From Terrimonas sp. (GTDB lineage: Bacteria; Bacteroidota; Bacteroidia; Chitinophagales; Chitinophagaceae), in NCBI RefSeq assembly GCF_003075435.1, contig NZ_QCZJ01000038.1, positions 1 to 43,717 of the forward strand: a stretch of 43,717 nucleotides of DNA, written 5' to 3'. The position numbers were made by a program, and so were the translations under genes. Positions 1-43,717 of the stretch are shown piece after piece (the first letter of the stretch is position 1; each line of letters starts with the position of its first letter). The notes beneath the pieces are model-generated. The model saw only the letters and a program-made list of their open reading frames with translations. It had not been told where the DNA came from and ran no database searches.

Positions 1-123
1 GCTGTAAATCAAATAAGTTTATAATAATCCACAATTAAAATGTGGATTGTAAAAAGAAAAAAAGTAACAAAAAAAAGAAAAAGGGTAATAGTAGTAATAG
101 TGTCTACTTTTTTCAGGACATGA

Positions 124-193
124 CACTAACACCTGACCCCTGATAGCTGATGCCTGACAGCTGATACCTAACAGCTAACACCTGATACCTCAC
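124..193. repeat. Degenerate heptamer array, ten units
   Basis: Ten back-to-back 7-base units run without a phase break. The plus-strand consensus is NNCTGAY with some CTAAC variants; AGCTGAT appears twice. On the minus strand the core is RTCAGNT, the same core as the arrays at 29361 and 29999. No gene stop codon adjoins it inside the window. The period is read directly; the function is unknown. Confidence 0.8.
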
Positions 194-204
194 CGCCATA
201 ATAA

Positions 205-248
205 AAAGCATTAGGGCATCTACCCCTTCGGGAGATGCCTTTTGCTTT
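205..248. terminator. Long hairpin, probable terminator
   Basis: Nested perfect arms are present: AAAGCA (205-210) with TGCTTT (243-248), GGCATCT (215-221) with AGATGCC (233-239), and CCC/GGG around a TTC loop. A T-rich tail overlaps the outer right arm. It would suit the end of a rightward transcript entering from left of the window, though the symmetry permits either direction. Confidence 0.6.
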
Positions 249-765
249 AAACCAACTACAACATGAGAAAAAAGAAAGTGAAAATATTTTGAGGAAAGAT
301 CTGTTCAAAGTGTTCTATTCATTAACGGCAGTTAAATCGGAAATATTATTTATGCCGTGAATATTATTTATTGCTTATGTTTCTTAGTATTTTTTAAGCC
401 TCTGCTTAAAACAAACCGGCACATTAAATAGTATCATATTGCTGCAAAGCAAAGAGATGAATAATGAAATTATCATTTGGTAAGCCATATATTTTTGAAA
501 AATCTTCTTCGCAAAAATGTCATTCTGAACTACTTAAAATTTAGTATATCACTCCATCGAATATATCCTGCAGATATAAAAAATAACAAAGACTAAATAA
601 TAAAATTGCTGCGTTAAAGATCCCGATAGTGAAATTATACCCTAACCCCTATACAAGCCTGTTAAGGCAGAACCAAACGTACCCTGGCCATTGAAATATG
701 GCCGCTTAATCCATACCCGGAACAAAAAAGTGTTGATAGCAAAATCACAGCCTCTCAACATCTAC

Positions 766-797
766 AAAAAAACCCTCCGTAAAAGGAGGGCTTTTTG
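766..797 (-). terminator. Intrinsic terminator after the PDZ gene
   Basis: CCCTCC (773-778) and GGAGGG (785-790) form a perfect stem around a 6-base loop. Read leftward it ends in seven T (plus-strand A run 766-772), which makes a classic rho-independent terminator just past the PDZ gene stop. A T run on the other side (792-796) means it could also stop rightward transcripts. Confidence 0.85.
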
Positions 798-810
798 TTT
801 TTAGCATCTG

Positions 811-1839
811 CTAAAGATCTGTCGTCTTTAATTTCTTTGGTATCTTAACATCGATTGTTACAGGAGAACCATTTCTCAATACTTTTACCGGGTATGTAGA
901 TTTGTCTTTTACCTCAGCCATCTTCTCACGGGCGTCGTCTGTGCTCTTAATATCCTTACCATCTATATTGGTAATGATATCATCTTTTTTAATGCCCGAC
1001 TTAGCTGCCGCAGACGAATCTTCCAGGTCAATTACTTTCACGCCATTACCCTCTTCTGTATCCTGTATTTTTATACCCAGCCGGGGGCGGTTGTTAAACA
1101 TAATGCCCGGAGCATTAAACTTAAACTCTTTTGCAAAATCATCGTTAAACTGGGGCGCGTTAAGATTAAATGATCTTGCAAACGATTCCTTACGCTCGCC
1201 AAGTTTAAGTGTGAGCTTCTTTTCTTTTTTATCTCTCAGGTAGGTAATTTTTATTGCATCATCAGGTTTTTTATTGTTGATGATGGAAGAAAGAGAAGAA
1301 GGATCGGTAACAGATGTTTCATCAATCTTTGTAATGATATCCCCTTTCATTAAACCCGCTTTTGCAGCAGGGCTGTCATCAACCACATTAGTGATCCTGG
1401 CGCCTTTCTCGTCTTTATCTGTATATACGCCAAGCATTGCTTTTGGCTCACTTGTCCAGTTCATACCATCACTGTCAAAGCTAAAGCCCGGGGCAATAAT
1501 TGCAGCAGGAGGAACCGGGGGAATAGGTGCACCGGGCGTCCATACATGAGCTTTAGTCAGATTATTATCGTAACTAAAATCAAAATCCATATCATCTCCA
1601 TGCACGTTTACTGAAACATCTCCTTTATACGCTTTGGCAGGTTTTCCATTGATCGTAACATTGTCTCCATCAATTACAATGGTTGTTTTCTCGTCCTTAT
1701 CTCCTTTCTTTTTGATGATGATCTGTTCCTGTTTTCCTTTTTTAATTTTCTTATCCTGCGCCTGCAAACCTGCTACTGAAAACAAACAGCCTGCAGCCAC
1801 AAAAGCCAGCGCTGAGCGCTTATACATTGAAGTGTTCAT
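811..1839 (-). CDS. Secreted protein with two PDZ domains
   Basis: The 342-residue product starts with a signal peptide (about 1-28, ending in VAGLQAQ). A lysine-rich acidic stretch and a proline-rich linker (about 101-117) follow, then two PDZ domains at roughly 134-213 and 253-335. Both contain a GxxxxDxI-type core (GLMKGDIITKID and GIKKDDIITNID). There is no trypsin-like or S41 protease domain, so it is not a complete DegP or C-terminal processing protease. It is more likely a periplasmic binding or scaffold protein for C-terminal tails. It has its own promoter and terminator. The stop codon lies in a small inverted repeat (TTTAGCA 800-806 with TGCTAAA 809-815). The partner is unknown. Confidence 0.85.
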   Translation of the reverse strand: MNTSMYKRSALAFVAAGCLFSVAGLQAQDKKIKKGKQEQIIIKKKGDKDEKTTIVIDGDNVTINGKPAKAYKGDVSVNVHGDDMDFDFSYDNNLTKAHVWTPGAPIPPVPPAAIIAPGFSFDSDGMNWTSEPKAMLGVYTDKDEKGARITNVVDDSPAAKAGLMKGDIITKIDETSVTDPSSLSSIINNKKPDDAIKITYLRDKKEKKLTLKLGERKESFARSFNLNAPQFNDDFAKEFKFNAPGIMFNNRPRLGIKIQDTEEGNGVKVIDLEDSSAAAKSGIKKDDIITNIDGKDIKSTDDAREKMAEVKDKSTYPVKVLRNGSPVTIDVKIPKKLKTTDL

Positions 1840-1873
1840 ACAAAATATTTTAATTACGAAAGTTTTAGTAGAT

Positions 1874-1919
1874 CAAATGTAGAAGATTTTTCTGAAATAC
1901 GAAACATTTCGGAAATGTT
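1874..1919 (-). promoter_or_regulatory. Promoter and palindromic operator of the PDZ gene
   Basis: Read leftward, TACATTTG (1874-1881) fits the Bacteroidota -7 element TAnnTTTG. Exactly 19 bases upstream lies TTTC (1901-1904), one base from the TTTG -33 element. A perfect inverted repeat with 8-base arms and a 1-base centre, AACATTTCGGAAATGTT (1903-1919), overlaps the -33 box, where a bound protein could block or recruit RNA polymerase. The leader is about 30 bases. The regulator is not identified. Confidence 0.6.
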
Positions 1920-2001
1920 AAAAAAAATCAGATAGCACATCAATAGTATGAGCTCATAGCGAAGGTCGTGGCGTAACAGGCTGATACTTAAAAGAGATTT
2001 T

Positions 2002-2526
2002 CTACCCTTTAGCCAACTGTTCCAGCCCGGCGGTATATTTTTTTGCACCTCTAAATACAAACAAATCAACAGAGAAAAAAATAAGGGCTTGTATGGCAAG
2101 TGCTATTCCAACACCCTGCCATAAGGCTTTTGAAGGTAAACTATCAGCGTTTTGCTTATTTACCACAATAAGAATAACACCCGTCACCAACGCTGCCAGC
2201 TCAATGCCTAAAAAAAGTTTTACACTATTTGTCATTTTCTGCATACGGGGAAGCTCGGTAGTTTTCAATTTATCCGGGTTCATGTCAAAAGCATATACGT
2301 TGTCTATCCTTTGTTTATCGCTTTTGCTGTAAGGTGAGTATCCCATAGCCAATTGCGCAATGCCCAATAGTATCAGCGGAATAGCCATACCCTTATACAT
2401 ATTTGTTTTTATAAAGATCAGGAAGGCGATAGCGGTGAGAATAGCCACAGCACCTGCAATCATTAAAATAAGCCCGGCATTTTTTTCTGACAAGAAATAT
2501 TGTTCAATAGCTGTTTTGGTGAGCAT
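2002..2526 (-). CDS. Small membrane protein, four predicted helices
   Basis: The 174-residue product has four hydrophobic segments at about 17-39, 46-63, 102-122 and 135-158. A polar loop (about 64-100) lies between the second and third. No catalytic or binding motif is recognisable. A basic, glycine-poor tail ends in EQLAKG. It lies head-to-tail behind nothing in the window and is divergent from the M56 gene, 164 bases away. I do not recognise the family and assign no function beyond integral membrane protein. Confidence 0.75.
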   Translation of the reverse strand: MLTKTAIEQYFLSEKNAGLILMIAGAVAILTAIAFLIFIKTNMYKGMAIPLILLGIAQLAMGYSPYSKSDKQRIDNVYAFDMNPDKLKTTELPRMQKMTNSVKLFLGIELAALVTGVILIVVNKQNADSLPSKALWQGVGIALAIQALIFFSVDLFVFRGAKKYTAGLEQLAKG

Positions 2527-2605
2527 AATACAGGTATTTGAGTGAAGATTATATAACCCTGTCCAAATGTAACAATTGGTTTTAACCCGCGAAAGGTAAA
2601 AAAGA

Positions 2606-2649
2606 TTTGGTGATTTACGATTTAAATATATCTTTACGAAATAATCGTA
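2606..2649 (+). promoter_or_regulatory. M56 promoter with BlaI-type operator
   Basis: TTTG (2606-2609), 19 bases, then TATCTTTA (2629-2636) matches the Bacteroidota consensus except for the final base. TACGAAATAATCGTA (2635-2649) has perfect 5-base arms and overlaps the end of the -7 box and the likely start site. Another TACGA half-site lies in the spacer (2616-2620). TACGA-type palindromes resemble operators of BlaI/MecI repressors, the usual partners of BlaR1-type M56 peptidases. No BlaI gene is adjacent. Confidence 0.65.
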
Positions 2650-2690
2650 GGTTTAATACATTAAACTTCTCTTCATTTAAAAGATAGTTT

Positions 2691-4610
2691 ATGCAAATCA
2701 TTGCTGATTACATTATCAAGCTGTCTGTAAGCTTTGCTATCGTGTTCCTGTTTTATAGGGTGGCACTGAGCAATCTCACTTTTTACAAATGGAACCGTAT
2801 TTATTTGCTGGCATATACTTCGCTATGTTTTTTCATTCCGTTCGTAAATATTATGCCGGTCATCCGCAAAAGCGGGGCTGAGCGTATAACAATGCTTAAT
2901 ATGATACCAGCCCTTCAAACAACCAACGCTCCGGTATTTACAGGAGAAAACAAGACGGCAGCAACTGTTGGCTGGCCGGTAATGCAGGCCGTGATTGTAG
3001 GAATAGCGGCAGTAAGTATTGTATTATTAACCAGGATGATCATTCAGTTAATATCACTCAAAAAAGCGATCAGGTATGCTCAATTAATTGCTGATAAGGA
3101 AGTTAAACTTTACCATATTGACAAGGATATCATTCCATTTTCTTTTGGTAATGCTATTTTCATCAATACCAATTTACACCAGGCAGATGAATTAAAGGAG
3201 ATCATTTGTCATGAATTTGTGCATGTAAAACAAAAGCACAGTATAGATATTTTGTGGGCGGAGTTGCTTTGTATTTTTAACTGGTTTAATCCCTTTGTAT
3301 GGCTTTTAAGGCATGCCATCAGGCAAAATCTTGAATTTATTGCCGACAATAAAGTAGTGGAAAGTGGGATGGATAAAACACAATATCAATATCTTTTATT
3401 GAAAGTGTTGGGCAACAATCATTTTGCTGTGGCAAGTTCTTTTAATTTTTCTTCTTTAAAAAAAAGAGTTTTTATGATGAATAAAATCAAAACAACTAAA
3501 GTTCACTTGCTTAAATTTCTTTTCATTCTGCCATTGATGGTTATATTACTTCTTGCATTCCGTTCAAAACAAGGTGGAACAACGCGCTCCGGATTTTTTA
3601 CAATAGCAGGCATTGTGGTAGATAATGAAACACTTCAACCTATTGAAGACGTTATAATTGGCGATGTTTTTTCTGGAACACAGGCTGCATCTGATAAAAA
3701 AGGGTATTATGCTTTAAAAATACCTGTGATCAATAAAGATACTTTGCAGGTCCGCTTTAGTTATCAAAAAGAAGGCTACCCCGGGAATACAAAGATGGCG
3801 GCGTTGCAAACAAGCAACCCGGTTACAGAATCAAATGATATAATCATAATTGGAATCAATAAGAATAATAGTAATACATATATACATGGATATGGATCAG
3901 CGAAAAGAAACAGTCAAATAGTAAACCCTGATTATGACCTGGTATATGCTAAGTATATTGATTTTATTGACGACAAAAAAACTGAAGCCCAAATTGGCAA
4001 CTCTCCTAAACCTGTTCATATTATCAACGGAATCCCTTACGCGGTTGGCAATGGTTCTATGGCATGGTTTGACCAGGAAGAAGTAAATAATTCTTCTGAA
4101 TGTAAAGTTTGGGCAGATGGAAAAATTATGTCAATTGACGAAGCTAATAAAACTATTAACCGTTATGAATTAAACGGAGTAGCAGCTGTGCCACGTAAAG
4201 AAGCTAAAGAAAAGTTTGGAATAGATTGTAATATATTGGTTTTAATGAAAGACAGTTTAAATCCCATACAACACAACCCTCCAAAAAAAGAAGAAAAGAA
4301 ACCGGGAATATCTACTGCCTACTTTATCACACCTTCCCTGGTGTTAGATGGCAAAACAACGACTTTAAAAGCGTCAGGACCATTCAGCGGACGATTTATT
4401 GGAAATAATAATGATACTCTAAAGGCAATGTCGGCTTCAGGAGGAGTATATGAACTAAATAATACTGATATAGTTACATTAAATGGAACTAAAATGGAAA
4501 CAAATAAATTATATTCTATATCTCCGCTTTATCAATTTAAAATCATCTCGTCAGCGAACTTTAAAAATAACGGTTCAAGAAATATAGAAATAACTACAGT
4601 GCCCCTGTAA
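2691..4610 (+). CDS. BlaR1-like M56 membrane peptidase
   Basis: The 639-residue product begins with membrane helices. A zinc peptidase domain carries HEFVH at residues 174-178, the HExxH motif of family M56. A further helix (about 271-291) follows, then a carboxypeptidase-regulatory-like beta domain (about 300-375). The last 240 residues are of unknown fold and probably periplasmic. Known relatives sense a cell-wall or envelope signal and cleave a BlaI repressor. In Bacteroidota the BlaI gene usually sits directly upstream; here the upstream gene points away. A TonB-type barrel gene starts 31 bases downstream, so the two are likely one transcript. The ligand is unknown. Confidence 0.88.
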   Translation: MQIIADYIIKLSVSFAIVFLFYRVALSNLTFYKWNRIYLLAYTSLCFFIPFVNIMPVIRKSGAERITMLNMIPALQTTNAPVFTGENKTAATVGWPVMQAVIVGIAAVSIVLLTRMIIQLISLKKAIRYAQLIADKEVKLYHIDKDIIPFSFGNAIFINTNLHQADELKEIICHEFVHVKQKHSIDILWAELLCIFNWFNPFVWLLRHAIRQNLEFIADNKVVESGMDKTQYQYLLLKVLGNNHFAVASSFNFSSLKKRVFMMNKIKTTKVHLLKFLFILPLMVILLLAFRSKQGGTTRSGFFTIAGIVVDNETLQPIEDVIIGDVFSGTQAASDKKGYYALKIPVINKDTLQVRFSYQKEGYPGNTKMAALQTSNPVTESNDIIIIGINKNNSNTYIHGYGSAKRNSQIVNPDYDLVYAKYIDFIDDKKTEAQIGNSPKPVHIINGIPYAVGNGSMAWFDQEEVNNSSECKVWADGKIMSIDEANKTINRYELNGVAAVPRKEAKEKFGIDCNILVLMKDSLNPIQHNPPKKEEKKPGISTAYFITPSLVLDGKTTTLKASGPFSGRFIGNNNDTLKAMSASGGVYELNNTDIVTLNGTKMETNKLYSISPLYQFKIISSANFKNNGSRNIEITTVPL

Positions 4611-4641
4611 TTTTTTTATCTGTTTAATATATTAAAAATTC

Positions 4642-7425
4642 ATGTATAGATTCTATATAGCGTTTTCGCTTTGTTTTATCTCAACCACTTTAATCGCACA
4701 ATCCTCCAAAGGAACCATCACCGGAAAGCTCACAGACTCAACCGGTAAACAACCATTATCGCTGGCTACGGTAGCGGTTTTTCATGCAAAAGATACAGCA
4801 CTGATAACCTATAGATTAAGTGATCCGCAGGGCTCTTTTAAGGTGCCGGGCATTCCGCTGAATGATTCCTGCAGGATGATTATTACACATGCAGGTTCAG
4901 AAACATATCGCAAAACTTTCCTGTTGACTGATGCCGTGCCGCAGCTCGACTTAGGCACAATTAAACTCAGCCCTGATGCAAGGGTGATGGAAGAAGTGCT
5001 GGTAGTTGCGGAACGCCCGCCTGTAATTGTAAGAAAGGATACAATAGAATTTAACGCAGAAGCTTTTAAAACATTACCCTCTGCTTTAGTGGAAGATTTG
5101 CTTCGTAAACTGCCAGGCGTTGATGTAGATGCGCAGGGCAATATTACCGTAAACGGAAGAAAAGTAAATAAACTATATGTAGACGGTAAAGAGTTTTTTG
5201 GCAGCGACCCGCAAATGGCAACCAAAAACCTGCCGGCAAATATCATTGATAAAATACAGGTTACGGACGACAAAGAACAGATGGCACAAAATCCTGATTT
5301 ACCTGCCGGACAAATCGGGCAGGTAATCAATCTTAAACTGAAGAAGGCTATAAAAAAAGGTTGGTTTGGTAAAGCTTATGCGGGTGCAGGTACTGATGAC
5401 CGTTATGAAACAGGTGGCATCTTCAACCTGTTCAGAGATACATTACAGGTAAGCCTGCTGGGCTATACCAATAATGTTAACCGCCCCGGTTTCGGAATGA
5501 ATGATGTAATGAACACAGGAGGGTTTAACCGCAGTGGCTTTAACAGCATGATGGTAATGAACGATGGCGGCTTTGCATTGAATGGTATTTCTTTTGGTGG
5601 TACCGGGCAGGGTATACAACACTCTACCGGCGCAGGGTTGAATATAAATAACCAGTTGGGTAAAAAAGTAACGCTGAACCTGCAATACTTTTACGGGCAA
5701 ATAAAAAGCGATATACATCAGCTAAATAACCTGCAGCAATTTTTTGATGATACTACCATGACTACGCGTAATGAAAGCAACGAGCACAACAGGAATGATG
5801 TACACCGTATAGGCGGGTTTATTAAGTGGAAAACAGATTCATTATCTACGGTAGAATTCAGACCGGCGCTTACCCTGTCAACCCTGCAGGGGCAAAAGAA
5901 CATGTTATACAATACTTACAGTAACTACGAGCCGCTGCTGAACCAAAGTGATAATGAAGAACGAAGGAATAATAAGACCACGGAATTTTCTCAATTGGTG
6001 TCTTACAATAAAAAGTTTCATAAAGCGGGAAGAGCCTTGTTTGTATCCGGAACATTCAGGGTTTCAGATAACAATAACCACCAGTATAATAATGCGGAAA
6101 ATATTTTTTATGAAAATCAGCAACCGGTTACAACTGCGCTGAACCAGTTGCGCAATCGTAACCTGGATAATACCTCACTGGATTTTTGGGCGAATTACAG
6201 TGAGCCGGTTTCTAAAAAGCTGTCGTTACAGTTTAGCGAGAGCTTCAACTTTTTCAGGAATAAAGATGGTATAAAAACTTATGATGATCCCGCTAACAAT
6301 AATGAATACAATGATCTTAACGAAGCTTTGAGCAATGGCTTTAACAGGAACGGATGGAGAAGCAATACAAGAGCCGCGGTAAAGTTCACGCACAAAAAAA
6401 TTTCCATATCACCCGGCATAAACTACCAGTTGCTGAATATTGACAACAGGTTTCAGAAAAATCCTTCCATAGCACAGCATTTTAATTATATACTCCCTTC
6501 ATTGCAGATCAATATCGGCAGCTTAAATATAGGTTACAATGTAAACGCAAGAGAACCGGAGGTGAATGACCTGCAGCCCGTGGAAGATAATACAAACCCG
6601 CTGTATATAAGCCGGGGGAATCCTTTACTAAAACCCTCTGTTAATCATTCGCTGAATATTCAAACCTATAAATACGATTTAAAATCCAACATTAACTACA
6701 ACCTTTATATATATAGCAGCATAAGTGATAATGCTATTGTGCGGGCACGCATTGTTGATAAATCAGGCATACAATATACCACACCGGTTAACGCCAATGG
6801 CATATGGGAACTGCAGGGCGGAGGAGGTATAAACAAGCAATTTAAATTTAATAAAAACTGGAAGCTATCCCTGGGCAGTAATGTATGGGGAAGGTATACC
6901 CGCGGACTGATCATCCTGAACAATACCAGTACCAATGCTCAAAACACTGGGCTTAATCCCCGTGTTAATATTGCCTTTAACTGGAATGATAAATTTGAGT
7001 TCAGGCAAAACTATTCGTTGAACTGGAACAAAAGCAGCTATGCAGATCATGCATTTCCGGAGCTTGAAACAACCGCGCACAATTCGGGCAGTGAATTAAT
7101 TATACGTATGCCCAGGCATTGGGTTTGGGAAACCAGTATTGACTATCGCTATAATCCGCAGGTGGCGGCAGGTATACAAAAAAATGTTTACCGCTGGAAT
7201 GCTGCACTTAATTTCCTGTTCCTTAAAGATGATAAAGGGCAGCTAAAACTATCGGCATTTGATTTATTGAATCAAAATACCAGCGTATACCGCAATGTTA
7301 ATGAGAACTATATCAGTGATGTTGAAACAACTGTGCTCAAGCGCTACTTCATGCTGACCTTCACTTATAATATCCGGAACTTTGGCGGCAAGGTTGGCGG
7401 CAGGGAAAGATTATTTTTATTCTAA
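4642..7425 (+). CDS. Outer-membrane beta-barrel protein, TonB receptor-like
   Basis: The 927-residue product has a signal peptide (about 1-20, cleaved after LIAQ). A carboxypeptidase-regulatory-like domain (about 22-105) and a plug-like region (about 120-235, with NGRKVNKLYVDGKEFFG) follow, then a long barrel rich in alternating aromatic residues and NxNY motifs to the C-terminal end. This matches the outer-membrane beta-barrel family related to TonB-dependent receptors, not the SusC class, since the SusC signature is absent. It directly follows the M56 gene and may be its co-transcribed partner. The cargo is unknown. The stop codon abuts the heptamer array at 7426. Confidence 0.87.
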   Translation: MYRFYIAFSLCFISTTLIAQSSKGTITGKLTDSTGKQPLSLATVAVFHAKDTALITYRLSDPQGSFKVPGIPLNDSCRMIITHAGSETYRKTFLLTDAVPQLDLGTIKLSPDARVMEEVLVVAERPPVIVRKDTIEFNAEAFKTLPSALVEDLLRKLPGVDVDAQGNITVNGRKVNKLYVDGKEFFGSDPQMATKNLPANIIDKIQVTDDKEQMAQNPDLPAGQIGQVINLKLKKAIKKGWFGKAYAGAGTDDRYETGGIFNLFRDTLQVSLLGYTNNVNRPGFGMNDVMNTGGFNRSGFNSMMVMNDGGFALNGISFGGTGQGIQHSTGAGLNINNQLGKKVTLNLQYFYGQIKSDIHQLNNLQQFFDDTTMTTRNESNEHNRNDVHRIGGFIKWKTDSLSTVEFRPALTLSTLQGQKNMLYNTYSNYEPLLNQSDNEERRNNKTTEFSQLVSYNKKFHKAGRALFVSGTFRVSDNNNHQYNNAENIFYENQQPVTTALNQLRNRNLDNTSLDFWANYSEPVSKKLSLQFSESFNFFRNKDGIKTYDDPANNNEYNDLNEALSNGFNRNGWRSNTRAAVKFTHKKISISPGINYQLLNIDNRFQKNPSIAQHFNYILPSLQINIGSLNIGYNVNAREPEVNDLQPVEDNTNPLYISRGNPLLKPSVNHSLNIQTYKYDLKSNINYNLYIYSSISDNAIVRARIVDKSGIQYTTPVNANGIWELQGGGGINKQFKFNKNWKLSLGSNVWGRYTRGLIILNNTSTNAQNTGLNPRVNIAFNWNDKFEFRQNYSLNWNKSSYADHAFPELETTAHNSGSELIIRMPRHWVWETSIDYRYNPQVAAGIQKNVYRWNAALNFLFLKDDKGQLKLSAFDLLNQNTSVYRNVNENYISDVETTVLKRYFMLTFTYNIRNFGGKVGGRERLFLF

Positions 7426-7496
7426 TGGAAGGTATAGAGAGGATGGAGTAAGGCAGATGGCTTGTGCCCTATACCTTACTCCACCTGCCTTCTACC
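7426..7496. repeat. Inverted heptamer array filling a convergent spacer
   Basis: The 71 bases between two convergent stop codons are ten 7-base units plus one base. The left five units end mostly in GG, and the right five are the inverse type starting CT or CC. TACCTTA recurs exactly 21 bases apart (7472, 7493). Perfect stems are possible: AAGGTATAG (7429-7437) with CTATACCTT (7469-7477), or GGAGTAAGG (7445-7453) with CCTTACTCC (7474-7482). The two exclude each other. It may act as a bidirectional 3' end; no T tract is present. Confidence 0.8.
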
Positions 7497-10400
7497 TTAA
7501 CTAAACAGGTATTCCACATCCTCTCTTGTAAGACTCTTCACAAAGGCAGTGTCATCTGCAATCAGGTCTTTGGCAAGTGAGCGTTTCTTTTCCTGCAACT
7601 GCAGTATCTTATCTTCAATGGTATCCTTACAGATCATGCGGTAAGCGAAAATATTCTTCGTTTGGCCGATACGGTGAGTGCGGTCAATGGCCTGTTGTTC
7701 CACAGCAGGGTTCCACCAGGGGTCAACAATATATACATAGTCTGCCGCTGTCAGGTTCAAGCCCACACCTCCTGCTTTCAATGATATAAGGAATACCCGG
7801 CAGGTATCATCATTCTGAAAACGGGTAATGGCTTTTTCCCTGTCAGTAGCAGAAGTGCTGCCATCAAAATATTCAAACGGCACTTCAAGCTCTTTCAATT
7901 TTTGTTTGATCAATGCCAGCATACCGAGAAACTGGGAAAAGATCAGAGCTTTGTGATTACCGATATTTTCTGTTATCTCCCTGCCAATTTCTTCGAGCTT
8001 TATTGAATGATTGGGGTATTTTTCCTGCTCATTCATAATAGCCGGAGAATCGCATATCTGCCGCAGCTTCATCAATCCCTGTAAAATGGTTAACTGAGAT
8101 CTGGCAATACCCTGGTCGTTAATAACACCCAGTATCTTATCCCTGTAATCATTCCTGAACGCATCATAAATCTCTCTCTGCTCATCCTGCATTTCACAAA
8201 ACAATATGGTTTCTGTTTTTTCTGGAAGATCGCGTGCCACCTGTTCTTTTGTTCTGCGAAGAATAAAAGGATATAATAGCTTTTTAAGATGGTCTTTCCT
8301 GTCCTGTTCTCCAAATTTATCAATAGGTGTTGCAAATTCATTCCTGAAATACTCAACCGAACCCAGCATACCCGGGTTAAGAAAATTCATCTGTGCATAA
8401 ATATCAAAAGTATTATTCTGCAACGGCGTACCACTTAAACACAAACGATTCTTCGCTTCAAGCAAGCCGGCGGCCTTGGTTACCTTACTCTGCGGGTTTT
8501 TAATTGCCTGAGATTCATCCAGGATTACATAATCAAAATGTATATCGGTCAGCAGCTTTATATCACTGCGCAATGTGCCATATGTTGTAATAATTACATT
8601 GCATTTTTCAAATGCTTCTTTGTCTCTCGCCCTGTCTCCGCCGTGATGAATATAATAAGTAAGCTCAGGCGTAAATTTTTTAATTTCATTCTCCCAGTTA
8701 AACATCAGCGTTGTGGGGCAAATAACTATCGCCCTCAGGGTGCCATGTGTATCTTTATAAAACTGCATGAAAGATAATGCCTGAACTGTTTTACCCAAAC
8801 CCATATCATCAGCCAGTATACCGCCCCAGCCAACTTCGCTTAAATAATTCAGCCAGTGATAACCCGCTACCTGGTATGGACGAAGAATATGCGCCAGCCG
8901 GTGCGGAGGGTCAATTTCTTTTATACGGTTAAAACCCCTGAGCCTGTTATACTTCTCTTCCAGTTCAATCATTACCTCGGTTTCATCTTTCTCATTATGC
9001 AGCTCATCAATTACGCTGAGGTGATATTTTGATAAACGGAGTGAATTGTTTTTTCCTTCACCCACGCGGAACAGCAATGAATATTTTTTAAGCCAGTTTT
9101 CCGGTAAAATACCCAGTGTGCCGTCATTCAGTTGTACAAATTGCTGCTTGTTGGCCAAAGCTTTTTTAATTTCGGCTATACTTACATGTTGTTCACCAAA
9201 CACAACATTCACTTTGGCATCAAACCAATCCATGCCACTGCTGATATGAATTTGTGTGGATGGCCGCGCTGTATTAAAGCGGAAATTCCTCAACACATCA
9301 AATCCAATAACCGGCACATTCATTTCCTTCATGCTGTCAACAAACAAAAAGAACCAGTTATTCTTTAATACATCAGCGCCTTTAAGCGCCAGCGTAGCGC
9401 CTGTTTCAGGGCGGATAAAATTAGAATGAAGATTCTCCAGCTTTTTGATAAACTGAAGCTCTTTCTCCTTATCACGATGGATTTCTAAAACCTTATCATT
9501 TACAGGAATGGTAATAATATCCCTTGCATTGAATTTTGTTTCAAATCCTTTATAAGAAAATACTGGAACGAATAACAGGTAATCTCCCTTTTCCTGTAAT
9601 AATAATTTTATTTCAGGGTCACCATCTTTAATTTCCTGTACAAGACTTTTGTCAAATTTTACTTTGTATTCCTTGGTCAGCGGTATAATGTTTTTTTCGA
9701 GATATTCCGGCCAATCTTCGAGGGAAATGTTTATAGATGCCTTATTGGTAAATTTTTCTATTTCTGCTATATCTTCCTGTCGTGCCCAATTGTAAAGCGT
9801 ATCAGCATATTTAAAAATCAGGCTGGTTTGCCATTCGTTTTCTTTCAGGTTAATTTCAGCACCATTTACCTGCACATAGCAGGAAACTTCAATGTTCTTT
9901 TTTGATGCTGCTACTTTAAAAAAAGGCGTTATGGTTTCTTCTGCCAGCTGAGCAGGCAGCAGGTTGCCGGTAACAAAATTCTTTTTAGCAGGCAGGAAAT
10001 ATACCAGCGGATTTTGCTTTTGCTCATTGAATATTTTAAGCAGCTTGGGATATAAATATTCTGTGATCAGAGATTTTGTTTCTTCAGGCAGTTCATCACC
10101 TTCGTGGTGAATAATATTTTCCCAGATACCCGAAAACGGTGAATTACGGCTTACATATTTATTGATCTCCGCATCCTGCAATTTTCTTACCTGTTGCAAT
10201 AGCTGTTTATCCTGCTCAGCAAAATCATCTGCATTTACAAACTTTGCAAGATCAATCTTTTCAACCTTGCCGGCAAACCCTGAAACATCTTCGTTCACAT
10301 CCCCGCTTACAACATCCACGGCAAAATAGGGGTAAGATTTAACCGCTTCGTTAAATACTATTCCTATTCTTAATGCAGGCCCGGTAGTTGCAGGAGCTGT

Positions 10401-11273
10401 TTCAACAGTATCGGTTACCACTACAGTTTCCGGCTCTTTTTCTACCTGAACGGGGCGGGGTTTGACACTTGCCGCCACCGGTTCAATTCTTTTGATAGAA
10501 GTATCAAGCACCCGCAAAAAAGGTTTTCCATCCTTATAAGTGAACTCAAACTTTCCTTTCAGATCATCGTCGAGTGAATATCCATAAGCTTCCAGTAATT
10601 TATTTTTTTGCTTATCCCAGTTACGTATGGTATCAAAATAAAATGGGCCATAAGCATTCAGCAACTGCAGAAATACGGTAACCTTGTGTACGCAAAGAGG
10701 ATGTTCCTGTTCATCACATTTACAGGAAGTATCAAAATTCCGCTCTTCATTTTTTTGAATCACAACGGGATAGGTCTCTCCTTCTATCACAAGGCTTGCC
10801 TCCACCCGTTCATCCACCGCAGACAAAATATTGGCTTTTTGCGAACGCATAATTTTATCTGCTTCTGTAAAACTATCCGGAGAGCTGAGCAGCTTAATTG
10901 TTTTGAGATCAATGTCTTTCATCTTTATCACCGTATGGCGCTGATGATATAAAATATCTTTCTCTCCCAGTATGTTCTTATCTACAAGCTCCTGCAGTTG
11001 AAATAAGGCTGCTGTTTCGTGGCGGCAGATATCACCCAGGTTGTAAGGGCAGGTGCAGCGCACCGAAAGCCCTTTCGGGTCTTTATACTTCTGGACATAT
11101 ACTTTGTAAAAAGTAGCGTAACTATCATCTTTTACCCTAAAAGTAACCGAACCCAATAATTCATCATGCTCAATTAATTCTACAAACCCGATAGAGTGAA
11201 TTTTTTTGCCCCGGCGTATTACTTCATCGGTACCATTATTGTAAACAAACTTGATAAGGTGTGGTAAGGCCAT
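7497..11273 (-). CDS. SNF2-family helicase with two SWIM zinc fingers
   Basis: The 1258-residue protein has a SWIM zinc finger near residues 73-88 (CTC then CRH). A second CxCx7CxH site lies near 184-198 (CKC then CVH). A long middle domain of unknown fold follows, then the SNF2 ATPase. Walker A (DDMGLGKT) is near 822, the DESQ Walker B box near 918, and the helicase motif VI region (RTHRIGQTK) near 1198. Family members move along double-stranded DNA using ATP and remodel bound proteins, including RNA polymerase in the RapA branch. Zinc fingers suggest DNA or protein contact. No methylase or nuclease gene adjoins it, so a defence role is not supported here. Confidence 0.9.
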   Translation of the reverse strand: MALPHLIKFVYNNGTDEVIRRGKKIHSIGFVELIEHDELLGSVTFRVKDDSYATFYKVYVQKYKDPKGLSVRCTCPYNLGDICRHETAALFQLQELVDKNILGEKDILYHQRHTVIKMKDIDLKTIKLLSSPDSFTEADKIMRSQKANILSAVDERVEASLVIEGETYPVVIQKNEERNFDTSCKCDEQEHPLCVHKVTVFLQLLNAYGPFYFDTIRNWDKQKNKLLEAYGYSLDDDLKGKFEFTYKDGKPFLRVLDTSIKRIEPVAASVKPRPVQVEKEPETVVVTDTVETAPATTGPALRIGIVFNEAVKSYPYFAVDVVSGDVNEDVSGFAGKVEKIDLAKFVNADDFAEQDKQLLQQVRKLQDAEINKYVSRNSPFSGIWENIIHHEGDELPEETKSLITEYLYPKLLKIFNEQKQNPLVYFLPAKKNFVTGNLLPAQLAEETITPFFKVAASKKNIEVSCYVQVNGAEINLKENEWQTSLIFKYADTLYNWARQEDIAEIEKFTNKASINISLEDWPEYLEKNIIPLTKEYKVKFDKSLVQEIKDGDPEIKLLLQEKGDYLLFVPVFSYKGFETKFNARDIITIPVNDKVLEIHRDKEKELQFIKKLENLHSNFIRPETGATLALKGADVLKNNWFFLFVDSMKEMNVPVIGFDVLRNFRFNTARPSTQIHISSGMDWFDAKVNVVFGEQHVSIAEIKKALANKQQFVQLNDGTLGILPENWLKKYSLLFRVGEGKNNSLRLSKYHLSVIDELHNEKDETEVMIELEEKYNRLRGFNRIKEIDPPHRLAHILRPYQVAGYHWLNYLSEVGWGGILADDMGLGKTVQALSFMQFYKDTHGTLRAIVICPTTLMFNWENEIKKFTPELTYYIHHGGDRARDKEAFEKCNVIITTYGTLRSDIKLLTDIHFDYVILDESQAIKNPQSKVTKAAGLLEAKNRLCLSGTPLQNNTFDIYAQMNFLNPGMLGSVEYFRNEFATPIDKFGEQDRKDHLKKLLYPFILRRTKEQVARDLPEKTETILFCEMQDEQREIYDAFRNDYRDKILGVINDQGIARSQLTILQGLMKLRQICDSPAIMNEQEKYPNHSIKLEEIGREITENIGNHKALIFSQFLGMLALIKQKLKELEVPFEYFDGSTSATDREKAITRFQNDDTCRVFLISLKAGGVGLNLTAADYVYIVDPWWNPAVEQQAIDRTHRIGQTKNIFAYRMICKDTIEDKILQLQEKKRSLAKDLIADDTAFVKSLTREDVEYLFS

Positions 11274-11569
11274 ACTTATAAACGTTCAAAATATGCCTTT
11301 TGTTTCAGAAAAGGCTAATTGGCGAAATTACGGAAAAATTGACAGTTGGGGTGTGGTAAAGTTTGTGCTTACAAAAGTTTAACATGCTCTGATCTAAATA
11401 CAGGTAGTATGAAAAGTACAGGGTTGCCTGCATGTACATCACTCTACCGGCAGGGATATATAATAAAATGCAATAGCAATAAAAAATGGGTTGTAATTTT
11501 AAGCGTAATGCATTTTGATTTTGAAGTGTGACCCTACTAATATTCTGAATTCAAACAAATCCTGCATAA

Positions 11570-14128
11570 ATGAATTGGCACAGCATATCGCCTGAAGAAG
11601 CACTAAAAGTTGCCAGTACCGGCATTGAAGGACTTAATGATACGGAAGCAAAGGCGAGATTGGAAGAATATGGTTATAATGAGCTCATTGCTAAGAAAAA
11701 AACGCCTGCTATTATTTTTTTTATGCGCCAGTTTAAAGATGTGATGATATTGGTGCTGGTAGCAGCTGCAATTATTTCCGCAGTAATCGGCGAGCTCACA
11801 GATACTATAGTAATTATAGTCATAATTTTCATCAATGCCATTATAGGCTTTATACAGGAATACCGCGCAGAGCAGGCAATGCGGGCACTAAAAAAAATGG
11901 CAGCACAAACTGCCATCGTTGTTAGGCACAATGCTACGCACGAAATAAAAGCAGAAGAACTTGTGCCCGGCGATATCGTTTTAATAGAAGCAGGCAACAC
12001 AGTTCCTGCTGATATGCGACTGCTCGAAGTGCACGCACTTAAAATAAATGAAGCCAGTCTTACGGGCGAATCAAATGCTGTTGATAAAACCTCCGGGACA
12101 TTAAACAGCACGGATGCTGCCGTTGCTGATAAAACCAATATGGCTTTTAAAGGCACACAGGTTACTAACGGTAATGCAAAAGCGGTAGTTACGTCAACCG
12201 GCATGCATACTGAGTTAGGTAGGGTGGCAGGCATGCTGGATGATGCCGATAGTCAAACGCCTCTGCAGAAAAGGCTTGCAGATGTTAGTAAAAAACTCAC
12301 ATTTATTATTCTTGGACTTTGTATTGTTTTTTTTATAACAGGTTATCTGCGTGGAGAAAATTTTAACCAGATTCTGCTTACTTCCATTTCTTTAGCTGTT
12401 GCGGCCATACCGGAAGCTTTGCCTGCGGTAATTACCGTATCATTGGCATTAGGCGCCCGTAAGCTTGTTAAAAAAAATGTATTGATACGCAAACTCCAGG
12501 CTGTAGAAACACTGGGATCGGTTACATTCGTCTGTACCGATAAAACAGGCACACTTACCAAAAATGAAATGGTAGTTAAAGAGATATGGGTTAATAATAA
12601 TGAAATAAAAGAAACATTATTGCAGGCCATGCGCCTGAACCAGGATGTAAAGCAGGATGACAAAAAGCTGAATGGCGACCCAACGGAAATAGCAATGGTT
12701 GAATATGCCGGATTTGCTGTACATAGTAAACTTAAACGCATTGCAGAAATTCCGTTTGATGCAGACCGGAAAGCAATGACCACAGTGCATGAAAAAGATG
12801 GCAGCCTGTGGGTAATTACAAAAGGAGCTATCGAATCTTTAAGCAATATGCTGAAAGATAGTACAGAAAAGAATGAACTCACGAGGGAAGCAGAACGGAT
12901 GTCTGCTGCGGGTATGAGAGTAATTGCTTTTGCAGGTAAATACATTCAGCAATTGCCGGGTAAAATATGTCCTGAATCGTTGGAAAGTGGTTTGCAATGT
13001 ATTGGAATAGCCGGGCTTATCGATCCGCCAAGGGACGAAGCAAAACGGGCAATAGCACAATGTAAAAAAGCGGGGATTATTCCTGTAATGATCACAGGTG
13101 ATCATCCTCTAACTGCAGCAGCCATTGCACGTGAAATTGGTATTATAGATAACAAAAAACAGAAAGTAATAAGTGGTAGGGAATTGTCTTCAATGGATGA
13201 TATAACTCTTGAAAATACCATTGAAATGATCAGGGTGTATGCCCGGGTGTCACCGGATCAGAAACTAAGAATAGTGAATGCCCTGCAACACAGGGGGCAT
13301 TTTGTAGCCATGACAGGAGATGGTGTGAACGACGCGCCTTCCCTGAAAAAAGCAAATATTGGTATTGCTATGGGGATAACCGGAACAGATGTAACTAAAG
13401 AAGCTGCAGATATGATTTTGATGGACGACAACTTTTCTTCGATTGTTGGCGCGGTTAAAGAAGGGCGACGCATTTATGATAATCTCAGGAAATTTGTAAA
13501 GTATATTTTTACAGGTAACAGTGCTGAGATCATTACTTTATTTGCAGCGCCACTTGTAGGATTGCCTATTCCGTTATTACCTGTGCATATACTTTGGGTA
13601 AATTTGGTAACTGATGGTTTGCCTGCACTGGCTTTATCAACTGAGCCTGCTGAAAAGAATATTATGTTAAGACCTCCGCGACATCCGGGCGAAAGCATCT
13701 TTGCCAAAGGATTAGGCATACATGTTATATGGGTAGGGCTTTTTATTAGTGCATTAACACTGGCAACACAATATTATTCCATTCAAAAAAAAATTGAGCA
13801 TTGGCAGACTGTCGTTTTTTGCATATTATGCTTTGCACAGCTTTGGCATGTGATTGCTATCAAGAGTGAAATGTCTTCTGTATTCAGTAAAGTTTTCCTG
13901 AGCAATAAACTGTTGTTGTCAGCTGCAGGCGTTACTGTTTTATTACAACTTGCAGTTGTTTATATCCCGGCTTTGAATAATTATTTTCATACACAGCCAC
14001 TTTCTGCATTTGAGTTGTTTCTTGTATTTGCAATATCTTCTATTGTTTTGCCTGTAGTAGAAACAGAAAAGTTTATTAAGCGGCAATTGCTGAAGAAAAG
14101 AGATGATCAGTTGCTTTTCCCGGAATAA
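11570..14128 (+). CDS. P-type calcium-transporting ATPase
   Basis: The 852-residue product has the order of a P2-type pump. N-terminal cation ATPase segment, membrane helices and actuator domain with LTGES come first, then PEALPAV in the fourth helix. The phosphorylation site is DKTGTLT with the aspartate at residue 324. The hinge motif TGDGVNDAPSLKKA and C-terminal helices follow. PEALP and overall length fit SERCA/PMCA-like calcium exporters of the cytoplasmic membrane; manganese or sodium transport cannot be excluded. It stands alone between a divergent helicase gene and a convergent comB (3 bases apart). No TAnnTTTG promoter is obvious in the 296 bases upstream. Confidence 0.9.
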   Translation: MNWHSISPEEALKVASTGIEGLNDTEAKARLEEYGYNELIAKKKTPAIIFFMRQFKDVMILVLVAAAIISAVIGELTDTIVIIVIIFINAIIGFIQEYRAEQAMRALKKMAAQTAIVVRHNATHEIKAEELVPGDIVLIEAGNTVPADMRLLEVHALKINEASLTGESNAVDKTSGTLNSTDAAVADKTNMAFKGTQVTNGNAKAVVTSTGMHTELGRVAGMLDDADSQTPLQKRLADVSKKLTFIILGLCIVFFITGYLRGENFNQILLTSISLAVAAIPEALPAVITVSLALGARKLVKKNVLIRKLQAVETLGSVTFVCTDKTGTLTKNEMVVKEIWVNNNEIKETLLQAMRLNQDVKQDDKKLNGDPTEIAMVEYAGFAVHSKLKRIAEIPFDADRKAMTTVHEKDGSLWVITKGAIESLSNMLKDSTEKNELTREAERMSAAGMRVIAFAGKYIQQLPGKICPESLESGLQCIGIAGLIDPPRDEAKRAIAQCKKAGIIPVMITGDHPLTAAAIAREIGIIDNKKQKVISGRELSSMDDITLENTIEMIRVYARVSPDQKLRIVNALQHRGHFVAMTGDGVNDAPSLKKANIGIAMGITGTDVTKEAADMILMDDNFSSIVGAVKEGRRIYDNLRKFVKYIFTGNSAEIITLFAAPLVGLPIPLLPVHILWVNLVTDGLPALALSTEPAEKNIMLRPPRHPGESIFAKGLGIHVIWVGLFISALTLATQYYSIQKKIEHWQTVVFCILCFAQLWHVIAIKSEMSSVFSKVFLSNKLLLSAAGVTVLLQLAVVYIPALNNYFHTQPLSAFELFLVFAISSIVLPVVETEKFIKRQLLKKRDDQLLFPE

Positions 14129-14131
14129 AAA

Positions 14132-14863
14132 TTAACCAATACACAACTTCCCATCGCCATATAATGGCAATATATTGGCGGTATCTGGTATCAGGCAATG
14201 CTGAATATCCTTTTCTAATCCATAACCGCTCAGGCGTATATAATGTGAAGCTTTTTTGTTTTTTATAAAAGCATACAAGTCATCTTTGGCTTCGTTGTAA
14301 AGTGCATCTGCTATTACAGAAGAATCACAATTGATATCAAAATGCGCTTTTACTTTGTTGATTACGGCACCGGCAAATAAAGTGTCTTCAATATTAATTT
14401 TATTCTTCCATGCCGCGCAGGCGAGTATTACATTTTGTTTTTGACTGATGAGATAATCAACAACGGCGGATAAATTGGCGAAGGATCCGGTAACAATATT
14501 TTTAGCGCCTCTTTCCAGCGCCATATGTAATAATTTGGTGCCGTTGGTTGTGGTAAGCACCAATACTTTATCCTTTATAAATTCCGGGTAATATTCAAAG
14601 GGAGAATTGCCATGCTGAAGCCCTTCAATCACTTTACCTTCACGTTCGCCGGCTGTAATGCCATTGGTAGCTTTGCCCAGCTCTATACAACGTTCCACAC
14701 TATCAACCGGCATAACACAGGTTGCACCATTATACAGCGCTGTCGGGATGGTTGATGTTGCCCTTAATACATCAATGATCACCACGATTGCATTATCAAT
14801 ATCATAAAGGTTTAAAAGCGCCGGAGATAGTACGGTATATAAAGTAGGTTTATGATCAGCCAT
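14132..14863 (-). CDS. comB: 2-phosphosulfolactate phosphatase
   Basis: The 243-residue product carries the ComB pattern: an N-terminal VIIDVLRATST segment, GEREGKVIEGLQHGNSP near 76-93, and TTTNGTKLL near 109. The enzyme removes phosphate from 2-phosphosulfolactate to give sulfolactate, a step of coenzyme M synthesis in archaea. Bacterial members are often found without that pathway, in sulfonate or sulfolipid metabolism. No other sulfolactate gene is nearby, so the pathway here is open. The ATG is preceded by AT-rich DNA and converges on the ATPase gene. Confidence 0.85.
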   Translation of the reverse strand: MADHKPTLYTVLSPALLNLYDIDNAIVVIIDVLRATSTIPTALYNGATCVMPVDSVERCIELGKATNGITAGEREGKVIEGLQHGNSPFEYYPEFIKDKVLVLTTTNGTKLLHMALERGAKNIVTGSFANLSAVVDYLISQKQNVILACAAWKNKINIEDTLFAGAVINKVKAHFDINCDSSVIADALYNEAKDDLYAFIKNKKASHYIRLSGYGLEKDIQHCLIPDTANILPLYGDGKLCIG

Positions 14864-15300
14864 GCCTTAATATTAAAAATGAGGCTGCAAATATCGTTAA
14901 AGCATTTGGCTTTTGGGAGGTAAGATTTTTATCCGATGCATTCCTTCAAAACAAATAATATACCTATTAGAGTTCTTCGTTCATTCAATCGCTTTGCAGC
15001 GAAAACTTTGTGCCCTTCGGGTTATATTTTACCGCAAAGCGCGTCAAGGAATTACGCAAAGCACTCAAAGCCGGATAAAAGGAGTATATATAATCCTTAG
15101 CCTGTTTAGGATTGTGTGCAAAGTTGAAATATATAACCTTTGCTCATGGATAATCATGCATGCACTTTTCCGCATGGAGCGGAATTGGGGTGTGAGGCTA
15201 TAGTACAATTTTCAGCATTAGGAGAAATGTTCCAGAATTATACTATTGCTCAGCATAAACCCCTCAACCCGTCACTCCGACCAAAGGAGGGGTCTATGCC
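14864..15300. other. Intergenic region with CGCAAAG-type repeats
   Basis: No gene is supported in these 437 bases; an open frame at 14913-15203 has no recognisable protein features. The region holds a degenerate CAAAG repeat (14991-15070) and an inverted repeat just past the antitoxin stop (15248-15309). The remainder is unremarkable AT-rich DNA. Confidence 0.55.
14991..15070. repeat. Degenerate 9-base CGCAAAG repeat cluster
   Basis: CGCAAAG occurs at 15033 and 15055. Each is followed exactly 9 bases later by a CAAG-type copy (15042, 15064). The inverse GCTTTGC stands at 14991 and pairs with GCAAAGC at 15034-15040. The spacing is mostly 9 with one slip. It is similar in style to the 7-base arrays but a different period and core, and is not attached to a stop codon. 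Confidence 0.55.
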
Positions 15301-15309
15301 TTACTGAGC
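15248..15309. terminator. Long inverted repeat at the antitoxin gene end
   Basis: GCTCAG (15248-15253) pairs with CTGAGC (15304-15309), CATA (15254-15257) with TATG (15295-15298), and ACCCCTC (15259-15265) with GAGGGGT (15287-15293). The right arm reaches into the last codons and stop of the HTH gene. It probably ends or stabilises the toxin-antitoxin transcript. No T tract follows, so simple intrinsic termination is uncertain. Confidence 0.5.
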
Positions 15310-15630
15310 GAATTGTAATTGTCTGTTTTCAATCTTTACATTGAACCTGATTTCTGCCTTTAGCGCTTTAAATACTTTCAATATAGTATCAATGGTTGCG
15401 CTATTAGCGCTGCTCTCTAATTTTGATATCTGTGCTTTTTGTACACCTACCAGCTTGCCCAGTTGTTCCTGAGTAAGGTTGCGCTCCTGCCTTGCTTTTC
15501 TAATCATGTAGCTCAGTACTTCCATACTCAATTCATATTCATACTTGTCTCTTTCGGACGTTCCAGGTTTGCCAATATATTTATCTTTCATCTCGGCAAG
15601 CGTATAAGTCTTTATTTGCTTTTTTGCCAT
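15301..15630 (-). CDS. HigA-type antitoxin, XRE helix-turn-helix protein
   Basis: The 109-residue product has an XRE/Cro-like helix-turn-helix at about 43-97, with LTQEQLGKLVGVQKAQISKLE as the recognition part. I start at the ATG at 15630, just 4 bases past the toxin stop; the frame is open further upstream but that part overlaps the toxin gene. Toxin-first order is the HigBA arrangement. The protein would neutralise the toxin by binding it and repress the operon at the palindrome 16001-16028. The N-terminal 42 residues may be the toxin-binding part. Confidence 0.85.
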   Translation of the reverse strand: MAKKQIKTYTLAEMKDKYIGKPGTSERDKYEYELSMEVLSYMIRKARQERNLTQEQLGKLVGVQKAQISKLESSANSATIDTILKVFKALKAEIRFNVKIENRQLQFAQ

Positions 15631-15634
15631 GATG

Positions 15635-15976
15635 TTATTTTTTGTTTTTAAATTCGAAATACTTCTTTCTGATTCTTTCAGCTTTCTCAATTTCATTGGA
15701 TGGCGTTTTTTGTTCTTTCTTGAAAAATCCATGTGTTGCAAAAACAAGTGTATGTACTGATGAGGTTTTATCCCAAAACGCCAGCAATCTTATTTGGGTA
15801 CCAGCATATAATGTTCTGAACTCCCATATTTCATTTTGGAGCTTTTTAAAAAGCCTGGGATCATTTGTCTGTTCAGCCAAATCAATATTATAAAACACTT
15901 TTTTCGCAGCTTTGGAATCAAGGTTAGCAAGAAATTGATTTGCTTCTTCAAGAAAGCGTGTTTCAAAATATCTCAC
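15635..15976 (-). CDS. HigB/RelE-type toxin (Gp49-like)
   Basis: The product is 113 residues from the GTG start I chose. It has the compact RelE/HigB fold signature: FLEEANQFLANLD, a K-rich helix, IWEFRTLYAGTQIRLLAFWD, and VFATHGFFKKEQKTP near the C-terminal end. Members cut mRNA in the ribosomal A site and stall growth. The frame is open up to 16057, but that extension would run through the perfect palindrome 16001-16028, which looks like the operator. The GTG at 15976 lies just downstream of it. The start is inferred; the family call is firm. Confidence 0.82.
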   Translation of the reverse strand: MRYFETRFLEEANQFLANLDSKAAKKVFYNIDLAEQTNDPRLFKKLQNEIWEFRTLYAGTQIRLLAFWDKTSSVHTLVFATHGFFKKEQKTPSNEIEKAERIRKKYFEFKNKK

Positions 15977-15990
15977 AATGGGTGTTTTGG

Positions 15991-16028
15991 TAAAGATAAA
16001 AGATAGTTTCCAATTATGGAAACTATCT
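15991..16028 (-). promoter_or_regulatory. Toxin-antitoxin promoter and operator
   Basis: AGATAGTTTCC (16001-16011) and GGAAACTATCT (16018-16028) form a perfect 11-base inverted repeat with a 6-base centre. Leftward of it is TATCTTTA (15991-15998), a near match to the TAnnTTTG -7 element. A TTTC 20 bases upstream of this lies inside the right arm. This placement is what autoregulation by an antitoxin would need. The binding protein is inferred to be the adjacent HTH protein. Confidence 0.7.
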
Positions 16029-16119
16029 TTTCTAAAGAATTTTGACAGAAGACACAACCTTCAAAACCCGCAAACGGATTTATTCAGCAACTTTTATCAA
16101 TCATTTAAATGTTAGTTCT

Positions 16120-16593
16120 TTACCCCATTACGGCTCTCCACTTATCTGATTCTGCATACTGGCGTACCAGTTCATTGCGCTTGCTGAGTATTTTCTCAAA
16201 GTATTTTCTCAGGAAAAATTTACCGAGCATGCCACCAATAGCATCGCGGGGCTCTTCCATTTCAACCAGGTCAATTACTATAGTACCGTTTTCTACCTGC
16301 ATAAAATGGTGCTCGTGCCTGAAGCTTTTTAAGTCGCCCTTTACCTGCTCTTCCACAAATTTCTGCTGGTTCTCCATTTCAGTTACCCGCAAGGTAACAG
16401 CTCTTGTTTTGCCCAGGTGTTTGGCGGAGAGCGTCATGGTATCGCCGGGCTTTACCAGTATATCACTGGCGCTGGCGGTTAATGTTTCGTTTCTGCCCTC
16501 AAGCGCTTTTTTAAAAACAGTTGAGTTGCGGCAAAGATTAAATACGCGGTCTGCAGGCGCTTTAATAAATGTTGTAAGATGGATGGAGGACAT
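16120..16593 (-). CDS. SRPBCC-family protein
   Basis: The 157-residue product fits the START-like SRPBCC fold. It opens with IHLTTFIKAPADRVFNLCRN and has a central GDTMTLSAKHLG strand pair. The late H-H-F-M-Q pattern and C-terminal helix (about 133-150) also match. Such proteins have a deep pocket for hydrophobic ligands and include cyclases, hydrolases and cell-division-related coenzyme Q carriers. No catalytic residues are conserved clearly enough to narrow the function. It lies 96 bases beyond gcvT on the same strand and could be co-transcribed. Confidence 0.75.
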   Translation of the reverse strand: MSSIHLTTFIKAPADRVFNLCRNSTVFKKALEGRNETLTASASDILVKPGDTMTLSAKHLGKTRAVTLRVTEMENQQKFVEEQVKGDLKSFRHEHHFMQVENGTIVIDLVEMEEPRDAIGGMLGKFFLRKYFEKILSKRNELVRQYAESDKWRAVMG

Positions 16594-16689
16594 GGGATAT
16601 ATAATTAATAAATTAGAATAAATACCTATATAGCTCTGTCATTTTCATGCCAGAACTTATTGTTCTATCTAACTTATTTCTATCACTTT

Positions 16690-17808
16690 TTATTGTTTCT
16701 GCTGCACAAAAGGTAGCTTAGAAACTTTAGCTTTCAGGAGTTTATCTCTTACTTCTATAAAAATTTCGCTATCAATAGGTGAAAATGCAGTGCTTACATA
16801 TCCCATACCGATAGCCCTGCCTAATGTGGGAGACTGTGTACCAGAAGTTACCCTTCCTATAAGATTACCCTCCGCGTCTTTTATGCGGTAATCATGGCGG
16901 GGAATTCCCCTGTCAATCATTTCAAAACCAACCAGTTTTTTATCCGGTCCTGCTGCTTTTTGCTTTTGCAGGTATTCGCTTGCTGTAAAGTTTTTGGTGA
17001 ATTTAGTTATCCAGCCCAGTCCGGCTTCAAGTGGTGTGCTGAAATCATCAATATCGTTGCCATACAGGCAATAGCCCATTTCCAGCCTGAGTGTATCCCT
17101 TGCACCTAAACCAATCAGTTTTAATCCTTTCGGTGTGCCTTCTTTAAAAATAGCATCCCAGATTTTATCGGCGTTCCCGTCTTTATCTTCAAAATATATC
17201 TCCAGGCCTCCGGCACCGGTATAGCCGGTAGCGCTTACTATTACATTATCAACTCCGGCAAATTTTCCTTTTACAAAAGTGTAATACCTCAGGTTCAGGA
17301 TATCCATATCTGTAAGCGGCTGTAATATTTTGGAGGCATTGGGCCCCTGTATTGCCAGCAAACCGGTACGGTCTGAAATATTGTGCATTTCAGCGCCATT
17401 GGTATTCTGAAATTCAATCCAGTCCCAGTCTTTTTCAATATTGGCGGCATTTACCACCAGCATATACACTCCTGCCTTGCCGGCATGCAGGTTATTTTCT
17501 TCAATGCAGTATACCAGCAGGTCGTCTACAATACCTCCGTTTTCATTGGTTAAGCAGCTATACTGAATTTTTCCTGCGGTGAGCTTTGAAGCATCATTGG
17601 TAGTAACCCGCTGAATAAGTTCCAGTGCATTTTCTCCTTTAAAAATAAATTCACCCATGTGGCTAACATCAAAAACCCCGGCATTGTTGCGCACTGCCGC
17701 ATGTTCATCATTAATTCCGGTATAGCTGATGGGCATATTATAGCCTGCGAACTCAGCCATCTTTGCACCTGCCGCTATATGTTTTGCGGTAAAAGGAGTT
17801 TCTTTCAT
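16690..17808 (-). CDS. gcvT: Glycine cleavage system aminomethyltransferase (T protein)
   Basis: The 372-residue product has the GcvT order: an N-terminal [19 protein letters not shown] near 47-53 in the folate site, QGPNASKIL, the [13 protein letters not shown] block and the C-terminal [13 protein letters not shown] beta domain. It transfers the methylene group of lipoyl-bound glycine to tetrahydrofolate and releases ammonia. The genes for the P, H and L proteins are not in the window, as is common in Bacteroidota. It is downstream of the gamma carbonic anhydrase gene, separated by 110 bases that contain a heptamer array. Confidence 0.95.
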
Positions 17809-17870
17809 GAGTGGTTATTTATTGTAATAAGTTGATGTTATTATATTTTACTGGAAAATCTATTTTTTAC

Positions 17871-17933
17871 CATTGCCCGTTGCCCACCGCTCACTGCCCA
17901 TCGCCCACTACCCATCGCCTATTCCCCATCCTT
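17871..17933. repeat. Heptamer array containing a stop codon
   Basis: Nine 7-base units run in phase, plus-strand consensus CAYYGCC; CATCGCC occurs twice, 14 bases apart (17899, 17913). On the minus strand the units read GGCRRTG. The last units overlap the final codons and TAG stop (17919-17921) of the carbonic anhydrase gene, so the array starts within the coding sequence and runs into the spacer before gcvT. Confidence 0.82.
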
Positions 17934-18440
17934 AAACCAACTGCTGTACATCAGGTAATTATTAGCGATACGGTTTATTTCCCCGCTGATCAGTTCCTGC
18001 GAGATGGTTTTTACCTTTTTTGCAGGCACACCTGCATAAATGGAATTAGGCTCAACCTTTGTTCCTTCCAGCACAACCGCGCCGGCTGCAATAATAGAAA
18101 AACTGCCTATCTCCGCGTTATCCATCACTATTGCGCCCATGCCTATCAGCACATTATCATGCACTTTACAGCCGTGCACAATGGCATTATGGCCAATACT
18201 TACATTGTCGCCAATAATGGCTTGTGTTTTTTGATATGTGCAATGGATAACAGCCCCATCCTGGATATTCACCTTATTACCAATCCTGATGGCATTTACA
18301 TCTCCCCTTACCACTGCGTTAAACCATATACTGCAATCATTACCCATCACTACATCTCCCACAATAGTAGCATTGGGCGCTAAGTAGCAGTTTTCGCCAA
18401 TTGCGGGATATATTTCTTTTACAGGTAAAATTAAAGCCAT
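17919..18440 (-). CDS. Gamma-class carbonic anhydrase-like hexapeptide protein
   Basis: The 173-residue product is a left-handed beta helix built of hexapeptide repeats ([LIV]Gxxxx), from about 15 to 135. Three histidines, H66, H84 and H89, sit at the spacing of the zinc or iron ligands of gamma carbonic anhydrases (Cam/YrdA family). Trimers bind metal between subunits. CO2 hydration is the family's name activity but many YrdA-type members are poorly active, so the role is uncertain. A C-terminal amphipathic helix follows. The last codons lie in a heptamer array. It appears to be in one leftward operon with the PfkB gene and gcvT. Confidence 0.87.
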   Translation of the reverse strand: MALILPVKEIYPAIGENCYLAPNATIVGDVVMGNDCSIWFNAVVRGDVNAIRIGNKVNIQDGAVIHCTYQKTQAIIGDNVSIGHNAIVHGCKVHDNVLIGMGAIVMDNAEIGSFSIIAAGAVVLEGTKVEPNSIYAGVPAKKVKTISQELISGEINRIANNYLMYSSWFKDGE

Positions 18441-18449
18441 TGGAATAAG

Positions 18450-18498
18450 AGGTTACAAGTTTCAGGTCTCAGGTTTCAGGTTCCACATTCCCTATTCC
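18450..18498. repeat. Heptamer array filling the PfkB-carbonic anhydrase spacer
   Basis: Seven 7-base units run in phase, plus-strand consensus AGGTTTC sliding into CTATTCC. AGGTCTC (18464), AGGTTTC (18471) and AGGTTCC (18478) are adjacent. On the minus strand the array begins one base after the TAA stop of the kinase gene (18500-18502) and ends 9 bases before the next ATG, so it makes up nearly the whole 59-base spacer. Confidence 0.85.
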
Positions 18499-18499
18499 C

Positions 18500-19429
18500 T
18501 TAACGCGAAACCAATGATATATCAAAGCTTACCAGGTCAATAAATTCCTGCAGTCTTTCATCTATTTCCTGCCTTGTAAGTTCTCTTAAACGAGTGGTCC
18601 CAAATTTTTCAACGCAGAATGAAGCGATGGCTGAACCAACAATAATAGCGGTTTTCATTCCTTCAAAAGAAAAATCTTTTGTACTGTCGAGATAACCTAC
18701 AAAACCTCCTGCAAACGTATCACCTGCTCCGGTTGGGTCAAAAACTTCTTCAAGCGGGAGTGCCGGTGCAAAAAATACATGGTCTTTGTGAAACAATAAT
18801 GCACCATGTTCTCCTTTTTTAATAATAAGATATTTAGGACCCATTTTTAATATTTCCTTGGCTGCTCCTACCAATGAGTATTGCCCGCTGAGTTGTCTTG
18901 CTTCACTATCATTTACCAGCAATACGTCAACTTTGGCAATTACCTTTTCAAGATCTTCCATGGCTGTTTCCATCCAAAAGTTCATAGTATCGAGCACTAC
19001 AAGTTTTGGGCGTTTTTTCAACTGTTCAATTACGCCAAGCTGCACGGTGGGAGAAAGGTTGCCGAGCATCAGTATATCCGCATCCTGGAAATTATCCGGA
19101 ACTACCGGTTCAAACTCACCCAAAACATTTAATTGTGTTTCCAGGGTATCTCGGGTATTCATGTCCATATGATAGCGTCCTTTCCAGAAAAAAGATTTCT
19201 TATCTTTTTTTATCTGCACGCCATCCAGTTGCACACCTCTTGCCTTTAATGTATCTAATTCTTCCTGAGGAAAATCACCGCCAACTACTGATATCTGCTG
19301 TATAGGTTTTGTAAAGTTTGAAGCGCTCCAGGCAATATAGGTTGCCGCGCCACCTACAATTTTATCGCTTTTTCCAAAAGGAGTTTCAATTGCATCGAAA
19401 GCCATTGAGCCAACTACAATAACGGACAT
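18500..19429 (-). CDS. PfkB-family sugar or nucleoside kinase
   Basis: The product is 309 residues from the ATG at 19429, where MSVIVVGSMAFDAIETP begins the ribokinase fold; an in-frame upstream extension of 15 residues looks spurious. The C-terminal signature DPTGAGDTFAGGF contains the anion hole and catalytic aspartate. An N-terminal GG pair (KIVGGAATYIAWS) binds the substrate. Ribokinase-family enzymes phosphorylate sugars or adenosine using ATP; the substrate cannot be read here. It heads a leftward group with carbonic anhydrase and gcvT genes. Confidence 0.88.
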   Translation of the reverse strand: MSVIVVGSMAFDAIETPFGKSDKIVGGAATYIAWSASNFTKPIQQISVVGGDFPQEELDTLKARGVQLDGVQIKKDKKSFFWKGRYHMDMNTRDTLETQLNVLGEFEPVVPDNFQDADILMLGNLSPTVQLGVIEQLKKRPKLVVLDTMNFWMETAMEDLEKVIAKVDVLLVNDSEARQLSGQYSLVGAAKEILKMGPKYLIIKKGEHGALLFHKDHVFFAPALPLEEVFDPTGAGDTFAGGFVGYLDSTKDFSFEGMKTAIIVGSAIASFCVEKFGTTRLRELTRQEIDERLQEFIDLVSFDISLVSR

Positions 19430-19520
19430 GTGTGATTTTATTTGGGGTTTATATAATTTTAAAAAACGGTGCAAAGCTAATGTAAATATGTTAAGAGGCT
19501 CAGCCTATTTGCGGCACAAG

Positions 19521-19547
19521 GAACAAATGGTATTTGTTCTATTTTTG
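19521..19547 (+). promoter_or_regulatory. Promoter with perfect palindrome, leaderless start
   Basis: GAACAAAT (19521-19528) and ATTTGTTC (19532-19539) form a perfect 8-base inverted repeat around 3 bases. It is immediately followed by TATTTTTG (19540-19547), an exact TAnnTTTG -7 element. The ATG is only 4 bases further on, so the transcript would start at or next to the start codon. No TTTG stands at the usual 19-base distance; one at 19508 is 28 bases away. Confidence 0.55.
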
Positions 19548-19551
19548 TGAG

Positions 19552-19836
19552 ATGGAATTTGAAACCTTTATCAATACGCTTTCTGATGATAATCCGCCTG
19601 TTTCAGTATCAGCATATGTACAGGCATTATGGTACGAAGGCAAAGGCAATTGGGAAAAGGCTCATGATATTGTTCAGGACATTCATGACAGAACAGGCTC
19701 ATGGGTTCATGCCTACCTGCACCGAAAGGAAGGTGATAACGGTAATGCAAGATATTGGTATAGCATGGCTGGAAAATCTTTTCCCTCTGTATCATTACAG
19801 CAGGAATGGGAAGCGATAGTGAAAGCGTTGCTGTAA
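19552..19836 (+). CDS. Small soluble protein of unknown function, TPR-like
   Basis: The product is 94 residues from the ATG at 19552; an upstream non-ATG extension would run through the promoter. It is acidic and tryptophan-rich (ALWYEGKGNWEKAHDIVQ, WVHAYLHRKEGDNGNARYWYSMAGK). Two helix pairs resemble a short tetratricopeptide-like unit, which suggests binding to another protein. I have seen this type of short protein as a conserved hypothetical in Bacteroidota but know no function. It has its own promoter and palindrome and no operon partner. Confidence 0.75.
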   Translation: MEFETFINTLSDDNPPVSVSAYVQALWYEGKGNWEKAHDIVQDIHDRTGSWVHAYLHRKEGDNGNARYWYSMAGKSFPSVSLQQEWEAIVKALL

Positions 19837-19967
19837 ATGAGAAAAGCCTGGACAAAATAAAACCTGCAGTCAATCTTTTATCATATGGTAATATTTCAGG
19901 CGGAATTCATAAAAATATCCGTTCATGAAAAAGTTAGAGGGTATGGTGCATATAGCGTGAGGCTGAG

Positions 19968-20336
19968 TCATTTATTCCCCATAGAAGTGTATTTATGAGC
20001 AAGTTCAACCACGCTTTTTATGTCAAAAGGTTTTGGTAACACGTCATCCGCGCCGCAATTTTTTGCAATTTCTTTTAACTCTGAATGTGCTGACACCAAT
20101 ACAACCGGCACTGAAGCGTTTCCGTTAATGTTTTTGAATTCCCTGCATATTTCACTCCCATCACTTCCGGACATCCCGATATCTAAAAAAACCATGTCGG
20201 GCAAATAGCCCAGTTTGCTTAAAGACTTCCCATCAGGAGAGGTAATTACTTCATATCCTTTGCTTTCGAGAATCATATTCATAAGCTCAAGAATATTATC
20301 GTCATCATCAGCAATGTAAATTTTTTTACTTGTCAT
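19968..20336 (-). CDS. Stand-alone response regulator receiver
   Basis: The 122-residue product is a receiver domain only. The acidic pocket is D10-D13, the phosphoacceptor is D52 in VFLDIGMSG, the switch residue is S82 and the conserved lysine is K102 in LPKPF. There is no output domain, so it acts through protein contacts, as CheY or Spo0F types do. No histidine kinase gene lies in the window. An extra aspartate makes a DDDD run where two or three acids are usual. Confidence 0.9.
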   Translation of the reverse strand: MTSKKIYIADDDDNILELMNMILESKGYEVITSPDGKSLSKLGYLPDMVFLDIGMSGSDGSEICREFKNINGNASVPVVLVSAHSELKEIAKNCGADDVLPKPFDIKSVVELAHKYTSMGNK

Positions 20337-20500
20337 TATTCATTTCAATGTTTAGGGCGCCCACCCAGTACGAACTTTTCAGGGGTATTATTGTTTAAGG
20401 GTACTTTTTTCTTCCACAAGGTAAGTGCCAATTTTAATATAATTTTTTAGCATGGTGCAGATATTATAAAATATAAATGAGAATTTAGAGCTATCCATAG

Positions 20501-20508
20501 TACTTTTG
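20501..20508 (+). promoter_or_regulatory. -7 element of the GH3-family gene
   Basis: TACTTTTG fits TAnnTTTG exactly and lies 33 bases before the ATG. No TTTG stands at the usual distance upstream, so the promoter is a half-match. The leader would be about 25 bases. Confidence 0.4.
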
Positions 20509-20540
20509 TCTATAAACATTAAACCCACTATCTCAAATCA

Positions 20541-22067
20541 ATGGGGATTATTGATATACGCATTCCACCAACAATTGCCAAAACTTTAAAATTATCAATT
20601 GGCACTCCCCAACGGCAGCAAAATCGTGTATTAAAGAGGTTGTTAAAGAAAGCCAGGTATACCGAATTTGGTCAGGCATATCATTTTGACCAGATATTGT
20701 TGCATAAGCGCCCGGCAAAGCTATTTCAGCAGTATGTGCCCATTTTTGACTATGATAAAATTTATGATCAGTGGTGGCATCGTACGCTTGAAGGCATTCC
20801 TGATGTTTGCTGGCCGGATAAAATAAAATATTTCGCCTTAAGCAGCGGCACTTCAGGTGCAGCAAGCAAGTATATTCCTATTACCAATGATCTTATGAAG
20901 GGCAACCGCATTGTAATGATCAAGCAGTTGCTATCCTTGCGTAATTATGAAAATATACCTGTAAAATCTATCAGCAAAGGCTGGCTTATGCTTGGGGGCA
21001 GCACTGATTTGCAGAAGGGTCCGGGTTATTATTCCGGGGATCTTAGTGGTATAACCGCTAAAAAAGTGCCTTTCTGGTTCACCCCATTTTACAAACCGGG
21101 TAAAAAAATAGCCCGAACCAAAGATTGGCATACAAAGCTTGACGAAGTAGTGGAAGAAGCGCCTAACTGGGATATTGGCTTTGTAGTGGGCGTACCTGCA
21201 TGGATACAAATGTGCATGGAAATGGTGATTGAAAGGTATAATCTTAAGAACATTCATGAAATGTGGCCCAATCTCGCATTTTATGTACATGGTGGCGTTG
21301 CCTTTGAGCCTTATAAAAAAGGGTTTGAAAAATTGCTTGCCAAGCCCATTACCTATATAGAAACATATCTTGCATCAGAGGGATTTATTGCCTACCAGGA
21401 CCGCCAGGGCGTGAGGGGCATGCGCCTTTCTACCAGCGAGCATATATTCCTGGAATTCATTCCTTTTAACAGCGATAATTTTGACCAGTCAGGAAATATT
21501 ATCAATAACCCCGGCGCATTGCTGATTCATGAGGTGGAGGAAGGCAAAGATTACGCAATATTGATCAGCACTTCTGCCGGCGCATGGCGATACCTGATTG
21601 GCGATACCATACGGTTTACCAATAAAGAAAGATGCGAAATAATAATAACAGGCCGCACCAAGCATTTTTTAAGTCTTGTTGGCGAACACCTTAGTGTAGA
21701 TAATATGAACAGGGCTATTGAGCTGGCAAGCGGTGAAATGAATATTTCAATACCCGAGTTTACAGTAGCCGGCATTCCTCACGGATCATTCTTTGCTCAC
21801 CACTGGTATGTGGCTTGTGATGATACGGTAAATGCTGAACAGCTGCGTGTTGCTATTGACAATCATCTTAAAATATTGAATGATGATTATGCGGTAGAAC
21901 GGAAGAGTGCACTGAAGGAGGTTATGCTTACCGTATTACCGGAAAAAAGTTTTATGGAATTTATGGAATTGAAAGGAAAGCTTGGCGGCCAACATAAATT
22001 TCCGCGTGTAATGAAAGGAAAAATGCTGGAAGACTGGCAGGGATTTATTGCTTCGGTTACTTCATGA
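20541..22067 (+). CDS. GH3-family acyl-adenylate-forming enzyme
   Basis: The 508-residue product matches the GH3 auxin-responsive family found in plants and Bacteroidota. The ATP-binding loop SSGTSGAASKYIPIT is near 107-121, followed by YGxH-like and HGG motifs (FYVHGGVAFEPYKKG near 250-264). The second loop YLIGDTIRF near 352-360 and C-terminal K-rich region are also present. Plant GH3 enzymes join amino acids to jasmonate or auxin through an adenylate; the bacterial acyl acceptor and substrate are unknown. It stands alone with a TAnnTTTG element upstream. The lysine and glycine of the loops are intact, so it is probably active. Confidence 0.9.
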   Translation: MGIIDIRIPPTIAKTLKLSIGTPQRQQNRVLKRLLKKARYTEFGQAYHFDQILLHKRPAKLFQQYVPIFDYDKIYDQWWHRTLEGIPDVCWPDKIKYFALSSGTSGAASKYIPITNDLMKGNRIVMIKQLLSLRNYENIPVKSISKGWLMLGGSTDLQKGPGYYSGDLSGITAKKVPFWFTPFYKPGKKIARTKDWHTKLDEVVEEAPNWDIGFVVGVPAWIQMCMEMVIERYNLKNIHEMWPNLAFYVHGGVAFEPYKKGFEKLLAKPITYIETYLASEGFIAYQDRQGVRGMRLSTSEHIFLEFIPFNSDNFDQSGNIINNPGALLIHEVEEGKDYAILISTSAGAWRYLIGDTIRFTNKERCEIIITGRTKHFLSLVGEHLSVDNMNRAIELASGEMNISIPEFTVAGIPHGSFFAHHWYVACDDTVNAEQLRVAIDNHLKILNDDYAVERKSALKEVMLTVLPEKSFMEFMELKGKLGGQHKFPRVMKGKMLEDWQGFIASVTS

Positions 22068-22164
22068 ATATATTAATATCCGCTTAACGATTTTTACCAA
22101 TCAGTTAGCTACAGTTTACTACATTTACAAAATGCAATAAGTGAAACACCTTAAATGTAGCACC

Positions 22165-22806
22165 ATGATTGAGGCCCTTTTAAAAGGATTGGCATTAGGT
22201 TTTATATTAGCACTTTCAGTAGGTCCGGTTATATTTACTATAATCAAACAAAGTATTTATAACGGCCACGAAGGCGGATTTAGCTTTGTGGCAGGTGTTT
22301 GGATAAGTGATATAGTACTTGTTGTATTAAGCAACGCTTTTACAGAACTGGTGAAGGAGTTGCTTGAATACAAAAAAGCGATTGGCTATGCAGGGAGCGG
22401 ATTTCTGCTGGCTATGGGAATATACTACCTGATTTTTAAGAAAACCAGGATAAGTGCCAACGGTGAAAATATCGTGGTTAAGCTTGGTGCAAAAGACCAT
22501 ACACAGATTTGTATATCCGGGTTTCTTATCAATACCTTAAATCCCAGTGTAATCATTTTTTGGCTGGTAAATGCAACCGCTTTTGCAGTAAGCCATACAC
22601 TTCAGCAACGCATTATAATTTTTACAACCTGCATACTATTTAATATGCTTGCAGATACAGCAAAAGTATTATTAGCAGGCAGTTTAAGAAAACGGCTCAC
22701 GCCTCACAATATTTCTCTCATTACCCGTATTTCAGGCGCTATATTGATTGTATTTGCTTTCGCCCTTATCTATGGAATCATCTTTTTGAGTGATAAGGTG
22801 AACTGA
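22165..22806 (+). CDS. LysE/RhtB-type amino acid exporter
   Basis: The product is 213 residues from the ATG at 22165; an in-frame GTG at 22141 would add eight polar residues. It opens with LALGFILALSVGPVIFTIIKQSIYNGHEGG, the hallmark of the LysE family (GxxxGP and a polar turn). About six membrane helices span 5-25, 42-62, 68-86, 115-138, 146-168 and 186-208. Relatives export amino acids or homoserine lactones; the substrate is not predictable. It stands between GH3 and a small exported protein, with no clear operon link. Confidence 0.85.
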   Translation: MIEALLKGLALGFILALSVGPVIFTIIKQSIYNGHEGGFSFVAGVWISDIVLVVLSNAFTELVKELLEYKKAIGYAGSGFLLAMGIYYLIFKKTRISANGENIVVKLGAKDHTQICISGFLINTLNPSVIIFWLVNATAFAVSHTLQQRIIIFTTCILFNMLADTAKVLLAGSLRKRLTPHNISLITRISGAILIVFAFALIYGIIFLSDKVN

Positions 22807-22895
22807 TTAGCAATACATTCTTTTAACATCATTGCAACAAACTTGCTTCCATTCCCGCCATACATTAGCTCCTTATTTGTGCTGAATATTTGCGC

Positions 22896-23450
22896 ATGCA
22901 TACAATTATACGCCTGGCTTTAATTGCTTTATTATTTATACCGGTAACTATTGCCGCACAACAAAGCGATTTTATATCGCTGAAGAAAAAAGACCGTACC
23001 ATCAAAAGCTATTTTAAAGGATCTTCTTTTGAATTCATTCATCGCAATGGCACAGGCATCAGTGGTTATATAGACAGAATATATAAAGACACGCTGTACA
23101 TGTATGCTTATGATATCAGGATGACACCTACTCCCTGGGGCACCCGCTTTGCAGACACAATAGGAAGAATTAATCTAAAGTTTGGACTGCATGAGATAGC
23201 GGCTATTCCCAAATCCCGCAAGGGCTTTGAGTTTGTGAGAAACGGAACGCTGTTTATGATTGGAGGAGTAGGCTACGCATTTCTGCACACGTTTAACGGG
23301 CTGATACAAAAAGCAAAAATTCATCCTTCAACATTGGCTATTTCCGGTGGCGTGGCATTGGCAGGCTTTACCATGCGCAAACTTCGAAAATACTACTACC
23401 CGATAGGAGAAAAATATACTATCTCTTATGTACAATTAAATGCGGAATAA
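22896..23450 (+). CDS. Exported protein of unknown function
   Basis: The product is 184 residues from the ATG at 22896. It has a signal peptide (about 1-21, cleavage near IAAQQ). A basic region with the pattern KKKDRTIKSYFKGS is followed by YIDRIYKDTLYMYAYDIR, then glycine-rich hydrophobic stretches (about 122-140 and 146-164) that may be membrane helices. I do not recognise the family. It is 53 bases upstream of mtgA, possibly in the same transcript, so a cell-envelope role is conceivable but inferred only from position. Confidence 0.7.
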   Translation: MHTIIRLALIALLFIPVTIAAQQSDFISLKKKDRTIKSYFKGSSFEFIHRNGTGISGYIDRIYKDTLYMYAYDIRMTPTPWGTRFADTIGRINLKFGLHEIAAIPKSRKGFEFVRNGTLFMIGGVGYAFLHTFNGLIQKAKIHPSTLAISGGVALAGFTMRKLRKYYYPIGEKYTISYVQLNAE

Positions 23451-23503
23451 TAAGTTTACAGGTTGATTGTTTATTTTGCAGCCTCAAATTTTTATTACGA
23501 ATA

Positions 23504-24223
23504 GTGAAGCATTTCTTTTCCAGGGTTTGGCAGTTTTTGAAAAGGTTGTTCCTTATACTTCTTATTGCACAGTTTGTTTATATCATTGTTTTAAAATGGG
23601 TTAATCCTCCTGTTACTATTACGCAGATTGGAAGCCTGCTCAGCGGCAATGGTTTAAAAAGAGATTATGTTGATGCGGAACATATAGCTTCTAATGCCGG
23701 ACTGGCGGTGATTGCATCAGAAGATCAGCTATTCCCCGACCATAATGGATTTGACTGGAAAAGTATTCAAAAGGCAATTGAAAAAAATAAGAAAAAGCAA
23801 AACAGAATAAGGGGTGCATCAACCATCAGCCAGCAGGTGGCAAAAAATGTTTTTTTATGGCAAGGCCGCGACTGGCTGCGCAAAGGGCTTGAAGTATACT
23901 TTACATTTATGATTGAGCTGATATGGGGTAAAGAGAGGATACTTGAAGTATACCTGAATGTTGCTGAAATGGGCAAAGGTATTTTTGGCATAGAAGCCGC
24001 TGCGCAAAATTATTTTAAAAAGCCGGCCGCAAAACTGAGCAGAACAGAAGCGGCAATGATCGCAGCTTGTTTGCCCAATCCTGTTCAGTTTTCCGTAAAG
24101 CCAATATCACGTTTTGTGGCGGCGCGCTATCCGTGGATATTAATTCAGATGAGCAACCTTGATGGAGATCCTGATATCATTAAAGTATTGCCGGGAAAAA
24201 AGAAAGTATCACCATCTAAGTAA
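23504..24223 (+). CDS. mtgA: Monofunctional peptidoglycan glycosyltransferase
   Basis: The 239-residue product starts at a GTG. A membrane anchor (about 13-32) precedes a family 51 glycosyltransferase domain: EDQLFPDHNGFDW with catalytic glutamate E73, then GASTISQQVAKNVFLW near 104-119 and a helix with NVAEMGKGIFGIEAAA. It polymerises lipid II into glycan strands without a transpeptidase domain. Its length matches the family. The final 15 bases overlap the end of fabH on the other strand. Confidence 0.93.
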   Translation: MKHFFSRVWQFLKRLFLILLIAQFVYIIVLKWVNPPVTITQIGSLLSGNGLKRDYVDAEHIASNAGLAVIASEDQLFPDHNGFDWKSIQKAIEKNKKKQNRIRGASTISQQVAKNVFLWQGRDWLRKGLEVYFTFMIELIWGKERILEVYLNVAEMGKGIFGIEAAAQNYFKKPAAKLSRTEAAMIAACLPNPVQFSVKPISRFVAARYPWILIQMSNLDGDPDIIKVLPGKKKVSPSK

Positions 24224-25258
24224 GGCGCTGCCCCAGGTAAACCCACTTCCAAATGCTGCCAGGCAAACCAGGTCGCCTTCTTTTATTTTTCCCTCCTGCC
24301 ATGCTTCGCATAATGCAATGGGTATAGATGCAGCTGTTGTGTTGCCGTATTTCTGAATATTATTAAATACTTTATCATCAGCAAGACCCAACTGTTGTTG
24401 TACAAATTGTGCTATCCGCAGGTTAGCCTGGTGTGGTATCAGCATATCAATATCTGATGGCTTCAGGTTATTTGCCTTAAGCGCTTCCTTTATTACTTCC
24501 GGAAATTTTACAACAGCCTTCTTAAATACCGAAGGTCCGTCCATAAACGGAAAGTTCTGTGCTTTATCAATCATGGCATGACTCATGAACATTTCACCAA
24601 GTTCGGCTTCCTCAAAGTCTGCCAAAGAATTTTCCAGCCAGTGGTTTGCATGCGTGCCGGGATTATACATTGCCAGTATTTCCGCGCTTTCCCCATCACT
24701 GTGCAAATGTGTACTTAATATACCCTGGTTTTCTTTTTGAGTTGGCTGCAGCACTACCGCTCCGGCGCCATCTCCAAAAATCACGGAAACATTTCTGCCC
24801 CTTGTACTGAAATCTAACCCGAATGAATGTTTTTCGCTGCCAATTACCAGCACATTTTTATACATGCCGGATCTCACAAACTGATCACCTACACTCAATG
24901 CATACACGAAACCACTGCATTGATTGCGTACATCCAGCGCTCCTATCTCTTTCATCTTCATAGCACGCTGCACCAATACGCCGCAGCCGGGAAAATAATA
25001 ATCAGGGCTCAATGTGGCAAATACTATGAAGTCAATATCCTGCGCTGTAATTCCTGCACGTTCAATAGCGATTTTTGCAGCTTCAATACCCATCGTTGTG
25101 GTAGTTTCGCCTGTTCGCTTTGCGTAACGCCTTTCCTGTATACCGGTTCTCTCCTGTATCCATGCATCATTGGTGTCCATATACTTTTCCAGGTGTTGAT
25201 TGGTAACAACATTTTCGGGTACATACATTCCAATACCGGCTATTGTAGAGCGTATCAT
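24209..25258 (-). CDS. fabH: Beta-ketoacyl-ACP synthase III
   Basis: The 349-residue product shows the catalytic triad C114 (RNQCSGF), H276 (PHQANLRI) and N306 (GNTTAASIP). It condenses acetyl-CoA or a branched starter with malonyl-ACP to begin fatty acid synthesis. It is about 30 residues longer than E. coli FabH because of an insert at roughly 185-225. That form is common in Bacteroidota, which often carry more than one FabH, so it may use another starter or a non-fatty-acid role. It is the third gene of a leftward operon behind two DUF2911 genes, 24 bases from the nearer. Confidence 0.9.
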   Translation of the reverse strand: MIRSTIAGIGMYVPENVVTNQHLEKYMDTNDAWIQERTGIQERRYAKRTGETTTTMGIEAAKIAIERAGITAQDIDFIVFATLSPDYYFPGCGVLVQRAMKMKEIGALDVRNQCSGFVYALSVGDQFVRSGMYKNVLVIGSEKHSFGLDFSTRGRNVSVIFGDGAGAVVLQPTQKENQGILSTHLHSDGESAEILAMYNPGTHANHWLENSLADFEEAELGEMFMSHAMIDKAQNFPFMDGPSVFKKAVVKFPEVIKEALKANNLKPSDIDMLIPHQANLRIAQFVQQQLGLADDKVFNNIQKYGNTTAASIPIALCEAWQEGKIKEGDLVCLAAFGSGFTWGSALLRW

Positions 25259-25282
25259 GGCAATCGTTTATGAATTTGAGAT

Positions 25283-25948
25283 TTAAGGTCTTGGATTCCG
25301 GATTTCAACGGGAAGCACAATTTTTGTATCATCCCAGCCAATCCACAAATCAGCTCCTGCACCAGATTGTGTCGCATCTATCGTAAACTCTTCGATCGGC
25401 TTTTCAGTCTTTATGGTTGGTACGGTAAATTTAAATATATCTTTATTTGTATCTATTTTTAAGCCCCAGCTGTATAGATCCTTGTTGATAACAATAGTCC
25501 ATTCTGCCGGCTGCGGAATACAGTACAAAATATATCTGCCGGCAGGAATTTTTGTTTGTTGAATATATACGTCTTCAAAAAATTCAATTTCAGTAGCTTC
25601 GTTTGCCCCAAGGCGCCAATGTTCACCATACTTCACTACGTTTCCAAAAATTTTCCTGCCACTGCGTTGCGGTCTGCTGTAAAAAATTCTGAAAACCGGA
25701 GGTGTTTTTATACTATCCAGCATCTTGAGCTTGGGATATTCAGGAGGGAAATAAATAACATCCATCGGCGATTTATCTAATGATGATACTGCAGCAATTG
25801 GCTCGTACCTGATGGGAGGCGGAGTTTTTGCTGTCGTGTCAGCCAATTGCACGGCTTTGTTATCAGAATGGCAGCTATTTAAAAAAATACAACAGGCTAT
25901 CGCAAAGCTGATACATGCTTTAATTTGTGGATACATCATGCGGTGCAT
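25283..25948 (-). CDS. DUF2911 lipoprotein
   Basis: The 221-residue product has a lipobox LNSC with the modified cysteine at 26, so it is an exported lipoprotein; the true start may be one of the methionines at 1, 4 or 5. The DUF2911 domain covers about 70-218, with RIFYSRPQRSGRKIFG, EHWRLGANEATEIEFF and WTIVINKDLYSWG. Its function is unknown across Bacteroidota. It lies 7 bases after a paralogue with the same motif order, clearly a tandem duplication, and 24 bases before fabH. Confidence 0.85.
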   Translation of the reverse strand: MHRMMYPQIKACISFAIACCIFLNSCHSDNKAVQLADTTAKTPPPIRYEPIAAVSSLDKSPMDVIYFPPEYPKLKMLDSIKTPPVFRIFYSRPQRSGRKIFGNVVKYGEHWRLGANEATEIEFFEDVYIQQTKIPAGRYILYCIPQPAEWTIVINKDLYSWGLKIDTNKDIFKFTVPTIKTEKPIEEFTIDATQSGAGADLWIGWDDTKIVLPVEIRNPRP

Positions 25949-25955
25949 CTTGTTT

Positions 25956-26525
25956 TTAGAAACTTATGGGTAAAGCAACTTTTACATCTTCCCATGCAAT
26001 CAGCAGGTTGGTGCCTGTGTTTGTTTTTTCAAACATCATGGAAAATACTTCAACAGGCTGTGTTATTTTTTGAACATTGATATCTGTACGTAAAATATCG
26101 TTTTTTTGATTATATGCAAAAGATCCCCACACATCATTGTCCTTATTAAGAATAATTGTCCATTTTTCCTGTGTTGGTATAGCGTATAATGTATACCGTC
26201 CCTTCTTTATTTTAGTATTGCCGATTTTCACATCTTTAAAAAAATCTATTTCCGTGGCTTCATTAGCTCCAAGTCTCCATACGGTACCATATTCTACCAG
26301 TTCGCCAAATACTTTTCTGTTTTTCTTGGTAGGGCGGCTGTATATCACTTTCACCACTGGTGTTTCAGGCGCCTGTTTTCTTATTTTAAGAATAGGATAA
26401 TCTACAGGAAAATATGCCATATCCATCGGAGAGTTATCTGTAGCGGGCCAGGTATCCTGCGCAGATACAGATAATACGCAACCGGAAAGTAAAAGGATGG
26501 CTAAAATGCTTTTTATTTTTTTCAT
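25956..26525 (-). CDS. DUF2911 exported protein
   Basis: The product is 189 residues from the ATG at 26525. A signal sequence ends near SVSAQD; the LLSGC in it could alternatively be a lipobox. The DUF2911 domain shares with the next gene VIYSRPTKKNRKVFG, TVWRLGANEATEIDFF and WTIILNKDNDVWG. Its function is unknown. It is the first gene of the DUF2911-DUF2911-fabH operon, with a -7 element only 7 bases before the ATG. Confidence 0.85.
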   Translation of the reverse strand: MKKIKSILAILLLSGCVLSVSAQDTWPATDNSPMDMAYFPVDYPILKIRKQAPETPVVKVIYSRPTKKNRKVFGELVEYGTVWRLGANEATEIDFFKDVKIGNTKIKKGRYTLYAIPTQEKWTIILNKDNDVWGSFAYNQKNDILRTDINVQKITQPVEVFSMMFEKTNTGTNLLIAWEDVKVALPISF

Positions 26526-26531
26526 AAACAA

Positions 26532-26562
26532 CAAATGTACATATTTAGAAGATTGCGGAAAA
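26532..26562 (-). promoter_or_regulatory. Promoter of the DUF2911-fabH operon
   Basis: Read leftward, TACATTTG (26532-26539) fits TAnnTTTG and stands 19 bases from TTTT (26559-26562), near the TTTG -33 element. The ATG is 6 bases further on, so the transcript should be leaderless or nearly so. The -7 sequence is identical to that of the PDZ gene. Confidence 0.55.
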
Positions 26563-26607
26563 GCAGAAAGGATTGCAACGATTATTTCCTGTATCTATTG
26601 TTGTATA

Positions 26608-27198
26608 TTATAGCAAAGAAAGGTTAAACCTGTTCCTGGCAAATAAAATTATATCAGGCATGAATTCAGCATAGGATTGCTGCAGGGCTGTATAATTGTT
26701 TTCGAATATTTCAAAGGCCGCATTACTATCATGCATAAACTTCGCCCTGTGTACTAATCCGCCAAAACTGTTTTTAATACCCCAGCGATACCGGTAATTA
26801 AACAACCAGTTATGCTGTTTCATATATGGCAACATAGCTTTAAAAGTTAGCGGCAGGTCATTATTATACTTATCCAGTGTTTTGTATGTTGCCTGAGAAA
26901 AATCCATCAGCGCTTTTTCGGGAAAGATAATATTGTCATTCGCGAGAAAATGATCATATACGATATCAATAAATGCTCCTGAATATAACCGGTATGCCGG
27001 TCTGAAAAATTCTTTTGCCTTTGCTGTTGCAGGATGAGCGTCTGTAAAACTATCTATTTCCCTGTGCAGCATTATGCCTTTATGAATACCGGCAGGATAG
27101 GAGTCCTTTTGTTTTCCCTTCACAAAATCGCTGATCATATTGCCCACCAATACATCGGCATCGTTAAAAGATAAATATGCGTGAGCAAGATAGTTCAT
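26608..27198 (-). CDS. ACP phosphodiesterase-like protein (AcpH/DUF479)
   Basis: The 196-residue product begins MNYLAHAYLSFND and contains GNMISDFVKGKQ, HREIDSFTDAHP and YDHFLANDN. These are the histidine and aspartate clusters of the HD-like AcpH family. The enzyme removes the phosphopantetheine arm from acyl carrier protein. Length matches E. coli AcpH (193). It starts 2 bases past the stop of a metalloprotease gene, so the two are co-transcribed; the functional link is not obvious. Confidence 0.85.
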   Translation of the reverse strand: MNYLAHAYLSFNDADVLVGNMISDFVKGKQKDSYPAGIHKGIMLHREIDSFTDAHPATAKAKEFFRPAYRLYSGAFIDIVYDHFLANDNIIFPEKALMDFSQATYKTLDKYNNDLPLTFKAMLPYMKQHNWLFNYRYRWGIKNSFGGLVHRAKFMHDSNAAFEIFENNYTALQQSYAEFMPDIILFARNRFNLSLL

Positions 27199-27200
27199 GC

Positions 27201-27857
27201 TTAATGTTTAATATCCTTATGATCAGGATGCCATATGCTGCTGAAATCTCCTACCACTGCAATATTATTAATAAAGTTAAGCCTGTGAATTTTCAACAAA
27301 GCTACATCCTCCTGGTGCACCTTCCTGTACATGGGATGCATTGTGCCGCCGGGTACACCCGCGGGTTTTGAAGGGTCGTATTGAAATTGCGGGTCTACAA
27401 GTGTACCTCGTGGATACATAATGCCAGGTATGCCCTTACCTCTAAGGTCAAGGTCAGCCGGGTGTTGTAAACCGAGTGTATGTCCATATTCATGCGCCGC
27501 TGTTGTAGAACCCTTATACAGGTTTTCTAATTTAAAATAACCGGTATTGCAACCCAACCCATCCACAAAAGAAATGTTGCCATGTGCAAATTCCTCAATG
27601 CGAAAATAATTGTTGTTCGGATCATCGTTGCCCAATATTTCTTCTGGTTCAATTAAAGGTTTATGCTCAGCGGAAATTTTGAATTGAACCAGGTAGTCTC
27701 TCTCATTAAAGAAAACATATGCCCCGGGCTCATTCCACATGGTCTCTATTTCATCCCGTATCTGTTCTGTAAGCTCAGGAGTTGATGCATTTCCATAGGT
27801 AATGATATGCGAAAAAATAACAAATGAACCAGGTGACAATATTTCAACTATACCCAT
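27201..27857 (-). CDS. Zinc metalloprotease of the metzincin type
   Basis: The 218-residue product carries the metzincin zinc site HEYGHTLGLQH, with H122, E123, H126 and H132, and a Met-turn IMYPRG with M147. This arrangement fits M10/M12-like or related bacterial zincins. No signal peptide is visible: the N-terminal end is MGIVEILSPGSFVIFSH, which suggests a cytoplasmic protein or export by another route. Almost the whole length belongs to the protease domain. It directly precedes acpH in the same transcript. The target is unknown; no inhibitor gene is adjacent. Confidence 0.8.
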   Translation of the reverse strand: MGIVEILSPGSFVIFSHIITYGNASTPELTEQIRDEIETMWNEPGAYVFFNERDYLVQFKISAEHKPLIEPEEILGNDDPNNNYFRIEEFAHGNISFVDGLGCNTGYFKLENLYKGSTTAAHEYGHTLGLQHPADLDLRGKGIPGIMYPRGTLVDPQFQYDPSKPAGVPGGTMHPMYRKVHQEDVALLKIHRLNFINNIAVVGDFSSIWHPDHKDIKH

Positions 27858-28124
27858 ATCTTGGCGTTAAAACAGAAAGATAATAAAACTACAGTATAGC
27901 ACTTAGGGAAAATGGAAAACAGCTCTACAAAATGAAAGCTGTTTTTTATGCCGGCGATGACACCGGAAACTTCGCAGGAGTTTGTAAAAAAAATCGCAGC
28001 TTATGAGGGTATTTTAAAGCCTGATTAATTGAATTGGTAAAGCCAATATAACCCTGACCATTGTCGTCCGCCTGTCATATTTCCACATTATGAACCATTT
28101 AACAACTGGTATGTGTTGTTAGAT

Positions 28125-28132
28125 TATTTTTG
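28125..28132 (+). promoter_or_regulatory. -7 element of the JmjC-like gene
   Basis: TATTTTTG fits TAnnTTTG and lies 19 bases before the ATG. A TTTA at 28098 is 23 bases upstream, wider than usual, so only the -7 part is convincing. Confidence 0.4.
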
Positions 28133-28151
28133 CGTTAAAATTTAAGGGCAT

Positions 28152-29039
28152 ATGTTACTTAAAGCTGTAGATACTGTTGACCTGATTGCACCAGAGGGTT
28201 TTAAAAAAAATTATTACGAAGCAGGCAAGCCATTGATCATAAAAAACCTTGCTAAAGAATGGCCCGCCTATCATAAATGGAACTGGGATTATTTTAAAGC
28301 AATTGTAGGCGATAAAAAAGTTGGTATATATAATAATACAAAAAGCGATGCCTATACTCCCATAAATAGAGCAGATGATTATACCACCTTTGGAGAATAC
28401 GTGGATATGATAAGCAAAGGACCTGCCGGTTGGAGAATATTTTTGTTCAATATTTTTGACCACGCCCCACAGCTTACACATGACTTTGAGTGGCCCGATG
28501 AGTTGATGAAAGGATTTGTAAAACGCTTTCCTATGTTGTTTGTAGGCGGCGCATCCTCCATAACGCATATGCATTTTGACATCGACATGTCTCATATCCT
28601 GCATACCCAGTTTGTTGGCAAAAAGAGAGTATTACTGTTTCCCTATGAAGAACAGCATAAATTATATCGCAAGCCTTATGAAGTGTTAAGTCTTGCCGAT
28701 TTTTCACATTATTACCAGCAAAACGGCACTCCCGATTACAGCAAATTTCCTGCGCTGAAACTTGCCAGGGGCTACGAAGTAATACTTGAACATGGCGATA
28801 CCCTGTTTATGCCTGCCGGCTATTGGCACCATATGGAATACCTGGACAGCGGTTTTGCTATGAGCCTCAGAGCGCTTCAATCAAGCATCACCGGCAAACT
28901 TAAGGGAGCATGGAATCTTATCGGCATGCGCAATATTGATACACTGATGAAAAAAACCGCGCCCAAATGGTGGTACGATTATAAAAAGGAAAAGCTTATT
29001 ACTGCCGCCAAAAAAGAGCTGGAAGAAGCAGGCGTATAA
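28152..29039 (+). CDS. JmjC/cupin-8 Fe(II) oxygenase-like protein
   Basis: The 295-residue product has the facial-triad motif H141-x-D143 (MHFDIDMSH) and the distal H226 (AGYWHHMEY). An EHGDTLFMPAGYWH strand, the hallmark of FIH-like and JmjC hydroxylases, is also present. These use iron, oxygen and 2-oxoglutarate to hydroxylate amino acid side chains, often of proteins. Position 1 follows from a -7 element 19 bases upstream. A C-terminal basic segment (about 255-290) resembles the dimerisation helix of that group. The substrate is unknown; the gene stands alone. Confidence 0.85.
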   Translation: MLLKAVDTVDLIAPEGFKKNYYEAGKPLIIKNLAKEWPAYHKWNWDYFKAIVGDKKVGIYNNTKSDAYTPINRADDYTTFGEYVDMISKGPAGWRIFLFNIFDHAPQLTHDFEWPDELMKGFVKRFPMLFVGGASSITHMHFDIDMSHILHTQFVGKKRVLLFPYEEQHKLYRKPYEVLSLADFSHYYQQNGTPDYSKFPALKLARGYEVILEHGDTLFMPAGYWHHMEYLDSGFAMSLRALQSSITGKLKGAWNLIGMRNIDTLMKKTAPKWWYDYKKEKLITAAKKELEEAGV

Positions 29040-29324
29040 TATTTCTACTTTCTTTTTTGGAATATTCAGCGCACGTATTAAATTTGTGCTAATATATATC
29101 AGCCGGGAATTTAAAAGTGAATGGCTTTGAACCGGGAACTGGTCTAATCTTATCCAAATTATCTTACAGAATCTAATATTTTCTTAAGGACAACCTACAC
29201 TGCCAACCTGTAATTATTTCTACTTTACTGAAATTAAAATTATTGGTATATACCATCATTGCCGTATTGTTCAAAATATGCGGTAATGTACAAGTCTCTT
29301 TTGTGGTTTCAGAGGTAAGCACAG

Positions 29325-29353
29325 GCCGGTGATGTCTATCGCCGGCATTTTTA
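29325..29353 (+). terminator. GC-rich hairpin with T tract
   Basis: GCCGGTGAT (29325-29333) pairs with ATCGCCGGC (29338-29346) over 9 positions with one G-T wobble around GTCT, followed by A and five T (29348-29352). It has the form of an intrinsic terminator. It lies 286 bases past the JmjC stop, which is far for a 3' end of that gene, and may instead end an unseen short transcript. Confidence 0.6.
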
Positions 29354-29360
29354 TGTAATG

Positions 29361-29416
29361 GGTTAGCTATGGGTAGTGAGCTTTGAGCGGTCAGCTATCG
29401 GCAATCAGCGGCGAGT
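29361..29416. repeat. Degenerate heptamer array, eight units
   Basis: Eight 7-base units run in phase; the consensus is NNTSAGC. Individual units GTTAGCT, GTCAGCT and ATCGGCA are shared with, or one base from, units at 124-193 and 29999-30027 (in inverse orientation there). It lies 8 bases after a terminator hairpin and 320 bases from the nearest stop codon. Confidence 0.75.
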
Positions 29417-29502
29417 GCCTTCAGCGCCGGCATCAAGCAACCGGTAATAGGAAAGACTGGTAGTAGTTGAAGAAAGGTCATTATAGTGTTGGTGGTAGTA
29501 CA

Positions 29503-29975
29503 TTACTTAAAAACAGAGATTAGGTCAGGCTTGGGAAGTGTCTTAATATCGGCTTGATGTTTATTAATATGATTCCAATAAATTTTATGACCGTCTTTTT
29601 CTTCTTTTATTAGCGGTAAAGCGTCAACCCATTTTATTTTATAAAACTCTTTTAGTTTATATTCAGGCGAAAAAACAATTATTATTAATTCGTCTATATC
29701 AGCAGTGGGGTCACGTTTAATATAACTCCAACGAGCATAAGTCGATGCCGCTTTTGCATGTGTTTTTACTTGAATTTTTGTATTGTCAACTTTAACATCC
29801 AACATTTCTGGATACTACTTGTCGCTCTTTTACCGTCATGAAGTTGCTCAATTAACCATTCTCCAAGTTGAGATGTGAAGTCTTTTGAATTTGGAGCAAT
29901 TTTCAATTCTCTTAGTCTTCTTAATGCTTTGAGATAGTTGAGGAGTACATTGTGTATTTCTTCGTAATTACTCAT
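29503..29975 (-). pseudogene. Frameshifted small protein with QVK nuclease-like core
   Basis: Two overlapping frames read as one protein. The first part (start 29975) covers MSNYEEIHNVLLNYLKALRR to GKRATSSIQK; the second resumes at WDVKVDNTKIQVKTHAK and ends near 29503. Adding one base near 29798-29800 joins them into about 157 residues. The D...IQVK pattern resembles the PD-(D/E)xK fold of small nuclease-like proteins (DUF6998-like is my best guess). Whether the shift is a mutation or a sequencing error cannot be told; either way this copy as read is broken. It lies between a heptamer array and korB. Confidence 0.65.
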
Positions 29976-29998
29976 GTCGATTTAGTATTGCCACCAAC

Positions 29999-30027
29999 AA
30001 GCTGATTGCCGAAAGCTGATCCCTAAT
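29999..30027. repeat. Heptamer array at the korB stop codon
   Basis: Four 7-base units run in phase: AGCTGAT occurs at 30000 and 30014, exactly 14 bases apart, with TGCCGAA between. Read leftward the units follow the TAG stop of korB (30023-30025), which lies inside the last unit. The core ATCAGCT is the same as in the arrays at 124 and 29361. Confidence 0.7.
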
Positions 30028-31060
30028 TAATCGTCCACACCTCATTTCCCCTTAAAAGCTTATCCAGGTCACCCTTACCCTTTACTGCTATGGCTTCTTC
30101 TATCTGCATCGTCATTACATCTTCATAGCAGGCACGGTCCGTTTCATAAAACACACCAAAAGGCCTTGGCAAATGCTCGTCTTTATACGGATCATCAAAC
30201 ATTCTTACCAGTACCTGGGCCTTATAAAAATCTTTTTCATCATGTATCCATAAATCATCAACGCCTGCGGAGTCGCCAATTTCTACCACTACAGGTTTTA
30301 AACCATCCAGCTTAATGCCTTTATTTTTTGCAGCGCCAAATATCAATGGTTTTCCCTGTTCAAGAAACAATGCCTGTTCAGGCTTGCTGCTTTTTTCCGT
30401 AAATATTTCAAAAGCGCCATCATTAAAAATGTTACAGTTCTGGTATATTTCTGTAAAAGAAGCACCTTTGTGTTTATAGCTCCTGATCAATATTTCCTGC
30501 AGGTGTTTGGGGTCTCTGTCCATACTTCTTGCAATGAACGAAGCATCTGCCCCCATTGCCAGTGCCAGGGGGTTAAAGGGATGGTCAATACTGCCCAGGG
30601 GCGAGGATTTGGTGACTTTTTTTTCTTCTGATGTTGGAGAATACTGCCCCTTGGTTAAGCCATATATCTGGTTATTGAAGAGCATCATATTCACATCAAA
30701 ATTGCGGCGCAGCAGGTGAATAGTGTGATTTCCTCCAATACTCAGTGCATCTCCATCGCCTGCTACAATCCAAACACTTAATTCAGGGCGGGAAGCTTTT
30801 AAGCCTGAAGCGATGGCTGTTGCTCTTCCGTGAATGGAGTGCATGCCATATGTGTTCATATAATACGGAAAACGCGAAGAGCATCCGATACCTGATATAA
30901 TTACAATATTCTCTTTAGGAATACCTAATCCGGGCATAACCTTCTGCACCTGGGCTAATATAGAATAATCGCCGCAACCGGGGCACCATCTCACTTCCTG
31001 GTCTGTTGCAAAGTCTTTAGCGGTGAGGGTGGGCTGCGCGGGAATTGCTGTAGTGTTCAT
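30023..31060 (-). CDS. korB: 2-oxoacid:ferredoxin oxidoreductase beta subunit
   Basis: The 345-residue product has CPGCGDYSIL with C26 and C29 near the N-terminal end. The thiamine diphosphate motif GDGDALSIGGNH is at about 101-112, followed by NNQIYGLTKGQYSPTS. It is the TPP-binding half of an enzyme that decarboxylates 2-oxoglutarate or pyruvate and passes electrons to ferredoxin. The alpha subunit, which normally adjoins it, is absent: the 206 bases upstream are empty. A -7-like TAAATTTG (31078-31085, leftward) precedes the gene. Confidence 0.9.
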   Translation of the reverse strand: MNTTAIPAQPTLTAKDFATDQEVRWCPGCGDYSILAQVQKVMPGLGIPKENIVIISGIGCSSRFPYYMNTYGMHSIHGRATAIASGLKASRPELSVWIVAGDGDALSIGGNHTIHLLRRNFDVNMMLFNNQIYGLTKGQYSPTSEEKKVTKSSPLGSIDHPFNPLALAMGADASFIARSMDRDPKHLQEILIRSYKHKGASFTEIYQNCNIFNDGAFEIFTEKSSKPEQALFLEQGKPLIFGAAKNKGIKLDGLKPVVVEIGDSAGVDDLWIHDEKDFYKAQVLVRMFDDPYKDEHLPRPFGVFYETDRACYEDVMTMQIEEAIAVKGKGDLDKLLRGNEVWTIN

Positions 31061-31077
31061 CGTGATAAAATGAACCG

Positions 31078-31085
31078 CAAATTTA
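31078..31085 (-). promoter_or_regulatory. -7 element of korB
   Basis: Read leftward, TAAATTTG fits TAnnTTTG and lies 17 bases before the ATG. No TTTG stands at the usual distance upstream, so it is a half-match. Confidence 0.4.
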
Positions 31086-31267
31086 CAGCTATATCGGCTT
31101 ATTTGGTTTCCTTAAAGCGGAAATAATGTTAATGCTGCTTAGGTAGCAAATCATATGCATTATGTTGATTATCAATGGTTACAGAAGCCAATCGTCTTAC
31201 ACATCATTTTTAATTTAAAAACCAACCGTAGGCTAGCAGTCATAGGAATGATAGCATCTTAGCTGTA

Positions 31268-31966
31268 TCAGGCTGTATTTACACCAAAAAGGTGCCCGGT
31301 GATTGCTGTAATGAGCATGGCGGCAGTGCCCCATAAACAAATGCGTAATACAGCAGGAATAATACCGGCGCCACCTGCTTTTGCGGCAATGGCACCTAAA
31401 AGCATAAGGAAAAATATGGCAAATATATATTGAAAATATACCATTGATTCCAGTGGTGCTACCAACGCGATTGTAAAAGGCAATAGCGCTCCGGCAATAA
31501 AGGAAGCAAAAGATGCAATGGCTGCCTGTAATGGTTTTGCAACAGTTATTTCATTTATGCCCAGTTCATCTTTTGCATGAGCCTCAAGTGCATTATGCAT
31601 AGTAAGCTGGCGGGCTACCTCAAGAGAAAGCTCTGCAGAAAGCCCCCGCTTTTGATAAATAGCTGCCAGTTCCCGTAGCTCGTTTTCAGGTGTTTCTTCC
31701 AGTTCCTGCTGTTCACGTTGAAGATCGGCTCTTTCCGTGTCACTTTGAGAGCTCACTGAAACATACTCTCCGGCTGCCATTGATAAAGCACCGGCAATCA
31801 TACCCGCTAATGCAGCCAGCACAATAGCATTACGGGTGGTATCGGCAGCGGCAACGCCTATCACAATACTTGTGGTAGAAAGTATGCCGTCATTAGCGCC
31901 AAGCACCGCGGCCCTCAGCCAGCCTATACGGTTCACATAATGCTTTTCTAAAGCGATTTCCGCCAT
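31268..31966 (-). CDS. VIT1/CCC1-family metal transporter
   Basis: The product is 232 residues from the ATG at 31966 (MAEIALEKHYVNRIGWLRAAVLGANDG); upstream in-frame residues lack any family match. The family motif ANDGILSTTSIVIGVAAAD forms the first helix, a second helix carries GALSMAAGEYVSVSSQSD, and three C-terminal helices follow (about 145-175, 182-200, 205-228). The cytoplasmic helical loop about 80-135 is E-rich, consistent with metal binding. Relatives move iron or manganese across membranes. Bacterial members lack the vacuole context, so export is the more likely direction. Confidence 0.88.
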   Translation of the reverse strand: MAEIALEKHYVNRIGWLRAAVLGANDGILSTTSIVIGVAAADTTRNAIVLAALAGMIAGALSMAAGEYVSVSSQSDTERADLQREQQELEETPENELRELAAIYQKRGLSAELSLEVARQLTMHNALEAHAKDELGINEITVAKPLQAAIASFASFIAGALLPFTIALVAPLESMVYFQYIFAIFFLMLLGAIAAKAGGAGIIPAVLRICLWGTAAMLITAITGHLFGVNTA

Positions 31967-32134
31967 TATTGATTGGGTAATTGTTTTTCTAAGATACTTA
32001 ATAACAGTAAGCTTCTGAAACAACGATATGGCTGCAAGCGGTAAGGGCCCGCAATATTGCCTCACCCGGGGAAGATTCAATTCTATAAAATTGCATGCAG
32101 TTATGCCTATAATAGATACTACCCTGAATATATT

Positions 32135-32620
32135 TTACGATAGCCGCTTTTCCATATAAATAGCATCATCGGCTGGATTAAATCTATACGCCGGTATTTC
32201 GTAAAAGCCAAAGGATCGGTATAATCCAATTGCATTTTTCATATAGGATAAAGTATCAAGACAAATGCTTTCATAGCCTGATCCTATTGCTGCATCAATA
32301 GCCATTTCCATTAAATGTCTTCCAATTTTATATCGCCTGTATTCCGGCTGAACAAACATTCTTTTTAATTCTGCAATCCTTTTGTCAAACTGCCTGATGC
32401 CTGCACAACCTACAGCCAAATCATCTTTATATGCAAGCAATATCGCGCCTGTTGGTTTATTGTATTGTATACTTATATTAGTCAATTCATTGTCAAAACC
32501 CTGGAATCCAAGATCAATATCCAGCGATTGGGCATATTGCAGAAAAAGACATTTCGCATCACTGAAATCAGCGTCTGTGACGGCTGGTTTAAAGGTAATA
32601 TGGTTGATTATATCTTCCAT
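32135..32620 (-). CDS. GNAT-family N-acetyltransferase
   Basis: The 161-residue product has a GNAT fold. A central strand VGCAGIRQF precedes the CoA-binding motif VQPEYRRYKIGRHLME (Q/RxxGxG/A-type) near 104-119, then CLDTLSYMKNAIGLYRSFGF near 133-152. It transfers an acetyl group to an amine; the substrate is unknown. A -7-like TATGTTTG lies 13 bases before the ATG. It is 168 bases upstream of the VIT1-type gene and may share its transcript. Confidence 0.87.
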   Translation of the reverse strand: MEDIINHITFKPAVTDADFSDAKCLFLQYAQSLDIDLGFQGFDNELTNISIQYNKPTGAILLAYKDDLAVGCAGIRQFDKRIAELKRMFVQPEYRRYKIGRHLMEMAIDAAIGSGYESICLDTLSYMKNAIGLYRSFGFYEIPAYRFNPADDAIYMEKRLS

Positions 32621-32633
32621 CTTAACTACAGCT

Positions 32634-32641
32634 CAAACATA
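32634..32641 (-). promoter_or_regulatory. -7 element of the acetyltransferase gene
   Basis: Read leftward, TATGTTTG fits TAnnTTTG and lies 13 bases before the ATG. No TTTG stands at the usual distance, so this is a half-match. Confidence 0.4.
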
Positions 32642-32818
32642 ATATTATCTTTTTATTTCTACGCAGCATTAAGATGCGTGGTGTAACCCGTGCAAGTGTA
32701 AAAGCGCATACAAAAGGTTCATAAATATTTTGATTAAAGATGAGCACACAACCCGTCTGCAAAACTTGAAAGTACCCGATAGGAATTAATTTCCCCGGAA
32801 AATTAATATATTCATTGC

Positions 32819-33562
32819 ATGGTAATTATAGCATTATACAACTTAAAAGGTGGCGTAGGCAAAACTGCTTCCTGCGTAAATTTTGCATATCTCGCTGCAA
32901 AAGACGGGTATAAAACATTGTTGTGGGATATAGATCCGCAGGGCTCCACAAGTTTTTACTACCAGGCAAAAGCTAAATATAAAGGCGGAATAAAAAAGCT
33001 GGTTGAAAAAGATGCAGATATTGAAGAAGCAATCATGGCTGCCAATTATGAAAATCTTGATATTATTCCCGCCGATGTTTCTGTAAAAAGCTTTGATGTG
33101 ATGATGGAAGAATTAAAATCTTCAAAAAAACGGTTAAAAAGCTTATTGCAACCGTTTAATAAAGCATACGACTTTGTTTTCCTGGATTGCCCTCCTGGAT
33201 TTTCCGTGCTGGCGGAAAATATTTTCAATGCTTCTGATATAGTATTGATGCCGGTAATCCCGACAACACTTTCTATAAGAACCTATGAAATGACGAAAGA
33301 CTATTTCAAAGAAAAAAGTATTGATCTTTCAAAGATGATGTGTTTTTTTACCATGGCCGATCTGCGTAAGAATATGCACAACGAGATAATGGAAACATTA
33401 TACAAAGACAAAAAGTTTTTTGAGAATTATATCCCCTATCTTTCAGATGTAGAAAAGATGGGGGTGCACAGGGTGCCATTGGAAGAATTTGCAAAATCAG
33501 GCTATGCCGCAAAATGCTACAGAGATTTGTGGCAGGAGATAAAGGAAGGGGTGCTGGAGTAA
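32819..33562 (+). CDS. ParA-family ATPase
   Basis: The 247-residue product has the deviant Walker A KGGVGKTAS near 10-18, a Walker A' strand with WDIDPQGS near 37-44, and Walker B FVFLDCPPG near 119-127. These are the marks of ParA/MinD/Soj ATPases. There is no N-terminal HTH, unlike plasmid P1 ParA. No parB gene or parS-like site adjoins it, so a role in positioning some other cargo is as likely as chromosome partition. A run of octamer repeats begins 2 bases past its stop. Confidence 0.9.
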   Translation: MVIIALYNLKGGVGKTASCVNFAYLAAKDGYKTLLWDIDPQGSTSFYYQAKAKYKGGIKKLVEKDADIEEAIMAANYENLDIIPADVSVKSFDVMMEELKSSKKRLKSLLQPFNKAYDFVFLDCPPGFSVLAENIFNASDIVLMPVIPTTLSIRTYEMTKDYFKEKSIDLSKMMCFFTMADLRKNMHNEIMETLYKDKKFFENYIPYLSDVEKMGVHRVPLEEFAKSGYAAKCYRDLWQEIKEGVLE

Positions 33563-33564
33563 TA

Positions 33565-33644
33565 ATTTGAAAATGAGTTAATTTGAAAATTTGAAGACGA
33601 GGGGAGTAATGTGAGAATGAATTTGAAAATGTGCTGATTTCCTG
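33565..33644. repeat. Degenerate octamer array after the ParA gene
   Basis: Ten 8-base units run in phase; ATTTGAAA recurs at 33565, 33581 and 33621 and ATTTGAAG at 33589, all at multiples of 8. Other units are variants such as ATGAGTTA and ATGTGCTG. It begins 2 bases past the ParA TAA stop (33560-33562) and ends 31 bases before the esterase ATG. Confidence 0.85.
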
Positions 33645-33675
33645 CTTCCGGCGGGCAGGCTCTAATTTATTTTAT

Positions 33676-34404
33676 ATGCAAAGACACATCACATCATGGT
33701 ATAGCCCGGCGCTGTTCAAAGAAATGCCGGTGGTTACTTACGGACATTATGGATTTGCGTTACTGCTGGTGCCAACTGCAGCTGCAGATTACCTGGAGTA
33801 TGAACGTTTTCAGCTTATAGATTCACTTGCTCCCTTTATTGATGCAGGAAAAATCAAAGTATTTTCCATCAACAGCATTAATACCGAAAGCTGGATGAAC
33901 AACGATATGGAAGGCGCACATAAAGCTATCCGCCAGAATCAGTTTAATGAATATGTTTTTAATGAAGTCATTCCTTTTATTAAGAACAACACCTCCTGGG
34001 ATACGCCGGTCATTGTTAGCGGCGCGTCTTTCGGAGCGTTGCATTCCATGAATCTGTTTTTAAAACGTCCTGATCTTTTTAACGGTGTTATTGCCATGAG
34101 CGGTGTATACGATCTTACGGAATATACCAAAGGGTATTATGATGAGCAGGTATATTACAATTCGCCTATGCATTATATTCCCAATCTTACAGATGAATGG
34201 TATTTAAACCATATCCGCAACGGAAAGATAATTATCGCTACCGGCAGCGGCGCTTATGAAGATCCACAGGCAAACCGGAGATTTTCTGAAGTGCTATGGA
34301 ATAAAGGGATATGGCATGAGCTGGATATTTGGGGAGAGGACATTACACATGATTGGCCAACCTGGCGTAAAATGCTGCCGCATTTTATTAGCAACAGGTT
34401 TTAA
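33676..34404 (+). CDS. Alpha/beta-hydrolase esterase
   Basis: The product is 242 residues from the ATG at 33676; the in-frame residues before that lie in repeat-flanking DNA. The nucleophile elbow GASFGALH gives S118, an acid follows in SGAYEDPQ (E195 or D196), and H225 lies in ITHDWPTW. This is the esterase-D-like family seen beside siderophore or cell-wall genes. The substrate is unknown. It is not a lipase, since there is no lid or lipobox. It is flanked by the ParA gene and the AraC gene. Confidence 0.82.
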   Translation: MQRHITSWYSPALFKEMPVVTYGHYGFALLLVPTAAADYLEYERFQLIDSLAPFIDAGKIKVFSINSINTESWMNNDMEGAHKAIRQNQFNEYVFNEVIPFIKNNTSWDTPVIVSGASFGALHSMNLFLKRPDLFNGVIAMSGVYDLTEYTKGYYDEQVYYNSPMHYIPNLTDEWYLNHIRNGKIIIATGSGAYEDPQANRRFSEVLWNKGIWHELDIWGEDITHDWPTWRKMLPHFISNRF

Positions 34405-34447
34405 CAAGGATGCCGTATATAATCTGTGAATATTATTATGTGATTAC

Positions 34448-35344
34448 CTAATCCTCAAAACTTTCTTCATCTGTTTTACTTCTATAAGATTTAGGTGATT
34501 TGCCATTTCTTTTTTTAAATAGCTTAGAAAAATAAAACACCGATTCAAAGCCTGTTTGCTGAGCAATTTCATTAATGGTTAATGTTGTTGTTTCCAGTAA
34601 ATATTTTGCCCGCGTTAACCTGAGGTTTAATACAAACTGATTAGGAGGTTCGCCAGTAAGGCGTTTAAATTCTTTTCTGAAAGAAGAATATCCCATTGGT
34701 AACTCACGGGCCATTTTCTCAAGATCAATATGCTTTTCCAAAGATTCCTGTAATAAGAATTTTGCTTTTTCTATCAACCGCCCTATTGGTGATTTTTCCG
34801 TTTCATTACTTAATGATACAGAATATAAATATCCCAGTATCTGCAGTGTAATGCCTGAACTTATTTGCTGATAGCCCGATGGTGCAGTATGCACGGTTTC
34901 AATAAGCTTTTGAAAAAGATTTAATAGCTCTGATGATAAGCCTACTTTAATGAAAGGGTATTTCACATTGAAAAAATCATTTCGCATCAGGTCATTGGCA
35001 TAATTGCCGTTAAAGCCTATCCAGTATTCATCCCAGCCAGAATTGTCATTAGGTTTATAGCGGTGCCATACACCTGCATGCAAAAACATGCAGGTGCCTT
35101 CCGTAATTTCAATAGGGTCTGAAAATTCTGATTCAAAAATACCGCCACCCCTTGACACATATATTAATTGATGCCCGCGCAAAATGCGTCCTTTACTCCA
35201 TGAGAATGTATGCGTAGACGGATGTTCGTAATTTTTGGGGTAATTCTGATGAGGGTATACTTTTGAGAAACCCGCTGTATCTATATATAGCCCCCATTTT
35301 TCTTCTGCGAGCGTACCGCTCATGTACTTGCAGTAATCGTTCAT
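34448..35344 (-). CDS. AraC-family transcriptional regulator
   Basis: The 298-residue product has an N-terminal cupin-like sensor (about 40-130, HTFSWSKGRIL, GTCMFLHAGVWHRY). A C-terminal AraC double helix-turn-helix (about 190-290) ends with FYFSKLFKKRNGKSPKSYR. It is divergent from the catabolic block, 167 bases from the first gene, and is the natural candidate to control it by sensing a sugar. No clear operator was found in the shared spacer. Confidence 0.9.
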   Translation of the reverse strand: MNDYCKYMSGTLAEEKWGLYIDTAGFSKVYPHQNYPKNYEHPSTHTFSWSKGRILRGHQLIYVSRGGGIFESEFSDPIEITEGTCMFLHAGVWHRYKPNDNSGWDEYWIGFNGNYANDLMRNDFFNVKYPFIKVGLSSELLNLFQKLIETVHTAPSGYQQISSGITLQILGYLYSVSLSNETEKSPIGRLIEKAKFLLQESLEKHIDLEKMARELPMGYSSFRKEFKRLTGEPPNQFVLNLRLTRAKYLLETTTLTINEIAQQTGFESVFYFSKLFKKRNGKSPKSYRSKTDEESFED

Positions 35345-35511
35345 ATGACATCAAGCATTTAATAAACCGGCAATCAAAATATGTCAAAAGGTACAAAAAG
35401 AAAATATTTTATCCATTTTTTTAGGCCTGCCTGCTGGATAAATTTGTTTGTATAAATACTATCCTGTCTCTACAAAAAATATATAGACTATTAAAACAAA
35501 CAGAATGCTGC

Positions 35512-36525
35512 ATGTTTAAAGTTGGACTGACAAGAGATTTTTTAACACCGGAAGGAATACTCACATATAAGGATATGGGATTGGATATTCTTGATAAAGT
35601 CCCGGATATAAAATATGATTTTTTAGAAAAGTGGGAGTCTCCTTTGCAGCCCGAAACACTGCAGCAATATGATGCTATTATTTCTTTATCGCCGGCTTAT
35701 ACTGCCGGAAGTTTTAAGAATGTAACACGATTAAAAGCAATATGCAGGTTTGGCGTGGGCTACGATATGCTTGATGTGGATGCATGCAGCAAAGCAAATG
35801 TAATTGTAACGATTACAAGAGGTGCAGTAAATTATTCAGTTGCAGAAGCTATTATTGCCTGGATGCTGGCGCTTTCTCACAAGCTGGTTGCAAAAAATAA
35901 ATTGGTAAGAGAGGGAAAATGGCTGGAAAGAAACCAATACACCGGGAGTGAATTGCGTGAAAAAATATTGGGCGTAATTGGGTTTGGCGGCATCGGCGGT
36001 CAGCTCACACAAATGCTTAAGGTTTTCAATATGCAGCAACCGCTGGTATATGATCCATATATCAGTGAGGAAAGAGCAGTTGCTCTCGGTGTTAAAAAAG
36101 CAGATCTGCAGACTTTATTGCAAAATGCCGATTTTATATCTGTCAATTGCCCGTTAACGCCTGAAACAAAAAACCTTGTTGATGAAAAGGAATTGACATT
36201 AGTGAAAGAATCTGCATTTATCATTAACACTGCGCGGGGAGGTATAATCAATGAACAGGCGCTGATAAATACACTCACCAATAAAAAAATAGCGGGATAT
36301 GCAACAGATGTTTTTGAAAAAGAACCTGTAATTGAAAGCCACCCTTTTTTTGCTATGGACAATGTATTGATGGCGCCTCATTGCATAGCGTGGACAAATG
36401 AGCTTTTCAGGGAGATTGGGCGCATGGCCTGCACACAGGTGGTACAGGTGGCACAGGGAAAAATCCCTGATCATGTTTTAAATACTGATATTATAGATCA
36501 ATGGTATTCTGAAAAAATAAAATAA
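35512..36525 (+). CDS. D-isomer-specific 2-hydroxyacid dehydrogenase
   Basis: The 337-residue product has the NAD-binding loop GFGGIG (157-162) and the catalytic set R242 (NTARGG), E271 (FEKEP) and H290 (APHCIAW). The family oxidises or reduces 2-hydroxy- and 2-oxo-acids: glycerate, lactate, phosphoglycerate. Beside an aldehyde dehydrogenase it could handle the hydroxyacid product of sugar cleavage. It is the first gene of the rightward block and is followed after 6 bases by the aldehyde dehydrogenase gene. Confidence 0.9.
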   Translation: MFKVGLTRDFLTPEGILTYKDMGLDILDKVPDIKYDFLEKWESPLQPETLQQYDAIISLSPAYTAGSFKNVTRLKAICRFGVGYDMLDVDACSKANVIVTITRGAVNYSVAEAIIAWMLALSHKLVAKNKLVREGKWLERNQYTGSELREKILGVIGFGGIGGQLTQMLKVFNMQQPLVYDPYISEERAVALGVKKADLQTLLQNADFISVNCPLTPETKNLVDEKELTLVKESAFIINTARGGIINEQALINTLTNKKIAGYATDVFEKEPVIESHPFFAMDNVLMAPHCIAWTNELFREIGRMACTQVVQVAQGKIPDHVLNTDIIDQWYSEKIK

Positions 36526-36531
36526 TCATTT

Positions 36532-37998
36532 ATGAGTTCCAATCATACTACTATAGCAAAATACCAGCATTATATCAATGGAGCTTTTGTTGGTTCCTTA
36601 TCTTCCGGCGGTTATATTGATGTGCTTGATCCCTGTACAGAAGAAGTAATAGCAGTAGTGCCCAGGGGCGGGCAAAAAGAGGCAGACGCAGCAATAGATG
36701 CTGCTGTGGCTGCGCAGCATGAGTGGAGCTTGTTACCATCTGTAGTTCGTGCTAATTATCTCAAAGCAATGGCGAATGTAATCAGGGAAAACAGGGTGAT
36801 GCTTGCAGAAACACTGGCCAGGGAACAGGCTAAAGTAAAAGGACTGGCCCAGGTTGAAATTGACGTTACTGCTGAGTATTACGACTACTATGCAGGATTT
36901 GCACGTGCATATGAAGGAGAGATCATACAAAGTGACCGCCCGGGTGAACAGATTTTTTTGCATAAACTACCCATTGGTGTGGTAGTAGGCATATGTCCCT
37001 GGAATTTTCCATTCTTTGTAATGGCTCGTAAAGTAGCGCCTTCATTATTAACCGGTAATACTATTGTTGTTAAAGTAAGCGAAGAAGCGCCGTTGACCTG
37101 TTTGGCATTCACAAAATTATTAGATAAAGTAAATCTGCCTAAAGGCGTATTGAATGTGGTTTGCGGATACGGAAGTGAAATAGGTGAAGCGCTTACCAAT
37201 AATAAAAATGTAGGCATTATCAGTCTTACAGGCAGTGTTGATTCCGGGCATAAAGTAATGGCTGCCGCTGCAAAGAATATTACCAAAGTTTCACTGGAGC
37301 TGGGAGGTAAAGCACCGGCTATTGTTTGCAGAGATGCTGATATGGAAGTGGCGGTAAAAGCAATTGTTGCGTCCAGGATTATTTATAGCGGGCAGGTATG
37401 TAATTGCGCTGAGCGTGTGTATGTAGAGGAAGCGGTATATGATGAGTTTTTAGAAAAATTAACTGCTGCAATGAAAGCGGTAAAAGTAGGTAATGCATCC
37501 AACGATAGCGATATAGATATGAGCGCACAAATTAACCGGAAGCAATTGGATAAAATTAATGGAATGGTAGAGCGGGCTCAATCTGCCGGAGCTAAGATAG
37601 TAACGGGAGGAAAAAAATCTACTGCATTCGGCAAAGGATATTTTTACGAGCCTACAATTATTGTTGATGTAAAACAAGACGCGGAGATTATGCAGAAAGA
37701 AGTGTTCGGCCCTGTATTGCCTGTTATGAAAGTAAAAGATTTTGATGAAGCGCTGAAACATGCCAATGACAGTGAATACGGGCTTACTTCTGCCGTATAC
37801 ACCAGGGATATCAACAAGATGTTGCGGGCAACCAAGGAATTGAAATTTGGAGAAGTTTATTTTAATCGTGAAAATTTTGAGGCTATCCAGGGATTTCATG
37901 CCGGCTGGCGTAAATCCGGAATAGGCGGCGCTGACGGAAAACATGGACTTGAAGAATATTTGCAAACTAAAACGGTGTATATTCAACAAACAGTGTAA
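36532..37998 (+). CDS. aldA: Lactaldehyde/glycolaldehyde dehydrogenase, AldA-like
   Basis: The 488-residue product agrees closely with E. coli AldA in marked stretches: YEGEIIQSDRPGE, GQVCNCAERVYV with the catalytic C290, the general base E256 in LELGGKAP, and GFHAGWRKSGIGGADGKHG at the end. It oxidises L-lactaldehyde or glycolaldehyde with NAD to lactate or glycolate. Those aldehydes are products of aldolases acting on 2-keto-3-deoxy acids, which agrees with the HpcH/HpaI aldolase four genes on. Confidence 0.93.
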   Translation: MSSNHTTIAKYQHYINGAFVGSLSSGGYIDVLDPCTEEVIAVVPRGGQKEADAAIDAAVAAQHEWSLLPSVVRANYLKAMANVIRENRVMLAETLAREQAKVKGLAQVEIDVTAEYYDYYAGFARAYEGEIIQSDRPGEQIFLHKLPIGVVVGICPWNFPFFVMARKVAPSLLTGNTIVVKVSEEAPLTCLAFTKLLDKVNLPKGVLNVVCGYGSEIGEALTNNKNVGIISLTGSVDSGHKVMAAAAKNITKVSLELGGKAPAIVCRDADMEVAVKAIVASRIIYSGQVCNCAERVYVEEAVYDEFLEKLTAAMKAVKVGNASNDSDIDMSAQINRKQLDKINGMVERAQSAGAKIVTGGKKSTAFGKGYFYEPTIIVDVKQDAEIMQKEVFGPVLPVMKVKDFDEALKHANDSEYGLTSAVYTRDINKMLRATKELKFGEVYFNRENFEAIQGFHAGWRKSGIGGADGKHGLEEYLQTKTVYIQQTV

Positions 37999-38040
37999 CC
38001 CATATTTCTAAACGATTGTATTCACGCCAAATCAAAATTT

Positions 38041-39759
38041 ATGAGATCAGCACTATTCCTTATTTCCTCATTGTGTGCCACATATTTTAGCAGTACCACA
38101 AAATTGAAAAGATATGCATTGTGCTGCATATTACTGTTCGTGCTGCCAGCAATCCTGTTTAGTAAAGATATTGTGGTAAAAACCGAAAGTAATAAAATGG
38201 TTGAGATAACACTTACTGCTTCCGGTGATTATAAAGACCCATTCAATGAAGTTGAATTGGATGCAATATTTACTGACCCGTCCGGTAAGCAATTAAAGGT
38301 GCCAGCTTTTTGGGATGGTGGTAAAGTTTGGAAAATAAGGTATGCATCACCGTTAGAAGGAACGCACAGCTTTACGACAGCCTGTTCTAAAAATGAAGAT
38401 AATGGTTTGAATAATGTAAAAGGTAAAGTTGAGATCAAAAGGTATAAAGGGAGCAATCCGCTATTACAGCGTGGCGCAGTAAGGATTGCTGATGATAAAA
38501 GACATTTTGCATACGGAGACGGTACGCCGTTTTTCTGGATGGGCGATACATGGTGGATGGGCTTAACCAAAAGACTGGTATGGCCGGATGATGTTAAAAA
38601 ACTTGCGGACGACAGAATAAAGAAAGGATTTAATGTAGTGCAGATTGTGGCAGGGCTTTACCCTGATATGCCGGCATTTGATCCGCGTGGAGAAAATGAA
38701 GCGGGCTTTCCCTGGGAAGCTGACTATGCCGGTATCAGGCCTGCTTACTTTGACGCCGCCGATAAAAAAATTATGTACCTGGCTGAGCAGGGCATCACTC
38801 CCTGTATAGTTGGTGCATGGGGCTATCACCTGCCATGGTTGGGCGTTGATAAAATGAAACAACATTGGCGTTATCTTATTGCAAGATGGGGCGCTTTACC
38901 TGTAGTGTGGTGCGCTGCAGGAGAGATCACCATGCCGTTTTATCTTTCACAAACAAAAGATGCAGACAGAGAATGGCTGAAAACAGAGTGGACCAATGTG
39001 ATAAGATATATGAAGGAAACAGATCCTTTCAAAAGAACAGTCACTGCTCACCCTTCCAGAACAGCAAGAGAATCGCTGACTGATCCTGCTCTTCTTGATT
39101 TTGATATGCATCAGAGCGGGCACGGTTCCGGACCTGCTAAACAATCTGCACTTGCACTTGAAGGATGGCGTACGCAACCTGTAATGCCGGTGATGAGCGG
39201 AGAATCCCGGTATGAGGCACTGGCAATCCCAAAGCCGCTTCCTGCTGAAGCACCCCGTGGCGCTTTTTGGGCTCATACCGTAAACAGCGGATTAGCAGGA
39301 CATACCTACGGTGCTAATGGCATCTGGCAACTCAATGGTATTGATAAGCCTTATGGTAATTCACCGGGTGGCAATAATTGGGGAATTACGCCATGGAACG
39401 AAGCAATGCAATTGCCGGGCTCTACACAAATCGGGGCAGCAAGAAAGTTAATAGAATCAATCCCCGGCTGGAATAGTTTTCAACCCCAGCCCGGGATGAT
39501 CACTCAATGGTCTGCAAAGGATACAGCCGTATTAGCAGTTGCTGCCGGTAACCAATCGGCATTAGCTTATCTGCCCTCACCCGGAACTATTACGATTACA
39601 ATTCCTGTATCTAACCAGCAATACAAAGCATTCTGGTTTAATCCAATTACTGTAATCAGGGAAAAAGAATTTGCAATAACAACAGACGCTTCAGGAAAAT
39701 TTGCGATCACTTCTCCCGAAGCCAAGCAAGATTGGGTATTAGTACTGACAAAAAACTAA
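38041..39759 (+). CDS. Apiosidase-like glycoside hydrolase (DUF4038)
   Basis: The 572-residue product has a hydrophobic N-terminal segment (about 25-40) with a signal-like end. A beta domain of the DUF5060 type (about 42-135) and a TIM-barrel DUF4038 region (about 145-460, YGDGTPFFWMGDTWW) follow, then a beta C-terminal domain (about 478-570, putative collagen-binding-like). Likely catalytic glutamates are E295 in CAAGEITMP and E388 in MSGESRYEA. This domain order is that of GH140 apiosidases of Bacteroides, which cleave apiose from rhamnogalacturonan II, but related members act on other sugars. I do not assign apiose as substrate. The start may instead be a TTG at 38104. Confidence 0.85.
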   Translation: MRSALFLISSLCATYFSSTTKLKRYALCCILLFVLPAILFSKDIVVKTESNKMVEITLTASGDYKDPFNEVELDAIFTDPSGKQLKVPAFWDGGKVWKIRYASPLEGTHSFTTACSKNEDNGLNNVKGKVEIKRYKGSNPLLQRGAVRIADDKRHFAYGDGTPFFWMGDTWWMGLTKRLVWPDDVKKLADDRIKKGFNVVQIVAGLYPDMPAFDPRGENEAGFPWEADYAGIRPAYFDAADKKIMYLAEQGITPCIVGAWGYHLPWLGVDKMKQHWRYLIARWGALPVVWCAAGEITMPFYLSQTKDADREWLKTEWTNVIRYMKETDPFKRTVTAHPSRTARESLTDPALLDFDMHQSGHGSGPAKQSALALEGWRTQPVMPVMSGESRYEALAIPKPLPAEAPRGAFWAHTVNSGLAGHTYGANGIWQLNGIDKPYGNSPGGNNWGITPWNEAMQLPGSTQIGAARKLIESIPGWNSFQPQPGMITQWSAKDTAVLAVAAGNQSALAYLPSPGTITITIPVSNQQYKAFWFNPITVIREKEFAITTDASGKFAITSPEAKQDWVLVLTKN

Positions 39760-39848
39760 TTAAAACATTTTAACAGGTACATCACTCAGTAAGCTTAATA
39801 CCGTTTCTTCCAAATCCCTGAACCATTTAAAAGATAAACACTATTTGT

Positions 39849-40628
39849 ATGCAAAAAAGATTTATTGATAAAACTGTTTGGATAAGTGGCGCCGCGCAGG
39901 GCATTGGCAGGGGCATTGCAGAATTTTTTGCAGAAGAGGGCGCTAATGTGGCTATTATTGATATAAAAGAAAAAGAAGGAAAAAACGTGACTGAATGCAT
40001 TAAATCAAAAGGAGGCAATGCTGTATTTTTTTTTTGTGACCTTAATGTAGAAGCATTAATACACAAATCAATTGAAGATACCGTGGCCACTTTTGGCGGA
40101 TTGCATATTATTATAAATAACGGGGCGATCAATATGGTAAAAAGCCTTCATGAATACAGTACCGCTGAATGGGATCATCAATTGAATATTAATTTAAAAG
40201 CGATTTTTTTAAGTTTTAAATATGCTTATCCATACCTGAAGAAGAATGTTGCCAGCAGTATCATCAATATAGGATCGGTAAGCAGTTTTGTTGGCCAGGC
40301 AAGAACGCCCGGTTATATTGCTGCAAAGGGTGCAGTGATGATGCTTACCAAATCTATGGCAATTGATTATGCATCTGACGGTATAAGGTGTAATACAGTT
40401 TGTCCGGGTATAACTGACACGCCTATGCTAAGAGAACATATGGGTGGTGAGTCTGAAATTGCTGAGCGATTATATCGTGTGCCAATCGGGCGTATTTTAC
40501 AACCACGTGAAATTGCCAGCAGTGTTGCATACCTGTGCAGCGATGATTCATCAGGCATTACCGGAACCAGTTTAATAATTGATGGCGGTTATCTTGCCAC
40601 TGCAGAATGGGAGGGAGGACTTTCATAA
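39849..40628 (+). CDS. Short-chain dehydrogenase/reductase
   Basis: The 259-residue product has the NAD(P) loop SGAAQGIGRGIAE (13-25), the serine region S143-S146, Y156 and K160 (YIAAK) and NNGA at 90-93. The last replaces the usual NNAG, an unusual swap. It probably oxidises a sugar or polyol at one carbon. A run of ten T (40026-40035) lies in the coding sequence. The stop overlaps the next ATG by one base (TAATG), so it is translationally linked to the isomerase gene. Confidence 0.88.
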   Translation: MQKRFIDKTVWISGAAQGIGRGIAEFFAEEGANVAIIDIKEKEGKNVTECIKSKGGNAVFFFCDLNVEALIHKSIEDTVATFGGLHIIINNGAINMVKSLHEYSTAEWDHQLNINLKAIFLSFKYAYPYLKKNVASSIINIGSVSSFVGQARTPGYIAAKGAVMMLTKSMAIDYASDGIRCNTVCPGITDTPMLREHMGGESEIAERLYRVPIGRILQPREIASSVAYLCSDDSSGITGTSLIIDGGYLATAEWEGGLS

Positions 40629-41476
40629 TGAAAAAGATAAAAATATCCTGCGCTGATTTTACCTTTCCGCTTTTGCCGCACGACAAGGCTTTAGACCTTA
40701 TAGCCATGTTGGATTGTGAAGGAGTAGATATCGGGTTGTTTACCGGAAGATCGCACATACAGGCTGAAGGCGAGTTTTCAGCGCTGGAAAAAAATGCAAA
40801 GCTGCTGCACAAAAAAGCATCTGATCGCGGGTTAATGATTGCTGACATTTATTTACAGCTTGATAACGACCTGGCTAAGTTTGCCATTAACCATCCGGAT
40901 GCCGATAAAAGAAGGTTTGCGAGAGCGCAATTTTTGAAGTTGATAGAATATGCACAATATGCGCAGGCAGAACATATCACTTGTTTGCCGGGTATGGCAT
41001 TTCCTGAAATTGAATCACCTGAAGATTCCGTACAAAGGAGTTATGAAGAATTGAACTGGCGTGTAGAGCAGGCAGGTAAAACCGATCTCTCGTTTTCTAT
41101 TGAAGCACATGTGGGCTCCCCATATACAAAACCTGCGGATGTGTTAACATTGGTAAAGTCGGTGCCGGGTCTTTATATCACACTCGATTACACGCATTTT
41201 ATCAGGAATGGTTATTCCCAGCAGGAAACAGAGATATTACTTCCTTATGCCAATCATTTTCATGCCCGTGGTGCAAAAGCCGGAAGGTTACAGTCATCAG
41301 TAGCTGAAAATATTATTGATTATGGAAAAATTGTACGGCAACTGAAAGCAGGCAATTTTGAAGGTTGGATAGGATTGGAATATATATGGATCAAATGGGA
41401 GCAATGCAATGAAGCAGATACTTTGTCTGAAACTATTTTACTGAGAGATATTATTTTAAAAAGCATTCAAAAATAA
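40628..41476 (+). CDS. Sugar phosphate isomerase/epimerase-like TIM barrel
   Basis: The product is 282 residues from the ATG at 40628 (the stop of the previous gene shares its A). It has the AP-endonuclease-2-like barrel with metal ligands E159 (SIEAHVG), D187 (TLDYTHF), H212 (HFHARGAK) and E251 (LEYIW). These ligands hold the divalent metal of epimerases and isomerases such as D-tagatose 3-epimerase. It may convert a keto sugar or acid in the pathway. The reaction cannot be fixed. Confidence 0.85.
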   Translation: MKKIKISCADFTFPLLPHDKALDLIAMLDCEGVDIGLFTGRSHIQAEGEFSALEKNAKLLHKKASDRGLMIADIYLQLDNDLAKFAINHPDADKRRFARAQFLKLIEYAQYAQAEHITCLPGMAFPEIESPEDSVQRSYEELNWRVEQAGKTDLSFSIEAHVGSPYTKPADVLTLVKSVPGLYITLDYTHFIRNGYSQQETEILLPYANHFHARGAKAGRLQSSVAENIIDYGKIVRQLKAGNFEGWIGLEYIWIKWEQCNEADTLSETILLRDIILKSIQK

Positions 41477-41483
41477 ATCCATA

Positions 41484-42236
41484 ATGAAAACAGCTGCCCT
41501 GGAACTGATGCGAAAAAAACTATCTGCTCAACAGGCAGTATACGGCTTATGGATAACACTTGAATCGCCATCCATTACCGAGATAGCTGTGCATTGCGGA
41601 TTAGACTGGATAGTGATTGATGCAGAGCACGGGCACCTGGACTGGCATAATATTACAGAACATATAAGAGCAGCTGTGCGCAGCAATACAGTTGTATTGG
41701 TAAGAATCTCTCATATAGACGAAGGCATTATTAAACGTGTATTGGATATTGGTGCAGATGGTATAGTAGTGCCGCATATTGAAACTGTTGACGACTGGAA
41801 TAAAGCGCTTGCCTATGCACAGTATCCTCCCAACGGTATACGCGGCATCGGCGCAGAACGCGCAACAAAATGGGGTAGTGCATTTGCCCAACATGTTGCT
41901 GATGCTGGCAAACACCTGATGATGATTCCCATTATTGAATCGGTAAAAGGAGGTAAAAGCATTGATGAGATCATTGCAGCAGGTAATACTGAAATTATTT
42001 TTTTTGGTCCCGCTGACTATTCTGCATCAGCAGGGTACGCCGGCGAATGGGAGGGAAAAGGAATTGCGGAAACCATTAATGATTTAAAAGATAAAATTAT
42101 CGCCGCCGGTAAAAATTGCGGTGTGATGATACGCTCAAAAGAGGACATGGATCACAGGTATCAGCAGGGGTTTCATATGCTTGCCATCGGAACAGATGCC
42201 GGGCTTCTTTTAAAAACAATTAATTCTTTTCTCTGA
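41484..42236 (+). CDS. HpcH/HpaI-type aldolase
   Basis: The 250-residue product belongs to the class II pyruvate aldolases: H49 as base in DAEHGHLD, metal ligands E152 (IPIIESV) and D178 (FFGPADYSAS), and GERGxG-like RGIGAERATKWG. E. coli YfaU (2-keto-3-deoxy-L-rhamnonate aldolase) is the closest known type. It splits 2-keto-3-deoxy acids into pyruvate and an aldehyde, the substrate expected for the aldA product. It is separated by 7 bases from both neighbours. Confidence 0.88.
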   Translation: MKTAALELMRKKLSAQQAVYGLWITLESPSITEIAVHCGLDWIVIDAEHGHLDWHNITEHIRAAVRSNTVVLVRISHIDEGIIKRVLDIGADGIVVPHIETVDDWNKALAYAQYPPNGIRGIGAERATKWGSAFAQHVADAGKHLMMIPIIESVKGGKSIDEIIAAGNTEIIFFGPADYSASAGYAGEWEGKGIAETINDLKDKIIAAGKNCGVMIRSKEDMDHRYQQGFHMLAIGTDAGLLLKTINSFL

Positions 42237-42243
42237 TTATTTT

Positions 42244-43059
42244 ATGAGTATACAATCAACTATGACTTCCGGTTCTGCAGACGGAAGGTTGGAAATTATT
42301 AACCCAATCGGCTCCGGAGCAATTGCTGAATTAGCTCCGGGTATTATATGCGAAGCACTGGTGGGAGCGCACAATAATGCTGTTAACCTGTTTACCGCTA
42401 TCGTTACGTTTGATGCGGGCAAATCATTACCTGCCCATACACACCCGCATGCAGAATCTATTACTTTATTAACAGGGAGCGCAGTAGTGGAAGTTGAAAA
42501 TCGCAGGTATCACTTACAGCAATATGATAATATTACCATTCCGGAAAAGGTAATGCATAAAGTGATCAACAATTCACCCGGAGAAAAAGCCATATTTCAT
42601 ATTGCGATGCCGGTATCTGTTCCGGAAAGAAGTATTAGTGAAAAAATATTTGACGCATACATATCAATACCTGATGATTTTAATGGAATATCCGGTAAAG
42701 AATATATTACCCGGTATAGGTTTGCCACCCGGTATGATGCAGGCAGCAGCACGGCATTTATTGATTATTTTAATGAAAGCATGCTTAGTGGTATTGGAAT
42801 GAGTGGTGGACTGGGAATTTTTTATAAAGACGGAAGACTCCCTGCGCATTTTCATGCGTTTGATGAATCTATATGCATCATTTCAGGAAAAGCTGTATGT
42901 ATAACTCAACAAAAAAAATATGTTCTCTCTGATTTGTCAACTGCATTACAGCCACAGGGATTACCACACTACTTCATTAATCCATATCATAATGAAATGT
43001 ATATGATATGGGTATATGCAGGCGCCATGCCTGTACGGACTGAAGTAGCTGATTTTTAA
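42244..43059 (+). CDS. Bicupin protein
   Basis: The 271-residue product consists of two cupin domains. The first has H65, H67 and E71 (AHTHPHAES) with H105; the second has H202, H204, E208 (AHFHAFDES) and H242. Both metal sites look complete. Bicupins include isomerases and dioxygenases that act on sugar acids or related compounds; no precise function is assigned. It follows the aldolase gene by 7 bases and ends 201 bases before the SusC gene. Confidence 0.85.
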   Translation: MSIQSTMTSGSADGRLEIINPIGSGAIAELAPGIICEALVGAHNNAVNLFTAIVTFDAGKSLPAHTHPHAESITLLTGSAVVEVENRRYHLQQYDNITIPEKVMHKVINNSPGEKAIFHIAMPVSVPERSISEKIFDAYISIPDDFNGISGKEYITRYRFATRYDAGSSTAFIDYFNESMLSGIGMSGGLGIFYKDGRLPAHFHAFDESICIISGKAVCITQQKKYVLSDLSTALQPQGLPHYFINPYHNEMYMIWVYAGAMPVRTEVADF

Positions 43060-43260
43060 AAATTTCAATGATTACTACTGCTTAATCTATCTGGCAATTA
43101 TATAAATATATTTCGCCAAAAAGTATAAATGAATTGTCAGGATGTACATTTTAATTGATGTATTGCTACAGTAATTTTATCGTATAACATTTTTTTGTCC
43201 CAAAAACTTTCTTCTGACAAGCAGCAATAATTCTGATCAAAACCAAAAAACTAGTTTATT

Positions 43261-43717
43261 ATGAAAAAACGAGGATTGCCATTTTCATCCTGGAAGAGGT
43301 GTGGTATGATATTGATCTTACTACTGGCTTTTCATTATTACTCTTTTTCACAGGATATTTTAAAAATTTCCGGTATAGTTGCTGACTCTGCTAATGGCAG
43401 CCCTTTGGCAGGTGTTACTGTATCAGTTGCCGGTACTACCAAAGCAACTAAAACTAATACTGCCGGGGTTTATAATATTGATGTGGTTAAAGGTACATCT
43501 TTAGTGTTCACCTTCACAGGTTACAATCCCAAAACAATTGTAGCAAACAATGATAATGATATTAATATTAGTCTCGGGGCTATCTCACAAAATTTGAGTG
43601 AAGTAGTAGTGGTAAGCTACGGTACGCAGAAAAAGCGTGAGATCACGGGAGCAATAGCCAATATAAACGGTAAAGAATTAAAAGATATACCGGTTACGAA
43701 TGTCGGTCAGAAACTCC
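43261..43717 (+). CDS. SusC/RagA-type TonB-linked receptor, partial
   Basis: The window holds the first 152 residues. A signal peptide (about 1-29) ends near YYSFSQ. A carboxypeptidase-regulatory-like domain (about 32-115) follows, with the SusC-type TonB-linking segment VVVVSYGTQKKREITGAIA and the start of the plug. These mark a SusC-class outer-membrane importer of glycans or other large substrates. A SusD lipoprotein gene should follow beyond the right edge. Its closeness to the sugar-degradation genes suggests that it brings in their substrate. Confidence 0.9.
   Translation, partial: MKKRGLPFSSWKRCGMILILLLAFHYYSFSQDILKISGIVADSANGSPLAGVTVSVAGTTKATKTNTAGVYNIDVVKGTSLVFTFTGYNPKTIVANNDNDINISLGAISQNLSEVVVVSYGTQKKREITGAIANINGKELKDIPVTNVGQKL

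Follow-up and report, generated by a model that had tools for sequence, protein, structure and literature searches.

Degenerate heptamer arrays between the genes of a Terrimonas sp. genome

The window, a stretch of 43,717 nucleotides of Terrimonas sp. (contig NZ_QCZJ01000038.1), carries the genes and short-period stretches given below, seven of which the initial annotation had described as strict seven-base or, in one case, eight-base arrays, five of them at or close to stop codons. Scores are lag-7 segment scores unless stated otherwise.

124-193, no strand assigned: degenerate heptamer array of CTGATAC type near the contig end, score 21.7, C-rich on the plus strand (skew -0.43)
7426-7496, no strand assigned: two-armed heptamer array exactly filling a 71-nt convergent gap, score 8.4 (weak)
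16690-17808, minus strand: GcvT aminomethyltransferase (Pfam PF01571/PF08669)
17871-17933, minus strand: degenerate heptamer array, sense unit GGGCGAT/GGGCAGT, score 16.4
17919-18440, minus strand: hexapeptide-repeat protein (Pfam PF00132)
18450-18498, minus strand: degenerate heptamer array between the pfkB stop and the hexapeptide gene, score 22.3
18500-19474, minus strand: PfkB carbohydrate kinase (Pfam PF00294)
29361-29416, no strand assigned: borderline heptamer array of NNTNAGC type, score 9.7
29999-30027, no strand assigned: stretch listed at the KorB stop, score 4.8, chance level, not counted as a member
30023-31060: protein with a TPP enzyme domain (Pfam), fitting KorB
32819-33562: ParA-like protein (Pfam)
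33565-33644, no strand assigned: stretch listed as an 8-base array after ParA, lag-8 score 8.6, chance level, not counted as a member

Of the gene names proposed earlier, Pfam agrees with PfkB and the ParA-like protein and is compatible with KorB, while for the proposed carbonic anhydrase it gives a hexapeptide-repeat protein, which we take to be of the gamma-carbonic-anhydrase type. The period-7 observation is real, and not all seven listed stretches belong to it. Three are clear (124-193, 17871-17933 and 18450-18498), 7426-7496 combines a weak period with a strong hairpin, 29361-29416 is borderline and the last two are at chance level; as background, each 100 kb has 92 segments with a lag-7 score of at least 5, 8.4 (true arrays among them) with one of at least 9, and 5.6 with a lag-8 score of at least 8. 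The proposed contact with stop codons was found at 7426-7496, 17871-17933 and 18450-18498. No stop adjoins 124-193, whose nearest called gene lies about 618 nt away, and the closest ORF stop to 29361-29416 is at a distance of 87 nt. The array at 7426-7496 separates an OMP barrel gene on the plus strand from an SNF2 helicase gene on the minus strand (both by Pfam); on the plus strand its left arm is G-rich (GC skew +0.78) and its right arm C-rich (-0.68), and it folds with a dG of -33.4 (z -3.3) on the plus strand and -38.4 (z -5.2) on the minus strand. The array at 17871-17933 overlaps the stop of the hexapeptide gene and extends into the gap before gcvT, and that at 18450-18498 consists, on the sense strand, of GGGAAT-type units followed by ACCTGAA-type units. 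The skew of 29361-29416 (+0.35) is at odds with the polarity rule, described below, for its place.

In 684 kb of this genome (Terrimonas sp., Chitinophagaceae; G000) we found 37 strong lag-7 segments, which form our array set; the cut-off was a score of 12, which no segment passed in one 400-kb first-order randomisation. The remaining lags between 4 and 15, the harmonic at 14 excepted, gave only 1-7 strong segments each, and with 6 of them lag 8 shows no excess, for which reason an eight-base period was rejected. In the first 400 kb all 22 strong lag-7 segments are intergenic, and the randomised copy has none. Of the checks proposed in the initial annotation, which were run in part, the excess of lag-7 signal over shuffled DNA is thus borne out, between genes only. 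By extrapolation from 37 sites in 684 kb, there would be some hundreds of arrays per genome. The initial annotation's claim of a period without slips holds only approximately: inspection by eye shows phase jumps, for instance a step of 4 nt within the C1 80765 array and a 2-nt insertion in the G008 array.

Gene calls came from a home-made hexamer caller, and gene starts are therefore approximate. In the 684 kb, arrays lie in 27 of the 276 gaps between tandem genes, 5 of the 71 between convergent genes and 1 of the 89 between divergent genes, which agrees with the suggested enrichment beside stops. In gaps of 160-1000 bp, the 30 bp next to a stop have an array density of 3.5-3.9%, and the 20 bp next to a start have none. 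The lag-7 match between the last seven bases of a gene and the next seven is 0.373 at the 83 ends with an array against 0.297 (1435), and at starts the difference is smaller, 0.328 (58 with an array) against 0.277 (1611). Some arrays continue in phase across the stop codon, many have a second arm that reaches the next gene, and arrays are present between tRNA genes too, where a spacer hairpin is kept within the genus; the 'genus' sets used for counts of stop crossing and polarity include stretches fetched around arrays. Since arrays also lie between tRNA genes, the stop codon is not a causal anchor, and what stands of the proposed anchoring is the enrichment 3' of genes. Fail-safe stops in all frames were rejected as a basis, the frequency of sense stop triplets (0.069) differing weakly from that in shuffled (0.059, s.d. 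0.004) and antisense (0.063) sequence.

Unit sequence varies by site, as had been noticed earlier. Several unrelated unit families exist within the genome, and the vocabulary is nevertheless common to it, 5.8% of segment pairs being alike against 0.5% in the null. Unit identity falls from 0.68 between neighbours to 0.62, 0.55, 0.45 and 0.36 at distances of two to five units, a fall to which two-armed arrays add. A run of three identical units occurs in none of the 37 arrays, and therefore no young slippage product is seen. Between G000 and the relative G004, one and the same gap, flanked by proteins 94-97% identical, holds different unit families. In ten array gaps compared between these two genomes the length differences are multiples of 7 in three (14, 14 and 28 nt), with 1.4 expected by chance; this is not above chance and lends no support to unit-wise length change, which was rejected. 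One gap is longer in G004 by 60 nt, through a gain there or a loss in G000, and the additional bases sit at the hairpin tip.

Orthologous gaps were compared where the flanking matches stopped no more than 12 residues short of the gene ends and exceeded 60% identity, and a wider comparison drew on a set of named loci. Arrays at orthologous gaps are patchy, with 34 of 72 comparisons positive at a cut-off of 10 and 24 of 67 at 12, the latter against 27 of 276 for tandem gaps generally; these comparisons share ancestry and are non-independent, and the loci were picked around G000 arrays. Array-free tandem gaps used as a control, three gaps only and one of them 6 nt long in G000, gave 0 of 23 at 10 and 2 of 28 at 12. 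For the array at 17871-17933, the orthologous gap passes the cut-off in 5 of 11 relatives: the units of G004 are related but decayed, G003, G006 and G008 have other units, and the array of G007 is short. For that at 18450-18498, only G004 among the 11 relatives has an array, the other ten gaps measuring 9-93 nt without one. One array occupies an operon junction that measures 9-14 nt in three relatives.

A subset of arrays has two complementary arms. An array's own arms are alike at more than 0.7 in 22 of 60 arrays against 4.1% of arm pairs across arrays, a contrast inflated by the pooling of lineages; within lineages the match gives p = 0.12, 0.004, 0.012 and 0.0005, and in G000 alone it is not significant. 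The arms have a polarity, G-rich after the upstream gene and C-rich before the next gene: 24 of 47 long runs are G-first, 1 is C-first and 22 have one sign only, while 16 of 117 runs (short, mid-gap) entered neither comparison. The C-rich arm contains 27.5% C and 5.7% G, in segments that were themselves chosen by skew. Polarity is opposite in 4 of 20 G000 arrays and 1 of 28 arrays in relatives, and weaker in other genera of the family (+0.22 to -0.49 over 10 gaps); the class/phylum set, with 4 array gaps, does not show it. It holds with other vocabularies and for single arms.

The reading that we favour, tentatively and with a little less than even confidence, is that these stretches belong to a class of degenerate heptamer arrays, spread over the whole genome, which grows and turns over by mutation in spacers free of promoter constraint. 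Slippage would best explain their origin. Replication slippage in steps of 7 nt would produce each unit as a copy of an adjacent one, altered by point mutations, and the smooth fall of identity with unit distance is expected from such neighbour-to-neighbour copying. A G/T-rich, C-poor nascent strand may sometimes fold back and copy itself into a complementary second arm, which would put the G-rich arm first and the C-rich arm second on either strand. Growth may be possible at the hairpin tip, and arrays would sometimes be overwritten by another unit family of the same genome. Under no strong selection, arrays would persist 3' of genes and in tRNA spacers and be lost wherever they intrude on promoters or coding sequence. 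In favour of this reading we also count the restriction of lag-7 to gaps, the arrays in phase across stops, the match between an array's own arms, the G-first polarity, the differing families of G000 and G004 in one gap, the tip position of the additional G004 bases, the patchy presence and the lack of a sense-strand folding advantage. Against this reading, the polarity across vocabularies and in single arms looks like constraint rather than accident, and the recurrence at the same gaps could reflect selection. Also counted against it are the conserved tRNA-spacer hairpin, the lack of three identical units, the length differences, which are multiples of 7 no more often than by chance, and the non-significant own-arm match in G000. 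In an unlikely variant, the element would be sequence-agnostic: the spacer would inherit a format (a 7-nt period and two complementary arms, with the G-rich arm leading on both strands), and its letters would be rewritten by whichever family circulates, through dedicated or regular copying at the hairpin tip.

The polarity and the placement after genes rather than between divergent genes also fit a selected RNA element, possible though on the unlikely side, in which a G-rich and then a C-rich arm would form a 3' hairpin or a C-rich, G-poor Rho-loading track that ends or protects transcripts, with only period, pairing and polarity selected. A folding z below -2 is reached by at least 15 of the 37 arrays, and one below -3 by 9; among 37 control segments from gaps the counts are 2 and 1. 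Zero energy left some arrays without a z on one strand, so that the median z is not a number, and at least one array below -2 (541108) was missed. Unit-order permutations are beaten at z below -2 by 13 of 37 arrays, and hairpins of array-free gaps lean G-first too (58 against 36 C-first in tandem gaps, 23 against 8 in convergent gaps). Whole gaps, however, fold only moderately better with an array (16 of 43 below -2) than without (9 of 58), gaps shorter than 45 or longer than 330 nt being left out. Nor is there an advantage of sense-strand folding, the sense strand being stronger in 6 of 22 cases and the antisense strand in 15, with one tie; selection on a sense-strand RNA was rejected, and the mRNA-stability element suggested in the initial annotation gains nothing from folding. 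An intrinsic terminator was likewise rejected, as a T run (5 or more T among the 8 bases that follow) comes after only 1 of 25 array stems, although control stems seldom have one either (12 of 145). The YC dinucleotides exceed unit-shuffled sequence slightly (0.684 against 0.652, z 2.3), and YC-spaced Rho sites were rejected on this marginal excess, no usable spacing rule having been found in the literature. About half of the orthologous gaps lack an array, and the operon junction reduced to 9-14 nt in three relatives also speaks against a selected RNA element. In the window and the 20-kb stretches L007, L008, L021 and L148 no Rfam family lies on the arrays, the only matches being tRNAs and one SAM riboswitch. 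REP/BIME elements are dispersed extragenic palindromes found after genes, and the arrays resemble them in being dispersed, palindromic and placed after genes. A dispersed palindromic mobile element of REP/BIME or MITE type, moved for instance by a REP-associated tyrosine transposase, would account for the common vocabulary. When 5 kb containing four arrays was used as a query, G002, G004 and G005 had 33, 34 and 34 matches, and among the matches listed the majority fell on the query's array positions. Y1_Tnp matches occur in 17 of 17 genomes. Yet the arrays are built of seven-nucleotide units and show no defined core across unit families, nor a tag, ends or fixed length, the families are several and unrelated, and Y1_Tnp counts do not track array density per 100 kb, as estimated from small samples (9 matches and 1.0 in G007, 5 and 3.0 in G002, 10 and 5.0 in G003); on these small samples the Y1 transposase was set aside as driver, and we regard a mobile element as very improbable. 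Neutral decay of simple heptanucleotide repeats through slippage only, with placement set by constraint elsewhere, is quite improbable. It agrees with the arrays being intergenic only and with the finding that, in most genomes where units of 5-11 nt abound, heptamers are the commonest class of long simple repeat (Mrazek 2007, cited after PMC4679880), but it predicts neither complementary arms, nor one-way polarity (24 against 1), nor differing families at one site.

Among known systems, the STRR of cyanobacteria are heptanucleotide tandem repeats; a 50-kb Trichormus plasmid stretch that we scanned held 2 short lag-7 segments. The initial annotation knew of no described counterpart tied to stop codons in Bacteroidota, and in the parts of the literature drawn on here this holds, except for one TAACTGA set after a stop (PMC4679880); beyond that phylum it fails. 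The sections of Rehm et al. (2015; PMC4692102) used here describe heptamer arrays of GGGAATC in Xanthomonas and GGGGA(T/C)T in Nostoc that lie 0-50 bp from stops and overlap them. They have in common with ours that the seven-base tandem units are intergenic, near stops on the coding strand and rare between divergent genes, with the G strand pointing away from flanking genes. In these sections each genome has one G-rich unit (GGGNATC or GGGGATT), often capable of forming G-quadruplexes, and Nostoc has few inverted pairs, whereas here there are several degenerate families, complementary arms in a subset and different families at orthologous sites. A G3 quadruplex motif occurs in none of our 37 arrays, and G3 quadruplexes were rejected as a basis; a looser G2 motif occurs in 7. 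TAACTGA repeats are described, in the part of MacGregor (2015; PMC4679880) used here, from five Bacteroidetes as exact repeats of a single sequence, mostly intergenic and, for the main genome, chiefly located immediately before start codons, with one set just 3' of a stop and with other heptamers noted in the same gaps; our arrays are degenerate, with no exact TAACTGA doublet in 684 kb on either strand. In the P6b stem of the Nostoc tRNA-Leu intron, degenerate heptanucleotide repeats of varying copy number pair into a hairpin, at one intron site as far as the cited text goes (PMC3488679), compared with the 37 sites here.

Previous work took up heptamer repeats singly, each sequence by itself and in phyla that are unrelated, and sought the explanation in properties of that sequence, such as quadruplexes or a start-site motif. 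New here are the same placement and polarity with several unrelated families that lack G3 motifs, and orthologous sites with different families. This suggests that the explanation lies less in the unit sequence than in the period, the arms and a copying process, and the many arrays per genome and many related species make this a testable system. The GGGAATC repeats of Xanthomonas, in the sections cited, obey the same placement rules (PMC4692102).

The draft genome of Terrimonas sp. (G000) comprises 6.18 Mb in 82 contigs, one of which, C38, is the window in its entirety. Within 400 kb of this genome, intergenic DNA shows a lag-7 identity of 0.293 against an expected 0.271 (z 11); the signal repeats at lags 14 and 21, and no lag-7 excess is found in coding DNA of the same 400 kb. 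With arrays called at a lag-7 segment score of 12, all 22 lag-7 segments of the first 400 kb are intergenic, compared with 0 segments in a single first-order randomisation, confirming the proposed excess of seven-base periodicity in intergenic DNA over a randomised control. Over 684 kb, the same cut-off gives 37 segments at lag 7, 25 at lag 14 and 6 at lag 6, but only 6 at lag 8, the period assigned by the initial annotation to positions 33565-33644, which lie at chance level. The seven arrays listed there fared unevenly: three are clear (124-193, 17871-17933 and 18450-18498), one has a weak period but a strong hairpin (7426-7496), one is borderline (29361-29416), and 29999-30027 joins the eight-base array at chance level. 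The strong array at 124-193 lies about 120 nt from the contig end, and the assembly break at this end may have been caused by repeats. The hexapeptide gene (17919-18440, minus strand) has its nearest named relatives in Chitinophagaceae and other Bacteroidota, largely MAGs.

By the gene calls made in this analysis, G000 has arrays in 27/276 gaps between tandem genes, 5/71 between convergent genes and 1/89 between divergent genes. Pooling G000 with three wider sets gives 90/1111, 12/272 and 8/344, respectively, counts that omit the class/phylum set (4/119, 0/25 and 0/25). Array density in gaps of 160-1000 bp reaches 3.5-3.9% over the 30 bp next to a stop, and the 20 bp next to a start have none. 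The lag-7 match between the last 7 bases of a gene and the next 7 is 0.373 before an array (83 ends) versus 0.297 at 1435 control ends; on the start side it is 0.328 (58) versus 0.277 (1611). The claimed link to stop codons holds for placement, arrays being enriched 3' of genes. However, spacers between tRNA genes also hold arrays (Tyr-Gly, score 14.8; Gly-Thr, score 15.4), and therefore a translation stop is not required. These spacers belong to a Thr-Tyr-Gly-Thr operon (L148:5002-5473, about 465 kb on contig C1 of G000) with heptad arms in both; the Gly-Thr spacer is recognisable by eye in G001, G002, G006, G009 and G010, and some relatives have further tRNA-like stretches at this operon. 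At the gap after g80867, G002 (stretch L168) uses TGA as the stop codon, in contrast to the TAA or TAG of the other orthologs shown. This TGA falls in phase inside the first of the units TTTCTGA TTTATGA TTTATGA, as though the stop had been overrun by the array.

The arrays display a marked strand polarity, in that the strand read away from a flanking gene, on whichever side, tends to carry G and to be poor in C. Across tandem gaps, array bases on the sense strand shift in GC skew from +0.45 (stop-proximal fifth) to -0.76 (start-proximal fifth) in G000 and from +0.77 to -0.72 in relatives, compared with 0.01 to -0.11 in control gaps; 16 of 20 arrays in G000 and 27 of 28 in relatives obey this course. 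The wider named set, whose unit vocabularies differ, repeats this course across 37 gaps (+0.55 to -0.55). Ten gaps from other genera of the family show a weaker version (+0.22 to -0.49), convergent gaps repeat it in small numbers, and the class/phylum set, with 4 gaps, does not show it. Long runs number 47: G leads in 24 and C in 1, and the other 22 have a single sign. Short runs on the left are G-rich in 19/28 and C-rich in 8/28, and those on the right are G-rich in 4/26 and C-rich in 20/26 (Fisher p 0.0002; 16 further short runs lie mid-gap, outside this comparison).

When the two 28-nt ends are compared in each of 60 arrays at least 56 nt long, from four sets, 22 have arms of one family in opposite orientation, against 4.1% for arms from different arrays (permutation p inside the sets: 0.12 in G000, then 0.004, 0.012 and 0.0005). 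Folding z falls below -2 in 15/37 arrays versus 2/37 control segments and below -3 in 9/37 versus 1/37, and unit-order permutations are beaten at z below -2 in 13/37. A T-run follows just 1 of 25 array stems (controls 12/145), and intrinsic termination is therefore unlikely. No array of the 37 contains a G3 quadruplex motif; a looser G2 motif occurs in 7.

Several unit families recur within G000, including GCTnTCA, TnGTTTn, ATTTGAn and CTGnAAC. Segment pairs from different arrays are more than 0.8 alike in 5.8% of cases versus 0.5% after column permutation. The ratio of likeness to null is 10.6 within the genome and 10.9 to the genus but drops to 3.4 for other family genera and 1.9 for wider named loci, so unit vocabularies are lineage-specific. 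Likeness is greatest between neighbouring units (0.68), falling to 0.36 at a distance of five, and three identical consecutive units are found in none of the 37 arrays in 684 kb. In stretches not picked for arrays, G000 has 5.2 lag-7 segments per 100 kb, six other genus members have 1.0-5.0 and three other family genera 3.3-9.0. Same-class genomes give 1.0 (five genomes; 2 segments in 200 kb, on a par with other lags), same-phylum genomes 0.6 (five genomes; 1 segment in 160 kb) and E. coli 0 over 50 kb; many of these densities derive from counts of 1 to 4.

Tandem gaps with an array in G000 also carry one in same-genus genomes in 34/72 comparisons (cut-off 10) or 24/67 (cut-off 12), versus 0/23 and 2/28 for the few gaps lacking it in G000. 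Units at orthologous sites are frequently unlike. For example, the gap at C1 80761-80866 has AGCTNTC units in G000 versus GGTTGCA in G004, despite 94-97% identical flanking proteins; by eye, G003 and G009 are GGTTGCA-like, G008 is GGTATAA-type, G002 and G005 are GATTT-type, G006 is GTAAG-type, and G001 and G007 have no array. At C1 81776-81840, a GTTTATA hairpin is common to G000, G004 and G008, and G002 and G005 have AATTTGA-type units. Of 38 two-armed ortholog pairs, 8 agree in the family of the stop-side arm and 18 in that of the start-side arm. G004 carries an additional 60 nt relative to G000 at the hairpin tip at 84761; length differences between these genomes are multiples of 7 in 3/10 gaps, the chance level. 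A SAM riboswitch aptamer (Rfam RF00162; L008:2826-2945) occupies a divergent gap adjoining the array-rich C1 80-85 kb.

A mutational origin is favoured by the similarity of neighbouring units, the in-phase contact with gene ends, the patchiness, the single tip difference and the lack of a sense-strand folding advantage (sense stronger in 6, antisense in 15, tie in 1; n=22). The arrays would arise by 7-nt slippage, combined with fold-back copying that wobble pairing could prime on the G/T-rich strand. The strong polarity, the recurrence at orthologous gaps and the kept tRNA-spacer hairpin nevertheless leave room for a function at the RNA level. According to Rehm et al. 2015 (PMC4692102), heptamer repeats of Xanthomonas and Nostoc are alike in unit length, gap preference, stop proximity and outward G strand, and in Xanthomonas also in inverted repeat pairs, but consist of a single G-rich unit, unlike the several families here. 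The TAACTGA arrays reported in five Bacteroidetes by MacGregor 2015 (PMC4679880) are exact, whereas ours are degenerate. Among the papers listed by searches of an open-access library, we found none describing heptamer arrays of Chitinophagales that are degenerate, two-armed and built of several families. The tandem repeat at L035:3173-3783 in G014 is of higher order, with a best offset of 139 bp (59% identity) and monomers that in turn consist of heptamer arms of GTGAATN and CCTTATA types.
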